Shown: piece by piece, positions 1 to 64,000 of the stretch
How positions within the stretch are numbered: the first letter of the stretch is position 1
Layout of the letters: each line of letters opens with the position of its first letter
Assembly: GCF_001693515.2 (NCBI RefSeq)
Contig: NZ_CP042968.1
Coordinates: forward strand, 5,952,001-6,016,000
Source of the DNA: Bradyrhizobium paxllaeri
GTDB lineage: Bacteria; Pseudomonadota; Alphaproteobacteria; Rhizobiales; Xanthobacteraceae
DNA length: 64,000 nt
Direction of reading: 5' to 3'
Notes under the pieces: model-generated
Databases searched by the model: none
What the model was told of the DNA's origin: nothing
The model's input: the letters and a program-made list of their open reading frames with translations, nothing else
Position numbers and translations under genes: made by a program

Positions 1-97
1 ACGCGCCGCCTTCCGCCAAGGTCAGGGCGATCGCACGGCCGATATTTCGGCCTGCGCCGGTGACGACAGCGACCTTGCCGGAGAGTTCTTTGGACAT
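1..97 (-). CDS. SDR family oxidoreductase, N-terminal part (runs off the window)
   Basis: Only the first 32 or so codons are present, read on the minus strand from ATG at 97. They encode a beta-strand followed by TGAGRNIG, the glycine-rich TGxxxGxG dinucleotide-binding motif of classical short-chain dehydrogenases, so this is the start of an NAD(P)-dependent oxidoreductase. It begins 6 bp after the stop of the MmgE/PrpD gene and is probably the last visible gene of the minus-strand operon. Substrate and full length cannot be judged. Confidence 0.8.
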   Translation of the reverse strand, partial: MSKELSGKVAVVTGAGRNIGRAIALTLAEGGA

Positions 98-103
98 GAG
101 CTG

Positions 104-1486
104 CTACCCGCGCAATGAGGAGAGATCGATGCGGCCATCAAACAGTCTGGCCATCAGTTTCAACGCCGCATCGCCTTGTGCAGCGCTCCAGCCGCCATGC
201 CTGACGTTGAGCACAAACTTGTCGGTCACATCCTGCCGCGTCAATGGCTCCTGCGCGCCGCCCCGCAGATGGGGCTGCCGGTCTTCGACCACGCTGCCAT
301 CCGCGAGAGTGGCGCGGATGTGGCCGGTATAGTTGCTCGGATAGGGATTGTCCGGATCGATCACGAATTTCACCTTGGCAGCGAGCGCCAGCACGCGCGG
401 GTCGCGGATCGCATCTTCCGTGAACGCGCCGAGGCCGACGCCGCCATGCACGAAGCCAGTGGCCAACAGATAGGGCACGGCGAATTTGGCGGCATAGCCG
501 TTGGGCGGGCGCTGCTTGTCGGCGAGCGGCTCCCAGAGACGGTGCACCGTCCCCTCCGCCACTTCGCAGACCATCTGGACGACATCCTCAGGTTCGATAC
601 CGCGTGCGGCCAGCCGGCGCGCGCAATCAATATAGGGCTGCGCCATCGTCCCGCACGGATAAGGCTTGAACGCCAGCGTGTCGGTTACCCAGCGCGTGCC
701 GAAATCGCCGGTCAGCGCGTCGTAGTCACCGTTCGTGGTGTGCGCAAAGCCGTGGAACAGGCCGTGCACGCCCTCGAACACCGTTCGCGGACCGACGAAC
801 CCTGCCCGCGCCAACAGTGCCGCACGGATGCCCGATTGCGCCGCCCATCCGGCATGCAGCCGCTTGGTCCAGGCGCCTTCGGCGAGATATTCGATGATGC
901 CGCCGGCCATGCTTCCGGCGATGCCGAGCGCATCGACGATCTGTCTGGCGTTGAGGCCAAGCGCCGCGCCGACGCCGGCGGCCGCACCCATCGCGCCGAA
1001 GATCGCGGTCGGGTGGAAGCCGGCCTTGTGAACGGCCTTCGGCACCACGAGGCTCAAGCGGCAGAGCACTTCGGTGCCGACCGCGATCCCGATCAACGCC
1101 ATGCGGCCGTCAGGATTATGCCGCTCGCAGGCGGCGAGCACGGCCGGCACGATCACCGCGCCGGCATGGACCGGGCCGCCCTCGAACGTGTCGTCGAAGT
1201 CCTCGCCATGTGCAGCCGTGCCGTTGACGACGGCGGCGCCTGCCGCATTCAGGGTGCGTCCGTGCCCAATCGCGGTGCAAACACCGTCGTCGTCGCAACC
1301 TGCCAACGCGCTTCTGATGTAATCCTGGTTGCGCGCGGTTACGCATAGGCCGACCACGTCGATCAGCAGGTCCTCGCATTTGCGCGTGGTCGCGGCCGGC
1401 AACGCGCCGGGCTTCAGCGCGACGACCTTCTCTGCCAGCGTTTCAGCAACCGAAATTCTGGGCAGTCCGGAGGCCATGCCGGTCAA
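104..1486 (-). CDS. MmgE/PrpD family protein
   Basis: 460 aa. The sequence matches the MmgE/PrpD fold (2-methylcitrate dehydratase/cis-aconitate decarboxylase superfamily). It has an N-terminal all-helical part with the NGTAAHGEDFDD segment, a central glycine/alanine-rich helical bundle and a C-terminal alpha/beta part. Family members are lyases or isomerases of small carboxylates, but many are functionally unassigned, and the catabolic neighbours here suggest a step on a carboxylate intermediate. The ATG at 1486 overlaps the stop of the upstream binding-protein gene (ATGA, 1483-1486), which supports this start and translational coupling. A second in-frame ATG lies four codons in. Substrate unknown. 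Confidence 0.85.
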   Translation of the reverse strand: MTGMASGLPRISVAETLAEKVVALKPGALPAATTRKCEDLLIDVVGLCVTARNQDYIRSALAGCDDDGVCTAIGHGRTLNAAGAAVVNGTAAHGEDFDDTFEGGPVHAGAVIVPAVLAACERHNPDGRMALIGIAVGTEVLCRLSLVVPKAVHKAGFHPTAIFGAMGAAAGVGAALGLNARQIVDALGIAGSMAGGIIEYLAEGAWTKRLHAGWAAQSGIRAALLARAGFVGPRTVFEGVHGLFHGFAHTTNGDYDALTGDFGTRWVTDTLAFKPYPCGTMAQPYIDCARRLAARGIEPEDVVQMVCEVAEGTVHRLWEPLADKQRPPNGYAAKFAVPYLLATGFVHGGVGLGAFTEDAIRDPRVLALAAKVKFVIDPDNPYPSNYTGHIRATLADGSVVEDRQPHLRGGAQEPLTRQDVTDKFVLNVRHGGWSAAQGDAALKLMARLFDGRIDLSSLRG

Positions 1487-2550
1487 ATGCGGAAGATCTT
1501 GGTGTAGCGCGCCTTGATGGCCTCGCTTTCCTTCTCCACCGCCGCCGCGTCGTCCTTCATGGTCTTGATGTCCTTGAGCGACGTGCGGCCCGCCTTCTCG
1601 ACCGTTTGAGAGTGCACCGAGCGGAGACCGCCGACATCAATGATGAGCTGCTGGGCCTCCTGGCTGAGACTGAACTGCTGAAACAATCTTGCTGCGTTGG
1701 GATTGGGCGCATCCTTGAAGACGCCGTTCGGCCCGATGATCAGCGGCGACCCCTCCGTGGCATAGACCGGCTCGACCGGGCGGCCCGCCTCCTTCATCTG
1801 GAAGATGTTGTATTCATTGCCGTCGGCCATCACCGCGCGCTCGCCGAGATCGAGCTTCTTCGGCGGATCGGCCGATGACTGCACCTGCATGATGTTCTGC
1901 TTGGCGAGCTTCTCGAAGTAGCTCCAACCGAGATCGCGCTGCATCTGGTAGGTCGCGGTCATGATGGTGCCGCTGTAGCCCGGATGCGCCTTGACGATCT
2001 TGCCCTTCCATTTCGGGTCGAGCAGATCGGCAAAACTCTTCGGCGCGTCCCCCGCCTTCACCAGATTGGTATTGTAGGCGATGATGCTGAGCCAGACGCG
2101 GAAGCTCGCAAACTGACCGTCCGGGTCCTTGTGCTCGGCCGGATAGAATTTAGCGACGTCTTCCGTCACGTAAGGCGCCAGAATGCCGTCGCGTTTCCAG
2201 ACGATGAAATGCGCGGCATCGGACGAGTTCACCACGTCGACGGCGTGGATGTTGCTGGCGTATTCTTGGCCGATACGCTGGAACACGCGCTCGGCGCCGG
2301 TGCGCTCGACGCGCACGGCGATGCCCGGATATTTCGCCTCGAAGGCCTTGGCCAGTTTCTCCGCGACCGGCAGATCGGTCGAGGTGTAGTAGATGACCTT
2401 GCCTTCCTTCTTCGCCGCGTCGATCAGCGCCGGCGTCACCGTTTCAGGTGGCGGCGCGGCGGCCATCACGCGCGTGGAAAATGCTGCGCCTGCGAGAACG
2501 GCGCCGGTGCCGGCCAGCATTTGGCGGCGGGAAATCCCTGGGTGTTGCAT
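1483..2550 (-). CDS. ABC transporter extracellular solute-binding protein, Tat-exported
   Basis: 355 aa. The N-terminus carries a twin-arginine signal (SRRQMLAG, residues 8-15) followed by a hydrophobic stretch ending near AAAPPP, so export of the folded protein is expected. The mature part resembles family 1 solute-binding proteins of the AfuA/Fbp and putrescine-like type: IYYTSTDL near the start, then ALIDAAKKEGKV-like and ADGNEYN segments. No cognate permease or ATPase lies in the window, so the transporter partners are elsewhere or the protein acts alone as a sensor or shuttle. It sits in the minus operon behind the cytochrome and ahead of MmgE/PrpD, with which it overlaps by 4 bp. Ligand unknown. 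Confidence 0.85.
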   Translation of the reverse strand: MQHPGISRRQMLAGTGAVLAGAAFSTRVMAAAPPPETVTPALIDAAKKEGKVIYYTSTDLPVAEKLAKAFEAKYPGIAVRVERTGAERVFQRIGQEYASNIHAVDVVNSSDAAHFIVWKRDGILAPYVTEDVAKFYPAEHKDPDGQFASFRVWLSIIAYNTNLVKAGDAPKSFADLLDPKWKGKIVKAHPGYSGTIMTATYQMQRDLGWSYFEKLAKQNIMQVQSSADPPKKLDLGERAVMADGNEYNIFQMKEAGRPVEPVYATEGSPLIIGPNGVFKDAPNPNAARLFQQFSLSQEAQQLIIDVGGLRSVHSQTVEKAGRTSLKDIKTMKDDAAAVEKESEAIKARYTKIFRI

Positions 2551-2669
2551 GTTTTCGTCCCCCGCGCTGTTGGCGAAGTTAGGTACACCTGAACCCCATG
2601 CATTATTCCTATGGATCGGCGGCTGTCCATCGCCGACGGCGCGTTGCTGTCGCGACTACGGCCCAAGTA

Positions 2670-3287
2670 TTACTGCGCCGGACAGGCCGCGCCGGTCTTC
2701 ACCCAGGCTTCCACCAGCGCGCCGGCCTGTTTCTGCGTGCCCGGCACAGGGCTGCGGTTTCCGCCGGGAGCCCAGGCCCAACCAACCAGCGTGTCCTCGC
2801 CGATATGATGGATGAGTTCCTCGACCTTGCGCCCGCCGTTGCGTGCGGGGTCCTTCAGCTGCGCGCAGATTTCGGCAACCGTCTTGCCCTCCCACGCCAT
2901 TTCGCGCGGCGCCAGGTGCCATTCCGGATGGCCCGGCATGCGGCCGGGTTCGAAGTTCGCATGCTTGTGGCAACTTGAGCAGCGCATCGCGGCAAGGCCA
3001 TGGCCGTCCGCACCGCGTGTGACCGGCGGCTGATGCAGCCGCCCCTCGTCGCCTTGCCGCGGCCGGTCGGTCGCCGGATGGCAGTTGGTGCAGCGCGGAT
3101 GCGTGAGCACCTTGCCCAACTCGGTAAACATGGCCGCCGATCGCGCGTTCGTATCGGCGATCGAAGCAAAACTCTCCGGGCTTGCCAGCGCGGGCGGCGC
3201 AGTCTGGGAAACGGCGTAGCCAGCGAACATGCTTGTCGCGACCGCGATGACGGCGACCGCGAGCTGAAACCGCAGTTCCGATTTCAT
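2670..3287 (-). CDS. Di-haem c-type cytochrome (isoquinoline 1-oxidoreductase-associated subunit)
   Basis: 205 aa with an N-terminal signal peptide (hydrophobic residues 8-25, cleavage probably after the VSQ-TAPP region). Two haem-binding CxxCH motifs are visible, CTNCH and CSSCH, about 35 residues apart. Proteins of this type often accompany periplasmic molybdenum hydroxylases and pass electrons from the [2Fe-2S] subunit to the respiratory chain. The neighbouring Tat-carrying molybdopterin subunit fits that role. The start ATG at 3287 has a GAGGGG ribosome-binding site 8 bp upstream. The gene lies 22 bp after the [2Fe-2S] gene. Family knowledge gives the role; the redox partner is inferred from context. 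Confidence 0.8.
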
Positions 3288-3309
3288 GCCGCATTCCCCT
3301 CGCGCGCGC

Positions 3310-3834
3310 TCATTGGTTAGCCACGATATAGCGCCTGGAATCCGCGAGGATCACGTCACGCACGGCTTCGTGGTATTTGATGTAGCCGGTGCAGCGGCAG
3401 ATGTGACCATCGAGCGCTTCCGCGATGGTACTCTCCAGGTCAGCGCGCTTCACAGGAGCCTTGGCCAGACGCTCCAGCAGGACCTGCCCCTCGTTGAGGA
3501 AGCCAGCAGTGCAATAGCCGCATTGGAAGGCGAAGTGCGCGATGAACGCCTTTTGCAGCGCCGAGAGTTCGCCATCCCTGGCATGGCCCTCGATCGTGCG
3601 AATGGTCTTGCCGTCAAAGCTCACCGCCGAGGCGACACAGGTCGGGCTGGTGTAGCTGGTGCCATCGGGATCGTCGACGATCACGGCGCAGCTCAGGCAC
3701 TGCGCGGCGCCGCAGCCGAACTTGGTGCCGGTCATGCCGAGATATTCGCGCAAAAAATCGTTCATCGAGAGTTCGTCGCGAACATCCACCGGCCCAAGCG
3801 CGCGGCCGTTGATCGTGAGGCTCAATTTGGTCAC
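3310..3834 (-). CDS. (2Fe-2S)-binding small subunit of molybdenum hydroxylase
   Basis: 174 aa. A plant-type ferredoxin domain contains [13 protein letters not shown] and is followed by an all-alpha second [2Fe-2S] domain with CGYC and CRCTG, the standard eight-cysteine pattern of XDH-family small subunits. GTG at 3834 is chosen as start because it overlaps the TGA of the upstream large-subunit gene (GTGA, 3831-3834) and places the ferredoxin strand directly after the start. A longer open frame upstream is out-of-frame large-subunit sequence. It transfers electrons from the Mo centre of the neighbouring subunit to the di-haem cytochrome. Confidence 0.9.
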
Positions 3835-6617
3835 GCCAAAACTCCCTTGAGCAGGCTTGCGGTCACCGGCAGCGATTGGAAACGGCGGCCGGTCGCGTCG
3901 AAAATCGCGTTCAGGATGGCGGGCACCACCGGGACCATGACGACTTCCGCCATGCCTTTCGGCGGCTCGTCCGGCGTCAGCGGCGGCAGCATCTCGATTT
4001 CGAGATCGTGCAACGGCAGGTCCGATCCGCGTGCGACGAGGTATTGCCCGAGATTCCACTGGCCGTTGCCGGGACCGCCTTCGAAAGGCGGCAGCGTCTC
4101 AAGCAAGGCATAGCCGACGCCCATTGCAAAACCGCCCTGCGCCTGCCCCATCACCACCTCGGGCACCAGCGCCTGGCCACACTCGAACACGCTGTAGGCC
4201 TTGGCGATACGGAGCGCGCCGGACGCACGATCGATCTCGATGCGCACCAGCGTGCCGCACATCGAGGTATAGGTGGTGCCGATCCGGTTATTGTCCGTCG
4301 GCGGAAATTTGACGCTGAGGCGGTTGATGCGCTCAAACTTGCCCCCACCCCGGCGCACGGCCAGCGCATCGATCTCGGCGCGATATTGTTCGCCAAAAAG
4401 CGGAAAACGGGCGCGCGACCAGTCCCAGCGGGAGAAACTGTGCGCCACCGCCCCGGTCACGAGATTGCGTGCATGCGCTGTTGCGGCGAGCGCCGGCAGC
4501 GGCAGCGGCGCAAGGCCTGCCAATACAAGTTGCCCGTCCTTCCACTGAGCCTTGGACCAATCCTTGGCGCGGCGGTCATTCGGCGCGATGCCCCATAGTT
4601 GCAGCGCCGCCGGCCACAGACCGAACCGGAAGATGACGCGCGCCGCCTCGGCGGCCGCATGGGTGCCGACATGCGCGCCGATCGAGGCGCTGGTGGCCGA
4701 GCTGATCGCGGGCACCCAGCGCGGGTTCTTTTCCGCGGCATCCTGCGTCTTCTGGTCCATTGTGTAGGGATCGCCAGACGTGACCAGTCCGAGGGCGTCG
4801 TACGTGTCGACCCGCGCCACCGACACTTCGTCGGCGACTGCGCCGAGATGGAGGGCGACGCGGTTCGCAAGCGCCGTGCCGATGCCATTGCCCATCTCGG
4901 TATGATCGCAATAGATCGTGACCTTGCCGTCGGGCGACAGTTCGATACGCCCCAGCGAACAGTCGGCGCCGGTGCCATAGTCCTTGGTGACGCACGCAAC
5001 GCCGGTGCCGACGAGGACGCCCTGCGGCGCAGCCGATTTGTGCCGCGCTCGCTGCTGCCAGATCGGATGCTTCTCGAGCTTGTCGAGAATTTCCGGCGTG
5101 CGGACCGAAACGCCATAGGGATTGCCGGTCATGGTCCGGCCTTTTGGCCCGAGCGCGTTGCGCCGCCGGAACTCGATCGGATCGAGCGGCAGTGCGGTCG
5201 CGACTTCGTCCACCAGCACTTCCAGCGCGGTCATCGTCTGCAGCGTGCCGTAGCCGCGCATCGAGCCCGCGGTCACCCCGCGCGAATGCAGCGCCACCGT
5301 GGTGACGTCGACTTTCGGAACATCATAGATGCCGATCGCCGCGGTAGCACCGACGGTCGCCACATTGGGTGAGAAATTCGCCAGCCCGCCGCCGTCGAGA
5401 ACGTGGTCGGCGGCGAAGGCCTGGATCTTGCCGGTCGCGCGGTCAACGCCGATCCGCGATCGCATCTTGAACGGATGGCGCTTGATGCCACCCTGAAACT
5501 GCTGGTAGCGGTCATGCGCCAGCCGGACCGGATGGCCGGGGAAGAACATCGCTGCCAGCGCCACGTACAGCACGAACGGCGTGTGGTCGCGGCCGCCGAA
5601 GCCGCCGCCCATATAGGTGAACTGGGTGTTGATGCGCGCCGGCTTGAAGGGCGCGCGGGCCTCGCCGAGCAGATGCGCGATCGAGTCCGCCGCCTCATAG
5701 GGCGACTGCACGCCCAGCACCAGTTCGAGTCCGCCGCTCCTACCGTCGTACCAAGCGAGCCCGGATTCCGGTTCGAGAAACATCGGATCGACCGACTGCG
5801 TCTCGAATTCGCGGTCGAGCACCAGCAGGTTCGGATTTTTGGCCGCAAGTTCGCCGCGGATCCGTTCGCCATGGAGCGCGGCTTTGGCGTAGGCCGCCTC
5901 GGTATCCTTGGCGGCAGGCGACCATATCGGCAGCGGCGAGCTCTGCGAACGTCCTGGGCTGACCCAGCCGGCCAGGATGGGCGAATAGACGTCGGGCGCC
6001 TCCGGCGTGGCACCGGCCACGCGGGTGAAGCGATAGGCGGCGTAAGGGGCCATCGCAACCGGACCGGTCTCCTCGCCGAACTTCACGAACGTTCCATCGC
6101 GCAGAGCAAGGCGCGCCTGATCGAAGGCGTCGAACGTCTCGAAGATCAGAAGCCCGACCGGCTGCCCCAGATAGAGCGGCGTCTTGCCGAGCGGGCAGAA
6201 CAGATCACCGGTGTAGAATTCGGGAACGCGGGCGCCGATCCGGGCCAGATCGGCTGCGGTAACCACCACGGACGGCTTCAACGCGCCGGTTAGCCGCCCA
6301 AGGTCCATTCCAAGATAGACGTGCGTGGCATCCGGCGCGCGGATCAGCATCGCATGGGACGTCTTCACCGGCCAGCCGGGAAGATCGCTCGCCCGGAAAT
6401 CGGAGGCATAGAGCTTGGCGCCGATGACCTTGGCAGTGCCATCGACCCGGCCCGCGCCATTGGCGGCCGGGTTCCAGTTTGCGCGCCCCGGCAGGGACGC
6501 GCGCGGCGGCAGGCCGGCGGCATCCGCCGAGCTAAGAGGTGACAGGCTGAGCGCGATGCCGCCCGCCGATACCCAGTTCAGAAAGTCGCGCCGCGAAGGC
6601 CGCATGCTCTCAGTCAT
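3831..6617 (-). CDS. Molybdopterin-binding large subunit, xanthine dehydrogenase/isoquinoline oxidoreductase family
   Basis: 928 aa. A twin-arginine signal (SRRDFLNW, residues 8-15) shows export as a folded, cofactor-loaded enzyme, as in isoquinoline 1-oxidoreductase beta and aldehyde-oxidase-type periplasmic enzymes. Family motifs include MGGGFGGRD for Mo-cofactor binding, the GSMRGYGTLQ segment and a C-terminal EVVMVPVVPAILNAIFDATG-like region containing the position usually held by catalytic Glu. It forms a complex with the adjacent [2Fe-2S] subunit (4 bp overlap) and probably the di-haem cytochrome. Expected chemistry is hydroxylation of an N-heterocycle or oxidation of an aldehyde with water as oxygen donor. 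The exact substrate is not readable from sequence. Confidence 0.9.
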   Translation of the reverse strand: MTESMRPSRRDFLNWVSAGGIALSLSPLSSADAAGLPPRASLPGRANWNPAANGAGRVDGTAKVIGAKLYASDFRASDLPGWPVKTSHAMLIRAPDATHVYLGMDLGRLTGALKPSVVVTAADLARIGARVPEFYTGDLFCPLGKTPLYLGQPVGLLIFETFDAFDQARLALRDGTFVKFGEETGPVAMAPYAAYRFTRVAGATPEAPDVYSPILAGWVSPGRSQSSPLPIWSPAAKDTEAAYAKAALHGERIRGELAAKNPNLLVLDREFETQSVDPMFLEPESGLAWYDGRSGGLELVLGVQSPYEAADSIAHLLGEARAPFKPARINTQFTYMGGGFGGRDHTPFVLYVALAAMFFPGHPVRLAHDRYQQFQGGIKRHPFKMRSRIGVDRATGKIQAFAADHVLDGGGLANFSPNVATVGATAAIGIYDVPKVDVTTVALHSRGVTAGSMRGYGTLQTMTALEVLVDEVATALPLDPIEFRRRNALGPKGRTMTGNPYGVSVRTPEILDKLEKHPIWQQRARHKSAAPQGVLVGTGVACVTKDYGTGADCSLGRIELSPDGKVTIYCDHTEMGNGIGTALANRVALHLGAVADEVSVARVDTYDALGLVTSGDPYTMDQKTQDAAEKNPRWVPAISSATSASIGAHVGTHAAAEAARVIFRFGLWPAALQLWGIAPNDRRAKDWSKAQWKDGQLVLAGLAPLPLPALAATAHARNLVTGAVAHSFSRWDWSRARFPLFGEQYRAEIDALAVRRGGGKFERINRLSVKFPPTDNNRIGTTYTSMCGTLVRIEIDRASGALRIAKAYSVFECGQALVPEVVMGQAQGGFAMGVGYALLETLPPFEGGPGNGQWNLGQYLVARGSDLPLHDLEIEMLPPLTPDEPPKGMAEVVMVPVVPAILNAIFDATGRRFQSLPVTASLLKGVLA

Positions 6618-6626
6618 TTGCCGGAA

Positions 6627-7712
6627 CTACTTCAGATCGGCGATGGTCGCGGGCCCCGGCCCCGGGGTGACCAATGTCGGCCATTGCTTCGAGCCAAAGG
6701 GGACAGCGGGCGGCAGGAACGGCGTCATGCCGCGCTTGGTGGTCTCGGCGATGATCGCGGCGCGCGCGTCACCGCCCATCAGCTCGTAATCCATCAAATG
6801 GTAATTGCCGAAGAACAGCGCGCCGACCGAGCGATCGGCGATGATGCGGGTCAGTGATTCCAGCATGTCGGCCGGCGTGGTCGTGAACGAGATCGTCTCG
6901 ATCAGCAGCAGGCGGGTATTGATCGCCTCGGGCCCGAAGAACTGCGCCAGCACGCTGAACAGCACATTGTTCTGGCGCGCGACGTAAATCGTGTTGCTGG
7001 CAGCATAGGTCTTGTCCCAGTCGGCGCCGAGCTGCGCCTTCCACTCGGCCAGCACCGTCATCCAGTGCGCGACCTGCGTCTGCGCCGCCCATGCGACGTT
7101 CTTGGCCAGATAAGGCGCCTGCTTCTTGCCGAAGGCTTCAAGCGTAGCGAAAGGAATGACGCCCTTGGCGATGCATTCGTCCATGAAGGCGATGTTGTTC
7201 TGCAGAATGGTGCGGTTGTTGTCGCGCCAGCCCGGCTCCATCGGGGTCGCATCGAGGCCGACGAGCGCCGATTCCATGCGGCTGCGATAGGCCAGCATCG
7301 ACCCGCGCCAGGACTTGTTATCGGGATTGTCGACATAGGGGCCGACGACCTGCACCAGGGCCATCGTGCTGTGGCCGACCGACTTGAGCAATTGATAGAC
7401 GATCGGCACCTGCGGCGCATCCATCGGCGCCATCCCCGGCCGGTAGAGGATCATCCGGCCGCCCGCGCCCGAGAACAGGCCGAGGATCACCGGATGCTTG
7501 CTTAGGATATTCTTCTGGAAAACCTTTGCTGCATCGCCATAGAGCTCGAACATGCCGGTGTTGAGCGCCAGCATGTCGTTGGTAGCCACGTCAGAAGGTG
7601 TGGTGGTGGCCTTTCCGGAGATTGGCGCCATATAGGCCGGCAGGGTCTGGGCGGTGGCGACGGTCCCGGTCGAGAGCAATGCAGCAACGGCCAGACTGGG
7701 AGAGAGCCTCAT
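6627..7712 (-). CDS. Secreted protein of unknown function
   Basis: 361 aa and first gene of the minus-strand operon. It has a clear Sec signal peptide (residues 1-22, ending TATAQ) and an AAGGA ribosome-binding site 6 bp before the ATG. The mature protein is rich in Met, Asn and aromatic residues and predicted mostly helical. I see no cysteine pairs, haem motif or known catalytic signature, and I do not recognise a family. The gene lies 9 bp ahead of the molybdenum hydroxylase large subunit, so a periplasmic role in the same pathway is the reasonable inference. Confidence 0.75.
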   Translation of the reverse strand: MRLSPSLAVAALLSTGTVATAQTLPAYMAPISGKATTTPSDVATNDMLALNTGMFELYGDAAKVFQKNILSKHPVILGLFSGAGGRMILYRPGMAPMDAPQVPIVYQLLKSVGHSTMALVQVVGPYVDNPDNKSWRGSMLAYRSRMESALVGLDATPMEPGWRDNNRTILQNNIAFMDECIAKGVIPFATLEAFGKKQAPYLAKNVAWAAQTQVAHWMTVLAEWKAQLGADWDKTYAASNTIYVARQNNVLFSVLAQFFGPEAINTRLLLIETISFTTTPADMLESLTRIIADRSVGALFFGNYHLMDYELMGGDARAAIIAETTKRGMTPFLPPAVPFGSKQWPTLVTPGPGPATIADLK

Positions 7713-7868
7713 GTCAATTCCTTATAATCGCCCTGAAATTGTATGCCGACGAATATCTGATTCTGGGACTAGCGATCAGTCCGCGGATAGCTAGACTTGG
7801 ATAGCCAGACTTGGCACGAGGCCGGTAAACGGGCCCTTTCAAAAAAAGACAGAGTTCGGGAGGTTGAC
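7713..7868. promoter_or_regulatory. Divergent intergenic region between the two molybdenum-hydroxylase operons
   Basis: This 156 bp stretch separates the minus-strand operon (first gene 7712) from the plus-strand operon (first gene 7869). It must hold both promoters and is AT-richer than its flanks, but I cannot assign a specific -35/-10 pair or operator. A short direct repeat, TAGACTTGG / TAGCCAGACTTGG, occurs at about 7791-7813. No regulator gene is adjacent. Confidence 0.4.
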
Positions 7869-8846
7869 ATGATGCGCTTGGGAACGGCGCTCGCGCTGGC
7901 GGCAATGCTGGCGGTGCCATCTCTGCTGGTGACATCCGGTCTGGCGCAGGACTATCCGTCGCGTCCGGTGAAGGTGATTGTTCCCTTCGGCGCCGGGGGA
8001 CCTGCCGACGTCACCGCCCGCCAGATCGGGAACATTCTGCAGGAAACGCTCGGTCAGCCCTTCGTGGTCGAAAACCGCACCGGCGCCGGCGGGGTGATCG
8101 GCACGCAGGAAGCCATCAAGTCACCGGCGGACGGCTATACGCTGTTGATGATGTCGAACACCCAGACCGCGAACGAATCGCTGGTTCCGCAACGCAAATA
8201 CGAACTGATGCGCGATCTCGCACCGATCGCTCCGGTCAACTATTCCGACCTCGTCATCGTGGTTCATCCCTCCGTGCAGGCAAAGACTCTGCAGGAGTTC
8301 ATTGCGCTCGCCAAATCGCAGCCCGGGAAATTGAACTACGCCTCATCAGGCCAGGGCACGCCGTATCACATGGCGGGCGAGCTGTTCAAAGCCATGGCCG
8401 GCATCGACCTCGTGCACGTACCTTACCGCAACAGCGGCGAGGCACGCAGCGGCGTGATCGGCGGCCAGGTTCAGATGATGATCGACGCGGTTCCGGCGAT
8501 GGCGCCCAACGTCGCCGAAAATCAGGTGCGTGCGCTGGCAACCACCGGCCAGACGCGCTCGACCGTGCTGCCCAACGCGCCGACGGCGATCGAGGCCGGC
8601 ATTCCCGGCTATGAGGCCACCATCTGGCTCGGCTTGATGGCGCCAGCGGGCACGCCCAAGCCGATCATCGACAAGCTCAACGCGGCTGTGAACGACATCG
8701 TGAAGCGACCTGACATCACAAGACTATGGGCCCAGCAGGGCGTCGTCCCTATCTCAATGACGTCAGACGAATTCGACAAATTCCTCCGCGGCGATATCGT
8801 GAAGTGGGCGGAGGTCGTCAAGAAGTTCGACAAGCAACCGCAATAA
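7869..8846 (+). CDS. Bug/TctC-family tripartite tricarboxylate transporter substrate-binding protein
   Basis: 325 aa. A Sec signal peptide ends at SGLAQ and is followed by DYPSRPVKVIVPF and GGPADVTAR, the hallmark first strand and helix of Bug (Bordetella uptake gene) proteins. A later LGLMAPAGTPKPIIDKLN segment is also typical. Start ATG 7869 (or 7872) is preceded by GGGAGGT at 7857-7864. An upstream in-frame ATG at 7797 would add 24 residues before the signal peptide and is less likely. Bug proteins bind carboxylates or aromatic acids in the periplasm. No TctA/TctB genes are in the window. It heads the plus-strand operon, implying that its ligand is the substrate of the downstream hydroxylase. 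Confidence 0.88.
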   Translation: MMRLGTALALAAMLAVPSLLVTSGLAQDYPSRPVKVIVPFGAGGPADVTARQIGNILQETLGQPFVVENRTGAGGVIGTQEAIKSPADGYTLLMMSNTQTANESLVPQRKYELMRDLAPIAPVNYSDLVIVVHPSVQAKTLQEFIALAKSQPGKLNYASSGQGTPYHMAGELFKAMAGIDLVHVPYRNSGEARSGVIGGQVQMMIDAVPAMAPNVAENQVRALATTGQTRSTVLPNAPTAIEAGIPGYEATIWLGLMAPAGTPKPIIDKLNAAVNDIVKRPDITRLWAQQGVVPISMTSDEFDKFLRGDIVKWAEVVKKFDKQPQ

Positions 8847-8873
8847 GAAGCCGCTAGAGAAGGCCTCCCCTCG

Positions 8874-9344
8874 ATGCCAAGCGTTCGATTTCGCCTCAAT
8901 GGCGTCGAGCTGGACGTTGACGCCGATCCCGACCGGCCCTTGCTGGACATTCTGCGCGGGCAACTCGGCGTGACCGGACCGCATTTCGGTTGCGGCGCCG
9001 GTGAGTGTGGCGCCTGCAATGTGATCGTCGGAGATCGCGCGGTGTCGGCCTGCGACACGCCGCTGTGGTCGGTGGCGGACAAGGATGTCACAACAATCGA
9101 AGGGCTGGGTACGAGCGAGCGGCCGCATCCGCTGCAACGCGCCTTCATTGCTGAACAGGCATTGCAATGCGGCTATTGCGTTTCCGGCATCCTGATGAGC
9201 GCCGCGGCGCTGCTGAAGCGAAATCCGGCGCCGACAAGCCGGGAGGTGAAGGAAGCGCTCGACCGCAATCTCTGCCGTTGCGGTTCGCATCAGCGCATGG
9301 TGCGGGCAGTATTGCGGGCAGCGGAAGAAATGGCGGCAGGATGA
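8874..9344 (+). CDS. (2Fe-2S)-binding small subunit of molybdenum hydroxylase (second copy)
   Basis: 156 aa. The plant-type [2Fe-2S] domain has CGAGECGACNV and the second helical [2Fe-2S] domain has CGYC and NLCRCG, so all eight ligand cysteines are present. It lies 27 bp after the Bug protein. Its TGA overlaps the ATG of the large-subunit gene (9341-9344), so the two subunits are translationally coupled. It is clearly paralogous to the minus-strand small subunit but divergent. No signal peptide is present and, unlike the other operon, its partner lacks a Tat signal, so a cytoplasmic enzyme is likely. Confidence 0.9.
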   Translation: MPSVRFRLNGVELDVDADPDRPLLDILRGQLGVTGPHFGCGAGECGACNVIVGDRAVSACDTPLWSVADKDVTTIEGLGTSERPHPLQRAFIAEQALQCGYCVSGILMSAAALLKRNPAPTSREVKEALDRNLCRCGSHQRMVRAVLRAAEEMAAG

Positions 9345-11482
9345 ACCAGCAGGCCCCCACTCCGTCTCAGCCCGCATTGCCGGCAAGCCTCGCGGCCAAC
9401 CCGAAACTGTCGTCGTGGCTGAAATTTTCGAGCACCGGACAAGTAACGGTTTCGCCGGGCAAGGTGGAGATCGGGCAAGGCATCGTAACGGCGCTGGCGC
9501 AGATCGTCGCTGATGAGCTCGATGTCGACCTGTCGCGCGTGCAGATGGTCCGGGCGTCGACTCTCGCCAGCCCCAACGAGGGCGTCACCTCGGGCAGCCT
9601 CTCCATCCAGCAGTCGGGGCGCGCGGTGCGCCATGCCTGCGCCGAGGTTCGCCGGATATTTCTGCAGCAGGCTGCGGACCGGCTGGGCGTCGACATCGGT
9701 GCGCTCGAAATCGAGGATGGCACGATTTCGGGCCCCGGCAATGTCAGGACCAGCTATTGGGAACTTGCCGACGACGTGTCGCTCGATCGCGACGCCACGC
9801 CGGGCGCAACGCCAAAGATCGCAACACGGCGGGCGCTAGCTGGCCATTCCGTCCAGCGCGTCGACATTCCCGACAAGGTGTTTGGACGGCCGCGGTTCAT
9901 CCACGATCAGGCATTGGCGGGGATGCTGCACGGCCGCGTGCTGCGGCCTGAGACTGCGCGCGCGAAGCTTTCGGAATTGAGCGAGGATGGCGCCCGCGCG
10001 GTGGCCGGCCTCGTCGCCATCGTGCGCGATGGCAGTTTTGCGGGTGTCGTCAGCGAAACCGAGCATGGCGCTGAACTGGCCGTTCGAGCCTTGCGCAAGG
10101 GCGCTGTCTGGTCCGACGGCGAACCCCTCCCCGATGAAAACGATCTGGCCTCATTCCTGAAAGCGCAGCCGACGGAATTGACGGTCATCGACCAGAAGAC
10201 GGCTGCATCATCGGGCGCGGCGGCGCGAACGATCCGGCGGCAATATACCCGCCCCTATATTGCCCATGCGTCGATCGCATCGTCCTGTGCGATGGCACAG
10301 TGGGACGGCGACCGCGTTCATGTCTGGACCCACAGCCAGGGCGTCTATCTCCTGCGCGCGGATCTGGCGCTGGTTCTCAAACTGCCGGCCGAGAACATCA
10401 CCGTCGAGCACCTGGAAGGCGCCGGCTGCTACGGCCACAACGCCGCCGACGACGTTGCACTCGACGCCGTGCTGCTCGCCAAGGCCGCCGGTGGACGGCC
10501 GGTGCGGGTTCAGTGGTCGCGGCGAGGCGAGATGTCAGATGCGCCGTTTGGCGCGGCGATGGCCATCGAGATTGAAGCAGACCTCGATGCGCAGGGAGAA
10601 ATCGTCGACTGGCGGCATTCGATCTGGAGCAATGGTCACGCGGCGCGGCCGGGCCGCGCGGCGCTGCCGGCGCTATTGGCGGCTTTCGAACTGGAGCAAC
10701 CATTTCCACGCATGATCTCGACCAATCCGCCGCAGGCAAACGGCGGCGGCGGCGATCGCAACTCGATTCCGCTCTATGATTTTCCGTCATGGCGCATTGA
10801 AAGCCATCGCCTGACGACGATGCCCATTCGCACGTCGGCGCTGCGGACGCTGGGTGGGCAGGGCAATGTGTTTGCGATTGAATCGATCCTCGATGAAATC
10901 GCCGCCGAGCGTGGCGAAGATCCGATCGCGTTCCGGCTGCGTCACTTGCGGGATGAGCGGGCCCGGGACGTCATTCGGGCTGTGGCCAGGCGCGCGAAGT
11001 GGAAGCCCGAGAAGCAGCCCGGCATCGGGCACGGCATCGGCTTTGGCCGCTACAAGAACACCGGCGCCTATTGCGCCGCGATCGCCGAGATCGAGGGCGC
11101 CGAGGAGATTACCGTCAGGAAGCTGACGCTGGCGGTCGATGTCGGCGAGGTCATTAATCCCGACGGCGTCATCAACCAGATCGAAGGCGGCGCCATTCAA
11201 GCCACGAGCTGGGTGCTGAAGGAGCGCGTCCGCTTCGACCGGCAACGCATCACCAGCACGAGTTGGACGGATTATCCGATCCTGCGCTTCAGCGAAGTTC
11301 CCGATGTCGAAGTTGAGGTCATCCAGCGGCCAGAGATTGATCCGGTCGGCGCCGGCGAAGCCGCCCACGGCCCGGTTACGGCCGCCATCGCCAACGCGGT
11401 GTTCGATGCGCTTGGCGTGCGGGTGCGCGATCTGCCGATCACCCGCGACAGGATCATCGCCGCGATGGAATTGACCTCATGA
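9341..11482 (+). CDS. Molybdopterin-binding large subunit, xanthine dehydrogenase family (cytoplasmic type)
   Basis: 713 aa from ATG 9341, chosen because it overlaps the stop of the small subunit (ATGA). Open frame further upstream only shadows that gene. Family features are KVEIGQGIVTALAQI, EGAGCYGHNAADD (Mo-cofactor loop) and GEAAHGPVTAAIANAVFDA near the C-terminus with the usual active-site Glu. At 713 aa it is about 200 residues shorter than the large subunit at 3831-6617 and has no Tat motif. Together with 8874-9344 it should hydroxylate a heterocycle or aldehyde in the cytoplasm. Its stop overlaps the ATG of the next gene, completing a chain of coupled genes. Confidence 0.9.
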   Translation: MNQQAPTPSQPALPASLAANPKLSSWLKFSSTGQVTVSPGKVEIGQGIVTALAQIVADELDVDLSRVQMVRASTLASPNEGVTSGSLSIQQSGRAVRHACAEVRRIFLQQAADRLGVDIGALEIEDGTISGPGNVRTSYWELADDVSLDRDATPGATPKIATRRALAGHSVQRVDIPDKVFGRPRFIHDQALAGMLHGRVLRPETARAKLSELSEDGARAVAGLVAIVRDGSFAGVVSETEHGAELAVRALRKGAVWSDGEPLPDENDLASFLKAQPTELTVIDQKTAASSGAAARTIRRQYTRPYIAHASIASSCAMAQWDGDRVHVWTHSQGVYLLRADLALVLKLPAENITVEHLEGAGCYGHNAADDVALDAVLLAKAAGGRPVRVQWSRRGEMSDAPFGAAMAIEIEADLDAQGEIVDWRHSIWSNGHAARPGRAALPALLAAFELEQPFPRMISTNPPQANGGGGDRNSIPLYDFPSWRIESHRLTTMPIRTSALRTLGGQGNVFAIESILDEIAAERGEDPIAFRLRHLRDERARDVIRAVARRAKWKPEKQPGIGHGIGFGRYKNTGAYCAAIAEIEGAEEITVRKLTLAVDVGEVINPDGVINQIEGGAIQATSWVLKERVRFDRQRITSTSWTDYPILRFSEVPDVEVEVIQRPEIDPVGAGEAAHGPVTAAIANAVFDALGVRVRDLPITRDRIIAAMELTS

Positions 11483-12177
11483 ACAGCCTGAACATCCTGA
11501 GCGGCGGCGCGGCGCAGGGACTGGTCGGCAGCCTGACGCAGGCTTTCAAAGCGCAAACCGGATTCGATATCGCGGGTGAGTTCGGCGCGGTCGGCCTCAT
11601 GGCGGAAAAATTGCGCAAGGGGACGCCGGCTGACATCGTCATCTTGACCGCGGCGCTGCTCGCCAAGCTGGCGCAAGAGAAGCTGATTGCAGCTCCTTCG
11701 ATCGCCAATATCGGCCTGGTTGAAACCGCCCTCGCCGTCCGAACCGGCGATCCCCAGGCCGCCGTCAGGGATGCCGATGATTTGCGCGAGGTCCTGCGGG
11801 CTGCCGACGCGATCTTCGTACCGGATACCAAAACCTCGACGGCCGGAATTCACGTCGCAAGCGTCCTTCAGCAGCTCGGCATCGCTGATGAGGTTGCCGC
11901 CCGCCTCCGGGTTCTCCCGAACGGCGCGACCGCGATGCGCGAACTGGCGGCCTCGGACGCGCGGCGTCCGATCGGCTGCACGCAATCAACCGAGATCATC
12001 AGCACCAAGGGCGTAACCTTGTCCGGCTCACTGCCGCCGGGCTGCGAGCTCGCAACCATGTACACCGCGGGCATCACGACCACCGCAGCCTACCCCAAAC
12101 AGGCCCCGGAGCTGATCGGCTTGTTAACCGGCGCTGACCAGCTTGAACAGCGAAAGCGCGCTGGCTTCGTCAGCTAG
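11479..12177 (+). CDS. ModA-like substrate-binding domain protein without signal peptide
   Basis: 232 aa. It matches the periplasmic molybdate/sulfate-binding fold: an N-terminal LNILSGGAAQGL strand-loop, GEFGAVGLMAEKL, DIVILTAALLAKL, then CTQSTEI and a late AYTA-like loop. Related proteins are annotated as substrate-binding-domain or ModA-like proteins. The ATG overlaps the upstream stop (11479-11482) and the protein starts directly at the first core strand, so there is no room for a signal peptide. It may work in the cytoplasm as a ligand sensor or chaperone for the enzyme. Molybdate binding is possible but not demonstrable here. Confidence 0.7.
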   Translation: MNSLNILSGGAAQGLVGSLTQAFKAQTGFDIAGEFGAVGLMAEKLRKGTPADIVILTAALLAKLAQEKLIAAPSIANIGLVETALAVRTGDPQAAVRDADDLREVLRAADAIFVPDTKTSTAGIHVASVLQQLGIADEVAARLRVLPNGATAMRELAASDARRPIGCTQSTEIISTKGVTLSGSLPPGCELATMYTAGITTTAAYPKQAPELIGLLTGADQLEQRKRAGFVS

Positions 12178-12911
12178 ACCTCGTCCTACACTCGTGAGCC
12201 TCAGCGGGCGCGCGGAATCAAAATCCGCTTGATTATTCTGCGGTTTCAAGGCGCATTTGGAAAAAATGGACGAAACTCGCTCCAGTAATTTCAATTAGCT
12301 TGGCTGCTGTTTCCGAAACGCGCCGCGGCTTCGGAGGCTATCACAGGAAGCATTTCTTTAGCGATCGCAGGCTGCTGTAAGTGAAACCGTTGGACCGTCC
12401 CATCTCTGAGGGACTGCTCACATTGGTTGTTGAGCTGTACGTTCGTTCTAACCAAGCAACGGGCAGCGGAATCCGCCATTTCCAAATGAAGCAACAGAGA
12501 AGCAATTTAGTTGAGTAATATCAACTGGCTGGCGACGCAGTGGTGATCGCGCCCGTCTCCAGCCAAATTGCTTGCAAACAGGGAATTTCGCCACTTTGGC
12601 CTCTCCGCGCGCGTCGGTCGGCGGGCGATCTCTGCGTATTTCTCCCGATACTTGGCACTCGCGGGATCACATCCCGACGGCGTCCAAGCACGTCCCCTTT
12701 AACGCCGCCAACGGGCATCAACCCATGACCGCGTAAAGGTGCCAGGACCGAAGCGGTCGGCATACGGCCAAAAAGCAATTGCTTGACCGCTATCAAGCGG
12801 CCGGCAGGAACTCATATCCCGATCCAGCTACTTGTGCACGACCGCAACTCTCGACAGCCCGTCAGTGAAAGGATCTTGAAGCCTCGGAATTCGGCCTGCC
12901 GCGTTGCACGC
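12178..12911. other. Intergenic stretch, no confident gene
   Basis: This 734 bp stretch follows the plus operon. A short minus-strand frame around 12291-12467 (starting MADSAARCL) is open but has no convincing ribosome-binding site. Other frames are short, overlapping and low in third-position GC bias. Base composition is less GC-rich than in the operon. A degraded accessory segment is likely. Confidence 0.5.
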
Positions 12912-13118
12912 TCACCGATCATGGTTGGGGACCCATTCCTCCGCGGTTGGGTCCCAATGATGGGTGTCGTCGAAGTGTTTCCAGAGTGGCCGCCTTGGTT
13001 TGCTTTCACCCTTCTGTCGTTTTGCATTCAGTGCGCTGAGTTGGACGACGAGCGCCCCAGCCATCATCAACCATTCGCGAGCGTTGTATCGGGAGTTCCA
13101 TTTGATTGTCGCGAACAT
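12912..13118 (-). CDS. Small conserved-looking protein, unknown function
   Basis: 68 aa. The ATG at 13118 is preceded by a near-perfect GAAGGAGG ribosome-binding site 7 bp upstream, the main reason for calling it. The protein is basic and tryptophan-rich, with a short hydrophobic helix (MMAGALVVQLSAL, residues about 18-30) and a C-terminal DDTHHWDPTAEEW segment rich in Asp, His and Trp. No family recognised. It lies about 165 bp downstream of the end of the cyclase-ATPase gene on the same strand, so co-transcription is possible. Confidence 0.6.
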   Translation of the reverse strand: MFATIKWNSRYNAREWLMMAGALVVQLSALNAKRQKGESKPRRPLWKHFDDTHHWDPTAEEWVPNHDR

Positions 13119-13282
13119 CGGATGCCTCCTTCAACGTAAGAAGCCTCCGCCATCTTAGCCCAAGCCAAGAACACAGGGATGTAATGTACTTCACAGCCTG
13201 GCAACATCTTCGACATTGCCGCGGACGATCCTATCAGGGAATGCGTCCGGCGGGGGCGCCGGAGGGCTGAGTGTCCCAGATC

Positions 13283-16200
13283 CTAGCTTATACTCTCCAA
13301 CACCGAGCGAGCCTTTTGCAGATCCGTAGTCCCGTGGCCATTCGTGAACCCACCATACCTCGCCAAGAGCAGCGTACGCGCGCTGTCAATTCGTCCGGCA
13401 TCCCGCCAGACCTGCGCCAGACTTGTCGCAGTCCGCAATTCGAAAAGTCTTGCATTCTGCCTTTGTGCCGTTTCCAATCCGCGTCCGAACAAAGCCTCTA
13501 CCTCGGCAAGCGACGCGCCCTGGGAGTGTCTGGCGCAGGCTCGTACGCGAAATTCCTCCGCCTCGCTGTAACGCTGCCCAGTTGCATCAGCCTCCGCCGC
13601 CGCTAGATCCAGCAAGGCGATAGCCTCATCGTTTCTCTGGTTCTGCATCAGGATATCGGCTTCGCTGATCAGGAAATAGGGAAGCCAGATCCTGGTTTGC
13701 ACCCGATCTCGGATTTCCCTGCTGCGCTGCAGTCGCGCCAAGCCGCTATCCAACGCGCCCGTTGTGGCCGAAGCCCAACCTAGAAGCGCCTCCGTAAAAC
13801 ATTCCCAGTAGAAAACATGGTGCCGGTTCATGATCTCGACAAGCTCTTCAGCGAGGGAGAAGACCGCGACCGGATCCTGCTCAACCATTGATTTCATCGC
13901 GCAATGATAGATCACATAGCAGCTCGTCAAGTGGTGCCCGCGTTCACGGGCCTCATGCAAACTGCGCACGCACAGTTCGTCTGCCTCGTCAAGACGGCCG
14001 AGTTGTTGTGCGGCGATCGAATACTGTGCCAAGGTCGTTGGACGCGGAATCGTCAGATAGTTACCGAGCGTCGTCGCCGTGCCTTCGCGCTCAAACTCCT
14101 CTATCACTTCCAGGAATCGCTCGCGCGCCGTGACCAGCTCGCCGCTCGCCAGCGCAATCATTGCCTTGATCCGAACCCCTTGTGCCGCCGATGTCCCGTC
14201 CTCGGCCCGGTGCGCCAGTTCGAGAAAACTCCCCACGTACTCAAGAGCGCGCGGAAAGTCGCACCGTACGAGAGCGCCGCCGGCCCGGCCCCACAAGATC
14301 CGCAGCAATTGCTGCGTTTCTCCGAGGTCCAGACCAAGTTCGAGCAACCGGGCGTAGTTCTGTTCGACCTCCGTCCCGGAATAACCACTCGTCGCGTAGA
14401 GCGGTTCGATCATGGCGATCCTTAGTTCGAACTCCCGGAGTTGGGTCAATGAATCATCCGCAAGGTGCGTGAGTAGCCCCAAAGCACGGTGAAACTGGCT
14501 GACCGCTTCAATGTTGTTGTATCGGCCCGCCGACCGCGAAGCGGCGCGGGCCCACCAATCAATCGCCAGCGAGATGAGGTCCGCTTCGGTGAAATGGTGC
14601 GCCAATAATTCTGGTTGCGCCTCCGCTATCTGGGCAAAGTTACTCCGCAACGTCTCGGCGATGCGTTTGTGCAGCTTCTGGCGGCGACTGATGAGCAACG
14701 TCGAGTAGGCAGCCTCCTGCACGAGGCCATGCTTGAATGTGTAGATCACCTCCGGTGGATTTCCTCGCGCGCTGATCAGGTCCGCTGCCTCTAGCAGTGT
14801 CAACGCAGCTTCAAGTTCCTTGGGTTTTGATGGCACCACCGCAGCCAACAGTTCGAATGAAAACTCCCGCCCGATTACCGCACCAATCTGGGCAACGGAT
14901 TTGCTCTCTGTCAGCCGGTCAAGACGGGCAAGCAATGAGTCCTGCAGCGTCACCGGTATCGTCGACTCACCAGATCCCCGCTTGTCGTCATAGGATCCGA
15001 TAATCGCCTCATACGGGCCGGAGTCGATTACGACCTTCGTCAATTCCTCGATGAACAAAGGCATCCCGTCCGCCTTGGAGACGATTTGCTCAACAAGCGC
15101 ATCGGCTAAATCCTTCCCCGCCACCCGTCGGACCAACTCGTACGACTGCCGTCGGCTCAGCCGATTGAGGCTGAACGAAGCAACCTGGCTACGGCCGGTC
15201 CACGGGGGGTGAAATTCCGGCCGGTGCGTTATTACGGCCAGGATGCGAGCGCTGCTTGTCCGGCCCAAGCCGCGGCTGATTGCCTCGACCGTCGTCGGAT
15301 CAATCCAGTGCGCATCTTCCAGTATCCATAATACTGGCTTCAACCGCGACAGGTTCACGACCCAATCGTCCAGAGCATCAAGTGTCAGGCTCTTCAACTT
15401 CTCGGGTGTCCCCTCGTGTCGAGGCAAACGATCGCCAATGGGTATCGACAGCAGGTCTGCAAAAAGCGCTATCGTCTCGGGCGCCACATTCCCGGACTTC
15501 TGCATCTCAGCAATCAATCGATTCAGTTTCTCCTCAGGCTCCATGCCGAGCGTCAGTCCGGCCACGCGTTCAAAATACGTGAAGATCGGATGCAGCGCAC
15601 TAACGGTATGGAACGGCGAGCACTGCAGGCGGATGATGAAATGGCTCTCTGTTGCAATCCGGCTCGCAAGGGCCATGCACAATCGCGACTTTCCGATTCC
15701 TGCTTCGCCCGTCAGCAGGACCAACTGACGCTCGCCTTCGCACGCGGTCCGCCATCGCCCAAGCAACAGCGACAGCTCATCCTCCCGGCCAACCACTTCT
15801 GTCAGATCGGCGGGGTGTGTAGCATCGAAGCGGCTTTCGGCCGCTGCCTCATGCAGCACGCGCCATACAGGTCTTAGGCCGGGGAGACCCTTCAAGTCGC
15901 ACATGCCGAGAAATTCAAGCTCGAACATGCCCTCCACCAACCGGCGTGTGCTGCCGGCAATAGCCACGCCGTCGGGGGGAGCAAGACTCTGCAGCCGTGC
16001 GGCCAGTGCCGGGGTTTCGCCGACAACCGCTTCTTCCCTGGCTGCGCCCTCACCCAGAAGGTCACCAACGACAACAAGACCTGTCGCGATACCTGTTCGC
16101 ACATGCAACGTTACACCCGGTAGCGGAGCCAGATTTGGTACAACCTGCCCAAGTTCCAAGCCCGCGCGGACAGCCCGTTCCGCGGCATCTTCCAAGGCGG

Positions 16201-16636
16201 CCGGATAGCCAAAATAGGCGACGATTCCGTCTCCGGTGTATCTGGCAATGAAACCGCCAAGGGAGGTCACAGCACTCACGCACGCATCGAGGTAGACGCC
16301 CATCACCGTGCGAAGCTCTTCAGGGTCCAGCTTGGAGGCAAGGTCCGTCGACTCGATCATGTCGCAGATCAGCACGGTTAACTGTCGTCTCTCAGCGTCA
16401 GGCCACGCCCGCACAAGTTTGCTGCGCGCGTGTTGTTCGGTCGTTTCCCGCCCGAGAAGGTCGTCGATGGCCTTAAGAATCTTTTTGCGGTGCCCCAGCG
16501 GTACACCAAGATGCACCAGATCGTCGTCTGTCAGGTCAGGCAGAACATCGCTGTCGATCGCCTGATCGGAAAAAAGGGCCCGGTATTGGCCAAGCCCAAG
16601 CTCTTCAAGCCACGCACCGACGTCCAGACTTTGCAT
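13283..16636 (-). CDS. SAM - class III cyclase homology - AAA/STAND ATPase - TPR giant regulator
   Basis: 1117 aa. Domains in order: SAM-like helical domain (about 1-60); class III nucleotide cyclase homology domain (about 83-245) with both metal Asp residues in place (ICDMIES, D92; YTGDGIVAYFG, D136); AAA_16/STAND ATPase (about 278-600) with Walker A GEAGIGKS (310-317) and Walker B LWILEDAHWID; then about 450 residues of TPR-like helices. The transition-state Asn normally found in the VVGETPNxAAR motif is Ala (A210 in GETPALAARLQ), while Arg214 is kept, so cyclase activity may be weak or lost. Such proteins couple ligand or protein sensing by TPRs to ATPase oligomerisation. It points away from, and borders, the isoprenoid-type cluster. 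Output is unknown. Confidence 0.85.
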   Translation of the reverse strand: MQSLDVGAWLEELGLGQYRALFSDQAIDSDVLPDLTDDDLVHLGVPLGHRKKILKAIDDLLGRETTEQHARSKLVRAWPDAERRQLTVLICDMIESTDLASKLDPEELRTVMGVYLDACVSAVTSLGGFIARYTGDGIVAYFGYPAALEDAAERAVRAGLELGQVVPNLAPLPGVTLHVRTGIATGLVVVGDLLGEGAAREEAVVGETPALAARLQSLAPPDGVAIAGSTRRLVEGMFELEFLGMCDLKGLPGLRPVWRVLHEAAAESRFDATHPADLTEVVGREDELSLLLGRWRTACEGERQLVLLTGEAGIGKSRLCMALASRIATESHFIIRLQCSPFHTVSALHPIFTYFERVAGLTLGMEPEEKLNRLIAEMQKSGNVAPETIALFADLLSIPIGDRLPRHEGTPEKLKSLTLDALDDWVVNLSRLKPVLWILEDAHWIDPTTVEAISRGLGRTSSARILAVITHRPEFHPPWTGRSQVASFSLNRLSRRQSYELVRRVAGKDLADALVEQIVSKADGMPLFIEELTKVVIDSGPYEAIIGSYDDKRGSGESTIPVTLQDSLLARLDRLTESKSVAQIGAVIGREFSFELLAAVVPSKPKELEAALTLLEAADLISARGNPPEVIYTFKHGLVQEAAYSTLLISRRQKLHKRIAETLRSNFAQIAEAQPELLAHHFTEADLISLAIDWWARAASRSAGRYNNIEAVSQFHRALGLLTHLADDSLTQLREFELRIAMIEPLYATSGYSGTEVEQNYARLLELGLDLGETQQLLRILWGRAGGALVRCDFPRALEYVGSFLELAHRAEDGTSAAQGVRIKAMIALASGELVTARERFLEVIEEFEREGTATTLGNYLTIPRPTTLAQYSIAAQQLGRLDEADELCVRSLHEARERGHHLTSCYVIYHCAMKSMVEQDPVAVFSLAEELVEIMNRHHVFYWECFTEALLGWASATTGALDSGLARLQRSREIRDRVQTRIWLPYFLISEADILMQNQRNDEAIALLDLAAAEADATGQRYSEAEEFRVRACARHSQGASLAEVEALFGRGLETAQRQNARLFELRTATSLAQVWRDAGRIDSARTLLLARYGGFTNGHGTTDLQKARSVLESIS

Positions 16637-16808
16637 GAGCTTGCACGTCCCAAAATCCTGATAGCCTAGCGCACTTGCTCGCTCAGATCACCGCGACGCC
16701 GCACCTCGGCGCCCTCTGGGCAGCTTCGATCCAAAGTTGCGCGCGCTATGTTATCAAAAGGTCGTTTCTTCAGCTTCCACTTTGGTGACCTTACACCAGA
16801 ATCGCTGG

Positions 16809-17735
16809 CTAGTAGCGGCTCAATTGCCGGGTTTGCTCGATCAGCGCGATCAAGGGGGCGGGATCAACAGCGAACGATCGTGCCTCGGTTCGCCCCTCCT
16901 CGGCGATCTGGTCGAGATAAGCTTCTGCTTCGGGCAGCTTGGCGACGAAGTGCCTGCCCAGCTCTGCCAGATTGCCGCCCTCCGGGTCGCAAAATAGCTT
17001 TGCCGCTGCGGGATCACGAATTGCCAGCGCTGCAGGTAGCGTAAGGATGCCATCGCGCAAGTCCTCCTCTCCACCGCCTCCGAGTGCGGCCAGCCCCTTC
17101 ACGTCGCCAACATCGTCGCAACCGTGATAGAGCAGCCCCAGCAGGCCACCAAAAGTTCGCAGCCTGCCCGACCGATCGCCCAGGCAGGCACACACCTCGA
17201 ACATCGAGCCGGTGTCCTCTCCGGCGATCTTGCGCCAGTCCTCAACTCCCAGCGGTTGACGACGAAGCCGCCACTGCAGGCATTCAGCCACGCCTAATCG
17301 TTTCAACAGTTCCGAAAACAATGCAATGCCTGTTAGGTCATCCTTCAGCTGCAGATAGCCCTCCGCCACGATGTAGCCCGAAGTCATCAAAGCCGATAGT
17401 TCGCCGAACTTGGTGTGCATGGTGGCCCGACCGCGCCGCGTCGGGGAACGATCAACGATGTCGTCAATGATCAAAGAAACATTGTGAAACAGCTCGATCA
17501 CCAGAGCCGATTGCATGATCTGTTCGGGGATCGGCCCTTCGCGCACTGCCCGATAACAGGAAAAGATCGTCAGCGGACGAAAGTATTTTGATCCAGTCAG
17601 GAATTGCCATTCAAGCGCTTCGCGCAACTCCTCGCTGCAGCCGTCAATCCAGCGTGCAATGCGCTCGCGCAAGTCGGCCATCTCCGTCCCGAAACCAAGT
17701 CGCGCAATGACAGATTTTGTCGTTTGCTCTTGCAT
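16809..17735 (-). CDS. Polyprenyl (isoprenyl) diphosphate synthase-like protein
   Basis: 308 aa. All-helical isoprenoid synthase fold with both aspartate-rich motifs: FARM-equivalent DDIVD (91-95) followed by R-TRRGR, and second motif DDVGD (207-211). The usual GGKRxRP near the N-terminus appears as GSKYFRP (48-54). Trans-prenyltransferases condense allylic diphosphates with isopentenyl diphosphate. The relaxed motifs suggest either a specialised chain length or a non-canonical prenyl substrate. It is the last gene of a minus-strand set of three (18848 to 16809) with 17 bp to the preceding gene. Context suggests production of a lipid used by the neighbouring flavoenzyme; that is inference. 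Confidence 0.82.
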   Translation of the reverse strand: MQEQTTKSVIARLGFGTEMADLRERIARWIDGCSEELREALEWQFLTGSKYFRPLTIFSCYRAVREGPIPEQIMQSALVIELFHNVSLIIDDIVDRSPTRRGRATMHTKFGELSALMTSGYIVAEGYLQLKDDLTGIALFSELLKRLGVAECLQWRLRRQPLGVEDWRKIAGEDTGSMFEVCACLGDRSGRLRTFGGLLGLLYHGCDDVGDVKGLAALGGGGEEDLRDGILTLPAALAIRDPAAAKLFCDPEGGNLAELGRHFVAKLPEAEAYLDQIAEEGRTEARSFAVDPAPLIALIEQTRQLSRY

Positions 17736-17752
17736 GTTTGAAACGCGCCGCC

Positions 17753-18394
17753 CTAGATTTTACTGCGCCAGCGCCTGCGGTAGGATCCAGACAGGTCTGG
17801 CTCTTGAAAATTCTGCGCCAAGCTCTCATCCAAATTGCTCAACTCGCTCTGCAAAATTCGCGCCTCCCTGACAGCCAGGTCCCCCACCTCACGTAGCAAT
17901 GCACGCAATTCATCGACGGCAAGGAGGCGCTCAGATCCCGACACACGGCCGTCGACCGCGTTGATGGCAACGACCTGCGCCAACCTCGCTTGATGACTTT
18001 CGCATATTTGAGCCAGCCCGAACCAGTACATGGCCGACCTGTTCGCGGCGATCGTCATTGCGTGGCCCATTGGCAGCGCGAAATCAGTGAGGACCGAATT
18101 CTCCCGGCCGCCCGGCGGCGAACCAATCGCCCCCTCGGCGCTCCGCTGGTCGAATCGCTGGAGATTGGCAGTGGCCAGATCAGCCATCGCGCTGAGCATA
18201 CCGATCATGGGTCCCAGCAGCGTTGCCCCGAGCAAGCCCGTCCCCGGATTGCCGGCCTCGGATTGCACCGTCATGTTTTCCCGAAGGCCAACACCCGCCA
18301 ACCAGGCGTCACGCATTGCCATGAAAATGCCGGTGAGAGGGTCGTGCGCCGATCGACCGGGACCAGAACCAAACATGCCTTCTCCCTTTGACAT
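17753..18394 (-). CDS. Helical protein of unknown function in isoprenoid-type cluster
   Basis: 213 aa (207 aa if the internal ATG at 18376 is used; that ATG has the better ribosome-binding site, GGGAGA). An N-terminal glycine/methionine-rich hydrophobic part (MLGPMIGML-like segments, residues about 50-75) is followed by long amphipathic helices and a very basic tail (SYRRRWRSK). No catalytic motif is visible. The composition recalls phasin-like or membrane-surface proteins, but I do not recognise a family. It sits between the prenyl synthase gene (17 bp away) and the 114-aa protein, in one operon. Confidence 0.65.
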   Translation of the reverse strand: MSKGEGMFGSGPGRSAHDPLTGIFMAMRDAWLAGVGLRENMTVQSEAGNPGTGLLGATLLGPMIGMLSAMADLATANLQRFDQRSAEGAIGSPPGGRENSVLTDFALPMGHAMTIAANRSAMYWFGLAQICESHQARLAQVVAINAVDGRVSGSERLLAVDELRALLREVGDLAVREARILQSELSNLDESLAQNFQEPDLSGSYRRRWRSKI

Positions 18395-18503
18395 TCTGAG
18401 AACCTGTGCACCGCACTGTTACCCCGACCCTGTGTCGCGCGGGGTGGCGTGCGCGGTTGCGGAGCGCAACCAGCACTTTGTTTCCCGGCAATTTAGGCGA
18501 CGG

Positions 18504-18848
18504 TCAATCCCGGACCATGGCGCGCCGTCCACGCAAATTGTCATATCGCGAAAGAAATCCCATCATTGAAACTCGCGGCAGACCAGCGAAGCCACGACAG
18601 AGGTCTGCCAAAGCCGGCCGGGATGCTCCGGAAATCCTCGCCACATCAACTGGGCGCGCCGGCCCGGCAGCCCCGTCTTTCGGCTGCACTTCCGCGGCAA
18701 GCGTCATAAGCGCTTCCTGATATGCCTGCCCCATTAGTTGGGCATAGCGGCCAGCGACATCGGCTAGCGCGCCCGCCGCGGCCGATTGGGCCAGAAGCAT
18801 TTCGGTGAAGATTGTCCGATAGTTTGCCTGCATCCGGTAGTATTCCAT
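18504..18848 (-). CDS. Small helical protein, phasin-like character, unknown function
   Basis: 114 aa from ATG 18848; a TTG at 18875 would add nine residues. The first 55 residues form an alanine-rich amphipathic helix pair (MLLAQSAAAGALADVAGRYAQ), the kind of surface seen in phasins and granule- or membrane-associated proteins. The rest is low in structure. It is the first gene of the minus-strand set ending with the prenyl synthase and is divergent from the FAD oxidoreductase starting 60 bp away. Family assignment not possible by eye. Confidence 0.55.
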   Translation of the reverse strand: MEYYRMQANYRTIFTEMLLAQSAAAGALADVAGRYAQLMGQAYQEALMTLAAEVQPKDGAAGPARPVDVARISGASRPALADLCRGFAGLPRVSMMGFLSRYDNLRGRRAMVRD

Positions 18849-18908
18849 TGATTTGCAATCAACGAGGGGCGACAATCCTGATATTATTCAGCGCAACTCG
18901 AGGGCGAG

Positions 18909-20492
18909 ATGCCAGAAGTAATAATTGTCGGCTCCGGTTTAGCCGGTATGTCCGCAGCCACCCGATTGATGGAGCGGGGCTTCGACATAACATTATATGA
19001 GCAGAACAATTTTCTCGGCGGCAAGCTTGGCGCCCATAGGGACAGCCACACACCCGATCCGCACGAACATTGCTACCACATGTACCTGAACTGGTACAAT
19101 AATTTCTGGCAGTTCATGGCGGAGATCGGCGCCGTCGACAAGTTCATACCAAGCCCTGTCATCGGCTGCCGCTTTCCGGGAGACAAGCAGACCCGGCCAT
19201 ATCTCACCAATCCCGGATCGCCCGCGACCGTTTTGACCAACATGCTGAACGGCATCGCGTCCCCTGCAGACCAATTCCTCTCGGCGTATTCGTTGCTCGA
19301 CCTCATCGGCACGCAATCGATGTCTGGGACTGTGCTGGAGCAAACCTCCGTTAGCAATTTCTTTCGATCAAGGGGCTACAGCACCGAAGGTTCATTAGCA
19401 GCCTCCGCCCGCACCTTGGCGGAGGCCTTTGCCTCGCCAAGCTACCTTTCTTCCGCGCGAAGCTATCAGAGCTTGATAAAGTACGGGTATCCCGACCCGA
19501 CTCCATCCTTGTGGCTACTCACGCAGAATACCAACGACGCCATCTTCGAGCCATGGAGACGTCACCTGGAAGCGCGTGCAAAGACTCTCAAGCGCCGCTT
19601 CAAGATTTATTTCCAGACGCGGGTGGAAGGCCTTCACCTGAGGGATGGCCAGGTGCGCGAATTGACACTCGGCCAGATGCCGAAGGAGCCGACTACCCAC
19701 CGCAATGACAGGCCGAGGGTAAGCAAAAAGTGGAAGATCGACGTTCCCGGAGATCTGGTGCTCGCCGTACCGCCGGGCCCGCTCGGATGCCTCGTTAGCC
19801 CCGATGTCGCGGCTTGCGCACCAAAGCTTGAAACAGTTCGGGAGCTGCGATCGGAGCCGATGATCTCCCTTGATGCGTATTTCAAGCGCAAGATCCCAGG
19901 CTTGACCAGAAGCATCACGCTGCTTCTGGGCTCGAAATACAATCTAAGTCTGCTCGACATTTCGCAGGTCTGGAGCGACTGGCCAGCGGGAGAAGGCACT
20001 GCGCTTAACGTCATCTCATCAAATGCTGACTTGATCGCTGATTATCCGGAAAAAGTCATCAAGGACATAATGCTCAAGGAGCTGCAACGCTTCCTCGACT
20101 TCAAGCTTACTGATGTGGACTACGACCGTTGCCACGTTCAAACCAACGTCGGCGAAGAGCTTTTCGTCAACCAGGTCGGCAGTTGGAACTCCCGCCCAAA
20201 GGCGACTTGTGAGATTCCGAACCTCTTTCTGGCCGGCGATTTCTGCCAGACCTTCATCGATGTCGTCACGGTCGAAGGAGCTGTGGTCAGCGGACTTTTG
20301 GCAGCGGAGGCATTGCGCCGCAAGCACAAGACTGGCGCTCCGATCGATATCATCCGGCCGGATTCCTATCCGGCATTTCTTCCAGCGGCGCTCGCGGTGG
20401 CTCTACGCCCTGCGGCCTGGGCCGCAAAGGCGGTCTCGGTGACCGACTCCATGATGCGCGCAAATTTCTCCCGGATTTTTCCCAACGGATGA
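18909..20492 (+). CDS. FAD-dependent oxidoreductase, phytoene-desaturase/amine-oxidase superfamily
   Basis: 527 aa. It starts with the Rossmann FAD motif VIIVGSGLAGMSAATRL (GxGxxG at 8-13), then an acidic end of strand 2 (LYEQNNFLGGKLG), and has the C-terminal FAD-binding signature NLFLAGDFCQTFIDVVTVEGAVVSG. This layout is shared by carotenoid desaturases, hydroxysqualene dehydroxylase (HpnE) and related enzymes acting on isoprenoids. The middle and C-terminal regions are unlike the textbook members, and a hydrophobic C-terminal segment (about 490-510) could mediate membrane contact. It is divergent from the prenyl-synthase operon, so an isoprenoid substrate is a fair inference. The real substrate is unknown. 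Confidence 0.8.
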   Translation: MPEVIIVGSGLAGMSAATRLMERGFDITLYEQNNFLGGKLGAHRDSHTPDPHEHCYHMYLNWYNNFWQFMAEIGAVDKFIPSPVIGCRFPGDKQTRPYLTNPGSPATVLTNMLNGIASPADQFLSAYSLLDLIGTQSMSGTVLEQTSVSNFFRSRGYSTEGSLAASARTLAEAFASPSYLSSARSYQSLIKYGYPDPTPSLWLLTQNTNDAIFEPWRRHLEARAKTLKRRFKIYFQTRVEGLHLRDGQVRELTLGQMPKEPTTHRNDRPRVSKKWKIDVPGDLVLAVPPGPLGCLVSPDVAACAPKLETVRELRSEPMISLDAYFKRKIPGLTRSITLLLGSKYNLSLLDISQVWSDWPAGEGTALNVISSNADLIADYPEKVIKDIMLKELQRFLDFKLTDVDYDRCHVQTNVGEELFVNQVGSWNSRPKATCEIPNLFLAGDFCQTFIDVVTVEGAVVSGLLAAEALRRKHKTGAPIDIIRPDSYPAFLPAALAVALRPAAWAAKAVSVTDSMMRANFSRIFPNG

Positions 20493-20508
20493 GATGAGAC
20501 GCTGCAAC

Positions 20509-21627
20509 TCATCGAGGAAAATCCAGCAATCGAGGCGGACCGTACGTGGCGGTCTGCCGCTCCGTCCAGCCATTCGCGGCTGGCAACCTGTCGGCGATAT
20601 CGAAACGGCGTAGCATGTCGCATACACAAACCGACTTGCCGTCGGCACACAGACACAAGCCGTCTCCCGAGACGCCCAATTCAAGTATCACCGAGCCGCC
20701 GATCTGCGTTCCCTCTCCACTGCCGCTTTTCGTCGTCATTGCCCAATAGGTCCGCCGTTCCGAACCCGCTCCACGTCGAGAGATGGAGAAAGTCGGCAGA
20801 TCGAAGGTCCGCGCATCGCCGAATCGCGGAAATCGGATCGACAACGCCTTCCCCTTCGCGTTCGGAACGCCGAATAGCACGTTGTCCGCGACGTAACCGA
20901 CCGCGAGCTTGGGGGAGACGATCTTTTCTAACCCCCATACGATGCGGGCGGCCTGTTTGGTGAACTCCTGCGTGACGACAATCGCCAAGTAATAGGTGAA
21001 CAACTGCCGTGCGGGATCGCCCTTCACGGTCACCGTCAACGCGACAACGATTTCCGGATAAACGCCAAAATCGCTGTTGCGATAGTCCACTCCGACAATC
21101 ATCAGCGGCGTCCGTCCGCTGCCGGCATCGAACGCCGACAGGATTTCGCGCACTTCTTCACCAAGCGCATCGTTAGCCGCCTTGACGTCCACGAAAAACA
21201 TCGCCCATCCCTGCGACGCGTCCAGAACCCGTGCCGGCATCGCGAACGGTTTGCCGTCCACCTGGAAAATCTCTCCATCCGGTTCCGGCCCGGTGTACTC
21301 GTCACCAATGTAGGGCTCCAGACCGGCATCGGTTCGACGCATCAATTCCATCGCCGCCTTTTCGGCAATCGACGGCGCTATCGCCGCCAACCCGCCCAAG
21401 CAATTCACGTAGCCGCTGACCATGTTCCGCAGCAACGCCTCCGGCGGCACGGATGCCATCGCGCCCCGCACTAGACGGTCGACCTCGTATCCCCAACTGC
21501 GACTGGCTATTGTCCACCATTGGCCATAAGCCTCCACGCCGAAACGAAGTGCCATCTCGCCGACGCGCAGCAGGTGGTCGCTACGCGATGGTCGGGGGGA
21601 CCCTGCAGAAGGCAGAATAGGCGGCAT
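20509..21627 (-). CDS. Acetoacetate-decarboxylase-like protein with helical N-terminal extension
   Basis: 372 aa. Residues about 110-340 resemble the acetoacetate decarboxylase (ADC) family: a VDYRNSDFGVYPEIVVAL strand and a WGLEKIVSPKLAVGY segment where canonical ADC has its GxPKK active-site lysine; Lys is retained as GLEK. The first 100 residues are helical, with an aromatic-rich surface, and recall the helical partner proteins of the same cluster. The start has an AGGGA ribosome-binding site. It is convergent with the FAD oxidoreductase (16 bp between stops). ADC-like proteins catalyse Schiff-base decarboxylation or aldol chemistry; whether this one is active needs structural comparison. 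Confidence 0.6.
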   Translation of the reverse strand: MPPILPSAGSPRPSRSDHLLRVGEMALRFGVEAYGQWWTIASRSWGYEVDRLVRGAMASVPPEALLRNMVSGYVNCLGGLAAIAPSIAEKAAMELMRRTDAGLEPYIGDEYTGPEPDGEIFQVDGKPFAMPARVLDASQGWAMFFVDVKAANDALGEEVREILSAFDAGSGRTPLMIVGVDYRNSDFGVYPEIVVALTVTVKGDPARQLFTYYLAIVVTQEFTKQAARIVWGLEKIVSPKLAVGYVADNVLFGVPNAKGKALSIRFPRFGDARTFDLPTFSISRRGAGSERRTYWAMTTKSGSGEGTQIGGSVILELGVSGDGLCLCADGKSVCVCDMLRRFDIADRLPAANGWTERQTATYGPPRLLDFPR

Positions 21628-21842
21628 GACGGAAGCTCCCTAGCCTGCTCCGATCGGGCGACATGCCTGTGGCTGACACAGTGCGCTAAATGGACATTGT
21701 GTAATAAGTAATGGCAAGCATCCCACGATGTTACACGGAGGCGGGCCGAATTCAAGTTGGCTTCGCTATCTGTCGGCGAACGGATAACTGCATCTACATT
21801 GGTGGCAGCGTCCTTCTCCTTTAGGTTCGTTAGTTGGCTGGC

Positions 21843-24308
21843 TCAGCGCGCCCCCGGCGCATCGAGGGCGGCAAGCAATGACGACCGCAATCGGTCATCA
21901 GGTTCGAAATTCCCGGCAAGGGTTCGAATGACTTCCTCGAAGCGAGCTCTGTACCTGACCGCCTCGGCCGGCTTGCCGAGGCTCTCGCAGACCTCTACAC
22001 CCGCCCGATAGACCCGCCAAGCGGCGAGCGGCATGTCGGTATCTTCGAGAGTTGAAAGGGCACGCGAGAGCTCCGCCCTTGCCTCCTCCAAATCGCCCGC
22101 AGCGAGCGCAACCCGGGTGAGCAGCCCGTGCGCCTGCGCCAGATGATTGCGATCGGGCGCCGGCGCGACGTACTCGTACAGCTTTATCGCCGATGTCCGC
22201 GCCTGTGCGATATCGCCGACCTGAAGGCTGTACTCGCAAAGGCAATGGTGTAGCTGCGCGTAGATCGTGTAATCCATCATGATGCCGTCGGAATTCGACC
22301 GTTGCATGACGTCATCGAACTGCTGGTGCGCTCGTTGCGGCTCGTTCAGGCCGACGAAGACCTTCGCAAGAACGGCTCGCTGAAAGAAGAAGGCGAAGGG
22401 ATTTTCTTCAAGCACTGCTTGGTCGATGCTCTCGCAGAGCTCGCGCGCACCATGAAAATCCATCGCCTCGACGTGGAGCCACCCCAAGGTGAGGCGGCAC
22501 AGGGCAATCGCCGGGCGGTTAGCGTTTCTTTCCGCCAGCGCCAGCGCGGCGATGGTCTCGCGCTGCAATCGCCGCCATTGGCCAAGATGGATCAGCGCGG
22601 TCGACTCCATCACGTTGAACAGCACAAAGATGTAGACGTCGCCGACCTCCTGCGCGAGCTTCTTGCCATCGGTTCCCGAACGACGGCATTCCTCGTAACG
22701 CGACCGTAAGCATTCGAGGATTCCCTCGATCCCGTATCGCCGGATCAGCGTGCCGTGATCGCGCGCGTCAGCTGTTACGCGCAACGCTTTCTCGCAAAGT
22801 GCAGCATCCTGCTCCTGCCAACCTTTCAGCCAGAGATTGATGCTGGCGCTGCTACCCTGCACTAGAGCCTTGAAGGCGTCATCCTCAAGTCCTTCACTCT
22901 TGGCAAGCGCTTCGTTGGAAGCGTGAAGGCACATGCGGCGGTCGGCATGAAGGCAGAACCGGCTCACGGCCAGGAGCCCGTTAACCTCATGGCGAAGCTG
23001 CCCCGCGTCCGCGGCGCAAGCGATCATCTCCTCGAGATCGCGAACCGAGCCGGCGAGATCCCCCGCCGAGCGCCGCGCCCAGCTCCGCTGTCGCAACAGG
23101 CTGGTACGCGGCCCATACTGATCGGTCGTTCCCAGACGGTCGAGAATGCCGAGTGCGCGGGACAGATAATTGGTCGCCTCCTCGTGACCGAGGCGCTTCG
23201 CGGAATTTTCTGCGGCCTGGCTGAGGTAGCGCAGTGCACGCGGGAAATCATGGCTCTGCTCGAAATGCAACGCGAGCGTAGCCGCAATATTTTCCGTCCG
23301 GCCCCCATATCCCTGCTCGAGGCGCTCGCCCATGCGGTGATGGATCTGGAGGCGCCGTGCCGGGGTGAGCCGTTTATAGAGCACGTTCTGATAGAGAATG
23401 TGTTGGAAAGCGTAGGATCCGGAATAGGTCCCGTCGGGCCATTCAGAAACGCCGCACGCCACCACCGTGTGATCCTTGCGCGCAAGACCCTCCAGGACTT
23501 CCTCGGTCTCCACGGTGTCGCGCGACAGACCAGCGGCCACGAGGGCTGCGGCACATTCGCTTCCCGCTACGCTGGCCGCCTCGAGCAGCTGCTGTTCGTC
23601 CTCACTCAGACGATCGATCCGATGTGTGATCATGTTGATCAGATCGTTTGGCACGACATCCTCGGATAGGGCAGTTCCGGATCCGAGGCGCCAGGCGCCG
23701 TCGATCTCCACAATCGACTCGTGATTGACCAGGTAGTCCACAAGCGAGGCGATGAACAACGGCTGCCCCTGGGTGCGCCCGAACATCGGCCCGGAGAGCG
23801 CCGAAGCGAGCTTCTCGTCCTGGAAACGCAAGGCGAGGTGGTGCTCCACCTCGGTTTTGGACAATCGATCGAGTTGCAGCTCGCTGCACCTCCCGTGGAT
23901 CTCCAAATCCTGATGCAGACGGCGAACCGGATGTCCACTCATGATGCTGTCGCCAACACGATAGGTGGCAAGAACGAGCACTTGAGCCTTGCGGTCTCCG
24001 TGTGCGAAGCGCGACAGGACGTCGACCGTCTGGAAGTCGCTCCAATGCATATCCTCGATGACGAGGACCCACGGGCGATCCACACTCAACACCTCGACCA
24101 GATCGCAGAACTCACGCGACATCCGTTCTCGTGTCGCTCCGAATACCTCATTCCGGAACGCGGCCCGGTCCGCCACGTCGAGAAAACCGGGCATCTGGAG
24201 CAGCCAAGTCGGCGCATTGGCGCGCACGGCCTCCAGGACAGCCGAACCGTCCGGGCCGCGACAACGCGTCGTCAGCGAATCGATCAACGGGAGAAATGCC
24301 TCGTTCAT
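21843..24308 (-). CDS. C-terminal part of winged-helix AAA/STAND - TPR regulator (second ORF of a split gene)
   Basis: 821 aa if translated from ATG 24308. It begins inside a STAND/AAA ATPase domain, directly after where Walker A should be: NEAFLPLIDSL, then Walker B-like WVLVIEDMHWSD, then arginine and winged-helix parts of the ATPase, then about 500 residues of TPR-like repeats. The nucleotide-binding P-loop is encoded in the preceding ORF (24305-24976), whose TGA overlaps this ATG (24305-24308). A one-base shift there would fuse both into a normal single protein of about 1045 aa. Frameshift mutation, programmed -1 frameshift or genuine split protein are all possible. In-frame codons upstream of 24308 are Arg-rich out-of-frame translation and are not included. 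Confidence 0.75.
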   Translation of the reverse strand: MNEAFLPLIDSLTTRCRGPDGSAVLEAVRANAPTWLLQMPGFLDVADRAAFRNEVFGATRERMSREFCDLVEVLSVDRPWVLVIEDMHWSDFQTVDVLSRFAHGDRKAQVLVLATYRVGDSIMSGHPVRRLHQDLEIHGRCSELQLDRLSKTEVEHHLALRFQDEKLASALSGPMFGRTQGQPLFIASLVDYLVNHESIVEIDGAWRLGSGTALSEDVVPNDLINMITHRIDRLSEDEQQLLEAASVAGSECAAALVAAGLSRDTVETEEVLEGLARKDHTVVACGVSEWPDGTYSGSYAFQHILYQNVLYKRLTPARRLQIHHRMGERLEQGYGGRTENIAATLALHFEQSHDFPRALRYLSQAAENSAKRLGHEEATNYLSRALGILDRLGTTDQYGPRTSLLRQRSWARRSAGDLAGSVRDLEEMIACAADAGQLRHEVNGLLAVSRFCLHADRRMCLHASNEALAKSEGLEDDAFKALVQGSSASINLWLKGWQEQDAALCEKALRVTADARDHGTLIRRYGIEGILECLRSRYEECRRSGTDGKKLAQEVGDVYIFVLFNVMESTALIHLGQWRRLQRETIAALALAERNANRPAIALCRLTLGWLHVEAMDFHGARELCESIDQAVLEENPFAFFFQRAVLAKVFVGLNEPQRAHQQFDDVMQRSNSDGIMMDYTIYAQLHHCLCEYSLQVGDIAQARTSAIKLYEYVAPAPDRNHLAQAHGLLTRVALAAGDLEEARAELSRALSTLEDTDMPLAAWRVYRAGVEVCESLGKPAEAVRYRARFEEVIRTLAGNFEPDDRLRSSLLAALDAPGAR

Positions 24309-24976
24309 GCGAAACGCTCGGTGCAGAAACCGCACAGGGTCTCGACGCGATACCGAGAAAGCTGCTCGATCGCCATTTCGACGAACGAGGTCTTGCCGAT
24401 ACCAGCCTCGCCGGTGATGAAGACGACCTGTCTGTCGCCGGCGAGCATTCGCTGCGTAACCTTGTCCAGCGTAGCCAGCGGACCGTTTCGCCCGACGAGC
24501 CAGCGGGACCGGCGGGGGATTGATCCCTCCTGACTTCTGCCGCCGGCTGCACCGGGGGACAGGATAGTGCGCCCAACTCCCTGGGCAGGCGGCACCTTCT
24601 CCTCGATCGCGCTGTGGTGCGAACTCGTCGTGGTCGGGCCGACGAACCGATATCCACGGCGCGGCAAGGTTTCGATCCAACGCTCTCCGCCCGGCTCGGC
24701 CGCAAGCGCTTTGCGCAGCGCCGCAATCTGAACCGATAGATTGCTTTCTTCGACGACCAAGCCTGACCAAGCGGCCTGGATCAATTCGTCCTTGGAAACC
24801 ACCAAACCTTGACGTTTCGCCAGCGCGCTGAGCAGTGCGACGGCGCGGCAGCCAACGGGTAGCAGATCATTGCCACGATAGAGAGTTGCGGTATCGACAT
24901 CCAATCGGAATGGTCCGATTGCAAGCGTCGCGCGCTCATCGCCATCGTCAAGAACGGACCGAGAGTCGTTCAACAC
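24305..24976 (-). CDS. N-terminal part of the same regulator: OmpR-type winged helix plus Walker A
   Basis: 223 aa from GTG 24976, chosen because a CGGAGG ribosome-binding site lies 6 bp upstream; ATG 24997 is an alternative. Residues about 15-110 form a transcriptional-regulator C-terminal (OmpR/CadC-like) DNA-binding domain (FRLDVDTATLYRG, VSKDELIQAAW, VEESNLSVQIAALRKAL, GYRFVGP). Near the C-terminus is Walker A GEAGIGKTS. The frame stops at 24305, exactly where the downstream ORF starts. The product would bind DNA cytoplasmically and, with the downstream half, act as a STAND-type transcription regulator. It lies beside and is oriented toward the isoprenoid-type cluster, so it is the prime candidate regulator. 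Confidence 0.75.
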   Translation of the reverse strand: MLNDSRSVLDDGDERATLAIGPFRLDVDTATLYRGNDLLPVGCRAVALLSALAKRQGLVVSKDELIQAAWSGLVVEESNLSVQIAALRKALAAEPGGERWIETLPRRGYRFVGPTTTSSHHSAIEEKVPPAQGVGRTILSPGAAGGRSQEGSIPRRSRWLVGRNGPLATLDKVTQRMLAGDRQVVFITGEAGIGKTSFVEMAIEQLSRYRVETLCGFCTERFA

Positions 24977-25374
24977 GGCGAGCCTCCGCGATGCCATTCT
25001 GCATCGGCTGACGGCGTACCTTATAGCAAAGAATTCCGTTCCGCTGTGAGGGAGTACAGGAGTTGCGAGCAATGCCATCGCCCCGGCGAACCTGACAGAC
25101 CGCGGTGGATCGGGTTGATTGGTGCAGACGAGGGGTATTCCCGTAAGGCCCCCAAACCGTTGGTCAGTGCCCCCTTTGCGCCACTCTTGGGAAAGAGTTG
25201 GACGCCAACTCAGCAAAGCCGCTGATTACTGTATTTCTGCGCCCTTTTGGGCGACCCGGCGCGAGGCATAAAAGGCTATCGCCTTTCCGCCTTCGTCAGC
25301 TTGTGCCGCCCAAACGCGGCTGCCTCTACCTTAACGCGGCTCATCCGAGCACGTTGCCGGCCGTCCGCCAAGTC
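24977..25374. other. Upstream region of the winged-helix regulator and downstream region of opgC
   Basis: About 400 bp without a supportable gene. Minus-strand open frame continues upstream of 24997 but lacks a credible start. The stretch should contain the promoter of the regulator. No clear sigma-70 or EcfG element was found. Confidence 0.4.
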
Positions 25375-26541
25375 TCAGCCGATGGAGTGAGACATCATAG
25401 TTCGCCGTTTTTCACTCGGCAGCGCGCTGTCTATTGCTAATTGCTGCCTGGGCTTGATACTGATCAAGTTCAGCAGCATTGCGGTCGCGATCATCGCCGC
25501 GATGCCAACGAGACTCACCGCGATCTGCATCGCAAACCCGTCCGAGATATCGAACAGCACCATGTGACCGGCGAACGCCAGCAGAACGCCAAGGCAATAG
25601 ATTGGTAGCGAGTTCCGGCCACAACAGATCGCGCCGCGCATCACTGGTGTCATCAGCCCTCGCCAATTGCGAGGCACGAACCACGCTGCCAAAACGGCTA
25701 TCGCCAAAAAATGCAGCAATCGCAATGGATCGAGATTTGATTTATCCGCTTGGTGCAGCCGCGCAAACGTCTGCGGGATCAGTGCTTCCAGCGGTTTGAT
25801 GCGCCAGCTCAGTGCGACGACCAGACTGAAGAGTAGATATAGGACAGCAAGTCCAAGCACCGTGCGTGACGTGACCCACGGCCGGACGTTCCTGTCCTCG
25901 ATCATCCACCACGCGCCGAGCACAACGAGGAGCTGCCAGGCCAGCGGATTGAAGGCCCAGTGACCGCTCGGCCACGCCGGGACTGTCCAGCCGAAGACAT
26001 GCACCAGCACGTAAAGTGCTACCGACGCGCCAAGCGTCACGTTCGGCAGTCGCAGCAGCAACCACAGTAACGGCGCGAACAAAAGATGAAGAAGCACAAA
26101 GATCGGCAACACGTCGGTATTGACCGGACGGTATTGCAGTATCGCCGCGTGGGCGAGCGTCGCGCCCAGCTGGTCCAATAGAATGCGCGTATTGCTCTCG
26201 TCAGCGAGACGGCCGCCGCCTGCGAGGTGAACCAGGATGGCGCAAGCGAGCGTGAGCAGCAAAAATGCAACGTAAATGTCCCAGCTTCGCCGAAGGGTCC
26301 GGCGGATCACCTCAGTCCAGCCCTCGCAGCGCCATGCCTTGCCGTAGGCCAGCGCGCAGGTTACGCCCGAGACGAACATGAATACTTCCGCGGCATCGCT
26401 GAAGCCGTAGTTCCGCAGCGTCAGCCAACTTCCGATGTTGTTTGGGATATGGTCAAGAAAGATGAACCACAGCGCGATGCCACGGCAGGCATCTATTCGC
26501 AGGTCGCGGCCCGCGCCTTTGAGCTCCGCCAGCCCGAGCAT
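25375..26541 (-). CDS. opgC: OpgC-family acyltransferase (osmoregulated periplasmic glucan succinylation type)
   Basis: 388 aa from ATG 26541; an upstream TTG/GTG near 26604 would extend it by about 20 residues. A polytopic inner-membrane protein with about ten hydrophobic segments. The N-terminus carries the OpgC signature RDLRIDACRGIALWFIFLDHIP and FSDAAEVFMFVSG. OpgC proteins add succinyl groups to periplasmic glucans, altering charge under low osmolarity. No opgG/opgH gene is nearby. It is the last ordinary chromosomal-looking gene before the accessory region. Family assignment is firm; the exact acyl donor and acceptor are inferred from the family. Confidence 0.88.
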   Translation of the reverse strand: MLGLAELKGAGRDLRIDACRGIALWFIFLDHIPNNIGSWLTLRNYGFSDAAEVFMFVSGVTCALAYGKAWRCEGWTEVIRRTLRRSWDIYVAFLLLTLACAILVHLAGGGRLADESNTRILLDQLGATLAHAAILQYRPVNTDVLPIFVLLHLLFAPLLWLLLRLPNVTLGASVALYVLVHVFGWTVPAWPSGHWAFNPLAWQLLVVLGAWWMIEDRNVRPWVTSRTVLGLAVLYLLFSLVVALSWRIKPLEALIPQTFARLHQADKSNLDPLRLLHFLAIAVLAAWFVPRNWRGLMTPVMRGAICCGRNSLPIYCLGVLLAFAGHMVLFDISDGFAMQIAVSLVGIAAMIATAMLLNLISIKPRQQLAIDSALPSEKRRTMMSHSIG

Positions 26542-26604
26542 TCTCACTGACTTCGCAGGAAACTCGAACAATCTAGGGGATGTAATCCTTTCTGTCACCA
26601 CCAA

Positions 26605-26836
26605 TGCTGTAGGGGCGCGTTAGGGAAGTGTTCGCAGTCGCCTAAGGTGATCTGCGCATGGTGGTCAGATGGCCACTTTGATGGCCTGGACGTGTTGGTA
26701 GCAGTACGCTCGCTACGCCGCCTGCAGACTCTATTCGTCCGTCCTACTCCCGTTCGGGGGCAGCTAGTAGCGAGAAATGTGTTGAGCGGTCCGCAACAGT
26801 AATGTCCCTGCCATGGTTTGCTTCACCCGCGGCGCA
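26605..26836. other. Short intergenic region, nothing recognised
   Basis: About 230 bp between opgC and the small membrane-anchored protein, with no gene, hairpin or promoter that I can support. It marks the change from the opgC side to the accessory small-gene region. Confidence 0.35.
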
Positions 26837-27049
26837 TCATCGGCGTGCCAGGATCACACCAATGAGGAATGCAATTGCCAACGACTGAATGGGTGCCTCG
26901 CGTGTAGCCATACTAATCTGGTCAATCCACGTCGGCTGCGGCGCGAGCTCGTCGGCAAGGTCCGAGGACATGCTGCGGATCGCATCCACAGCGCTATCGA
27001 TTCGTTGTTCGGCCCTTTTACCCGACGCGGGTGTTTCGTCACTGTTCAT
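26837..27049 (-). CDS. Small DUF883-like membrane-anchored protein
   Basis: 70 aa. An amphipathic helical first half (RAEQRIDSAVDAIRSMSSDLADEL) precedes one C-terminal transmembrane helix followed by a positive tail (LAIAFLIGVILARR). This is the layout of DUF883/ElaB-like inner-membrane proteins that bind ribosomes or the envelope in stationary phase; membership is by resemblance only. Its ATG overlaps the stop of the DUF2934 remnant upstream (ATGA, 27046-27049), so it was once translated by coupling. It has no strong ribosome-binding site of its own, and loss of the upstream frame may lower expression. Confidence 0.6.
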   Translation of the reverse strand: MNSDETPASGKRAEQRIDSAVDAIRSMSSDLADELAPQPTWIDQISMATREAPIQSLAIAFLIGVILARR

Positions 27050-27197
27050 GAAGACTCACAGCGTGTCGGGGGGGTGCGCACTGGCGAGGATTTGTCCTCG
27101 TTGCGCAGCTCCTGTTCAGCCAAGTTCCAAAACTGCCGGCTTGTTCCCAGAGCTGATACGCTCGGGCCTCGATCTCTTCCTTGCTCGGTTCGGGCAT
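27046..27197 (-). pseudogene. DUF2934 protein, frameshifted by a short internal deletion
   Basis: The ATG at 27197 has a strong GGAGG site. The first frame gives the DUF2934 signature start EEIEARAYQLWEQAG. It then goes off frame, and the expected continuation FWNLAEQELRNEDKSS is found in another frame ending at 27046. Intact DUF2934 proteins have about seven more residues (RPEGRDxE-type) between these parts, so a deletion of roughly 20 bp removed them and shifted the frame. DUF2934 proteins are small helical proteins common in rhizobia, of unknown role. The old stop overlaps the start of the next gene. Confidence 0.6.
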
Positions 27198-27290
27198 CAC
27201 ATCCTCCGGATTGGAGCACGGCCCCTCCTCTGGGGTAATGGGGGCTTATCGGCGGGACCGTGCTAGGCCAGAACTTTTTGGAACTGGCCC

Positions 27291-27467
27291 ATGGATTCAA
27301 GTGCACTGGATGCCGCTAGTTCCTCGAAACAGGAGCAGCGCGTTTTCAGGCTTCGGCGCAAAGGTCATAACGCGACTGAGGCTCAGAGCCTACTCGAGAC
27401 ATTCCGCAGTACCCATGCTCAGCAGGTCGCTCACCGCGACCTGCTTTTGATGGAACTGGTGGAATAA
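27291..27467 (+). CDS. Small helical protein, possibly related to the gene at 63473
   Basis: 58 aa, ATG 27291 to TAA 27467. The sequence is highly charged, with a basic middle (FRLRRKGHN) and a heptad-like C-terminal helix (SLLETFRSTHAQQVAHRDLLL). The pattern basic segment, then xAxxLLxTFxxxxAxxxxDLxxL, resembles the 66-aa protein at 63473-63673, so they may be members of one small-protein family. No clear ribosome-binding site is present, which limits confidence. The function is unknown. Confidence 0.45.
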   Translation: MDSSALDAASSSKQEQRVFRLRRKGHNATEAQSLLETFRSTHAQQVAHRDLLLMELVE

Positions 27468-27932
27468 GGGATTTCCGCCCCTCCTTTCGATCTTCTCCTG
27501 CCTATCAGGATGGACGCCGAAGCGCCCTGACTGCCTGACGATGAGGCCAAATTCGTCTCCACCTTCAGAGTGACCACGCCAGTTTGGCGACAACCGCGAA
27601 CAGCGCGTGTAAGAAAAAGGGCCTCGGAGCGGCGGCGCCGAAGCCCCTCTTTGAGCTGAGGATTGCATCTGGGGAAAGATGCACGTCTCAACTCACCACC
27701 ATGCAGCACGTTCCTAACGTCCAAGACGCCGCTCGACCCGCTTGCGGCTGGTCTCCGCCTTCTTAACGGCTTTCATTGCGGTGCCTCGTAACGCCACCTC
27801 GCAATTCTGCCCGCCAGCCAGACTGCGAAGCGCCTGACCTCGAAACGGAGAAATCCCACAAATGAGTCTACCACCGGACAGACGACTACTTGGTCGGCTG
27901 CCAAAGTGTTCTTCGGCGTGAGGAACATTCCT
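27468..27932. other. Intergenic region with one hairpin
   Basis: This 465 bp stretch contains the terminator-like hairpin listed separately and no supported gene. The open frames on the minus strand around 27714-28025 overlap a better-supported small plus-strand gene and look non-coding. Confidence 0.4.
27619..27653 (+). terminator. Candidate rho-independent terminator
   Basis: GGGCCTCGG and CCGAAGCCC form a GC-rich stem with one mismatch around a 10-nt loop, followed by CTCTTT. It could end transcription of the small gene at 27291, but the distance is 150 bp. Confidence 0.45.
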
Positions 27933-28022
27933 ATGGAGCGGGTAGAGCGTGGTTTCGCGATCACAGCGGCAACCGGGTTTGTGGTGCTCGTCGTCAGCCT
28001 GACTTGGTTGATGATGCTCTGA
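27933..28022 (+). CDS. 29-residue single-pass membrane peptide
   Basis: ATG 27933 to TGA 28022. MERVERGF, then a hydrophobic helix of about 18 residues (ITAATGFVVLVVSLTW) and a short end (LMML). A GAGGA ribosome-binding site lies 8 bp before the start. The layout, a few charged residues followed by one transmembrane helix, matches small membrane proteins of 25-35 residues that modulate larger membrane complexes. No family recognised. Two comparable peptides occur at 39260 and 39427. Confidence 0.5.
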   Translation: MERVERGFAITAATGFVVLVVSLTWLMML

Positions 28023-28061
28023 CACAACATGTACAGTACCCGAAAATCCTAGGAGTGAGAG

Positions 28062-28250
28062 TTGCGCAGCGTTGCGGAATACCTTGAACGGGCGACCCAG
28101 TTCGACGACCTCGCGGCGTCGGCCAGCGTTGAGGTTTTGCGGAAGCGATATGCCGATATCGCAGCGTGTTATCGATTGCTCGCCAAAGACCGAGAATGGC
28201 TGATCAGCACCGGCGCCATCGAGGCCGAGCAGACCGCTCTAGGACATTGA
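28062..28250 (+). CDS. Small helical protein, common in Bradyrhizobium-type genomes
   Basis: 62 aa, initiating at TTG 28062 with an AGGAGTGA ribosome-binding site a few bases upstream. It is all helical and acidic/basic mixed (VAEYLERATQFDDLAA, EVLRKRYADIAACYRLLAKDREWL). I recognise the general pattern from short hypothetical proteins of rhizobia but know no function. It lies 40 bp after the 29-residue membrane peptide and is convergent with the DUF6894 gene. Confidence 0.65.
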   Translation: MRSVAEYLERATQFDDLAASASVEVLRKRYADIAACYRLLAKDREWLISTGAIEAEQTALGH

Positions 28251-28252
28251 GT

Positions 28253-28495
28253 TCATCGTTCCTGGAGCCGCTCAATTTCGAACGCGCACCTGACCTTCAG
28301 TAGCGGCCCGCGGTCATCCCGGACTTGAATGCTCATGCGGTGGTCCGCGCTACGTTTGCCCATCGCATCCAAAGCCATTTCAGCCAGAGTGAGGGTGGCC
28401 TCCTCCTGCATGGCGTCAAAAGAGGATAGTTCGCGAGCTTCGTCGTCAGTTTGCAACGTGTCGCCGTCGCGAACGTCAAAATAGTAATGGCGCAT
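28253..28495 (-). CDS. DUF6894-like protein
   Basis: 80 aa. It starts MRHYYFDVRDGDTLQTDDEA, the typical opening of DUF6894 proteins (aromatic beta strands, then D-x-E-G/A-x-E-L), followed by an A-rich helix and a closing strand with VRDDRGPLLKVR. These are small single-domain proteins widespread in Rhizobiales, of unknown function. Its stop lies 2 bp from the stop of the convergent 62-aa gene. Confidence 0.75.
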   Translation of the reverse strand: MRHYYFDVRDGDTLQTDDEARELSSFDAMQEEATLTLAEMALDAMGKRSADHRMSIQVRDDRGPLLKVRCAFEIERLQER

Positions 28496-28524
28496 CGAAG
28501 CCCCTCGTTGCGGATGTCATGGCC

Positions 28525-28640
28525 AAAGCCCCAGCTCCGGGGGTTCAGAGCTGAGGCTGTTGCGGCGGCTCAGCCCTCACCCAGGGCTGACGCGGTATCC
28601 TCAGCATTGGGTCGGCGATCTCCGCCACAACAAAAGTTAG
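28525..28640 (+). repeat. Repeated element, copy 1: AGCCCCAGCTCC hairpin plus ACAACAAAAGTTA tail
   Basis: An imperfect stem AGCCCCAGCTC / GAGCTGAGGCT at 28527-28558 is followed about 70 bp later by ACAACAAAAGTTAG (28627-28640). The same two parts in the same order and similar spacing recur at 33730-33840. It ends 17 bp from the left end of the IS21 element. Confidence 0.5.
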
Positions 28641-28657
28641 TTGCCTTGCACTTTTTC

Positions 28658-28684
28658 TGTCATTCGGCCTGCAATATTGACCCC
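28658..28684. repeat. Left terminal inverted repeat of the IS21 element
   Basis: 27 bp, pairing with 31112-31138; 21 or so of 27 positions agree. A second, inner TTGACCCCC unit lies at about 28710-28720. Confidence 0.75.
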
Positions 28685-28771
28685 CTAAGCCGGGGGATCG
28701 GCGTCCAAAATTGACCCCCTATAGGTTGGGCTGTTGCGCTGCCTGCTTTGGAATGAAGCAGGTGGTCGGGG

Positions 28772-30273
28772 ATGCTGGTCGTGGAGACGATTGCGCGGAT
28801 ACGGCGCGAGCACTTCATCAAGGGCAAGACGATCAAGGAGATCGCCCGTGACCTGAAGGTGTCGCGGAACACGGTCCGGAAGGTGCTGAGGTCGGGAGAG
28901 ACCTCCTTCGAGTACGAGCGGCAGGTCCAGCCGCGGCCAAAGCTGGGGCGATGGGCGTCGGAGCTCGATAGGCTGCTGGCGGCCAACGCGGCTAAATCGG
29001 CTCGTGAACAGCTGACGCTGATCCGGATCTTCGAAGAGCTGCGCGGCCGCGGCTACGACGGCGGTTACGATGCCGTGCGGCGTTACGCCAGGCGGTGGAG
29101 CAAGGAGCGCGGGCAATCGACCGCGGCGGCTTATGTCCCGCTGAGTTTTGCGCCAGGCGAAGCCTACCAGTTCGACTGGAGCCACGAGGTGGTTCTGTTG
29201 AGCGGGACCACGGTGATGGTGAAGGTCGCCCATGTCCGGCTCTGCCACAGCCGCATGCTGTTCGCGCGGGCCTATCCGCGTGAGACGCAGGAGATGGTGT
29301 TCGACGCCCACGATCGGGCGTTCGCGCTGTTCAAGGGCACCTGTAGTCGCGGCATCTACGACAACATGAAGACCGCGGTCGAGACGATCTTCGTCGGCAA
29401 GGATCGCCGCTACAATCGCCGTTTCTTGCAGATGTGCAGCCACTACCTGGTCGACGCCCGGTGGCCTGCACGCCGGCCTCGGGCTGGGAGAAGGGCCAGG
29501 TCGAGAACCAGGTTGGGCTGGTCAGGGAACGCTTCTTCACGCCGCGGCTGCGGTTCAAAAACCTGGACGAGTTAAACGCCTGGCTGCTCGATAAATGTAT
29601 CGCCTACGCCAAGGCGCACCGCCATCCGGAGCTGTCCGAGCAGACGATCTGGGAAGTGTTCGAAGCCGAACGACCCAAGCTCGTTCCCTATGCCGGCCGG
29701 TTTGACGGCTTCCATGCGGTGCCGGCGTCGGTCTCGAAGACCTGCCTGGTGCGCTTCGACAACAACAAGTACTCGGTCACGGCCAGCGCGGTCGGACGGC
29801 CGGTTGAGGTCCAGGCCTATGCCGATCGCATCGTGATCCGTCAGGATGGGCGCATCGTTGCGGAGCATCCGCGATCCTTCGGACGCGGCGAGACGACCTA
29901 CGATCCCTGGCATTATGTGCCAGTGCTGGCTCGCAAACCCGGCGCCTTGCGCAATGGCGCTCCCTTCAAGGACTGGGTGCTGCCGGCCGCGATCGAGCGG
30001 ATCCGGCGCAGGCTTACCAGCACCGACGATGGCAATCGGCAGATGGTCGACATCCTCAACGCGGTGCTGACTGACGGTCTGCCCGCGGTGGAAGCCGCCT
30101 GTGCCGAAGCCCTCGGTCATGGCGTCCATTCTGCCGATGTCGTGCTTAACATCCTGGCTCGTCAACGCGAACCCGCCCCACCGGCCAACATCATGACGCC
30201 GGCCGCACTGACGCTTCGCCATGCGCCGATCGCCGATTGTGCTCGCTACGACAACCTCCGGAGGACCATCTGA
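28772..30273 (+). pseudogene. istA: IS21 transposase IstA, frameshifted
   Basis: The first frame (28772 to about 29460) holds the N-terminal helix-turn-helix (TIKEIARDLKVSRNTVRKVLR) and the first two catalytic acidic residues (QFDWSHE and IYDNMKTA). At about 29455-29465, in the GTCGACGCCCGGTGGCC stretch, the frame changes. The rest (CTPASGWEKGQVENQVGLVRERFF with the catalytic Glu, through to 30273) is in another frame. Together they would give an IstA of normal length, about 500 aa. The shift is a loss of one base or gain of two. Without frameshifting, no protein carries the full DDE triad, so the element is probably not autonomous. Confidence 0.8.
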
Positions 30274-31136
30274 TGGAACGAACCCAAATCTTCGACCTCA
30301 TGGGCGAACTCAAGCTCTACGGGATGAAGGCCGCCTTCGACGAGATCATGGCGACTGCGGTCAAGCGCCAGCACGAACCCCAGCGCATTGTCGGCGACCT
30401 GCTCAACGCCGAGATCAACGAGAAGCAGGCCCGGTCGATCAAGTACCAGCTCACCATCGCCAAGCTGCCGCTTGCCAAGGACCTCGAGGACTTCCAGTTC
30501 GACGGCACGCCGATCAACCGGACGCTGGTCAATGACATCGCCGGCGGCGGCTTCATCGCCCAGCAACGCAACGTCGTGCTGGTCGGCGGCACCGGCACCG
30601 GCAAGACCCATCTGGCCATCGCAATCGCCAGGAGCTGCATCCGATCCGGTGCCCGTGGCCGCTTCTACAACGTGGTCGATCTCGTCAACCGCCTCGAGAT
30701 CGAGACCCGCAACGGACGGCAGGGCCGGCTTGCTGAGCATCTGACCCGGATGGACTTCATCGTCCTGGACGAGCTCGGATATTTGCCCTTCGCCCAGTCC
30801 GGCGGCCAGCTTCTGTTCCATCTCGTCAGCCGGCTCTATGAGCGTGCCTCCGTCATCGTCACCACCAATCTTGCGTTCGGAGAATGGCCCAGCGTGTTCG
30901 GCGACGCCAAGATGACCACCGCGCTGCTCGACCGCTTGACCCATCACTGCGACATCGTCGAGACCGGCAATGACAGCTGGCGATTCAAAAGCCGCGACGA
31001 CGATCACGCAACCCGCGCTCGTCTCGTCTCCGCAATCCCGGCCAGCTCCGACGAGCCGAGCGCTACCGCCAAACCTCGCCGCTCAAAGGGGTCAAAATTG
31101 GAAGCCGATGAGGGGTCAAATTTGAACGCCGATTGA
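30273..31136 (+). CDS. istB: IS21-family helper ATPase IstB
   Basis: 287 aa. ATG 30273 overlaps the istA stop. It is an AAA+ ATPase of the DnaC/IstB type with Walker [10 protein letters not shown], Walker [10 protein letters not shown] and sensor-1 VIVTTNLAF, preceded by the N-terminal helical domain. The last codons run into the right terminal repeat of the element. IstB helps IstA choose and capture target DNA. The reading frame is intact, unlike istA. Confidence 0.9.
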
Positions 31137-31138
31137 CA
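31112..31138. repeat. Right terminal inverted repeat of the IS21 element
   Basis: 27 bp inverted match to 28658-28684. It includes the end of istB. A second inner unit GGGGTCAAAATTGGAAGCC lies just upstream at 31089-31107. Confidence 0.75.
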
Positions 31139-31480
31139 CACGTAGCGTGCATTCTTTGGCAAGGCGGCCTTTGGCAAGGCGGCGCGATGGCGGCGCTTGT
31201 CGGAAGTCGTCCTTAAAACACCGCGCACCCAGCCGAGCTCGTCGAAATTTACGAGCAGCGGATGCACAGTGGTGGCATGGCCGAGCGCGCCGTCGCGCAG
31301 AGCGCCGATGAGCGCCAAATCATCGTCCCAAGCGGCGAAGTTGAGTGTGGCGTCGAACGTCCGTTCGATTTTCCGGCGGCATTCGCCGGCCGCCGGCTTA
31401 CGCCGGAGAACCGGTCGGACTTCGAAGCCGCTATTCGGCTGGAGACACACCAGAGTGACACCTGTCCCGTCCGTCACCAT
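31139..31480 (-). pseudogene. Hypothetical gene truncated at its 3' end by the IS21 element
   Basis: A minus-strand frame with good coding character runs from about 31480 to the IS end. It includes LVCLQPNSGFEVRPVL, a basic CRRKIERTF part, FAAWDDDLALIGALRDGALG and NFDELGWVRGVLRTT. It then enters the IS terminal repeat, so the natural C-terminus is lost. A tandem AAGGCGGCCTTTGGC-type duplication lies at the end. I do not recognise the family. No matching C-terminal piece is evident on the other side of the element. Confidence 0.4.
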
Positions 31481-31690
31481 CTTGCCGCCCTCCCGAAGTT
31501 TCTGGACAATCTAACTGCACGACTAAGAAGGTCACCTCATTGCAGACGACCGACGAGCGCATTGCAACTAATCCCGCCGCTCAGGGTTTCCAAGCGGACA
31601 CGGGCATGCCTCCTGTTGAATTGGGTCACGGCCGCTTACTAGCGTTCGTGGTCGAGGGCTCATCTCGGGACAAATCAAGGACGTATTCCC

Positions 31691-31978
31691 ATGAAGATTG
31701 CGATCGTATGTGCCACAGCGTTGTTGTTGTCCGGCGCGAGCGCCTATGCGCAGGGAAACCCCTCAGGCCGTGGCTCGGTTACTGGAGATCCTGCTGCCCG
31801 CTCGGCGAATCCAAATGCAGATCCGACGCCTAGGGGCAGGTCCACAAATAACCCCAGCGGCAGCGGAACCTCTGCTTCGGGCGGCAGGGACGATAATGCC
31901 GATCAAGGCCGAGACACGATGCCAGAAACCGCCAAGCAAGCTACGCCGCAAGCCCAGCAAAAGGGATTGCCGAAGTAG
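31691..31978 (+). CDS. Small secreted low-complexity protein
   Basis: 95 aa. Sec signal peptide MKIAIVCATALLLSGASAYA, cleavage before QGNPSG. The mature part is disordered, rich in Gly, Ser, Asn, Pro and Asp (GSGTSASGGRDD) with a QQKGLPK end. An AAGGA ribosome-binding site lies 8 bp upstream. It belongs with the other small exported hydrophilic proteins of this region (32173, 36494, 61468, 62164), which resemble desiccation- or salt-responsive hydrophilins in composition. No known domain. Confidence 0.65.
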   Translation: MKIAIVCATALLLSGASAYAQGNPSGRGSVTGDPAARSANPNADPTPRGRSTNNPSGSGTSASGGRDDNADQGRDTMPETAKQATPQAQQKGLPK

Positions 31979-32113
31979 TTTATCCGGGCTGACAGGCGCG
32001 GTTTCAGATCATCTCCCTTACTCACATTCTGCTAAGTCACTGCCTCGATCGCGCGCTTTGCGAGGGTTTCGCGCGGCGTACGCAGCTATCTTTTGAAATA
32101 GCAACCGGCACTA

Positions 32114-32138
32114 GGAAACGTCGGGAAGTTCGCGCGTT
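32114..32138 (+). promoter_or_regulatory. EcfG-like promoter, GGAAA-N16-CGTT
   Basis: GGAAA at 32114-32118 and CGTT at 32135-32138 lie 34 bp before ATG 32173. One mismatch to the GGAAC consensus. The paralogous gene ending at 61468 has the same GGAAA variant. Confidence 0.55.
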
Positions 32139-32172
32139 AGCGGACCGAAGCAACGTACTAAAGGAGAGACGT

Positions 32173-32475
32173 ATGCGAACGGCAGCTCTCGCGATGATTG
32201 TCGTTGCCGGAAGCGCGATTGCGTTCCAAGCAACGGCACAACAGCAACAGGCCGCACCTAGTGAGCTAACCAAGCAGCAGATGGACAAAGGGCTCAAGAC
32301 CAGCGAGCCCAACGACCAGATGCAGCGTGATGCCGACAAAGGGGTCAAGACCCGCAACTCCGGAGAATCTGGATACGTGGGCGATCAAGACAAGCCGGGA
32401 GCGTCTGCCCATCCGCCGGGCCGGCCGAACAGTCAGCAAACCACGGGTAGCGGCCAGACTGGCGCCCCGAAATAA
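32173..32475 (+). CDS. Small secreted protein with DKGxKTRNSGExG motif (paralogue 1)
   Basis: 100 aa, ATG 32173 with AAGGAGAG ribosome-binding site. Signal peptide of about 22 residues (ending AFQATAQ). The mature part is hydrophilic. It shares the motif ADKGxKTRNSGExGxVG, then KPGASAHPPGRP, with the protein encoded at 61468-61773. Within this protein a shorter version of the motif (MDKGLKTSEPND) precedes the full one, suggesting internal duplication. No known family. The promoter-like element upstream suggests expression in the general stress response. Confidence 0.75.
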   Translation: MRTAALAMIVVAGSAIAFQATAQQQQAAPSELTKQQMDKGLKTSEPNDQMQRDADKGVKTRNSGESGYVGDQDKPGASAHPPGRPNSQQTTGSGQTGAPK

Positions 32476-32596
32476 AATAGCGTTGCTCACATCTTGAGAG
32501 CTGCGGCAAGGCCAGCCTCTCGGCGATAGCTGATCGGCACGTAAAGCGGCAGGAATTGCGTTAGGAGCGCGCCGCGGCGGCTGCGATGGATCGGAC

Positions 32597-32906
32597 AAAG
32601 TTCGAGAAGTTCGGCAAGGACCCGAGCGGCACGCAGTGTCCTGCGATCGACGGCATCAAAGGAGGCTGACGAGACTGCGGGTGAAGATCGAAGACAAGGC
32701 GGTGCTGGACGCTGCCCTCGTCGCAGTCACGCAGGCCGTCGAGCCCTATGAAATGTGCCGCTACGGCACGCTGATCGCTCGGGCCGAAGGGTTCGGCCAC
32801 GACGAGATCGTTCGCCTCCTGACGACCAATCTGAACGAGGAAAAAGCGGCGAATACCAAGCTCAACACGGTGGCACTGCGGAAGGGCGTCAACGCGGGGA
32901 GCGATG
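32597..32906 (+). pseudogene. Degenerate 5'-truncated copy of the DUF892 gene at 46896
   Basis: Nucleotide sequence closely matches the 3' two-thirds of 46896-47411, from FEKxGKxPxGTQCPAIDGI through to LNTVALRKGVNA. Two single-base insertions near 32655-32690 and loss of one codon break the frame, and the first 70 codons are missing. The ferritin-like metal-ligand His in AVEHYE is Pro (AVEPYE), which confirms loss of function. It reflects duplication or recombination between two places 14 kb apart. It is counted as dead. Confidence 0.75.
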
Positions 32907-33048
32907 ATCGCCCGGCCATGTACGACTCGGCTTGCGCGCGTTTGTGTCCTAATCCCCACACTGGGACTGAAAAGCGTCTGTTTGTTGCTTTTCGAACCGA
33001 CAGGTCAAATGCGTTCATTCCATGCTCTGGTCGGTTGGGAGCCAATAA

Positions 33049-33285
33049 ATGGATCGTTCAATTATTGCCGATGTTCCGCGCGACAAATATGTCGAGCGAT
33101 GTAAGCAACGAGCCTTCGATTATCTCGACCGAGGCGACCTCAGAAACGCGGTCGCCTCGTTCGTCAACAATATGAATGCCCGTCCCGATTGCGAATTGCC
33201 ACAGCACTTGGCCGCGCTTGGCGATTTGCTGCTGACGAGGCACGATGCGCTCGGCTGGAAGGCGCTGATCGAGGAGTTTAGATAA
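33049..33285 (+). CDS. Small conserved hypothetical protein
   Basis: 78 aa, ATG 33049 preceded by GGGAG. Helical throughout: DVPRDKYVERCKQRAFDYLDRGDLRNAVASF, then a second helix pair around GDLLLTRHDALGWKALIEEF. The repeated helix-turn-helix layout resembles one or two TPR-like hairpins, with typical small and aromatic spacing. Coding bias is good. No family name known. Confidence 0.65.
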   Translation: MDRSIIADVPRDKYVERCKQRAFDYLDRGDLRNAVASFVNNMNARPDCELPQHLAALGDLLLTRHDALGWKALIEEFR

Positions 33286-33480
33286 CGATTTCGCCCAGTG
33301 CCAGACCGCCGTCTCTTTCGGCCGGATCATAGTCGGGAAAGCCGAGCATGCGCTTGTTCTACGCCTCGCAGGCGAGCCGGTCCGCTTTCTTGCGTGCTTC
33401 CGTCTCGAACTTGCCGTGCAGTACGCCTAATCGCCGCCAAGGAATTAGGAACTCCGCCCGTTTATTCCGGTTGCCCGGAC

Positions 33481-33759
33481 ATGGATAGTGCACTTGTCAC
33501 ACGCAACCAGTTCAATGTCACCCGGGAAGGGGTCGTTCATAAGCCCACCGATGCCGCCTTCATCCCGGCTCCCGGTAACCCATATTCGGGAAGATTTCGA
33601 GTGGGCCAACTCGCTAATCAGCCCCCAACTGCGAAGGCCTATCCAGTGCCGGATGTTATGAGGCTGATGGGAGAATTATGGGAAGAGTTCGTGACTAGCA
33701 ACCCGGAGCAAGAAGCCAAGGTTAGCACCAAGAGCCCCAGCTCCAGGACGTGGAGCTGA
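33481..33759 (+). CDS. Small hypothetical protein, Bradyrhizobium-type
   Basis: 92 aa from ATG 33481; upstream in-frame sequence is Cys/Arg-rich and looks non-coding. The N-terminus (MDSALVTRNQFNVTREGVVHKPTDAAFIP, then GNPYSG) is of a kind I associate with conserved short rhizobial proteins, with a beta-rich first half and a helix VMRLMGELWEEF. The last residues and the stop lie inside the hairpin of the second repeat element, so the true C-terminus may have been altered by that element. Function unknown. Confidence 0.55.
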   Translation: MDSALVTRNQFNVTREGVVHKPTDAAFIPAPGNPYSGRFRVGQLANQPPTAKAYPVPDVMRLMGELWEEFVTSNPEQEAKVSTKSPSSRTWS

Positions 33760-33840
33760 GGCTCTTGGAGGCCAGAACCACAAAGGGCCACGCCGAAATC
33801 AAAACACCGGGCAGCCGTCGCCCGCTACAACAAAAGTTAA
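33730..33840 (+). repeat. Repeated element, copy 2: hairpin plus ACAACAAAAGTTA tail
   Basis: A strong stem AAGAGCCCCAGCTCC / GGAGCTGAGGCTCTT (33730-33766) is followed by ACAACAAAAGTTAA at 33827-33840, the same order as in 28525-28640. The hairpin could also terminate the gene at 33481. Confidence 0.55.
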
Positions 33841-34813
33841 CCGCGCTCGGTCGACAGCAAGTCACCGGAACACAATGACTGCGCCGACATTTCGGTTGCT
33901 AGAGCGAACGGAACGATGCGGTCTTTCCTCAGTGCGACAATACTCGCTGGGTTTGTGAAACCACTTCGATCGGCCGTTCTTGGGAGAACGGGCCTGTGGT
34001 TGCGGTGGCGCTGCCCGAACTGCAAAAAAACCGATCCGGCCGATCCGGACGACGTGCCAGTAATGCCTGCGATCTTTAAGCCGATCTCAACTAGCGCATC
34101 AGCGCGGGCCAGGTAAGCCGAGCGTTCTTTAAGTCCTTAGGTCAGAGAGCCAACTAAAGAGGCATTGTCCGCCGCCGACCGCGTTGATGCCGCATTCGCG
34201 GCGTCGGAGATCTTTTTAGCGGCGGAGCGCTCACCGACGACCTGTCCGCAGTGAGCGGGAGACGGCCCCCGCTCACGCGGGGCCGTCTCCATTTTGCGGG
34301 GGCGGGCGTCCCTGCCCCCTGCGCAACTGTTCGTAGCGAGACACGCTTGGGCCTTGCCGCCAGCGCTGATGCTGCTTCGACACGGTTCACAAGTGTTGTG
34401 CGAGCAACCTTCCTGAGGTGCATGGGGTGCGGAATCACCCTTCAGAGCACCGCGTTTTCGCAAGGTTATCGCGGAACGTGGCAGCAGCAGGCCTGCACGC
34501 CCGACGTCTGGCGACTCTGCAGCGAGCACGGCGCCCTTGGTTCGCTTCGGCGCCCCTGCAATCGAGAGGGTCGAACGGCCCGCATCGTGGAGAATCCCGG
34601 GCCTCGTAAATAATATTCCCATGAGTCCGGTACCGGACGGTCAAAGGTTCCGGATGGACCTACCGTCCAAGCACCACCGCACGGCCCCCGGCATCTATCG
34701 GTGTTGAGACCGCTTGGCTGTGCTCCCCGGCGCCAGGGGCCGTTTTCGCTCTGTAGAACCCGATGAAGCCTTTGCGGGAGTATAGGCCCTGACATTCGGC
34801 ACCACAGGATGCT
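33841..34813. other. Long region without confident genes
   Basis: About 970 bp. A plus-strand frame 33916-34116 (with CPNCKK near its middle) and several Arg/Pro-rich minus frames are open but show neither ribosome-binding sites nor coherent domain sequence. One strong terminator hairpin is present (listed). This looks like decayed accessory DNA. Confidence 0.45.
34258..34295 (+). terminator. Strong hairpin followed by ATTTT
   Basis: GGAGACGGCCCC and GGGGCCGTCTCC form a perfect 12-bp stem with an 8-9 nt loop, then ATTTTG. It has the form of a rho-independent terminator, but no gene that I can support ends just before it. Confidence 0.6.
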
Positions 34814-35374
34814 TCAGCCGCGCTTGGCTCTCGATGCGTAGCCGGCGGTAACCTCGTCTTTGTGGCCGGCGAACGCAGCCAGTACTTCGGCCTTCTCGCG
34901 CTTCGGGACCTTGGCGAAGTCGAGTGCCCGCCTCAGTTCCGCTGCGACCTCGTCGAATTCCGCCGGGGAGATCCGCAAGTCCCGGTGCGCCTCCTCAAGG
35001 CCAAGGGGCGTCGCGCCAGGCCTAGTGGCCTTGAATTGCAACGGCCCACCCGAAACGTCACAGACCCACAGTGTTCGCATGAACTTGAGACCTGGTAGTC
35101 GTTTCAGATTCTTGGTGTGCCATTCCCTCAGCTGCGGGTTTTTGGACTTCTGGCCGACGATAGGGTTCTTGACGACAGCGTCGCTGAAGTGATCCACGAC
35201 CGCTGCAATGGCGAAAACGCCGCCAAGTCGCTCATACAGGCTTTTGTCCGGCGTGGTTTGCTTGCCCTGCGCATACGCTTGATCGGCCCCCGCCAAAGCC
35301 GCCGGGGCGGCTGTCAGCGCCAACCCTGCGACTACACTTCGTCTGCTGATGGAAGTTGAACGAGCCCTTGGCAT
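34814..35374 (-). CDS. Group 1 truncated haemoglobin, exported (Tat-type signal)
   Basis: 186 aa from ATG 35374, which has a perfect AAGGAGGT site 5-6 bp upstream. A signal with SISRRSVVAGLALTAAP is twin-arginine-like. The mature part has the trHb1 pattern: LYERLGGVFAIAAVVDHF in the first helices, GGP at the E-F region and the proximal-His region LEEAHRDLRISPAEFDEVAAEL. Exported truncated globins are unusual but occur in Rhizobiales; roles include NO or O2 chemistry and peroxide handling in the periplasm. Haem ligation is judged from family alignment only. Confidence 0.78.
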   Translation of the reverse strand: MPRARSTSISRRSVVAGLALTAAPAALAGADQAYAQGKQTTPDKSLYERLGGVFAIAAVVDHFSDAVVKNPIVGQKSKNPQLREWHTKNLKRLPGLKFMRTLWVCDVSGGPLQFKATRPGATPLGLEEAHRDLRISPAEFDEVAAELRRALDFAKVPKREKAEVLAAFAGHKDEVTAGYASRAKRG

Positions 35375-35784
35375 TGGTACCTCCTTATGTCGGGTTCGAA
35401 AAGCCCTGCAGCTCGGCACCGTCTGCAAGCGAGCGGTGCGCATGGCCGCGGCCTTGTCGGTGACCGCCGTGCTGCCCATCGGATGGTTTTGAATGGAAAA
35501 GGTTCCCGGAGAACTTCGGAGTTAGATTCAAACCCGCGGCGCCGTCGTGACTTCGAAATGCACGGTTTGGATCAAATGCAGACATGGACGAGCAGAATTA
35601 CGCGCTTTGCCGCTCCCGCCAGAAGTCCGCGACGCCCCTCCGGCTGATCCAGCCGCGCTCATCCCGACTTGCGGTTGTTAATTCGGTGTCGCGACGATAG
35701 ATCGGAAATACGTTCCTCGAAACAGGAACGTCCCCATAGGGGTCGAGTTAATTCGATCAAACCCACCTTTGAGGGAGTCTAGTC
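35375..35784. promoter_or_regulatory. Divergent intergenic region (globin and PRC-barrel genes)
   Basis: 410 bp between divergent genes. It holds the EcfG-like site for the PRC-barrel gene and the inverted repeat CGTTCC-N8-GGAACG at 35711-35730, which overlaps that site's -35 box. No gene seen. Confidence 0.5.
35725..35749 (+). promoter_or_regulatory. EcfG-like promoter, GGAAC-N16-AGTT
   Basis: GGAAC 35725-35729, AGTT 35746-35749, 36 bp before ATG 35785. The -35 box is also the right arm of the palindrome CGTTCC-N8-GGAACG. Confidence 0.65.
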
Positions 35785-36168
35785 ATGGCCCGCGCAACAG
35801 CCCATCCGGATCATCAATGCATCTCAAGCGAAGACATTCAAGGAACCGAGGTTTATGGAGCAGGTGGAAAGAATATCGGCGAGATTGATCACCTCATCAT
35901 CGACAAAGTGTCAGGCCGAGTAGCTTATGCCGTCATGAGCTTTGGCGGCTTCGTTGGGTTGGGGCACAGCCATTATCCCATTCCTTGGGCTGCTCTGACC
36001 TACGATACATCGCTTGGTGGTTTTCGAACCGCTATCACCGAACAACAGCTGAGGGACGCGCCAGAGTTCAGTGATGACTCGTGGCAGGACAGAGACTGGG
36101 AAACGCGCACCCACCAGTACTACGGGACACCGACGTACTGGGAGTCACGAGGTGGCATGATACGCTAG
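35785..36168 (+). CDS. PRC-barrel domain protein
   Basis: 127 aa. Residues 13-85 match the PRC-barrel: SSEDIQGTEVYGAGGKNIGEIDHLIIDKVSGRVAYAVMSFGGF and then HYPIPWAALTYD. These small beta-barrels occur in stress proteins and in RNA and photosynthetic-reaction-centre partners; in rhizobia they are typical general-stress genes. GAGGGA ribosome-binding site, EcfG-like promoter just upstream and a strong bidirectional terminator just downstream make it a single-gene unit. The aromatic tail (YYGTPTYWESRGG) is typical of the group. Confidence 0.88.
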   Translation: MARATAHPDHQCISSEDIQGTEVYGAGGKNIGEIDHLIIDKVSGRVAYAVMSFGGFVGLGHSHYPIPWAALTYDTSLGGFRTAITEQQLRDAPEFSDDSWQDRDWETRTHQYYGTPTYWESRGGMIR

Positions 36169-36208
36169 GCAGCGCATCTGAACTGTCGGGTGTAGCCAGC
36201 TAAGCGAT

Positions 36209-36247
36209 CAAAAGGCCCGCAGTGCTCATAACACTGCGGGCCTTTTT
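36209..36247. terminator. Bidirectional rho-independent terminator after the PRC-barrel gene
   Basis: AAAAGGCCCGCAGTG and CACTGCGGGCCTTTTT form a perfect 15-bp stem with a 7-nt loop. A-rich and T-rich flanks allow function in both directions. Confidence 0.9.
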
Positions 36248-36416
36248 GTGGCCAACCGGATGTCTGCTTAGGGCTCACAGGGAGACCTAACCCCGAGTCT
36301 CGACCAGGCGCTTGAACGGTCGAGAAACAGGGCTTTGCGGCCAGTGGGCCTGACCATCGGCCGCCCTGCGTTGCCAGACCGTCGACCTCTGCAGACCAGA
36401 TCGTAGCCAGATTGAA

Positions 36417-36442
36417 GGAACCACCGAACATCTATGGACGTT
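36417..36442 (+). promoter_or_regulatory. EcfG-like promoter, GGAAC-N17-CGTT
   Basis: GGAAC 36417-36421 and CGTT 36439-36442. It lies 51 bp before ATG 36494 and overlaps an upstream in-frame ATG at 36434, which therefore cannot be the start. Confidence 0.7.
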
Positions 36443-36493
36443 TTCCTGCATCCCTCATTTCGAGCGAGAGACAACCTCAAGCAGGAGGTTCAG

Positions 36494-36889
36494 ATGTCCA
36501 CACGCACAGCAATCACAGCAGCATTCGCCCTTGTCCTCGCGGGGCCAGCGTTTGCTGATTGTAACCAAGAACTGAAAACGCTCGAACAGAATGTCGTTGC
36601 CGCCGGGACGGGCGCGAGCACGAGCGAAACGGGAATGCCGGGGACCAAGCACCAAGAGGAGGTTCTGGCCACCAAGCAAAAGAGCGGTGAGCCTGAAACC
36701 ACCGGATCAACGGCACCGGCTGTGACTCCCACTTCACCGCATCAGGAGCAAGTTACCAAGCGCGGCACTCAGAGCGCCGAACATGCCAACCAGCTGATTG
36801 CCGAAGCCCGCAAGTTGTCCGCGGCTGGCAACGAACAAGAGTGTATGAAGAAAGCGGCAGAGCTCAAGGACGTCCTGGGAATCAAGTGA
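36494..36889 (+). CDS. Small secreted stress-type protein
   Basis: 131 aa from ATG 36494 (AGGAGGT site 5 bp upstream; the promoter excludes the longer frame). Signal peptide of about 20 residues ending PAFA before DCNQEL. The mature protein has a helical N-part, a Gly/Thr/Ser-rich middle with two similar motifs (TKHQEEVLATK and SPHQEQVTKR) and a helical end QLIAEARKLSAAGNEQECMKKAAELK. Two cysteines far apart (DC and EC) could form a disulfide in the periplasm. No family recognised. Downstream GTAAAAACGGCCGC is not a clear terminator. Confidence 0.75.
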   Translation: MSTRTAITAAFALVLAGPAFADCNQELKTLEQNVVAAGTGASTSETGMPGTKHQEEVLATKQKSGEPETTGSTAPAVTPTSPHQEQVTKRGTQSAEHANQLIAEARKLSAAGNEQECMKKAAELKDVLGIK

Positions 36890-36981
36890 GCGTCGCAAGG
36901 CGCGACTTTCGCTCTGGGTCTTGGCCGTGTAAAAACGGCCGCAAAGGACGTGGGTCCTAGAAGCCGGGAGCCGCGCTTGTC

Positions 36982-37315
36982 TCAGGCCGCGATCGCAGTG
37001 ATCAGCGGCCTGATCCCGACGATGTTCATGACCCGTGTCAGATTATAGGCCAGGACCGAGAGTGCCATTTCAGCGGCTACTTTTGGAAGCGTTTTGGTGA
37101 GGAAGTGTGTGGCGCCCATGCGGGCCTTCATCGTGCCGAACGGATGCTCGACTGTCTCTCGACGCTGGCGCATGGCTTGTGGGTTTGCATCAAGGCGCTG
37201 CTGCACAGCGTCGAGCAGATGCTCATGTTCCCATCGGGGACTCCGCCGCTCTGGCCCCGTCGTGCATTGGGATTTGAGCGAACAATCTCGACAGGCTGTG
37301 GTCCAGCCTCTCTGA
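36982..37315 (-). pseudogene. IS1182-type transposase, C-terminal fragment
   Basis: The minus-strand frame encodes the last 110 or so residues of an IS1182/IS5-type DDE transposase: WTTACRDCSLKSQCTT (Cys-rich), RRSPRWEHEH, then RRETVEHPFGTMKARMGATHFL (catalytic Glu region) and the C-terminal AEMALSVLAYNLTRVMNIVG. The N-terminal two-thirds with the first catalytic Asp residues are missing. The frame loses family similarity at about 37303-37316, exactly where a hydrolase fragment begins on the other strand, so this is a recombination or deletion junction. Confidence 0.8.
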
Positions 37316-37597
37316 CGCTCCGGCCCGAAGCAACTGAGGGCGGCCGCGGAAGAAAGTGCGTTTCTCATTCCGGAAGCGGCGCGCCTGGAGTCTCGCTACT
37401 CCAGCATCCGGTGCCCCGTCCACATTTTCCACGGAACCGGCGACCAGCTTATCGAACCCGAGCAGGCCAGACGTCTACACAATGTGCTCAGCCGCTCCGA
37501 CCTGCACCTCGTGAATGATACCGGGCACATGGTGACCTATGCCGACGATGGCGGCATTGCGCAGGCCGTCGACAACCTGAATGTTTGCCACCAGTAG
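37316..37597 (+). pseudogene. Alpha/beta-hydrolase, C-terminal fragment
   Basis: A plus-strand frame without start codon ends at TAG 37597. It encodes LRAAAEESAFLIPEAARL, then PVHIFHGTGDQLIEPEQARRL and NDTGHMVTYADDGGIAQAVD. HGTGD holds the acidic member and GHM the histidine of the hydrolase catalytic triad; the nucleophile-bearing N-terminal part is absent. It directly abuts the transposase fragment. It shows that an alpha/beta-hydrolase gene once lay here and was cut by an IS1182-type insertion and deletion. Confidence 0.75.
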
Positions 37598-38107
37598 CCG
37601 TTCGGATCGTCTCGTCGCGGGATGAGGACGGCAGTAGCTGCAGGTCATTTACTATCCCAGGTTCCGCAGCCTGGGATCATCCTTGGACAGATAGCGGGTG
37701 ACGTTTCGGTGCCTGGCGCATTGGAATGGCTCAACGCCCAAGTTGCTGGGGCAGTTACGTTCGGATACCGGAGCGATCTTTGAGGCAGCCTGCGGGAAAA
37801 GTGGCACTCCGAGGAACAAGCGCCCGCCAGCGGAGTCGGTTTGTGGCTTCCGGCTTTTGCTCCCGAAGCGCCCCGCCGGAAGAAAGACTCGGGGCTGGCG
37901 GCCCCAGCTATCCGACTTGATCTGGGGCCTTTTCTTTCAGATGCCGTCGATGATCTCAGCTCTCCCTGGGCCTCAGGTCGTTTCGCATCAATCGTCGAGG
38001 CCTCCTTCATGTGAGCGTGGGATATCGCGAAGGCGCGCAGTTACGGCGGAACACAATCTTGTCCGGCGCGGTTGAAGGGCTAACCGAGGTAAAGAGAACC
38101 CTTGATC
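37598..38107. other. Intergenic stretch with two hairpins
   Basis: 510 bp. ATCCCAGG-N8-CCTGGGAT (37654-37677) is a perfect 8-bp stem without T-run. A terminator-like hairpin follows at 37900-37937 (listed). A GGAAC-N17-GGTT sequence at 38048-38073 is a weak EcfG-like candidate for the gene at 38108. No supported gene. Confidence 0.4.
37900..37937 (+). terminator. Rho-independent terminator candidate
   Basis: GGCCCCAG / CTGGGGCC stem of 8 bp, 14-nt loop, followed by TTTTCTTT. It may have ended a gene lost in the decay of this area. Confidence 0.6.
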
Positions 38108-38527
38108 ATGACCCGACATTCGATCTGGAAGCGTTACGGATTTGCCTGGGTGACGGGCGCCCTGTTCGTCATCACGCTCTCCGGCCACTGGATCTTCGGT
38201 TGGTTTGCCTACGTCAACGAGCAGCAGGCGCACCAGCAGCCGATCGAGATCGGCGATTATGCGATCCAAATGATGCGCGACACCCTTGAAAACTGGCAAT
38301 CCGAATTCCTGCAACTGATCTGGCAGGTTGCCGGGCTCGCAATTCTCCTGCATGTAGGCTCGCCGCAATCAAAGGAAGGCGATGATCGGATGGAGGCCAA
38401 GATCGACGCGATCCTCTTGGCCGTTGAGCCAAAGAAAGCCGACGAACTCCTCAAGCGCATCGATGGGGAGTATGAGGGCCGGAATACCGACGCCCGCTTT
38501 GTGCGGGAACTGGAGCGCAAACGATAG
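38108..38527 (+). CDS. DUF6766 family membrane protein
   Basis: 139 aa from ATG 38108. Two transmembrane helices (about 10-35, FAWVTGALFVITLSGHWIFGWFAYV, and about 75-95, LIWQVAGLAILLHVG) flank a conserved QPIEIGDYAIQMMRDTLENWQSEF part, the DUF6766 signature. A cytosolic helical tail follows (DRMEAKIDAILLAVEPKKADELL). Widespread in Rhizobiales and Acetobacterales stress regions; function unknown. Confidence 0.82.
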   Translation: MTRHSIWKRYGFAWVTGALFVITLSGHWIFGWFAYVNEQQAHQQPIEIGDYAIQMMRDTLENWQSEFLQLIWQVAGLAILLHVGSPQSKEGDDRMEAKIDAILLAVEPKKADELLKRIDGEYEGRNTDARFVRELERKR

Positions 38528-38840
38528 CGCGATAAGTCCTGCGATCGCTTCTTCACCCCGCCCTTCCGGGCATCGACTGGTGCTCTCATCCTCCCGTTGG
38601 TTTACAGCCGATGACGAAGGGAGAAACCTTGACGCTTCCGAAGGTTCCGGAAATCGGGAAGCGACGCCAAGTCCGGGACGTTCACGGGACCATTTGATCG
38701 ATCTGTTTTGTTAGCGGAGCTTGCGGCAGCGTAAGAAGCCGGCGACAATCGGCGTCAAAGCGCCCTTCCCCAGATTCGTGACGGCAAGGAAATGTTCGCA
38801 CACGCCTGCGAGTCTTGTCCTCCGCTGCCAGGGCCGTTTA
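38528..38840. other. Intergenic stretch, nothing confident
   Basis: 313 bp. An ATG at 38611 starts a frame of about 28 codons (MTKGETLTLPKV), too short and without flanking evidence. No hairpin or promoter recognised. Confidence 0.35.
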
Positions 38841-39056
38841 TTAGGCCTGAGCGAGTTCGATCTGCTCAGAACGTTTTGTGTTCGCATCGTAAACCTTGAT
38901 CTGAAGGTTGGAAAAACGCGTCTTCAAGCCCTTGGCTGCTTGGATAGCAAAATCTCGGGTTTCGAACTCCTGCTTCGCGTGGCCATCAACGATGAGGGCG
39001 TAACCACTTGTCGGAAGGTCGGTCGGCGCCCTGATCGTTGCGGCTCGCGCCGCCAC
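38841..39056 (-). CDS. Small hypothetical protein with one alpha/beta unit
   Basis: Up to 71 aa (GTG start at 39056 is provisional; the first 13 residues are Ala/Arg-rich). The core TSGYALIVDGHAKQEF - TRDFAIQAAKGLKTRF - LQIKVYDANTKRSEQ is a strand-helix-strand pattern found in short Bradyrhizobium proteins of unknown function. Coding bias is convincing from Leu-Pro-Thr onward. It lies opposite the small membrane peptide genes. Confidence 0.65.
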   Translation of the reverse strand: MAARAATIRAPTDLPTSGYALIVDGHAKQEFETRDFAIQAAKGLKTRFSNLQIKVYDANTKRSEQIELAQA

Positions 39057-39200
39057 AGGCGTTCGTTGCGTGCGCTATTGTCGCATGGTGGAAGCTCCAA
39101 ATGGGGGATGCTTTACAACGACCCTGCAACGCAACTGTTCCACGAACTGCACGAGCAAGGACCGGATGTGTGTTGCGTTGCAAGACACGGTGACGGATCG

Positions 39201-39225
39201 GGAACAAGTTGCAATGGCCCAAGTT
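39201..39225 (+). promoter_or_regulatory. EcfG-like promoter, GGAAC-N16-AGTT
   Basis: GGAAC 39201-39205, AGTT 39222-39225; 34 bp before the ATG of the 26-residue peptide at 39260, which has an excellent ribosome-binding site. Both features support each other. Confidence 0.6.
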
Positions 39226-39259
39226 GCTCCATTGAGGGCAAACTGAGGAGGAGCAACTT

Positions 39260-39340
39260 ATGCCGGTTATATTGTTGTGGGCTGTGCCGACCATTATCGT
39301 CGTGGGGGCGTCATACTATTTGGTTCGCGCCGTCCACTAG
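39260..39340 (+). CDS. 26-residue single-pass membrane peptide
   Basis: ATG 39260 to TAG 39340: a hydrophobic helix (VILLWAVPTIIVVGASYYLV) with a short basic end (RAVH). The ribosome-binding site GAGGAGG lies 8 bp upstream, close to ideal. With an EcfG-like promoter 34 bp before the start, this is one of the best-supported tiny genes in the window. Function unknown; likely a stress-induced small membrane protein. Confidence 0.68.
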   Translation: MPVILLWAVPTIIVVGASYYLVRAVH

Positions 39341-39426
39341 GCGGGCCTGTTTAAGCAAAGGTCTATCGAAGCGAGAACCCCAGCGCTTCCGTGCTGAGGC
39401 CACTTCTAAGATTAAAGGAATTTCGA

Positions 39427-39525
39427 GTGACGCCCCGCGAACGCCGAGACATGCCGTGGCTCCTGACGACGTTTGCTGTCGTCATCGTTATCATAATCTG
39501 TGGTGCCGTTTTTCGGTGGCAGTAG
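39427..39525 (+). CDS. 32-residue single-pass membrane peptide
   Basis: GTG 39427 to TAG 39525, with AAAGGA 7 bp upstream. The N-terminus is charged (TPRERRDMPW), followed by a long hydrophobic helix (LLTTFAVVIVIIICGAVF) and RWQ. The positive N-terminus predicts cytoplasmic N-in orientation. It lies 86 bp after the 26-residue peptide and may share its transcript. No family recognised. Confidence 0.58.
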   Translation: MTPRERRDMPWLLTTFAVVIVIIICGAVFRWQ

Positions 39526-39700
39526 GCTCAAGCCTGAAAGCCGGCTCTTCGCGCGCGATCAAGCACTTTGCCACGAGCTTCGACTGCTCGAGCTGGAGCA
39601 GCCGTTGGGGATCATCTCCCCACGGGATAAGGACGGCAACAGCTAAGGCGAGACAAGGTCGAGCGCGAGTACGTCGAGCTCGCACTCCGGGTAAATCTCC

Positions 39701-39738
39701 CGAAGCAGCGTCTGTGGCTCGAAGCAGCGTCTGTGGCA
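39701..39738. repeat. Two tandem 19-bp repeats
   Basis: CGAAGCAGCGTCTGTGGC plus T or A, at 39701-39719 and 39720-39738. It sits at the edge of a partial duplication of the 3' end of the gene at 39886-40620. Confidence 0.8.
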
Positions 39739-39825
39739 TGCCGGCCTGCTTCACCCGATCATCAACTTCGGCGCCCGTGTCGCTGATTTCAGCCTTAGCG
39801 TATCCGAGGCCTCGAGCAGCCACTG
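39726..39825 (-). repeat. Degenerate duplicate of the 3' end of the downstream gene
   Basis: About 100 bp resemble 39915-40012 (the DTGAEAVDRVKQAGM-coding part of the 244-aa protein), with several substitutions and small indels. No function is expected. It is a remnant of local tandem duplication. Confidence 0.6.
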
Positions 39826-39885
39826 CGATACCGTTTCTGCGCGCGTATCACCACATCGAAGCGCCTCCGGCTCAACCCGGGCCAG

Positions 39886-40620
39886 TTAGGACGACATTAT
39901 CTTTTCCCGTGCGGCGTCTGCGGCATCCATACCGGCCTGTTTCACCCGATCGACGGCTTCGGCGCCCGTGTCGCCAAGTTCGGCCTTGAGCGTATCGGAA
40001 GCTTCGCGCAGACTTTTCGATACCGCGCCAGCACGTGTATTCAGATCAGCTTTCACATCGTCGCTGAGTTCGCCGATCCATTCGTTCTCGAGGTCGGACG
40101 CCCGGAACGCTCCCGCCACTGCTACTCCGATCGCCAAGCCCACAACCCCGAGGACGAGAGGTTGACGTTCGAGCACGTCGGCCACCGATGATTGCGCTTT
40201 CGTGAGAGTCTCCTTTCCAGGAAGTACATTGCCTAGCTTGTCAAAGTTTTCCCGGGCATAGGCGACACCTTCGTCGACTCTTTCCCGGATCTTGTCAGCC
40301 GCTCCTGAAAGGGAGGCGGAAGCGACACTGCTGGCTTCGCGCAGGGTTTCACCGACGCCGATGACGCCTCCTTGGTTCATTTCGGGTGCGGTCGGCGGCG
40401 ACGCGGTCCGCTGGAGTCCGGACGCGGCCGCACGAACGTTGCGCGCGCCGGTATCGACGATCGGCGAAGCCGCGGCCGTCACTGAATACGCAGCGCTCTT
40501 CAGCTTTTTGTCGCCGACCAATAGCCAGAACGCGCCGCCTCCGATAAGGGCCGCCGCAAGGGGATTTTCGCGGATCTCCGCGACCAGGCTATCGAAAAAG
40601 CCGGTTTGCGTGCTGTTCAT
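39886..40620 (-). CDS. Membrane-associated helical protein, last gene of the DUF3618 operon
   Basis: 244 aa. An N-terminal transmembrane helix (PLAAALIGGGAFWLLVG) is followed by a Ser/Ala-rich linker and long amphipathic helices with LEA-like character (REASSVASASLSGAADKIRERVDEG). A second hydrophobic segment (VLGVVGLAIGVAVAGAFRAS) and a final amphipathic part with KAELGDTGAEAVDRVKQAG complete it. The ATG overlaps the preceding gene (40617-40620). Probably inner-membrane, protecting the envelope under stress, by analogy to operons of this layout in rhizobia. No named family. Confidence 0.75.
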   Translation of the reverse strand: MNSTQTGFFDSLVAEIRENPLAAALIGGGAFWLLVGDKKLKSAAYSVTAAASPIVDTGARNVRAAASGLQRTASPPTAPEMNQGGVIGVGETLREASSVASASLSGAADKIRERVDEGVAYARENFDKLGNVLPGKETLTKAQSSVADVLERQPLVLGVVGLAIGVAVAGAFRASDLENEWIGELSDDVKADLNTRAGAVSKSLREASDTLKAELGDTGAEAVDRVKQAGMDAADAAREKIMSS

Positions 40621-41033
40621 CGCACCATTCCTTTCACGGTGTCCTTGTCCTTTTCGAGCTGCCGGATGGTTTCACGAGGCGCGAGATTTCGCGTGTCGAG
40701 CCGTTTGATGCCGATCGCAAACAGCACGCCGGCAACTACCGCGGCCAAGGCAGCCGAGATCAAATACGAAACCGGCTGCGACCAACCTGCGGCGATCAAT
40801 GCCGCGGACAACGCGAACAGCGCCATGACCAGGGCGGGGATAACCAGCACCGCGCCGCCGGCAATGAAGCCCAGCGCGCCACTGACCTTCTGAACCTTCT
40901 CGCCGAATTCAGCCTTGGCGAGATCTACCTCGTTCTGAAATAGCTTGGCGAACTGCGACAGCGCATCGCCCAGTAGCGTGGAGATGGTTCGAAGGTCGTC
41001 CTTGCTCGTTCTGATATCGTTCTGAATGCTCAT
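40617..41033 (-). CDS. Phage holin-like family (Holin-X/DUF1469-type) membrane protein
   Basis: 138 aa. After an amphipathic N-terminus (RTISTLLGDALSQFAKLFQNEVDLAKAEF) there are two adjacent transmembrane hairpin helices (GFIAGGAVLVIPALVMALFALSAALI and ISAALAAVVAGVLFAIGI), then a charged tail. This is the pattern of the actinobacterial Holin-X/YqjE-type family, which are not phage holins but chromosomal membrane proteins. ATGA overlaps on both sides couple it to its neighbours (41030-41033 and 40617-40620). Confidence 0.82.
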   Translation of the reverse strand: MSIQNDIRTSKDDLRTISTLLGDALSQFAKLFQNEVDLAKAEFGEKVQKVSGALGFIAGGAVLVIPALVMALFALSAALIAAGWSQPVSYLISAALAAVVAGVLFAIGIKRLDTRNLAPRETIRQLEKDKDTVKGMVR

Positions 41034-41611
41034 GACATGTTGCTTCGCTGTGTGGATGACGATTGCTCCCGGGCATTTTCAGGCCGTTTCGAAGCTGAAG
41101 ACTGCCCGCTGGACGCCTTGAGGAAGCGGACTGCCGCGAACCCAGCAAGCACGGAGATCCCGAGAAACGCGGCTGGCTGCCGCCTCGCGAAGTCGGTTGC
41201 GCCGTGGACGAGGTCGCGGAAGCTTCCGTTGCGGATTTTCTCGGCGGCATCGTCGACATATCCGGCGGCGGAATTGATGCCGCGGGCAGCGAAAGGCGCG
41301 TCGCTCTCGAAGGCGTGGGCCGCTTCGCGAATGTTGCCGGCAAGACGCTCGACGAAGTCGGCGCCTGACCGCTGCTTGTCGCGCGTCTGGTCCTCGATCT
41401 GGTCCGCTGTCCCGGAGGCCACGTCCTTGGCGGCGTCAGCCGCTTCCTTGAACTTGTCGCGCGCAACATCGGTCGACGCTTGCTGGGCGTCGCCGGCGCG
41501 CTGCTTCACTTCGGCTCCAGCATCCGCCATCTGATCCTTCAGGCTCTGCGAAGCGCCGGTATTCTGATTCTGGGTGAAATTCGTCCTTTTGGTCAGGTCC
41601 AAATCGCTCAT
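41030..41611 (-). CDS. LEA-like helical protein with C-terminal membrane helix
   Basis: 193 aa. Long Ala/Asp/Lys-rich amphipathic helices (VKQRAGDAQQASTDVARDKFKEAADAAKD) resemble group 3 LEA proteins. A hydrophobic segment (PAAFLGISVLAGFAAVRFL) near the end would anchor it in the inner membrane, followed by a disordered Ser-rich tail. Second gene of the DUF3618 operon, with 12 bp to the first. Expected role: membrane protection during desiccation or osmotic stress; inferred from composition. Confidence 0.7.
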   Translation of the reverse strand: MSDLDLTKRTNFTQNQNTGASQSLKDQMADAGAEVKQRAGDAQQASTDVARDKFKEAADAAKDVASGTADQIEDQTRDKQRSGADFVERLAGNIREAAHAFESDAPFAARGINSAAGYVDDAAEKIRNGSFRDLVHGATDFARRQPAAFLGISVLAGFAAVRFLKASSGQSSASKRPENAREQSSSTQRSNMS

Positions 41612-41622
41612 GGTATCTACTT

Positions 41623-42606
41623 TCAGGTGTTCGGGTTTCGAGAAGGATTGAAGGCTGCGCTCACCACGTCGTCGGCGGTTTCCTTGAGCGTGTCGGCAAT
41701 GTTTTGTGTCATGCGGCTGGTGTGTCGCCCGAGATCGGCCTCGGAGAAGCTTTTCGCCGCAGCGTCGGCCGCCGACATCGTCGCATCCCTGGCGGCCTCA
41801 AATCCGGATTGCGCCGCCTCGCCCGCCGCCTGCTTCACGCTGTCACTCGCCTCGCCCATCGCGTTGACTTCGGCCTTGGTCTCGGGAAGAGCCGCGGCAA
41901 TGATCGCGCCGATTGCGATCCCCAGGCCACCGATCAGCGCCGCGTTGTCGCCGATGACTTGGCGAGCCTTTGCAGGCGCTGTCGCTGCCGCGTCCTTTGC
42001 TGCGCCTGCCGTGTCCATGACGGCATCCACGCCGCCCCTGAGTTTGTCGCCGACCGTGCTGGCGGCCTCCGCTGCGCGGCTCCGGAGATTGTCGGCCGCG
42101 CCGGCAGCCGTATCGCGCGCGTCAATGGCCATGCCGGTGGCCTGGCTCTGAGCCGAAGCGAGTTGGTCCTTGACGTCGCCCCGCAGTGCCTCAGCGCGAT
42201 CCGCCGCATCACCCAGCATTTCCCCGGCCTTCTCCACCGCCGGGGCGGCCGCTTCGGCGACGCGGTCGCGGGCTGTTTTGGAGGTCAGGACGAGGCCGGC
42301 TCCGATCATCAGAAGCGGCAGCGGGAAACCACGCGCGAGGCGCAGCAACGGTACCGCAACCGCCGTGGCCGCGGCGACCGCGCGCATCGGATTATCCATG
42401 GCCTGCTGCTTCAGCGCCTCGACCCAGCTTTGGGTCGTGTGGTTGATGTAACCCGAAACTTCCGATCTGATGTGTTGCGGCGAAACCTTATGACGGATGT
42501 CATCGGCGGTATCTGATATCCGCTCCCTCAACTGATCGACGGTGGCCGCCAACTCGGCACGGCTCCGCTCGGACTCACGTTTCAGATCTTCCACTGATCG
42601 TGTCAT
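41623..42606 (-). CDS. DUF3618 family protein, first gene of the operon
   Basis: 327 aa. Residues 3-50 match DUF3618 (SVEDLKRESERSRAELAATVDQLRERI). A conserved middle (HTTQSWVEALKQQAMDNPMRAVAAATAVAVPLL) leads to one or two hydrophobic helices (FPLPLLMIGAGLVLTS), then about 180 residues of LEA-like Ala-rich helices and a further hydrophobic stretch (IGGLGIAIGAIIAAALP). An EcfG-like promoter lies 31-55 bp before the ATG. The four-gene unit 42606 to 39886 is thus probably a single general-stress operon for envelope protection. Confidence 0.85.
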   Translation of the reverse strand: MTRSVEDLKRESERSRAELAATVDQLRERISDTADDIRHKVSPQHIRSEVSGYINHTTQSWVEALKQQAMDNPMRAVAAATAVAVPLLRLARGFPLPLLMIGAGLVLTSKTARDRVAEAAAPAVEKAGEMLGDAADRAEALRGDVKDQLASAQSQATGMAIDARDTAAGAADNLRSRAAEAASTVGDKLRGGVDAVMDTAGAAKDAAATAPAKARQVIGDNAALIGGLGIAIGAIIAAALPETKAEVNAMGEASDSVKQAAGEAAQSGFEAARDATMSAADAAAKSFSEADLGRHTSRMTQNIADTLKETADDVVSAAFNPSRNPNT

Positions 42607-42636
42607 GACTTATCCCCTTGGATTTCTTTCGGGACG

Positions 42637-42661
42637 AACTCACGCTGTGTTGAATCGTTCC
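42637..42661 (-). promoter_or_regulatory. EcfG-like promoter of the DUF3618 operon, GGAAC-N16-AGTT
   Basis: On the minus strand GGAAC is at 42661-42657 and AGTT at 42640-42637, 30 bp before ATG 42606. Spacing is in the expected range. Confidence 0.65.
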
Positions 42662-43257
42662 TCGGGCAGACGAAGGCATCGGTCGGGATGTACAAGCACG
42701 TCCGGCGGACGACAAAGGTGCGCAGCTATAGCGCTCTAATTTCACGGTGCCGCTCAGGACCAACCGCACGCTGCGCCCGCGGGAGCGTTCCCATTCTTGT
42801 TGCATGCAGCGCGGCGTCGCAGCCGGCGCCCGAAACGCCGCAACCAGCCGCGGCAGAGAGCCGACTCGGCATTTAGCCGCGGCCTCGATCCTATTCGCCG
42901 TCGGCGACTCTGATCGGCTGCGGTTACAGGCGATCGTCGGTTTCGGGCTCGGTCGGATGGGCGATGCTGATCACGTACCCACTTGCGGTCCGGCTGGGCT
43001 GGCTCGCGACGGTGGCGGGGCTTTGTGCATCGAGCGAAGCATTGGGAACTCGCTCGTGCGCCGATCTTCTCAGTGGTTAGGAACGACGAATGGGCAAGCA
43101 AGTCACCGTGGAAGTACGTGTACGTCATTCCACCGAAAGCTCGCAGCCGGCGATCTCGAATGCGAGGCGGCCGTGATTGGATCTAGCATCGCTGGCCTAT
43201 CGAGATCAGTGCAAACGCGGCGGGCTGGGGGCGAAGCACTTGCCATAAACATCAGCC
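42662..43257. other. Intergenic region with no confident gene
   Basis: About 600 bp. Several Arg/Ser-rich overlapping frames in both directions and one hydrophobic stretch (LITYPLAVRLGWLATVAGL, around 42970-43030) without start or stop in the right place. It may be a decayed membrane-protein gene. No terminator seen. Confidence 0.4.
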
Positions 43258-44055
43258 TTATGATTTTGCCGTACCAGGCTCCGCCTTCTTGCGATGCTGC
43301 TTGGCAAGGAGTTCGGCCGGCGTCACATTGGCAACCGCCGATTGGATTTTGTTTTTCAGGCCGGTGACAACATCCCCTTCGCCCTTCATCATGGCCTCAA
43401 AGCCCATTCGGGCGACCATGGCGGCGTCATCCTTGTCTTCGGATCCGACTTTAGTATCGAGCATGTCCGCACGGACGAAGAACTCCGTTTCCGTAGCCCC
43501 GGGCATCAAGCAGGTAACGGTAACCTTCGTACCGCGCAGTTCCTCCCGCAGCGCGAATGAGAATGAATTCAAATAGGCCTTGGTCGCATTGTAGACCGCC
43601 TGAAAGCTGCCGGGGGTGAAGCCGGCAATCGAGCCGGTGATCAGAATGCGTCCTTCATTGCGACGCCGCATGTCCTGGCCAACACGGTGGATCAGACAGG
43701 TGGTGCCGGTGGCATTAGTGTCGATGACCCGACGAATGCGGTCCCAGTCCTGATCAAGGAAAGCATGGCCTAGGCCGCGGCCGGCATTGGCCATCAGCAA
43801 GTCAACTTTGCGGTCCTGAGCGGCCTCACAGAGCTTGTCGACACCTTTGACGGTGGCAAGGTCGGCTTGAACCGTCACGATGGCGCTACTGTTCGCTTCG
43901 TCGCGCAGCGCTTGCGCGGCCGTCTCGATTTCGGGCTCATCCGCCGCGACCAGAAGGTCGTAGCCCTTGGCCGCGCAAAGTCGGGCAAGCTCAAAACCAA
44001 TGCCGGTCGAGGCGCCTGTCACGATCGCAAATTGTCCGGCCATGGCCATCTCCAT
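43258..44055 (-). CDS. SDR family NAD(P)-dependent oxidoreductase
   Basis: 265 aa. Classical SDR: cofactor motif TGASTGIGFELA, NAG motif as MANAGRGL, catalytic Ser in ITGSIAG and YxxxK as YNATK, all with normal spacing. The C-terminal part is longer than usual and ends basic (AKQHRKKAEPG). This group is often called DltE/YqjQ-like oxidoreductase. Substrate unknown. It is divergent from the alcohol dehydrogenase gene; the shared 128-bp region has a CGTTCC-type and a GGAAC box but no correctly spaced EcfG pair. Confidence 0.88.
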   Translation of the reverse strand: MEMAMAGQFAIVTGASTGIGFELARLCAAKGYDLLVAADEPEIETAAQALRDEANSSAIVTVQADLATVKGVDKLCEAAQDRKVDLLMANAGRGLGHAFLDQDWDRIRRVIDTNATGTTCLIHRVGQDMRRRNEGRILITGSIAGFTPGSFQAVYNATKAYLNSFSFALREELRGTKVTVTCLMPGATETEFFVRADMLDTKVGSEDKDDAAMVARMGFEAMMKGEGDVVTGLKNKIQSAVANVTPAELLAKQHRKKAEPGTAKS

Positions 44056-44182
44056 CTAGGCTTTCCGCATTTTTAGTTGGCTTTGGACCTAATCGAACTG
44101 ACGCGAGACCGTTCCTATTTGGAAAAGGAACAAGCCGCTGCGCTCACGCTTGGTCTCGTCAAACACCTCTTTGGAGCAGTCC

Positions 44183-45358
44183 ATGAAAGCCCTCACCTGG
44201 CACGGCAAGAGCGATGTTCGCTGTGAATCGGTTCCCGATCCGAAGATTCAGAATGGGCGCGACGCAATCATCAAGGTAACGGCCTGCGCGATCTGCGGCT
44301 CGGATCTGCATCTGTTCGACGGCATCATGCCGACGATGGAAAAGGGCGACGTACTCGGCCACGAGACCATGGGCGAGGTTGTCGAGGTCGGCAAGGACAA
44401 CACGAGGCTCAAGGTGGGGGATCGGGTAGTGGTGCCGTTCACCATTGCCTGCGGCGAATGCTTCTTTTGCAAGAATGGCTTTTACTCCGGCTGCGAACGC
44501 TCCAACCCCAACGCGAAGCAGGCCGAGAAACTCTGGGGCCATTCTCCAGCCGGCCTCTTCGGCTATTCGCATATGCTGGGCGGTTTCGCCGGCGGCCAGG
44601 CGGAATACATGCGCGTCCCCTATGCCGACGTCGGTCCCTACAAGATTCCAGAGGGGCTCACGGATGAGCAGGTGTTGTTCCTGTCAGATATCTTCCCGAC
44701 TGGCTACATGGCCGCCGATTTCTGCAACCTCAAGGGCGGAGAGACGGTTGCGGTGTGGGGCTGCGGACCGGTTGGCCAATTTGCAATCAAGAGCGCATTC
44801 TTGCTGGGCGCCGAGCGTGTGATTGCGATCGATACGGTACCCGAGCGCCTGGCGCTCGCTACGAACTCAGGCGCCATCACGCTGGATTTCATGAAGGAAG
44901 ATATTTACGAGCGCATCCAAGAACTCACGCAAGGTCGCGGCGCCGATGCCTGCATCGATGCGGTCGGCACCGAGCCCGAAACCAAGGCAAGCGCGGATTC
45001 CGTGATTGACCGTATCAAGGTAGCAACCTTCATGGGTACGGATCGTCCGCATGTTTTGCGGCAGGCGATCCAATGCTGCCGCAACTTCGGCACCGTTTCC
45101 ATCGTCGGCGTTTATGGAGGCATGCTTGACAACATTCCCATGGGCAGCGCAATCAATCGCGGCCTAACCTTTCGCATGGCCCAGACCCCCGTTCAGCACT
45201 ACCTGCCCAAACTGATGGAACGCATCGGAAAAGGCGAGATCGATCCAAGCTTCGTCATCACCCATCGCGCTACGCTTGACGAGGGGCCAGACCTCTACAA
45301 GACGTTCCGGGCCAAGAAGGATGGCTGCATCAAAGTAGTCATGAAGCCGTTCGGCTGA
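44183..45358 (+). CDS. Zinc-dependent alcohol dehydrogenase (MDR family)
   Basis: 391 aa from ATG 44183 (GGAG 6 bp upstream); upstream in-frame codons are unlikely. It has catalytic zinc ligands in CAICGSDLH and [12 protein letters not shown], structural zinc cysteines in [15 protein letters not shown], and a Rossmann motif [15 protein letters not shown]. It matches the glutathione-independent formaldehyde-dehydrogenase-like or threonine-dehydrogenase-like subgroup. Likely role: oxidation of an alcohol or aldehyde adduct during stress or C1 metabolism; the exact substrate is not determined by sequence. Confidence 0.9.
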
Positions 45359-45679
45359 TGGGAGAGGTAGCCGCGAAAGAGGCGAAGTCGCATTGGGTGG
45401 CGGCCGCTCAGCTCGACCTTGTCATCAGCACGTTCTCGCCCCTCGTCAGCCAACTTGCGACGACCTGGTTAGGAAGGGATGCCGCAAGCGACTGAATGAC
45501 AGTTGCCGCCATTGCCAGACGCGACGCCATGTTGAGCGCTGTGCCTACAGCAAGGCCATCGCGGTCGGCATCGCCTTCATCAATGGGCCTGATAGGCACT
45601 GGCCTTTTTTGGGCATGTTTGACCGCTGGAAGAATGAGTCGGCTTTCTCCAAGCAAGCAACAAGTGCTCCGAAATCACG
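45359..45679. other. Intergenic region, no confident gene
   Basis: 321 bp between two convergent genes. A minus-strand frame of about 80 codons (45408-45656, with ATVIQSLAASLPNQVVASWL) is open, but it has no start signal and poor context. No terminator was found. Confidence 0.35.
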
Positions 45680-46750
45680 TCATTTTTCAGCTTTCCCGTT
45701 GCGATTGGTGAACCGAGCATTGCCGAGCCCCGTGCCGATTGTCAGCACGCCCCAGCGTTTGACGTCCTGCATGAGAGGGGCTTCAGAAAGGCCCTGCACT
45801 ACGCCATCGTTGTGCATGACGATGGCCGTGTCGTGATCTCCGATCCGCGGAATGGCTTCGACCAGGCTTGTCGGCAGGTTGAACTTGCTGCTCTCCCAGT
45901 TGCCCGGAAGGTTCTGCGCGCCCTTCTGGATCGACCCGTCGCTCTCAATGACACCGGGGCAAGCGATGCCAATGAATGGCGCGAGCTTGAAACCTTCCTT
46001 TTCCGCCTTTGAGATCAGCCCCTCGAGCATCCTGACGAGGCGCTTCACTGCGCTCTCGCGACACGGCTCATCGTCCGCATGGCGCCAAAACTCAGGCTTC
46101 CAGATGCATGCCTTTGATAGATCGGGAGACTTCTTCCGGCGCGTCTCTACTACGCCGCAGCGAACATTGGTGCCACCGATGTCGACGGCCAGGATCGAGT
46201 CGTGCGCTTCGAATATCCAAGAGGGCGCCAGGTGAAGAGCGCCGATCAGACCGGCCTCGTCCGGATTGTGACGGATGGGCTGCATCTCGATCTTGAAGTC
46301 TTCGGCTTTGAGAATGATCTCGGTGCGGGCGATCGCCAGTTCGCCGAGCCGGCTGTCGCGAAAGCCGCCGCCGACCACGATCCGCTCGGTCTTGTCCCAG
46401 GCCTTGGTATTGAGGATGCGGCGCGTGACATGGGCAAGTTCCTGCGCGAAGTCCTCGACGGCGCTGTGGACGACGGCCGAAGCCTCGGTGTCGTCGCCAA
46501 TCAGGATCGCGTCGAGAGCTTTCTTGCTGATGTTTTCTGAGTGCTCCTTACCGAAGGGATCCTCGCCCGACTTGCGCAGTGGCTTCCGCCATTTCTCGAG
46601 AATGTCCCGGAAGGCGCCCTTGCTGGCGCGGTCGCCAAGGAATCCGTCCTCGTCCTTAAGTTCGATGTTGAAACTATCGACATCGACCGACGGCAGGCGT
46701 GAGGAGCCATGGGCGGCGATACCGGTCGTCGTGATCTTTTGCTCGGCCAT
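45680..46750 (-). CDS. ROK-family sugar kinase-like protein, apparently circularly permuted
   Basis: 356 aa. The ROK phosphate-1 motif ILAVDIGGTNVRCGVV lies in the middle (about residue 190), followed by FIGIACPGVIESDGSIQKGAQNLPGNW and GVLTIGTGLGNA at the C-terminus. The N-terminal half has the features usually at the ROK C-terminus: LGDRASKGAFRDIL, ERIVVGGGFRDSRLGEL and PDEAGLIGALHLA. The order is thus swapped. The typical ROK zinc motif (GHxxxxxxxxCxCGxxGC) is absent. Expected activity is phosphorylation of a hexose, but the permutation makes this uncertain. It lies opposite the DUF892 gene and has no evident EcfG box of its own. Confidence 0.72.
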   Translation of the reverse strand: MAEQKITTTGIAAHGSSRLPSVDVDSFNIELKDEDGFLGDRASKGAFRDILEKWRKPLRKSGEDPFGKEHSENISKKALDAILIGDDTEASAVVHSAVEDFAQELAHVTRRILNTKAWDKTERIVVGGGFRDSRLGELAIARTEIILKAEDFKIEMQPIRHNPDEAGLIGALHLAPSWIFEAHDSILAVDIGGTNVRCGVVETRRKKSPDLSKACIWKPEFWRHADDEPCRESAVKRLVRMLEGLISKAEKEGFKLAPFIGIACPGVIESDGSIQKGAQNLPGNWESSKFNLPTSLVEAIPRIGDHDTAIVMHNDGVVQGLSEAPLMQDVKRWGVLTIGTGLGNARFTNRNGKAEK

Positions 46751-46837
46751 CCTGCAACTTTCGCCCTAGATCTGGTTTCGCCGATTGCAGAGCGCTGAAT
46801 GATGCGGCCAGCAGCCTCGGCTGCGACCACATGGATG

Positions 46838-46862
46838 GGAACCCCCAAGGGGCAACGACGTT
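46838..46862 (+). promoter_or_regulatory. EcfG-like promoter, GGAAC-N16-CGTT (perfect)
   Basis: GGAAC 46838-46842, CGTT 46859-46862; 34 bp before ATG 46896. Exact match to the consensus. Confidence 0.8.
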
Positions 46863-46895
46863 CCATTGCCATCATTGCGAAAGGAGACGTCGAAT

Positions 46896-47411
46896 ATGGG
46901 AATCTTCACCAAGGACATCAAAACCATGGAGGACTTGCTGATCCATGGCCTGCAGGACATCTACTACGCTGAGCAGCAGATCATCAAATCCCTGCCCAAG
47001 ATGATCGAAAAGGCGACCAACCGCGACCTCGCCGCGGGTCTGAAAGCCCATCTCGAAGAGACAAACAAGCAGGTCGAGCGACTTCAAAAGGTGTTCGAGA
47101 AGCTCGGCAAGGAGCCGACCGGCACGCAGTGTCCCGCGATCGATGGTATCATCAAGGAGGCCGACGAGACGGCGGGCGAGATCGAGAACAAGGCGGTACT
47201 GGACGCCGCCCTCGTCGCAGCCGCGCAGGCCGTCGAGCACTATGAAATATGCCGATACGGCACGCTGATCGCTTGGGCCGACGAGCTCGGCCACGACGAG
47301 ATCGTGCGCTTCCTGACTACCAATCTGAACGAGGAAAAGGCGGCGAATACCAAGCTCAACACGGTAGCACTGCGCAAGGGCGTCAACGCGAAAGCGTCCG
47401 ACGCGGCCTGA
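46896..47411 (+). CDS. DUF892 (YciE/YciF) ferritin-like stress protein
   Basis: 171 aa from ATG 46896 (AAAGGAGA site 12 bp upstream). Four-helix ferritin-like bundle: MEDLLIHGLQDIYYAEQQIIKSLPKM, LKAHLEETNKQVERLQKVFE, KAVLDAALVAAAQAVEHYEI and LGHDEIVRFLTTNLNEEKAAN; the Glu and His residues in HLEET, EHYE and NEEK are the usual di-metal ligands. Family members are general-stress ferroxidase-like proteins. The gene is preceded by a perfect EcfG-type promoter and followed by a terminator at 47432. A damaged partial copy lies at 32597, and a related domain is fused to Mn catalase at 59876. Confidence 0.9.
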   Translation: MGIFTKDIKTMEDLLIHGLQDIYYAEQQIIKSLPKMIEKATNRDLAAGLKAHLEETNKQVERLQKVFEKLGKEPTGTQCPAIDGIIKEADETAGEIENKAVLDAALVAAAQAVEHYEICRYGTLIAWADELGHDEIVRFLTTNLNEEKAANTKLNTVALRKGVNAKASDAA

Positions 47412-47423
47412 CAGCAGTTCCGA

Positions 47424-47912
47424 TCAGCTAGAACGGCTCCGCGAAATAGCGGGGCCGTTTGCTTTTCGGAGCCTTCCCGCTCTCCGAACCGACCGCATTT
47501 TGCGTCGCACGTACCAGGCGGCAATCGAAACGACCAGCCACGTGAACGATGCTGCAATGAACGCGCCCGCAACGCTGCGCTCCACGGTGAGCCAAAAGAC
47601 GGCTGCGAACGCCAGCATACCCAGTGCTCCGAGCGTGGCGCCGGCGGAATCGACCGCGGCGGCCATTTGGCTGCGGCGCTCGCCGGAGAGGCCAGCTTCC
47701 CGTTTGCGGCGAATTTCGTGCTTCTCGATCAACGTTGCGCTGGCGCAGAAGATGGCCGGAAGCGCGAGGAAAAGGCCGCCTACGGACGCTCCATAGCGGC
47801 TGCTGATAAGACCGGTGAAGACGGTAGCCGCGCCACCGAGGACAAAACGCATGAGGTATTCGTACCACCGGCTTTCCTTGAGAGACGACGGCGAGAAGCG
47901 GACGGGCGTCAT
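47424..47912 (-). CDS. DUF3147 family membrane protein
   Basis: 162 aa from ATG 47912, chosen because it overlaps the stop of the preceding gene (ATGA, 47909-47912). About four transmembrane helices. The signature MRFVLGGAATVFTGLISSRYGASVGGLFLALPAIF matches DUF3147. A charged cytosolic loop (KHEIRRKREAGLSGERR) follows the third helix, then TM segments and a basic tail. It is the fourth gene of the operon beginning with the PAP2 gene. Function unknown. Confidence 0.8.
   Translation of the reverse strand: MTPVRFSPSSLKESRWYEYLMRFVLGGAATVFTGLISSRYGASVGGLFLALPAIFCASATLIEKHEIRRKREAGLSGERRSQMAAAVDSAGATLGALGMLAFAAVFWLTVERSVAGAFIAASFTWLVVSIAAWYVRRKMRSVRRAGRLRKANGPAISRSRSS
47432..47466 (+). terminator. 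Rho-independent terminator after the DUF892 gene
   Basis: AACGGCTCCGC / GCGGGGCCGTT stem with AAATA loop and TGCTTTT tail. It lies inside the 3' end of the convergent DUF3147 gene. Confidence 0.75.
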
Positions 47913-48256
47913 GTCTGCGCTCCGGCGATCGCCAGCAGAAGGAAGGCAACCGGGAGCCAAGCAGCGAGCGACAGCATGGTCGCCGGCAAGGCGCGCAGCC
48001 GCGTGCGAACGAGGAGATGACAGACGACGACGCTGTAGATGGCGAGCGCTATTGCGCCAGCCATCATGGATCGGCTCTGTACGGCTGCGTAGGCCGCGCC
48101 ATGCGCGTATACCGCGATGCCAGGCGTGGCAAGCGCTACCGAGGGCGCCGCACCGAAAAGACCCGCAAAGCTCTTGGGACGCAGGACGTCGCCCAGCATC
48201 GCGAAGGCCGAAACGACCGCGCCACCAACGAGAAAGCGGACGATGTACTCGGTCAT
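47909..48256 (-). CDS. DUF3147-like membrane protein (smaller paralogue)
   Basis: 115 aa from ATG 48256, overlapping the cupin stop (48253-48256). Three or four transmembrane helices. It starts MTEYIVRFLVGGAVVSAFAMLGDVLRPKSFAGLFGAAPSVAL, parallel to the first part of the larger neighbour (YEYLMRFVLGGA, GGLFLALPA), so the two genes are a tandem pair and their products may form a heterodimer. The stop overlaps the start of the next gene. Function unknown. Confidence 0.8.
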   Translation of the reverse strand: MTEYIVRFLVGGAVVSAFAMLGDVLRPKSFAGLFGAAPSVALATPGIAVYAHGAAYAAVQSRSMMAGAIALAIYSVVVCHLLVRTRLRALPATMLSLAAWLPVAFLLLAIAGAQT

Positions 48257-48858
48257 CTGGCCTTCTTCCAAAGTTTGGATAGCGACCCGCCGGACCCGGA
48301 GATCGGATCCTTGCGCGGCACCGGCACCTTCGGAATGGTCTTCAGTGCCCGCGGCCGATCCTGCACCGTTCTGCACTCGTCGTAGGTGCCGACCGGGGGA
48401 TACGCCCCCACGACGAGGAAATCGTCATCGGCGGAGAGGCATTGATGACCCGTGCCAGCCGGAAGAATGACGACGTCCCCTGCTTTCAAGGTGAATATCC
48501 GTCCCTTGGCGCCGCCGAAGCGGACCCTCCCCTTGCCGCTCGCAACGCCGAGCACTTCATGGATGCGCGAGTGGTAGTGCAAGTAATCGTAGATGCTGTC
48601 GCGCCAGGTCTCACCCCACCCGTTGGCCTCAAACAGATCTTCGATCACGGCCGCCGGATCGTGGCTTTCGCCGAGATCAATAGCGCCCCGATAGATGATC
48701 AGCGGCCATCGCGGATGGTTCGGGACGAGGCCGTCGTCCTTGAAACGAACCGTGTGAGGCTTACGCGGTCGGGCGAGCGTGGCGGCTTTCCGTCTGCCGG
48801 GTCGCCGCAGGCCGGTCGCACGTTCGGCGTATTCCTTCAGGTCCTCAAGTATCGGCAT
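48253..48858 (-). CDS. Cupin domain protein
   Basis: 201 aa from ATG 48858. The cupin motifs are present: HYHSRIHEVLGVASGKGRVRFGG (metal ligands His, His and Glu) and GDVVILPAGTGHQCL (closing His). The N-terminal 90 residues are family-specific (GLVPNHPRWPLIIYRG), as in YlbA-like small cupins. It likely binds a divalent metal and has isomerase, oxygenase or binding activity. It lies between the PAP2 phosphatase, with a 14-bp overlap, and the DUF3147 pair. A stress role is suggested by context only. Confidence 0.85.
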   Translation of the reverse strand: MPILEDLKEYAERATGLRRPGRRKAATLARPRKPHTVRFKDDGLVPNHPRWPLIIYRGAIDLGESHDPAAVIEDLFEANGWGETWRDSIYDYLHYHSRIHEVLGVASGKGRVRFGGAKGRIFTLKAGDVVILPAGTGHQCLSADDDFLVVGAYPPVGTYDECRTVQDRPRALKTIPKVPVPRKDPISGSGGSLSKLWKKAR

Positions 48859-49483
48859 GTTCGTTTTCCTTCGAGATGGCCGTGGCGATCGGATAGCCGG
48901 TCCACAGCCGCAGCAAGCGCTCAAGGGCCGCTCCGAGCGCGAAGCCCAGGACGACGTCGCTCGCCCAGTGCGCCAGGACCACAACCCGCGTCAGCGAGAG
49001 ACCGATCGCGAAGGCTCGGATCGCCCGGCGGGGCTCAACCGGCAAGGTCCCGGCTGCGGATGCCAACGCGCCCATGTGAATCGCATGCCCGGAAGGAAAG
49101 GCGTCGTCGCGCTTTCCGGAAAAGGAGACTCCATGGATGTGCCCGACCACTGTCCTGCGATCGGGCCGGGTCTGGTCGAACAACGACTTCATGACGTGGG
49201 GCAGCAAAGACGATGCTGCCGTAACGAGCAGCGCGTGATTACCTGCACGCCGCAACGACTCGCTGCGGCCCCGGGAGACGATCCAGCCAGCCGTGGCCAG
49301 AACCAACAGGACCTTTTCGTCGGCACCCCAGGTCAAGGCGCGAGCCGCGTACTCCGGGGCCGGAGCCGTGTTGCGGGCGATCTCGTGCGCGATACCGACG
49401 TCCACCTTCGTTGGCCGGACGGCGATCGGAAAGCTTCGTCCGCGGCGGAGGCTATGTCCTGGAAATCTGGCCGGCTTCAACAT
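48845..49483 (-). CDS. PAP2 superfamily membrane phosphatase
   Basis: 212 aa from ATG 49483. It has the three PAP2 signatures KSLFDQTRPD (KxxxxxxRP), FPSGHAIHMG (PSGH) and LTRVVVLAHWASDVVLG (SRxxxxxHxxxD type, with Thr in place of Ser). Several transmembrane helices flank them. Such enzymes remove phosphate from lipid phosphates such as undecaprenyl pyrophosphate or phosphatidic acid at the outer side of the inner membrane. First gene of a four-gene operon (PAP2, cupin, DUF3147 pair). A GGACC-N16-CGTT sequence 31-56 bp upstream may be its promoter. Confidence 0.85.
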   Translation of the reverse strand: MLKPARFPGHSLRRGRSFPIAVRPTKVDVGIAHEIARNTAPAPEYAARALTWGADEKVLLVLATAGWIVSRGRSESLRRAGNHALLVTAASSLLPHVMKSLFDQTRPDRRTVVGHIHGVSFSGKRDDAFPSGHAIHMGALASAAGTLPVEPRRAIRAFAIGLSLTRVVVLAHWASDVVLGFALGAALERLLRLWTGYPIATAISKENEHADT

Positions 49484-49514
49484 GGTTCTAGGACTGGAAA
49501 GGTAGGTACCTTCC

Positions 49515-49539
49515 AACGCGCCACGTGCCGGCAAGGTCC
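49515..49539 (-). promoter_or_regulatory. Weak EcfG-like promoter, GGACC-N16-CGTT
   Basis: On the minus strand, GGACC at 49539-49535 and CGTT at 49518-49515; 31 bp before ATG 49483. One mismatch in the -35 box. Confidence 0.4.
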
Positions 49540-49565
49540 AAACGGCTACTGGTTCAAGTGAGTCG

Positions 49566-49745
49566 TTAAGGGACTGGCTCGGAAATAGGAACGGCAAGCG
49601 GGCGATCGGCCCACTGCTTTGCCTTCGTTACTTCTATTGGGTCCAGCTTATCGCAGAACGGGCACCGCAATTCGGTGCGACGGTTGAGACTAGGGACTGG
49701 GACCATCCGCTTTCCGCACTGCAAACAACGTGTCACTCGGTCCAT
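49566..49745 (-). CDS. Small zinc-ribbon protein
   Basis: 59 aa, ATG 49745 to TAA 49566, with an AGGGGGG site upstream. CLQCGK near the N-terminus and CPFCDK 21 residues later form a four-cysteine zinc ribbon, with a short linker containing VPVPSLNRR, and a hydrophilic tail. Proteins of this size and pattern may bind nucleic acid or act as zinc-dependent adaptors. It is divergent from the small gene at 49822 and upstream of the PAP2 operon. Function unknown. Confidence 0.6.
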   Translation of the reverse strand: MDRVTRCLQCGKRMVPVPSLNRRTELRCPFCDKLDPIEVTKAKQWADRPLAVPISEPVP

Positions 49746-49772
49746 GTTGTCCCCCCTGCGGCTCCAAACTTA

Positions 49773-49797
49773 GGAACCTAGCTTTTGCTCCGCAGTT
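49773..49797 (+). promoter_or_regulatory. EcfG-like promoter, GGAAC-N16-AGTT
   Basis: GGAAC 49773-49777 and AGTT 49794-49797. It lies 25 bp before ATG 49822 and only 12 bp before ATG 49810, which favours the later start. Confidence 0.65.
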
Positions 49798-49821
49798 AAG
49801 CGTCCGCAAATGGAGGAACGA

Positions 49822-50025
49822 ATGCAGGCAGCAATTGACCGCGTAATGCAGACCTTCGTGATGATGGCCAGCCTCACTCCCGAAGAGGCAAGGGCCGCGC
49901 AAGAAAGGCTGACGGCACATTTGGCCGGCATAGAGGCCGACGAAAAGACGCTCGCAGTCGAGGGGCTTCGCTATCTGCGCGGCCCCGATCGTGTTTCCAG
50001 GCGACGGATCGCAAGGACGATCTGA
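49822..50025 (+). CDS. Small helical stress-type protein
   Basis: 67 aa from ATG 49822 (GGAGGA 5 bp upstream; the ATG at 49810 would sit inside the leader). The helix pair MQAAIDRVMQTFVMMASLTPEEARAAQERL... and a basic end (PDRVSRRRIAR) resemble many short rhizobial stress proteins. Its stop TGA overlaps the ATG of the DUF3606 gene (TGATGA at 50023-50028), so they form a two-gene unit with the EcfG-like promoter. Function unknown. Confidence 0.65.
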   Translation: MQAAIDRVMQTFVMMASLTPEEARAAQERLTAHLAGIEADEKTLAVEGLRYLRGPDRVSRRRIARTI

Positions 50026-50204
50026 TGACGGATAACCTTACAACCAGAGAGCAGCCTGACCGAAGTAAGATCAATATGAACCAGATCCATGAGGTTCGGT
50101 ATTGGACGAAGCACCTCAACGTTTCGAAGGAAGAATTACAGAAGGCCGTCGAGAAAGTCGGAAATTCAGCCGCCGCCATCCGCAAGGAATTGGCGGTGGA
50201 GTGA
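50025..50204 (+). CDS. DUF3606 domain protein
   Basis: 59 aa. The DUF3606 signature is clear: DRSKINMNQIHEVRYWTKHLNV then SKEELQKAVEKVGNSAAAIRKEL. These proteins of about 60 residues are widespread in Rhizobiales and are induced in stationary phase or under stress; the molecular role is unknown. It is translationally coupled to the preceding small gene. Confidence 0.85.
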   Translation: MTDNLTTREQPDRSKINMNQIHEVRYWTKHLNVSKEELQKAVEKVGNSAAAIRKELAVE

Positions 50205-50383
50205 AGGCGTGGGGTATGCTCGCGATCTCTGGAGCGAGGCCCCCACGCTTCTCAATCGCGGATCGCTTGAAGTATGCGAAGACGTGTGGGTTGAGCCAGA
50301 CCTGCCTGCGGCGATCGAATACCAGGCGCACTCAGCCAAAGGAAGGTACGGCATTCGTCCTATCGCGGTGTGCGGGAGGATCT

Positions 50384-50494
50384 TTGAGAAAGCGAGAACC
50401 AGACTTGTATTACGATGAGGTCATCGTCTGTATGTTGCTCGCCTTCTGCATCGGCAATGCAATGATCACCGTGATCTACAGGGTAATGGCTTAA
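50384..50494 (+). CDS. 36-residue single-pass membrane peptide (tentative)
   Basis: TTG 50384 to TAA 50494. A basic/acidic start (RKREPDLYYDE) leads to one hydrophobic helix (VIVCMLLAFCIGNAMITVIY) and RVMA. The ribosome-binding site GGGAGGA is 4 bp before the TTG, rather close. It is the weakest of the four tiny membrane peptides in the window. Confidence 0.4.
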   Translation: MRKREPDLYYDEVIVCMLLAFCIGNAMITVIYRVMA

Positions 50495-50509
50495 CGCCCA
50501 GACACATCC

Positions 50510-50698
50510 ATGAAGAGAAACGCGCCTTGGACTATTGACGACGACCACCGTTTGCTGGAGCTGCACAGGACTGGGCGACCATTATTTTCCATCGCCGCGG
50601 CGTTCAAACGCAGCAAATCGGCGATAGCAGCCCGCCTTTCTATTCTGCGGCGACGCGTCCGACAAGCGCCCGCTCAGTTGCAAACCGATGAGCAGTAA
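50510..50698 (+). CDS. Small SANT/Myb-like helix-turn-helix protein
   Basis: 62 aa. The pattern WTIDDDHRLLELHRTGRPLFSIAAAFKRSKSAIAARLSILRRRV is that of a minimal three-helix homeodomain-like or SANT DNA-binding unit (W-T-x-x-D-D-x-x-L). It ends with a short hydrophilic tail. Such short proteins occur in Rhizobiales and may act as small DNA-binding regulators. Start ATG 50510. No ligand or partner domain is present. Confidence 0.68.
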   Translation: MKRNAPWTIDDDHRLLELHRTGRPLFSIAAAFKRSKSAIAARLSILRRRVRQAPAQLQTDEQ

Positions 50699-50742
50699 CA
50701 GTCGAGATCCAAATTTATCGCCAGCACGGCCAAGGACTCGCC

Positions 50743-51615
50743 TCAAGCGCGTCCGCGGGCCACTCCGCCCGACGCAGGATGAGCATCGGTTGATGGATGA
50801 TGGTGACGTCTGGAATAAGCGTGGGTGATCTCGGCGCCCATCAGAATGATTTGCGAGGTGTAGTAGACCCAGATCAACACGACCACGATCGACGCGGCAG
50901 CTCCGTAGGTTGATTCAAGGCCCTGCTTGCCGATGTAAAAGCCGATAGCGGCCTTACCTAATTCGAAGAATAGCGCCGTGAGCAGCGCGCCGAGCCAGAC
51001 ATCGGCCCAGGCGACGGAAACGTCTGGCAGCCATTTGAACATCATCGCGAACAGGACCGTAACAACGGCAAACGAAACCAGCATGCTGACAATATGCAAG
51101 ATGCCTTCCGGCAGGTAAGGAGCGATGAACTTTCCTGCCGCGGCGAGACCTGCGGTTACAAGAAGCGACACGAGAAGCAGAAAGCCAAAAGCAAGCACCG
51201 CTGCAAACGACAAGACGTAGTTGCGGGCGAAGTGCCAGAGGCCGCTTTCCTTCGACTCCTCCACCTCCCATACGACGTTGAGAGCATCCTTCAATTGCAC
51301 AACGACGCCGATGGCGGCGAACAGCAAGGCGCCTATTCCAAGGACCGTTGCGAGGACGCCTGCGGCGGGACGGCTTGCCGCAGCCAGCATCGCCTCGACA
51401 GCCTTGGCACCGGTTTCGCCCAGCATCGCTTTCAATGATGAAATGACCTGGGCAGTAACCGCCTCCTGACCGAAGAAGAGACCTGCCACAGCGCTCGCAA
51501 TCAGGATGATGGGTCCAAGCGAAAAGACGGAGTAATAGGCCAGAGCCGCTCCCTGACGGGCGTCCTTGTGGCTCGACCAGTTGGCTACCGCTTCTTTTGC
51601 GACTGTCCACCACAT
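50743..51615 (-). CDS. YihY/BrkB family inner-membrane protein
   Basis: 290 aa with six transmembrane helices. Family motifs: DARQGAALAYYSVFSLGPIILIASAVAG, a central FAAIGVVVQLKDALNVVWEV and a late YGAAASIVVVLIWVYYTSQIILMGAEITHAY. BrkB/YihY proteins are implicated in envelope integrity and were once misannotated as ribonuclease BN. A His-rich tail (RRHHHPS) follows. Neither an EcfG box nor an operon partner is apparent. It is divergent from the isochorismatase-like gene. Confidence 0.9.
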   Translation of the reverse strand: MWWTVAKEAVANWSSHKDARQGAALAYYSVFSLGPIILIASAVAGLFFGQEAVTAQVISSLKAMLGETGAKAVEAMLAAASRPAAGVLATVLGIGALLFAAIGVVVQLKDALNVVWEVEESKESGLWHFARNYVLSFAAVLAFGFLLLVSLLVTAGLAAAGKFIAPYLPEGILHIVSMLVSFAVVTVLFAMMFKWLPDVSVAWADVWLGALLTALFFELGKAAIGFYIGKQGLESTYGAAASIVVVLIWVYYTSQIILMGAEITHAYSRRHHHPSTDAHPASGGVARGRA

Positions 51616-51764
51616 CGATCTTAATCCTGGCTATTCGCCGATAAGGACAAAGCCTAGGCAAAAGTTCCTCGGCGGAAGAATGAGGCCTCGGGAAGTGGTT
51701 ATCCGCGCGGCGTTTGCGTTCCCACACGACTTCCTGGCACCCACTTGCCGGGCAGAGCAATACA

Positions 51765-51789
51765 GGAACCAAGCTCTTCGGTCACCGTT
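51765..51789 (+). promoter_or_regulatory. EcfG-like promoter, GGAAC-N16-CGTT (perfect)
   Basis: GGAAC 51765-51769, CGTT 51786-51789; 22 bp before ATG 51812. Confidence 0.75.
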
Positions 51790-51811
51790 GGAGCTGGCTT
51801 TCAGGGTTTGA

Positions 51812-52435
51812 ATGGCTATGTCGAAGATCGTTGGATTACGCTACGGAGCGCCGAGCGCCAGCGCGATGCACCTATGCGTCGATATGCAAAGGATGTTTGC
51901 AGAACGCACGGAATGGAAGATGCCGTGGCTTGAGCGCGTGCTGCCTAATATCGTTTCAATAACTTCCTTGCATCCCGAAAGGACCATCTTCACGCGCTTC
52001 ATCCCAGCACAGCATTCCGGTCAGGGCATGGGGATGTGGCGGCGCTATTACGAGCATTGGGCATCGATGACCGTCGATGAGCTCGGCGCGGACATGATAA
52101 ATGTGGTGCCGGAGCTTGCGCGGTTTGCCCCTCCTGCCCGCTACTTCGACAAGTATGTTTATTCCCCTTGGACCGCGAGCGATCTGGACCGGCAGCTTCG
52201 CGGCGCCGGAATCGATACCCTCATTATCACCGGCGGAGAGACCGATGTCTGCGTGCTCGCAACCATGATGGGCGCTGTCGACTGGGGTTTCCGTGTCCTT
52301 CTGGTGACGGACGCCCTGTGCAGCTCGGCGGACGAGACGCACGATGCAATGATGAATGTCTATGAGAACCGGTTAGCCCAGCAGGTGGAATGCGTGTCGA
52401 CGGAAGCGATTCTCGAAAATTGGCGCCTCAAGTAA
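51812..52435 (+). CDS. Isochorismatase-like cysteine hydrolase
   Basis: 207 aa. Catalytic triad positions of the isochorismatase-like superfamily are visible: Asp in HLCVDMQRMF, Lys in DKYVYSPW and Cys in GGETDVCVLATMMGAVDWGF. The family includes nicotinamidases, isochorismatases and N-carbamoyl hydrolases. The short lid region suggests a small amide substrate. It is preceded by an exact EcfG-type promoter and is followed 41 bp later by a small membrane protein that is probably co-transcribed. Confidence 0.87.
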   Translation: MAMSKIVGLRYGAPSASAMHLCVDMQRMFAERTEWKMPWLERVLPNIVSITSLHPERTIFTRFIPAQHSGQGMGMWRRYYEHWASMTVDELGADMINVVPELARFAPPARYFDKYVYSPWTASDLDRQLRGAGIDTLIITGGETDVCVLATMMGAVDWGFRVLLVTDALCSSADETHDAMMNVYENRLAQQVECVSTEAILENWRLK

Positions 52436-52476
52436 CATGCCGCCGCGCAGGCGCCACACCTGGTGAGAGAAACGAG

Positions 52477-52734
52477 ATGGAAGAACTCACGGTTTTGAGG
52501 ACGTTTTCGGCGTTGACGACTGTTCTCGCGGCCGCGCTCGTGGCCGCCAACTGGAATGCTCGCGTTACCGTCACTGGCTTTGTTATTTTCATCGTTGCTT
52601 CCATCGCGTGGATGATTGACGGCTGGCTGGAAAACAAAGCATCGCTCATCATCCAGAACGTCATTCTGCTTTTAATTAACGTGCTCGGAGTCTGGCGCTG
52701 GCTTCCGAAGGTTGAGAAGGAGGTTCAGTCGTAA
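52477..52734 (+). CDS. Small membrane protein
   Basis: 85 aa from ATG 52477. Three hydrophobic segments (ALTTVLAAALVAANW, VTGFVIFIVASIAWMIDGWLE and LIIQNVILLLINVLGVWRWL), with a short basic end. It resembles the short CBU_0592/PnuC-like membrane proteins of two or three helices. It follows the hydrolase gene by 41 bp and is convergent with the thioredoxin-reductase-like gene. Function unknown. Confidence 0.72.
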   Translation: MEELTVLRTFSALTTVLAAALVAANWNARVTVTGFVIFIVASIAWMIDGWLENKASLIIQNVILLLINVLGVWRWLPKVEKEVQS

Positions 52735-52744
52735 GAGAGCGGCT

Positions 52745-53650
52745 TCAGTCGCAAAACCCGTCACGGCGCAGGAAGGCCTTGTTGATAGCGACCGCCGCCT
52801 TGGCGCCTTCTGCGATCGCGATTGATACAAGTAGAACGTCGCGTGACACGTCCCCGGCCACATATACGCCAGGGACACTGGTTTCCTCAGTCTCGGGGTC
52901 TGTAACGACTCCGCCTTTGACATCCCGCGTGCAACCAAGGCGCTGAGACAGGTCGGACGCCTGATGACAACCGGTTGAAAAGAACAGACCTGCCCGCTCC
53001 AGATCGGGTGCGTTTTCTAACTTGATGTTCGCGAGCACCCCCTTCGCGCCTTCAAGGGCAACGACCCGTTCGTTCCGCAGGGGGATTCCGTGCTGCTTCA
53101 GCTTCCGCGCTGCATTCGCGCTGACCTCGGCGCCGTCGCTGCAAGCTACGACATCCGCTATCCAGTGCTTCATCATGACCGCAAGGTCCGCCCCCTTATC
53201 CCCCTTGCCGAGCGCAGCTACAGGTTTGCCTGCATACTCAAAGCCGTCGCAATACAGACAGTGGTGGACGGAAATCCCGTAGAGGGGCTCGATCCCCGCT
53301 ATCTCCGGGAGTTCGTCCACCATACCCGTGGCGAGAAGGACTTTCGACGCGAGGCCGCCCGTGCCGTCGGCACAGACAAATGCAAAGCCGTCCTCTGTAG
53401 GTCTGAGTTCGGTCACCCGCGTCCTCCGGAATGAAACCGACTTGTAGCAGCTCAGTTCCTGCCGGGCTTCCTCAAGAAACGTGGATGGAGACCGGCCTTC
53501 GCGTCCGAGCATGCCGTGGATGGCCTGCGATGCGCCGTTGCGCGGCTGTCCATCATCACAAAGCAGAACCTGCCGGTGGCATCGCCCCAAGATCAGGCCA
53601 GCACTCAATCCGGCAGGTCCTCCGCCGACGATAACCACGTCGATTTTCAT
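52745..53650 (-). CDS. Thioredoxin-reductase-like NAD(P)/FAD oxidoreductase
   Basis: 301 aa from ATG 53650, which is preceded by GGAGGTGATCC, a full-length anti-16S match. FAD motif VVIVGGGPAGLSAGL; the redox-active position reads HHCLYCDGFE, the CxxC of thioredoxin reductases; NAD(P)-binding part AALGKGDKGADLA is degenerate from GxGxxA; final FAD motif GVYVAGDVSRD. These flavoproteins pass electrons from NADPH to thioredoxin-like or low-molecular-weight thiol acceptors. Missing consensus in the NADP half could mean that another electron donor is used. Confidence 0.85.
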   Translation of the reverse strand: MKIDVVIVGGGPAGLSAGLILGRCHRQVLLCDDGQPRNGASQAIHGMLGREGRSPSTFLEEARQELSCYKSVSFRRTRVTELRPTEDGFAFVCADGTGGLASKVLLATGMVDELPEIAGIEPLYGISVHHCLYCDGFEYAGKPVAALGKGDKGADLAVMMKHWIADVVACSDGAEVSANAARKLKQHGIPLRNERVVALEGAKGVLANIKLENAPDLERAGLFFSTGCHQASDLSQRLGCTRDVKGGVVTDPETEETSVPGVYVAGDVSRDVLLVSIAIAEGAKAAVAINKAFLRRDGFCD

Positions 53651-53744
53651 CCGGATCACCTCCATTCGAACTCATATGGGACGCATCCCAAGGCTTGGAA
53701 CCCCTTCGTCCTGCCCATTCGTTAGGTACTCGGGAAAGAAGATA

Positions 53745-53885
53745 ATGCCGCGCGCACGGACAGTAGCGAATTGGAGGGTATTGACGCCTGAGGAGCGCCG
53801 CGAGCGGCGGCAGCTCCGCCGCGAAAAGCAGCCGAGGACAATGTCGGGCGCGCCCAGAAGATGCACGCCGCCCGGCTCAGAATGA
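53745..53885 (+). CDS. Very small basic protein (tentative)
   Basis: 46 aa, ATG 53745. Extremely basic (TPEERRERRQLRREKQPR) and probably disordered. It is called because its TGA overlaps the ATG of the DUF72 gene (53882-53885), giving the next gene a coupled start. GGAAC 18 bp before CGTT lies at 53697-53723, just outside normal EcfG spacing. Function unknown. Confidence 0.4.
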   Translation: MPRARTVANWRVLTPEERRERRQLRREKQPRTMSGAPRRCTPPGSE

Positions 53886-54658
53886 AAGCTGAGAGCACGA
53901 AGGACCCGCCTGAATTGAAGTCATCAGTCTATGTGGGATGCTCGGGCTGGCGTTACTGGAACTGGCGGGACTCGTTCTATGCAGGTGTTCCACAGGAAAA
54001 GTGGTTCGAGCACTACCTGAAGCGCTTCGACACCGTCGAAATCAACGCATCCTTCTATTCCTGGCCGACGGTTGCCAACGTCCAGGCTTGGCGGCGCCAG
54101 CCCGGCAAGAGGAAGTTCATCTACACCGTCAAGGTCTGTGAGCTCGTCAGTCATGTAAAATCGTTCAAGGGCACAAGGACACTCATTCGGGATTTTGGCA
54201 CCATCGCTGATATTCTAGGTGAAAGGATGGGCTGCTTCCTGTTCCAGCTGCCGCCGAGCTACCGCTATTCAAACGCGCGGCTGAACGCGATCGTGAGCCA
54301 ACTCGATCCTGCGCGCCGCAACGTGGTGGAGTTTAGGCACGCCAGCTGGTGGAATGAGGAAGTTTATGCCGCGTTCCGAAACGCCGGAATTATCTTCTGC
54401 TCCTGCAGCGGGCCGCGTCTGCCCGACGAACTTATCCGGACAGCCGACGAAGTTTACATTCGCCTGCATGGTCCCAAGCGCTGGTATCGGCACGACTACT
54501 CCAAGGGCGAGCTGGCGATCTGGGCGGACAGGATCAGGGCGAGTGGTGCGAAAAGAGCCTGGATTTACTTCAACAACGACAATGAAGCTCATGCACCAGA
54601 AAACGCGGCAGCTCTGCGGCGAATGCTAAGCCGTACCGTTGGCCAAAGGCCGGACTAG
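53882..54658 (+). CDS. DUF72 domain protein (YecE-like)
   Basis: 258 aa from ATG 53882. It matches the TIM-barrel-like DUF72 family: VYVGCSGWRYWNWRDSFYAG at the start, FDTVEINASFYSWP, LFQLPPSYRY, VEFRHASWW and VYIRLHGP motifs in the usual order. Members are conserved from bacteria to archaea; no enzyme activity is established. It forms a small operon with the DAO-Rieske gene, which starts 48 bp later. Confidence 0.88.
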   Translation: MKAESTKDPPELKSSVYVGCSGWRYWNWRDSFYAGVPQEKWFEHYLKRFDTVEINASFYSWPTVANVQAWRRQPGKRKFIYTVKVCELVSHVKSFKGTRTLIRDFGTIADILGERMGCFLFQLPPSYRYSNARLNAIVSQLDPARRNVVEFRHASWWNEEVYAAFRNAGIIFCSCSGPRLPDELIRTADEVYIRLHGPKRWYRHDYSKGELAIWADRIRASGAKRAWIYFNNDNEAHAPENAAALRRMLSRTVGQRPD

Positions 54659-54706
54659 GAACTCGCCAGGATCGTACGCGTTCTCAAGTGGTTGGGAGAC
54701 CGTCTC

Positions 54707-56212
54707 ATGGCCAGCACATCTCTTTGGATGGATACTGACATTGCCCCGACCGCGGGAGTTCTGGACGGCGTCCGAGAATGCGACGTCGCCATCATCGGCT
54801 CTGGCATTGCCGGCATTTCGACCGCGTATGAGCTCTGCAGGCGAGGCAAATCCGTTATTGTCATCGATCGCGGACGCATCTGCGGAGGCATGACATCGAG
54901 GACTTCAGCCCATCTTGCCCCTTTGTGCGATGATCTCGTCAGCGAGATGAAAAAGATCAGGGGCAAGGAGGCGACGACGCGTTTTTGCGACAGCCAGGCG
55001 GCTGCGGTCGACCGCATCGAAGAAATCCAGAAGAAGGAGAAAATCGATTGCGACTTTCGCCGTCTCGACGGGTTCCTCTTCCAGGGTCACGGTATGCCGG
55101 CAGACATCATCGATGAAGAGCTGGAGGCAGTCCGCGAAGTCGGCGCGCCGGTCCACAGGCTCGTGGGTGTGCCCTTTACCGGCTGCGAGAAGCGTCACGT
55201 CCTGCGCTATCCCAAGCAGGCGACCTTTCATCCGCTCAAGTATCTTGCCGGCGTTGCGCAGGCTTGCGAGGAGAGCGGCGCGACTTTTTTCCGTGACAGC
55301 CCTGTTGAGGAAGTAACTGAAGAGAATGGCATTGTGACCGCGAAAACAGCACGCGGCGTCATTCGCGCCCGGCACGCGGTCGTCGCGACCAACTCCTCGA
55401 TATCTGACCGCTTCGCCATTCACACCAAGACGGCGCCATACCGGACATATGTGATCACGTTTGAAATCGATCGCGGCGCGCTGCCCGATGCCCTCTACTG
55501 GGATACGGAAGACCCCTACCATTATGTCCGCCTGCAGCCAGGCCAGGCAAATACCGATTACATTCTCGTCGGTGGTGAGGACCACAAAAGCGGAGAAGCC
55601 GACGACGCGGAGGATCGATTCAGAAAGCTTGAAGCATGGGCGCGCGGCTTGATCTCCGGCCTCGGCAAAGAAACGCATCGCTGGTCAGGGCAAGTGCTCG
55701 ACACCATCGATTACTCCGGCTTCATTGGCCGCGATCCCGGGGGCACGAATATCTATGTCGCGATGGGCGATTCCGGACAAGGCCTCACGCACGGCGTTGC
55801 TGGCGCGATGCTGAATGCCGGACTGATCATGGGCGAAGACCATCCATGGAAGGAAATCTACGCGCCGGGCCGCGTCCCGCTGAAGGCCGCGAAGAATTTC
55901 GTGGCGGAGAATGTAACAGCGCTCAAGAGCTTTGCTGAATATGTGGCCCCAGGCGAGCTCACTTCACTCGAAGCGCTGCCGCGCGGCGACGGCGCCATCA
56001 TCCGGCGCGGCCTTGAGAAGATTGCCGCCTATCGCGACATGAAGGGAGCGCTGCATTTGAATTCGGCGAGTTGCACCCATGTCGGCTGCCATCTGCACTG
56101 GAACAGTTTTGAGACTTGCTGGGATTGCCCTTGCCACGGCTCAATCTTCGACGTGAAAGGACAACCCATCAACGCGCCGGCTATCGGCCCGCTTGCCCGC
56201 GTTCAGGAATAA
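54707..56212 (+). CDS. DAO-type FAD oxidoreductase with C-terminal Rieske [2Fe-2S] domain
   Basis: 501 aa from ATG 54707 (GGGAGA upstream). N-terminal D-amino-acid-oxidase fold: VAIIGSGIAGISTAYEL and IDRGRICGGMTSRTSAHL. From about residue 400 there is a Rieske domain with CTHVGC and CPCHGSIFD, the complete two-Cys, two-His ligand set. The family couples FAD-dependent amine oxidation to a Rieske electron acceptor and is common in stress islands. It is probably cytoplasmic, as no signal is present. It is in the DUF72 operon. Confidence 0.9.
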   Translation: MASTSLWMDTDIAPTAGVLDGVRECDVAIIGSGIAGISTAYELCRRGKSVIVIDRGRICGGMTSRTSAHLAPLCDDLVSEMKKIRGKEATTRFCDSQAAAVDRIEEIQKKEKIDCDFRRLDGFLFQGHGMPADIIDEELEAVREVGAPVHRLVGVPFTGCEKRHVLRYPKQATFHPLKYLAGVAQACEESGATFFRDSPVEEVTEENGIVTAKTARGVIRARHAVVATNSSISDRFAIHTKTAPYRTYVITFEIDRGALPDALYWDTEDPYHYVRLQPGQANTDYILVGGEDHKSGEADDAEDRFRKLEAWARGLISGLGKETHRWSGQVLDTIDYSGFIGRDPGGTNIYVAMGDSGQGLTHGVAGAMLNAGLIMGEDHPWKEIYAPGRVPLKAAKNFVAENVTALKSFAEYVAPGELTSLEALPRGDGAIIRRGLEKIAAYRDMKGALHLNSASCTHVGCHLHWNSFETCWDCPCHGSIFDVKGQPINAPAIGPLARVQE

Positions 56213-56286
56213 GATAGCCGCACATGCAGCGACAGCCGAAGCATCAAAGCTAAACGATCAAAGGCGTGAAAGGAAGGAGTGGAACA

Positions 56287-56445
56287 ATGCCGGAAGAGCC
56301 GATGATGACCGAAGCTCAACGGGACGAGCTCAAGACTCTCTGCCTGAAGGCGGACGTGCCGGACAAATCGGGCGAGTTGCTAACCCAGGATGGGGCCCAG
56401 CATTTTATCGACGAACTGAAGAAGCAGATCGCAGAGCGCAAATAG
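56287..56445 (+). CDS. DUF3072 domain protein
   Basis: 52 aa, ATG 56287 preceded by AAGGAAGGAG. Pattern MTEAQRDELKTLCLKADVPDKSGELLTQDGAQHFIDELKKQI matches DUF3072, short proteins with two helices also seen as a domain in histone-like stress proteins. It is followed by a terminator at 56454. It probably continues the transcript of the Rieske gene 74 bp upstream. Confidence 0.8.
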   Translation: MPEEPMMTEAQRDELKTLCLKADVPDKSGELLTQDGAQHFIDELKKQIAERK

Positions 56446-56453
56446 AAACGACA

Positions 56454-56481
56454 CGCTGGAGAATCTCCAGCGGTTCGTTTT
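56454..56481 (+). terminator. Rho-independent terminator after the DUF3072 gene
   Basis: CGCTGGAG-AAT-CTCCAGCG, a perfect 8-bp stem with a 3-nt loop, then GTTCGTTTT. Confidence 0.75.
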
Positions 56482-56650
56482 GAACTTTGGCGGAGTGGTC
56501 GACGGCGCTGCCAGTGCCGCTGGAGCGGGTGCCGTCGGATCAGCTAGAACGGTGGGCACGGCCAAGGCAGCGGCCATTTCGCTATCTCAACGATCCAACA
56601 ATGCGAAAGAGACCTAAGCGTTCATAGATCGTCGCATTCCACTTGGCACG

Positions 56651-57099
56651 TCAGTTTTGACGCAACTGTCGCGATACATAGGCCCCCGCAGCGAGCCCCA
56701 GAGCCAAGCCCGCAAAAGCTCTCGCCATCGATTGCCTGGATAACGTAAGCTCCCATCCTGGCGTCAGACGCTTGGGAGTTATTCCATAGTCCACCACCGC
56801 TGCGATCGTCGACATGACGGCAGCGTCTCGCAGCAGTTCGATTGATGATTGAGAAGGACGAACCGCTAACCAAGCCTCAAAAGGGAGCGCCCAGAACAGG
56901 GCTGATGCGTGATGGGTGGCGAGCCCTACCCCGGTATGCGCAGCGTCGACCCCGCGAACACGCGCTGCATTATCGCCCTGAAGCCAATGGCTCGTCGAGT
57001 TCAACGGTTGCGCAGCGTGTTTCCCAGCGTGACTGTCGAAACGACGCTGGCTACGCTGCCTGTGATAAGAGTGGAAGCCAGCAATTGCGTGGTTCTCAT
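56651..57099 (-). pseudogene. Membrane protein gene disrupted by a small deletion and frameshift
   Basis: A minus-strand ATG at 57099 starts MRTTQLLASTLITGSVASVV, a typical N-terminal membrane helix, and stops at 57001 after 32 codons. In another frame the family continuation follows: AQPLNSTSHWLQGD, then AHTGVGLATHHASALFWALPFEAWLA, VVDYGITPKRLTPGWELTLS and AFAGLALGLAAGAYVSRQL, to 56651. Relatives I recall are single membrane proteins of about 150 aa, so one helix end was lost with the frame. An N-terminally restarted 117-codon product from TTG 57004 is possible but lacks a ribosome-binding site. Confidence 0.55.
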
Positions 57100-57293
57100 T
57101 GGTGACCTAACGTCAGTTCGATTTCCATGACAACCGTAACGCGCTTCCAGATGTTCCAAGCCATGTGATCGCGCCGAAATGCGCGTTGCTGGCGGTAAGC
57201 AGCCGTTGCAACAAGGCTCGTCTGTTCCGCCGCGAGGAACGATTGGATCAATCTCGCTTTATCCGATAGGGCGCTCGCCAAGGGAGATCTGAC

Positions 57294-57851
57294 ATGGGAC
57301 CCGACGAGGTCCTGCGTGGGATGCTGATGTATTTTGTCCTGCCGCTTTGGCTGGCCGCCGGCTTTGCCGATTATCTCTGTCATCGCGCCAGCCACATCGA
57401 GAAAACCAGCGGCTGGAAAGAGTCTCTTCTGCATCTCGCCCAGTTCGCTGAGATGACTGTTCCGGTGCTGGCCGCGCTGTTTCTCGAAATCACATCGAGC
57501 GTGATTCTGCTGATGATGACGTTCTTGGTCCTTCACGAAGCCACCGCGATCTGGGACGTTCGCTACGCGGCAGCGAGGCGCGACGTTTCGCCGGCCGAGC
57601 AGCATGTTCACAGCGTTCTCGAGATGCTTCCGCTAACGGGATTGCTGCTCGTCATCGCGCTTCACTGGCCGGCCTTTGCGGCATTGTTTGGCTTCGGAAC
57701 GCCGGACTTTTCATTCAGGCTCAAGCAAGCGCCGCTTCCCCTGACCTATATTGTCACGATGCTGTCCTTGACCGCGCTGCTCGAAGTCTTGCCTTACCTT
57801 GAAGAGCTGGCTCGCGGCTTGCGCTATAGCGACCGCCGAGCGAAGGACTAG
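57294..57851 (+). CDS. Integral membrane protein with conserved His positions
   Basis: 185 aa. Four or five transmembrane helices. Histidine-containing stretches FADYLCHRASHIE, LVLHEATAIWD and EQHVHSVLEM lie at the ends of helices, as in metal-binding membrane hydroxylase-like proteins, although full fatty-acid-hydroxylase His boxes are not evident. The protein is of a conserved type in Bradyrhizobium. It starts the operon with the DoxX-SDR gene (4 bp later) and the DUF2269 gene, so a shared membrane redox role is plausible. Confidence 0.75.
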   Translation: MGPDEVLRGMLMYFVLPLWLAAGFADYLCHRASHIEKTSGWKESLLHLAQFAEMTVPVLAALFLEITSSVILLMMTFLVLHEATAIWDVRYAAARRDVSPAEQHVHSVLEMLPLTGLLLVIALHWPAFAALFGFGTPDFSFRLKQAPLPLTYIVTMLSLTALLEVLPYLEELARGLRYSDRRAKD

Positions 57852-57855
57852 TTCG

Positions 57856-59130
57856 ATGCGTGTCCTTCTCGTTGGCGGTACAGGCCTGATCGGATCGGCG
57901 ATCCACGCAAGGCTCTCCGCCGAAGGGCATGAATGCGTGTTGGTGTCGCGCCACACATCCATCGTGCAGAACGCGCGTCACGTCGCGCTCGATATTACGC
58001 AGGCGACGGATGCTTCTGCGTGGAAGCCAGCCCTCGCAGGTATCGATGCCGTCATCAATGCGGCGGGCGCCCTGCAAGGCCAGGACATGCAGGGCGTTCA
58101 TGTCGCCGGCAGCGCCGCGCTCTACGCGGCCTGCGAAAGCGCAGGTGTCCGCCGCGTGATCCTGTTCTCGGCGATCGGCACCAATCGCGAAGTACGAAGC
58201 GACTTTTCCCGCACCAAGCAGGAGGGCGAAGCAGCCCTGACGACGCGCGACCTCGATTGGGTCGTGCTGCGGCCTTCCGTCGTGGTCGGCCGGGCTGCTT
58301 ATGGCGGCAGCGCGCTGTTGCGGGGGCTTGCGTCCCTACCGGTTCTGCCGGTCATGCCGGGCACGGCGCCGATTCAACCCGTGCATCTGGATGATGTCGT
58401 CGAAACGATTCTGTTCTTTCTGAAGCCGGGCGCACCTTCGCGCATCGCGCTGGATCTGGCCGGCCCGCGGCAGATGGCGTTCAGTGACGCCGTCGCACTG
58501 TTTCGCCGCTGGCTGCGCTGGCGGCCCGCTTACCGTCTGCATCTGCCCGCATGGGCGGCCTCCGGCGCTTACCTCGCCGGGGATGCAGCACAGAGGCTGG
58601 GCTGGCCAACGCCGGTCAACTCAACGGCAGAGGCCGAAATGCGGCGCGGCGCGACCGGCGATCCCGGCCCTTGGCGTCGGGCGACAGGACTAGTGCCATA
58701 CGACCTTGAGCCCGCGCTCGCAAGCGAACCCGCCTCGGTGCAGGAGCGCTGGTTTGCGCGGCTCTACGCGCTGAAGCCGCTGATATTCGGCGTCTTCGGT
58801 CTGTTTTGGATCGTCACCGGAATCATTTCACTGGGGCCGGGCTGGGAAATCGGCATGTCGTATGTCCGGGAAGGCGGGCTGGGCGAGAATGTCGCCGCGC
58901 TCACGGTCATCGCGGGCGCCCTCGCCGACATCATCATTGGCCTCGCAATTCTTTGGCGACCCTCAAGCCGCTATGGCCTATGGGCGGCCTTTATCATTTC
59001 TCTGGTGTATGTCGTGATCGGGACGGTGTTGGTGCCGCGATTATGGGCCGATCCGCTCGGGCCCATGCTGAAGATCTGGCCTGTTCTGATGCTTAATCTG
59101 GTCGCCATGGCGATTCGGGAAGACCGCTGA
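57856..59130 (+). CDS. SDR-type oxidoreductase fused to a DoxX-like membrane domain
   Basis: 424 aa from ATG 57856. The N-terminal part (1-290) is an atypical SDR: VLLVGGTGLIGSAIHARL with TGxxGxxG, then YRLILFSAIGTNRE-like active region without the clear YxxxK. The C-terminal 130 residues contain four transmembrane helices (FGVFGLFWIVTGIISL, VIAGALADIIIGLAILW, WAAFIISLVYVVIG) like DoxX. Fusions of this type are called SDR with DoxX-like domain, and they probably bind NAD(P) near the membrane. Its stop overlaps the next gene (TGATG at 59128-59132). Confidence 0.85.
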   Translation: MRVLLVGGTGLIGSAIHARLSAEGHECVLVSRHTSIVQNARHVALDITQATDASAWKPALAGIDAVINAAGALQGQDMQGVHVAGSAALYAACESAGVRRVILFSAIGTNREVRSDFSRTKQEGEAALTTRDLDWVVLRPSVVVGRAAYGGSALLRGLASLPVLPVMPGTAPIQPVHLDDVVETILFFLKPGAPSRIALDLAGPRQMAFSDAVALFRRWLRWRPAYRLHLPAWAASGAYLAGDAAQRLGWPTPVNSTAEAEMRRGATGDPGPWRRATGLVPYDLEPALASEPASVQERWFARLYALKPLIFGVFGLFWIVTGIISLGPGWEIGMSYVREGGLGENVAALTVIAGALADIIIGLAILWRPSSRYGLWAAFIISLVYVVIGTVLVPRLWADPLGPMLKIWPVLMLNLVAMAIREDR

Positions 59131-59609
59131 TGTTCTATTTCCTTCTCAAGATGGCGCATATCATTGGAGCCGCCGTGCTGCTCGGCACAGGTGCCGGTAT
59201 CGCTTTCTTCATGCTGGTGGCGCATCTGCGCGGCGACCCACGCGAGATAGCGGGCGTCGCACGGACGGTGGTGCTTGCCGACTTTCTGTTTACGGCGAGT
59301 GCCGTGATCCTTCAGCCGATCACCGGCACCTGGCTCGCCTGGTCGAGCGGATATTCCCTGCGCGATGGATGGATTACAGCGTCGATCGCACTCTATGTAG
59401 TGGTCGGCGCCTTTTGGCTTCCGGTGGTGTGGATGCAGATGCGGATGCGCGACCTTGCCGTTCACGCGGTCAAGACGGACGCCAACCTGCCGGCTGAATA
59501 CCACCGCCTTTTTCGCCGGTGGTTTGCCTTTGGGTTTCCGGCATTCGCCGCGGTGCTCATGATCTTCTGGCTGATGATCGCCCGTCCGGTCATTCCATAC
59601 TGGGATTAG
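59130..59609 (+). CDS. DUF2269 family membrane protein
   Basis: 159 aa. Four transmembrane helices, with HIIGAAVLLGTGAGIAFFM in the first and ITGTWLAWSSGYSLRDGW after the second, the DUF2269 pattern. It is the third gene of the operon with the His-rich membrane protein and the SDR-DoxX fusion, coupled by overlap. The conserved trio suggests a membrane complex. Function unknown. Confidence 0.88.
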   Translation: MFYFLLKMAHIIGAAVLLGTGAGIAFFMLVAHLRGDPREIAGVARTVVLADFLFTASAVILQPITGTWLAWSSGYSLRDGWITASIALYVVVGAFWLPVVWMQMRMRDLAVHAVKTDANLPAEYHRLFRRWFAFGFPAFAAVLMIFWLMIARPVIPYWD

Positions 59610-59815
59610 TATCACGTATCGGGTCAAAGGCTTCGATAGGCATGTGATCGCGACCTGCGCGAGCTGTATCTCCATTCCCAATTTCAGTGCCAAGATTGAC
59701 GCAAACATTATGCGGCAACCAATGTTCCTATTGAGCCGGGTGCCCCCCGCTCTTTCGTGTCGCCCAGCCCGCCTCGAGCTTGAGGAGCCCTAGGGACCCG
59801 AATCCTCGTTCGATA

Positions 59816-59840
59816 GGAACGAACGACATCGGGCAGCGTT
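59816..59840 (+). promoter_or_regulatory. EcfG-like promoter, GGAAC-N16-CGTT (perfect)
   Basis: GGAAC 59816-59820, CGTT 59837-59840; 35 bp before ATG 59876 of the Mn-catalase fusion. Confidence 0.8.
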
Positions 59841-59875
59841 CGGGATGATTATCCCTCTCGCTCTCGGGGCCTTCC

Positions 59876-61144
59876 ATGTACCATCATGTCAAGAAGCTGA
59901 TGTTCACCGTCCGCGTCGATGAACCGGACCCTCGTTTTGGCAATATGCTTCTTGAACAATTCGGCGGCGCCAACGGCGAACTCGCGGCCGCGATGCAATA
60001 TTCGATTCAGGGCTTGAACTGCGAGGATCCGGATCGCAAGGATCTGCTGATGGATATCGGCACCGAGGAACTGAGCCATCTCGAAATCGTGGGCACCCTG
60101 GCCCGCATGCACCTCCAGCCGACGAAATTCGATCGCCAGGCGGCCGAAGCCGATCCCCTGATTGCGATCGCGGGCGGCGGCGGAGTGAACCTGTTCAATT
60201 CCCAGGGCAACGCCTGGACTGCCGATTACCTCAAGATCACGGGCGAGCTCGACGTCGACCTGCGCAGCAACATTGCCGCCGAAGCCCGCGCCAAGATCGT
60301 TTATGAGCGGCTGATCAATTTCTGCGATGACGCTGGCACAAAGGACGCGCTGCAGTTCTTGATGACCCGGGAAATTACCCACATGAAGGCCTTCGCGTTG
60401 GCACTCGAGAGCATGGGCAAGCCCGCCTTCAGCATCGGTCGCATCGCGCCCACGCCTGGATTGGTCGACCAGTACTTCAACGACTCCACCGGAACGGGAG
60501 AGCATGGTGAGATCGACACTCGCGGTCCATGGAACGAGGGCAACGGTTGGGTTTTTACAGAATCGCCGGCCATACAGGCCGAACCCGGCGCCTCCGCAGC
60601 AATCGTTACGGAAAGTTCGCCGCCGGCCGAGCAAGCCGGGTTGAGCGACCTGTTGATCGATGAGCTCCGCGACATCCTTCACGCCGAGAAACAACTGACG
60701 AAAGCGCTTCCCAAGATGGCGGAAGCCGCGCGCTTCGATCAATTGCGCGAACTCTTCGAGCAGCATCTCGTCGAGACCGAGAATCAAGTGGAGCGCATCA
60801 ATGAGTGCTTCGAGCTCCTCAGCAAAACGGCTCGCGCCAAACCTTGCAAGGGCATGATGGGGCTCGTGGAGGAAGGCCAGGAGATTATGGCCGAGGGCGA
60901 AGAAAAGGACGATGCCGCGGCCGACCTCGCATTGATCGGAGCGGCGCAGCGTGTGGAGCACTATGAGATCTCGGCTTACACGACGGCGAAGAACCTCGCC
61001 CAGCAATTACGCCACAGCGCAGTCGTCGCGCTGCTGTCGAAGTCGCTGGCGGAAGAAGAGAATTCGGATCAGTTACTCAACCAAGTCGCTCGATCGCTGA
61101 TGTCAGTAGCGAAAATGCCTGCCGCGATTGAACAGGCCGAATAG
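59876..61144 (+). CDS. Manganese catalase fused to a DUF892 ferritin-like domain
   Basis: 422 aa. Residues about 1-235 are a dimanganese catalase: GANGELAAAMQYSIQG (Glu35), IGTEELSHLEIV (Glu65, His68), AEARAKIVYE and REITHMKAF (second Glu and His). A flexible Pro/Ala-rich linker (about 236-255) leads to a DUF892 domain (256-415) with DILHAEKQLTKALPKM, LVETENQVERI, RVEHYEI and AEEENSDQLL. Mn catalases dismute hydrogen peroxide; DUF892 domains are ferroxidase-like. The fusion could couple peroxide removal and iron handling. It is preceded by an exact EcfG-type promoter. No signal peptide, so cytoplasmic. Confidence 0.9.
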   Translation: MYHHVKKLMFTVRVDEPDPRFGNMLLEQFGGANGELAAAMQYSIQGLNCEDPDRKDLLMDIGTEELSHLEIVGTLARMHLQPTKFDRQAAEADPLIAIAGGGGVNLFNSQGNAWTADYLKITGELDVDLRSNIAAEARAKIVYERLINFCDDAGTKDALQFLMTREITHMKAFALALESMGKPAFSIGRIAPTPGLVDQYFNDSTGTGEHGEIDTRGPWNEGNGWVFTESPAIQAEPGASAAIVTESSPPAEQAGLSDLLIDELRDILHAEKQLTKALPKMAEAARFDQLRELFEQHLVETENQVERINECFELLSKTARAKPCKGMMGLVEEGQEIMAEGEEKDDAAADLALIGAAQRVEHYEISAYTTAKNLAQQLRHSAVVALLSKSLAEEENSDQLLNQVARSLMSVAKMPAAIEQAE

Positions 61145-61467
61145 CGCAGAAATGCAGTCCTTCCGACGAACCTCGCCAATCAGCCGCTGCGTTGCGTGAG
61201 GAAGCCGAATCGGTTCTCGCGCCCGCGCACCCCCCGCGGTCGAACGGAAAGTGGGACATCCAAGACTGGTCCGCATATGAGCTCCGGTGGCTGCGGTCCC
61301 CCGGCTGGATTGCATTCTGGGAGGTGAGATCCGCATCAGCTTGAGGAATTTCTTGAGCGCTACGATATAGGCCCATCCAGTTGCCGCTGCCGATTGCGAT
61401 CCAATCAGACAGCTAACCTTTGCAATCGGGGCGGGCCGCCTCCTTCGTACCGTCAATTGTTCAGCAG
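61145..61467. other. Intergenic region, nothing recognised
   Basis: 323 bp between the catalase and the convergent small secreted protein. No clear terminator. The open frames in it run into the catalase gene in shadow or have no start. Confidence 0.4.
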
Positions 61468-61773
61468 CTAGCGTGGGGTGGGGCTAGTTTCAGTACCTTG
61501 GCCGCTGCCCGTACCAGCGCCCGTCCCGGTAGTGGTCTGGCTGTTGCCGGGATCGGGACGTCCCGGCGGATGCGCGGAAGCACCAGGCTTTTCCTGCTGT
61601 CCCACGAATCCGGCTTCTCCGGAGTTGCGAGTCTTAATGCCTTTGTCCGCTTCCTCCTGCATCTGCTTGTCAGACTGCATCTGCTGGCCGGGCGTTGTCG
61701 AATGCTGCGCCAATGCGGGCGCGGCGGTGGCTATACAAAGAGCGGCCGTCGTGGCCAGAACTAAGGTTCGCAT
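61468..61773 (-). CDS. Small secreted protein with DKGxKTRNSGExG motif (paralogue 2)
   Basis: 101 aa from ATG 61773 (GGGAGG site 7 bp upstream). Signal peptide of about 22 residues ending PALAQ. The mature part has QMQSDKQMQEEADKGIKTRN then SGEAGFVG, KPGASAHPPGRP and a Thr/Gly-rich tail, matching the protein at 32173-32475 over about 40 residues. Hydrophilic and disordered. An EcfG-like GGAAA-N16-CGTT element lies upstream, the same variant as at the paralogue. Function unknown; a stress-secreted hydrophilin-like role is inferred. Confidence 0.78.
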   Translation of the reverse strand: MRTLVLATTAALCIATAAPALAQHSTTPGQQMQSDKQMQEEADKGIKTRNSGEAGFVGQQEKPGASAHPPGRPDPGNSQTTTGTGAGTGSGQGTETSPTPR

Positions 61774-62163
61774 GGGCTGTCCTCCCGTCGTCCCTCTCCG
61801 CACAACGCGTGAGCCAGCGATAGTTTCCTGGAGAACTAAATGAGGTGAGCGCAGGAATCCAAACTCACAAGCTCCATGTGCCGCTATGGCAACTGGATAT
61901 CGAAACATCAGGCACAACGTCCGAGCGGCCTATACTCTTAGCATTTGCTCGGCCAATGCTCCGGGTCGGTGACCGGAGCCGCCAACGACGGAGCTCTTCT
62001 TCCCAGACTTTGGGAGGCGCAAACCGAAAACGTGGGATTGGACTCCACAATTGCGCCGACGGAGGGCTGGGGCCATTCCGCATTCAAGTCGCACTAGGAA
62101 CGAAAGCAATGAGCGGCGCTTTTCCGTGGGTGAAACTAAACAGAACCTAGGGAGATCATTTTA
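61774..62163. promoter_or_regulatory. Divergent region between two small secreted protein genes
   Basis: 390 bp. It contains the EcfG-like site for the minus gene (61804-61828). A GGAAC-N17-CTTT sequence at 62097-62122 could be a poor variant for the plus gene at 62164. No coding frame supported. Confidence 0.45.
61804..61828 (-). promoter_or_regulatory. EcfG-like promoter, GGAAA-N16-CGTT
   Basis: On the minus strand GGAAA 61828-61824 and CGTT 61807-61804, 30 bp before ATG 61773. Confidence 0.6.
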
Positions 62164-62463
62164 ATGAAGAAGATTATGTTGTTGGCTTCGGTCTGCATCT
62201 TGGCACTCGGTTCACCCGCCGCCTTCGCGCAGACCACTCAGCCTACTGGCGGCGCGTCCGGCCAAGGCAATGTCGGGCCAGGCGCGTCGGAAGGCGCGGT
62301 GAAGGACGGAACCGGGACCATGAACAAGGGCACCACCGGGGCTAGCAGACCCTCGCCCGGAGGAGACGCCAGCACTTCCGGCGCAAGTACAGCAGCCGGG
62401 GTCAACAACACGGGCACCGCCAAGGAACCGGGCGCCGTCCAGGGCGGCGTCAACAAACAGTAA
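62164..62463 (+). CDS. Small secreted Gly/Thr-rich protein
   Basis: 99 aa. Signal peptide MKKIMLLASVCILALGSPAAFA with cleavage before QTTQ. The mature part is low-complexity, dominated by Gly, Thr, Ala and Ser, with short repeats (GASxGxG, TGASxP, TGTxKxPG). The start has GGGAGAT upstream. It is the third of the group of small secreted proteins. A hairpin at 62483-62505 follows. No known domain. Confidence 0.7.
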   Translation: MKKIMLLASVCILALGSPAAFAQTTQPTGGASGQGNVGPGASEGAVKDGTGTMNKGTTGASRPSPGGDASTSGASTAAGVNNTGTAKEPGAVQGGVNKQ

Positions 62464-62482
62464 GCGAAACTGGCAACAAAAA

Positions 62483-62505
62483 GAGGCCGCCCCAACTGCG
62501 GCCTC
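62483..62505. terminator. Hairpin after the secreted-protein gene
   Basis: GAGGCCGC / GCGGCCTC perfect 8-bp stem with 7-nt loop, 20 bp after the stop. AACAAAAA on its left gives a T-run only for the minus strand, so termination may be stronger in that direction. Confidence 0.55.
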
Positions 62506-62600
62506 AATCATGATTGCAGGTCCGCGCCTTCGTCTACGGCAGGGTCGTCGGCGTTCATTTGAGGCAGTCTCGGAACATCTACGTCAAGCCATTGACAAGA

Positions 62601-62628
62601 TGGCGCGACAAACGGGGCTCGAACCCGC
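62601..62628 (-). other. tRNA 3'-end-like remnant (possible attachment site)
   Basis: Read on the minus strand this is a T-stem/loop GCGGG-TTCGAGC-CCCGT, a seven-base acceptor strand TTGTCGC, discriminator G and CCA. Nothing that would form the D-arm, anticodon arm or the matching 5' acceptor strand (GCGACAA) is found upstream, so it is not a complete tRNA gene. It could be a leftover att site or chance. Confidence 0.3.
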
Positions 62629-62818
62629 GGCGCCGTGACAGGGCAGGCAAAACTTAACGAAAACAATGACCGGGCTTACTTGGAGCATTTAATATAGGTC
62701 CAAGGAGCGAAAAGTTTTCACTGAGGCACAGCCGCCTCTAGGCGGTCCGTCCCGAGCAACCTTTTGTCGGCTACCCGACTTAATGGCTAAGGGAAATATG
62801 TGCTGCGTGAGGCCCAAA

Positions 62819-63250
62819 ATGACCCTTCCCTCGGTTGCACTAGTCGTTGAAGACGACGAACTACAGCGCGAGTTGCTGAGCGACTTCCTAAAGGAAGAGC
62901 GTATGGACGTAATCAGTTGTGAAAGCGCGGAGGCCGCGGAACTTATCATTGCGAGCGCAGGTCCAGAGCTAAGCTTGTTGGTGACGGACTTCCGACTTGC
63001 GGGCAATGGCACGGGTGCAGACGTGGCATCCTTCGCGAAGGATCGATTTCCGCATCTTCCGGTGATCATCGTATCGGGCGACAATAACTTTTCGATTCCT
63101 GTAGGTGTCCGGTTTTTGAAAAAGCCATTCAGTCCGTCGGAATCCTTGCCGTGGACCCTCCAGGAGACTAGCTCCGCCGCGCTTGCCCTTACGCCGTTGC
63201 TGATCGGCGCGGACGAACCGGGCCGGGAGATCCTGCATCCCGTCGCCTAA
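62819..63250 (+). CDS. Single-domain response regulator (receiver only)
   Basis: 143 aa from ATG 62819 (GTGAGG upstream; an ATG at 62783 would add 12 residues). Receiver fold with acidic pair EDDE, phosphorylation site Asp57 in LVTDFRLAG, and Lys in FLKKPFSP. No output domain, so it works through phosphotransfer or protein contacts. No histidine kinase is adjacent. The C-terminal tail (ADEPGREILHPVA) is hydrophilic. Its partner kinase is unknown. Confidence 0.85.
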   Translation: MTLPSVALVVEDDELQRELLSDFLKEERMDVISCESAEAAELIIASAGPELSLLVTDFRLAGNGTGADVASFAKDRFPHLPVIIVSGDNNFSIPVGVRFLKKPFSPSESLPWTLQETSSAALALTPLLIGADEPGREILHPVA

Positions 63251-63472
63251 GCGCCGGTCCGAGCGGTGCCAAGATGACGAAGGGCGAGCACGAAAAGTAC
63301 ACAGGCGTCGAATCAGTTGCGTGTTGCGGCGGATGACCAGCGCATTGACCATGGACTTACCCGATCAGTCGGCTCGCGGGTCATCCAATCCTCGAACCGG
63401 CTTCAATGCAAGGACCGCCGGTTCACGCTGGCGGGAGTTAACTTTGGGTTGTCCCGCGTTAAGGTTCCCAAT

Positions 63473-63673
63473 ATGCGGGACCTGAACGAGAAGATTGAGC
63501 AGGCGAAGCGCTACGTCGCGAAAGGACGCCGTGTTGTGGAGCGGCAACGCCAGCGCATTGCCTCAGGAACGGCCGCTCCAGGAGCTAGCGAATTGCTGGC
63601 GACGTTTGAGCAATCACAGGCAATCTTCGAGGAGGATTTGGCCCGCCTCCTCAAAGAGCGCGACGGAAAGTAA
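63473..63673 (+). CDS. Small helical protein
   Basis: 66 aa from ATG 63473; upstream in-frame sequence looks non-coding. Two amphipathic helices (LNEKIEQAKRYVAKGRRVVERQRQRI and SELLATFEQSQAIFEEDLARLL). The pattern resembles the small protein at 27291-27467 and other short rhizobial helical proteins. No known function. No EcfG box found. Confidence 0.6.
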   Translation: MRDLNEKIEQAKRYVAKGRRVVERQRQRIASGTAAPGASELLATFEQSQAIFEEDLARLLKERDGK

Positions 63674-63752
63674 GGCGCTTGCGTCAGGTCCCGTACAGAC
63701 GGGGTTCCAAATAGGGCTTCCAATGGGTCCTCATGGGATGGAGGGCAACGTC

Positions 63753-63956
63753 ATGCAGGAACGACGGCGCATTAGACACGAGAGGACTTTTGAAGAGCGG
63801 TTGGCGGAAGAGGCCATAAGATTCAGGGAAGCTGCAGAAAAGGAGCCTTCCGGAAGTCACGCCCAAGAGCTGCTATTGCGACAAGCCCGGCAGGCCGAAA
63901 CAGCTTCGCACATGAGTGAGTGGCTGCGATCTCCCGGATTGCAGCCACCGAAGTGA
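63753..63956 (+). CDS. Small hydrophilic helical protein
   Basis: 67 aa from ATG 63753 (GAGGG 7 bp upstream; ATG 63738 is an alternative adding five residues). Highly charged helix RIRHERTFEERLAEEAIRFREAAEK, then a second helix ELLLRQARQAETASHMSEWL and a PG-rich tail. It is like many short alphaproteobacterial proteins of unknown function in which a single helix pair precedes WLRSPGLQPP. Probably a stress-type small protein by context. Confidence 0.65.
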   Translation: MQERRRIRHERTFEERLAEEAIRFREAAEKEPSGSHAQELLLRQARQAETASHMSEWLRSPGLQPPK

Positions 63957-64000
63957 GCCGATGACAGCTTTTCGAGTGACAATGACGACCGTAACGGCTT

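Follow-up and report, generated by a model that had tools for sequence, protein, structure and literature searches.

A 30-kb accessory stretch of what is probably a Bradyrhizobium chromosome carries stress-protection genes with matches to EcfG-type promoters. Within the window, the 64,000-nucleotide stretch of DNA that was analysed, the region from 31 to 64 kb is very likely an accessory island of such genes, comprised of units that would each be read from their own promoter for σEcfG (ECF15), under the control of PhyR-NepR-EcfG, and it probably extends to the right beyond the window. The island includes 13 candidate sites in 30 kb for roughly 36 genes, and many of the genes have no site. Genes were called with a codon-based script of our own, and small genes were missed by the caller.

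All 11 sites listed in an earlier note on this DNA are present, at the positions and on the strands it gave, and their placement near starts in the right orientation was borne out, with start codons 22–51 bp downstream, counted from where the −10 box ends. The three exact GGAAC-N16-CGTT sites in that list were correctly counted (46838, 51765, and 59816, with 36417 being an N17 form), and three sites deviate at −35 (GGAAA or GGACC). Two exact sites, at 39117 and 54658, were absent from it. At the left of the island, GGAAA-N16-CGTT (32114–32138, + strand) precedes a small secreted protein gene (32173–32475), and 22 of 25 distinct members of this family have a relaxed site, nearly all with GGAAA. 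The same form at 61804–61828 (−) precedes another small secreted protein gene, starting at 61773(−), with a site kept in 16/19 usable loci (own copy counted, as in the next three counts); the two protein families overlap. The PRC-barrel gene (35785–36168) follows GGAAC-N16-AGTT (35725–35749, +), with the site kept in 22 and GGAAC in all of 23 usable loci, and a gene for a secreted protein with no Pfam match (36494–36889) follows GGAAC-N17-CGTT (36417–36442, +), which is exact in 8/8 distinct copies. The DUF3618 operon (42606–39886, −) has GGAAC-N16-AGTT (42637–42661, −), kept in 25/25 usable loci. An exact site lies before the FAD/Rieske oxidoreductase gene (54658–54682, +; gene 54707–56212) and is found in 19/21 usable relatives. 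The Mn-catalase/DUF892 fusion gene (59876–61144) likewise follows an exact site (59816–59840, +), where GGAAC occurs in 28 and C/AGTT in 20 of 29 oriented loci (own copy counted), the remaining locus being a run of N.

Five sites are thinly supported. The exact site at 39117–39141 (−), before a small gene at about 38841–39056(−), recurs in the one relative found, L104. GGAAC-N16-AGTT at 39201–39225 (+) is not kept in L104, and its −35 box is altered in the closest relative; this site precedes a 26-codon membrane ORF at 39260, homologues of which in L080 (N16) and L275 (N17) are preceded by sites. It and the weak GGACC-N16-CGTT at 49515–49539 (−), which precedes a PAP2 operon starting at ATG 49483, are the weakest of the earlier list; the GGACC site was found in 3/14 relatives and, by eye, also in the paralogous island described below. 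GGAAC-N16-AGTT at 49773–49797 (+), followed by gene 49822–50025 and a DUF3606 gene (50025–50204), is kept in 1/1 relative. The exact site at 51765–51789 (+) precedes an isochorismatase-family gene (51812–52435) and is exact in 3/4 homologues above 70% identity and 3/15 overall, homologues below 50% identity being mostly without their own site.

The BrkB, TrxR, and DUF72 genes have no site in the window, and neither an exact nor a relaxed site was found in relatives of BrkB (0/5) and DUF72 (0/3), or of the operon-internal neighbours DUF3147 (0/17), 47909 (0/17), and cupin (0/14); the cupin and DUF3147 genes are located in the operon downstream of the weak site at 49515. Relaxed sites did occur in relatives of the site-less genes 62164 (2/2), 57294 (1/2), SDR (1/8), and ADH (1/8), so either the relaxed matches are imperfectly specific or sites have been lost here. 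An nGTT −10 box was looked for in the window at ADH 44183 and SDR 43258 and was not found; the GGAAC boxes of this pair stand back to back, with GATT on the SDR side.

The DUF892 gene (46896–47411, +) and a ROK gene (46750–45680, −) are separated by a palindrome, GGAAC-N16-CGTTCC (46838–46864, both strands), where each −35 box overlaps the −10 box of the opposite strand. As it reads as a σEcfG promoter on both strands, it is proposed that this one 27-bp element drives two genes. GGAAC-N16-CGTT is exact in 29/29 oriented DUF892 loci (own copy counted), and in a wider set is exact in 69/79, with GGAAC in 78/79 and CC after the −10 in 57/77. The palindrome is probably a bidirectional EcfG promoter: it is present in 43/43 DUF892 loci with a small divergent gene, the mapped start of which lies 22–31 bp past the reverse −10 in 39/42 rows. 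It is possible, if rather doubtful, that it acts instead as the binding site (operator) of a dimeric regulator, or as a preferred discriminator, with no second promoter. Such a role would fit its retention in 9 of 25 DUF892 loci without a called divergent gene and a reverse −10 that is more commonly TGTT than CGTT; moreover, all loci without the palindrome except L157 fall below 87% identity, so the pattern across loci may come from shared descent. Against it stand the constant association with the small gene and the rarity of CC after other −10 boxes, at only 1/84 other promoter-position sites and, in the own genome without DUF892, 1/56. Three copies of the small gene stand apart from DUF892: the one in L084 has an exact site of its own, and the other two lack one. 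The balance tips slightly towards the bidirectional reading in its full form, a complete ECF-type promoter built as a palindrome, with each −35 complementary to the opposite −10, from which DUF892 and a divergent partner (a 62–64-aa protein, a ROK protein, or an isochorismatase) would fire in mutual exclusion, with islands of such self-contained EcfG units joining any alphaproteobacterial stress regulon on arrival.

The earlier proposal of an EcfG-controlled stress island, rather than scattered accessory genes, was supported: the sites, their conservation, and their clustering speak for it, with the qualifications that the regulon is spread genome-wide and many island genes are site-less. A paralogous island at 1.447–1.499 Mb has 13 genes in common with the window island and its own sites. 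Among the 100 exact matches listed, the two regions form the densest 40-kb clusters with 6 each, one of those assigned to the window island being at 6022111, slightly beyond the right end of the window; a maximum of 6 per 40 kb among these 100 has P of about 0.016 under uniform placement. In loci L103, L104, and L168, DUF892 is accompanied nearby by 17, 16, and 15 of the island's genes, respectively. These observations make it unlikely that real promoters merely sit in a chance neighbourhood of ordinary general-stress genes and decayed insertions, with no evolutionary unit. That reading does draw on the wider distribution: 57 of the 100 matches listed stand 5–110 bp before a called start in the correct orientation (16 for the opposite strand), and 48 of these promoter-like matches lie outside both islands with 9 inside. 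In 42/80 DUF892 loci, no further island gene was seen within about 10 kb with the cut-offs applied (19/80 loci are below 20 kb in length). It also draws on the borders. A tRNA scan of the window and of 100 kb of flanking DNA found no tRNA junction, and G+C is 0.587–0.621 at 28–64 kb against a background of 0.627, with similar values at 12–28 kb of the window and in flanking stretches; low G+C extends well past the island to left and right, so composition is no guide to where it ends.

At the left of the island lie an IS21-type transposase remnant and istB (29461–31136, +; Pfam Mu-transpos_C_2 and IstB_IS21). No integrase was present among the proteins scanned (40 Pfam queries, a subset of window genes), and searching the window against Rfam and for tRNAs found no matches. 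An SdrG/MrrA-type regulator was considered for 62819–63250 and ruled out by eye, the FATGUY motif being absent. Among 98 genomes of the genus, DUF892-type (95) and PRC-type (98) proteins are near-universal, and the secreted family, DUF3618, and the 36494 gene occur in 47, 34, and 7, respectively.

The genome contains phyR, nepR, and ecfG, with a single NepR match, in the phyR/nepR-ecfG locus; the nepR promoter reads GGAAC-N16-[CA]ATT in 28/28 oriented loci, and promoter-like matches elsewhere precede Dps-, Fe-SOD-, Ku-, and CsbD-like genes (named by eye from translations). From their promoter sequences, the island genes would be expected to depend on EcfG. Another σ factor, such as a second EcfG-like protein encoded at 1.8707 Mb (38% identity), is an improbable reader of the sites. 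Its presence, the different −10 of the canonical nepR promoter (CATT or AATT, with CGTT in 0/28), and the variants kept by individual families (AGTT in DUF3618 and PRC, GGAAA in secreted proteins) could be taken in its favour. The single NepR match argues for EcfG itself, as does the agreement of the pattern with the EcfG motif in the available portions of published work (PMC3892343, PMC4814048), given as GGAAC-N16-CGTT for R. etli (PMC3892343), and with similar variants listed there for EcfG-regulated Sphingomonas genes (PMC6599016).

The window contains five copies of the exact N16 form; shuffled sequences averaged 0.49, and 0/100 shuffles reached five. The exact N17 form is not enriched (1 versus a mean of 0.51). 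In the 28–64-kb region, 12/17 pattern matches stand 22–51 bp before a right-strand start, where 0.44 would be expected for random starts, a count that uses hand-refined starts: 35785 and 36494 came from the first gene caller, and 39260, 49483, 51812, and 61773 were placed with knowledge of the site. As these six lie outside the final gene calls, the unbiased figure is that obtained with script-called starts throughout, in which GGAA[CA]-N16/17-[CA]GTT precedes 6/41 genes at 28–64 kb versus 5/642 in 35 background stretches, in agreement with the higher density that had been predicted. In 80 named loci with DUF892 excluded, from related strains that are not independent, 84/130 exact sites are in promoter position and 12 are wrongly oriented; 50 permuted motifs averaged 1.78 in promoter position. 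The idea that the matches reflect chance and a reader's selective eye can draw on the starts set with sites in view and on a raw genome-wide count showing no enrichment (118 matches versus 136 for the reversed pattern), and is scarcely credible given the script-called comparison and the retention of the boxes in relatives while the spacers drift (footprints of DUF892, DUF3618, PRC-barrel, FAD-Rieske, and 36494). Judged from the DNA itself, the window promoters are real.

Collectively, these data suggest a model in which stress would lead to phosphorylation of PhyR, which would then strip NepR from EcfG. EcfG-RNA polymerase would subsequently transcribe the genes of the putative Mn-catalase/DUF892 fusion, DUF892 ferritin-like, PRC-barrel, and DUF3618 envelope proteins, and likewise those of the predicted oxidoreductases and small secreted proteins, with the palindromic DUF892 promoter probably firing both ways. 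With its own σEcfG promoter on each unit, such a set could be expressed without a local regulator in a host with the conserved PhyR-NepR-EcfG system. This suggests that accessory genes join a conserved stress regulon via promoters alone, here in two paralogous copies within one genome, and that two stress genes may be coupled, by mutual exclusion, at a fully symmetrical ECF-type promoter. The footprints also provide a checked promoter list for Bradyrhizobium carrying these genes.

The closest match is to the alphaproteobacterial σEcfG regulons of R. etli, M. extorquens, S. melonis, and B. diazoefficiens, which likewise have the GGAAC-N16/17-CGTT pattern and its known variants close before the start, genes for oxidative and envelope stress, and a phyR/nepR-ecfG locus. 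An EcfG regulon of B. japonicum was reportedly described by Gourion in 2009, and single island genes may already be known EcfG targets. Unlike these regulons, the present one includes a dense accessory block, with its 13 candidate sites, and a paralogue of that block elsewhere in this genome; titles and abstract openings of the literature found report neither this island nor a palindromic EcfG promoter. Bradyrhizobium genomic islands such as symbiosis islands, as described in the available part of PMC11218460, share the G+C below the chromosome mean, the insertion sequence remnants, and the patchy occurrence of some genes; they differ from this island, where stress genes have core general-stress promoters and no integrase or tRNA junction was found. 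The DUF892 palindrome is most like the bidirectional promoters of E. coli, where, according to the part of PMC12825309 available, a pseudo-symmetrical element would allow RNA polymerase to bind either way round, the two orientations excluding each other. There the symmetry resides in a shared −10 element, which the DUF892 palindrome lacks; here, the −35 overlaps the opposite −10 across the whole ECF-type promoter.

The eleven EcfG-type promoters that the earlier note had listed, of the form GGAAC (or GGAAA/GGACC)-N16/17-(C/A)GTT, were all confirmed at 32114, 35725, 36417, 39201, 42637(-), 46838, 49515(-), 49773, 51765, 59816, and 61804(-), and two further sites missing from that list were found at 39117-39141(-) and 54658-54682(+). 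The high density claimed for them holds against both shuffled sequence and the rest of the genome. GGAAC-N16-CGTT occurs five times in the window versus 0.49 in shuffles, with no enrichment in the window of the N17 form alone, and GGAA[CA]-N16/17-[CA]GTT precedes 6 of 41 script-called starts at 28-64 kb versus 5 of 642 in a background of 35 stretches of 20 kb. With refined starts, 12 of the 17 full-pattern matches at 28-64 kb have a correctly oriented start 22-51 bp downstream, whereas 300 sets of random starts averaged 0.44 and never exceeded 4. Six of the 12 starts are absent from the final calls (35785 and 36494 come from the first gene caller; 39260, 49483, 51812, and 61773 were chosen with the site in view). 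Across 359 permutations of the boxes the average was 0.045 and the highest count 4, where the exact motif gave 5. The promoter calls in the window are strong. For the PAP2 gene, the likely start codon is ATG 49483, which precedes the GTG called at 49405.

The sites are also found in relatives (counts for the genes in the next two sentences include our own copy). The DUF892 gene carries the exact site in 29/29 oriented loci (30 in total), the Mn-catalase fusion in 19 of 29 oriented loci of 30 (20 with C/AGTT and 28 with GGAAC, the remaining locus being a run of N), and a site precedes DUF3618 in 25/25 usable loci and PRC-barrel in 22/23 (30 loci each). The secreted protein at 61773(-) has a site in 16 of 19 usable loci of 30, with GGAAA in most, and 36494 has an N17 site in 8/8. 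The exact site precedes FAD-Rieske in 19/21 and, across 80 named DUF892 loci (79 usable), 69 are exact, 77 relaxed, and 78 have GGAAC. The gene families each retain their own site variants, which suggests tuned strengths. No site was found in relatives of DUF3147 (0/17), 47909 (0/17), and cupin (0/14), all three operon-internal, or of BrkB (0/5) and DUF72 (0/3). The pattern is not entirely clean: 62164 lacks a match in the window, yet 2/2 relatives have a relaxed one, and relaxed matches occur in relatives of 57294 (1/2), SDR (1/8), and ADH (1/8). Support is thin for 49515 (3/14 relatives), 49773 and 39117 (one relative each), 39201 (not retained in the closest relative), and 51765 (exact in 3/15 homologues).

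The SDR and ADH genes (43258-45358) are divergent with GGAAC boxes back to back; GGAAC is upstream in 7/8 SDR and 6/8 ADH relatives, and the SDR -10 is GATT. A 26-codon single-membrane-span ORF lies behind an EcfG-type site at 39201-39340; homologues at locus L080 (exact N16) and in the paralogous island (L275, exact N17) follow sites, and the copy at locus L104 has no such site before it. The small gene at 38841-39086, which follows the site 39117-39141(-), is cut short early by an in-frame stop that the L104 copy lacks. A DUF892 fragment at 32681-33175 aligns with the profile only toward its end (positions 87-150 of 159) and is probably a decayed copy.

The window (G000:C1:5952001-6016000) belongs to a genome of one contig of 8,377,719 bases, in which NepR has one match, lying next to phyR and ecfG; their divergent arrangement is the usual one, as judged by eye from translations. 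A second EcfG-like protein (38% identity) is encoded elsewhere. EcfG is very likely the sigma factor reading the sites. The nepR promoter has GGAAC-N16 with CATT or AATT as -10 in 28/28 oriented loci of 30, unlike the CGTT of the islands; such -10 forms appear in a Sphingomonas table (PMC6599016).

The clustering behind the claim of a stress island is real, the window region and a paralogous set of 13 genes at 1.447-1.499 Mb (51-95% identical, with their own EcfG-type sites) being the densest clusters among the listed matches. Each holds six in 40 kb among 100 listed of 118 exact matches, the sixth of the window island lying outside the window at 6022111; under uniform placement of these listed matches, a maximum of 6 per 40 kb has P of about 0.016. 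A third cluster has four exact matches in 40 kb, at 4440196-4463527, among the same 100 of 118. The G+C content is 0.587-0.621 at 28-64 kb versus 0.627 in the background, coding density is low at 32-40 kb by our own gene caller, and parts of IS21 type occur between 29.4 and 31.1 kb. Composition marks no island border, however, because 12-28 kb and the 40-kb flanks on both sides are also mostly below the G+C mean. The exact site at about 6022111 of the contig (locus L005) precedes a small ORF. Low coding density with G+C <0.60 extends as far as about 6.036 Mb, and the island may therefore continue beyond the window.

Relatives of the DUF892 gene are found in Bradyrhizobium in 70 of the 80 named loci, with Afipia, Rhodopseudomonas, Tardiphaga, and other family members making up the others; the nearest are B. 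jicamae PAC68 and Bradyrhizobium sp. LMTR 3 (96%). In these 80 loci, which come from related strains and are hence not independent, 84 of 130 exact sites are promoter-positioned with DUF892 excluded (permuted motifs, mean 1.78), and 12 of the 130 would be so placed in the wrong orientation. In 38/80 loci DUF892 has other island genes nearby, numbering 17 in L103, 16 in L104, and 15 in L168. Further copies of the Mn-catalase fusion are on plasmids, two of Bradyrhizobium barranii (88%) and two of Rhizobium (75-76%). Among 98 genus genomes, the secreted family is present in 47, DUF3618 in 34, and 36494 in 7, whereas DUF892-type proteins occur in 95 and PRC-type proteins in all 98. The island is likely a unit. 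Genome-wide, the 100 listed of 118 exact matches include 57 that are promoter-like, 16 that would be so in the wrong orientation, and 23 inside called genes. Nine of the 57 fall in the two islands, which cover ∼1.2% of the genome by borders that we set; thus, the regulon is genome-wide, with the islands as dense nodes.

The DUF892 promoter has CC after the -10 in 57/77 loci, and therefore GGAAC-N16-CGTTCC reads as a promoter on either strand. At these loci, CC follows 1 of the 84 remaining sites in promoter position; in our genome it follows 2/57 promoter-like sites, the DUF892 site being one of the two. Of 90 distinct DUF892 promoters, all 43 with a divergent match to a small 62-64 aa protein carry the palindrome, as do 15/22 with another divergent gene and 9/25 with none called. 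The small gene is coding, since substitutions by codon position number 1216, 729, and 5127 (399 pairs); 36 of 43 matches are open from ATG across 60 codons at the mapped start, and the protein has no Pfam match. Three copies of the small gene are not next to DUF892: the one in L084 comes with an exact site, and the other two lack a site. Loci without the palindrome are <87% identical, L157 excepted, and the association with the small gene is consequently confounded by shared descent. In the window the divergent partner is ROK (45680-46750), preceded by GGAAC-N16/17-CGTT in 4/7 usable relatives. In the reverse direction most loci have TGTT as the -10, and 8/57 have CGTT. On balance, the sequence favors a palindrome that would fire bidirectionally. 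A literature search, mostly of titles and abstract openings, returned no account of such a -35/-10 overlap. Bidirectional promoters in Escherichia coli, as described in PMC12825309, are based on -10 symmetry, whereas the palindrome here is built from the overlap of -35 and -10.
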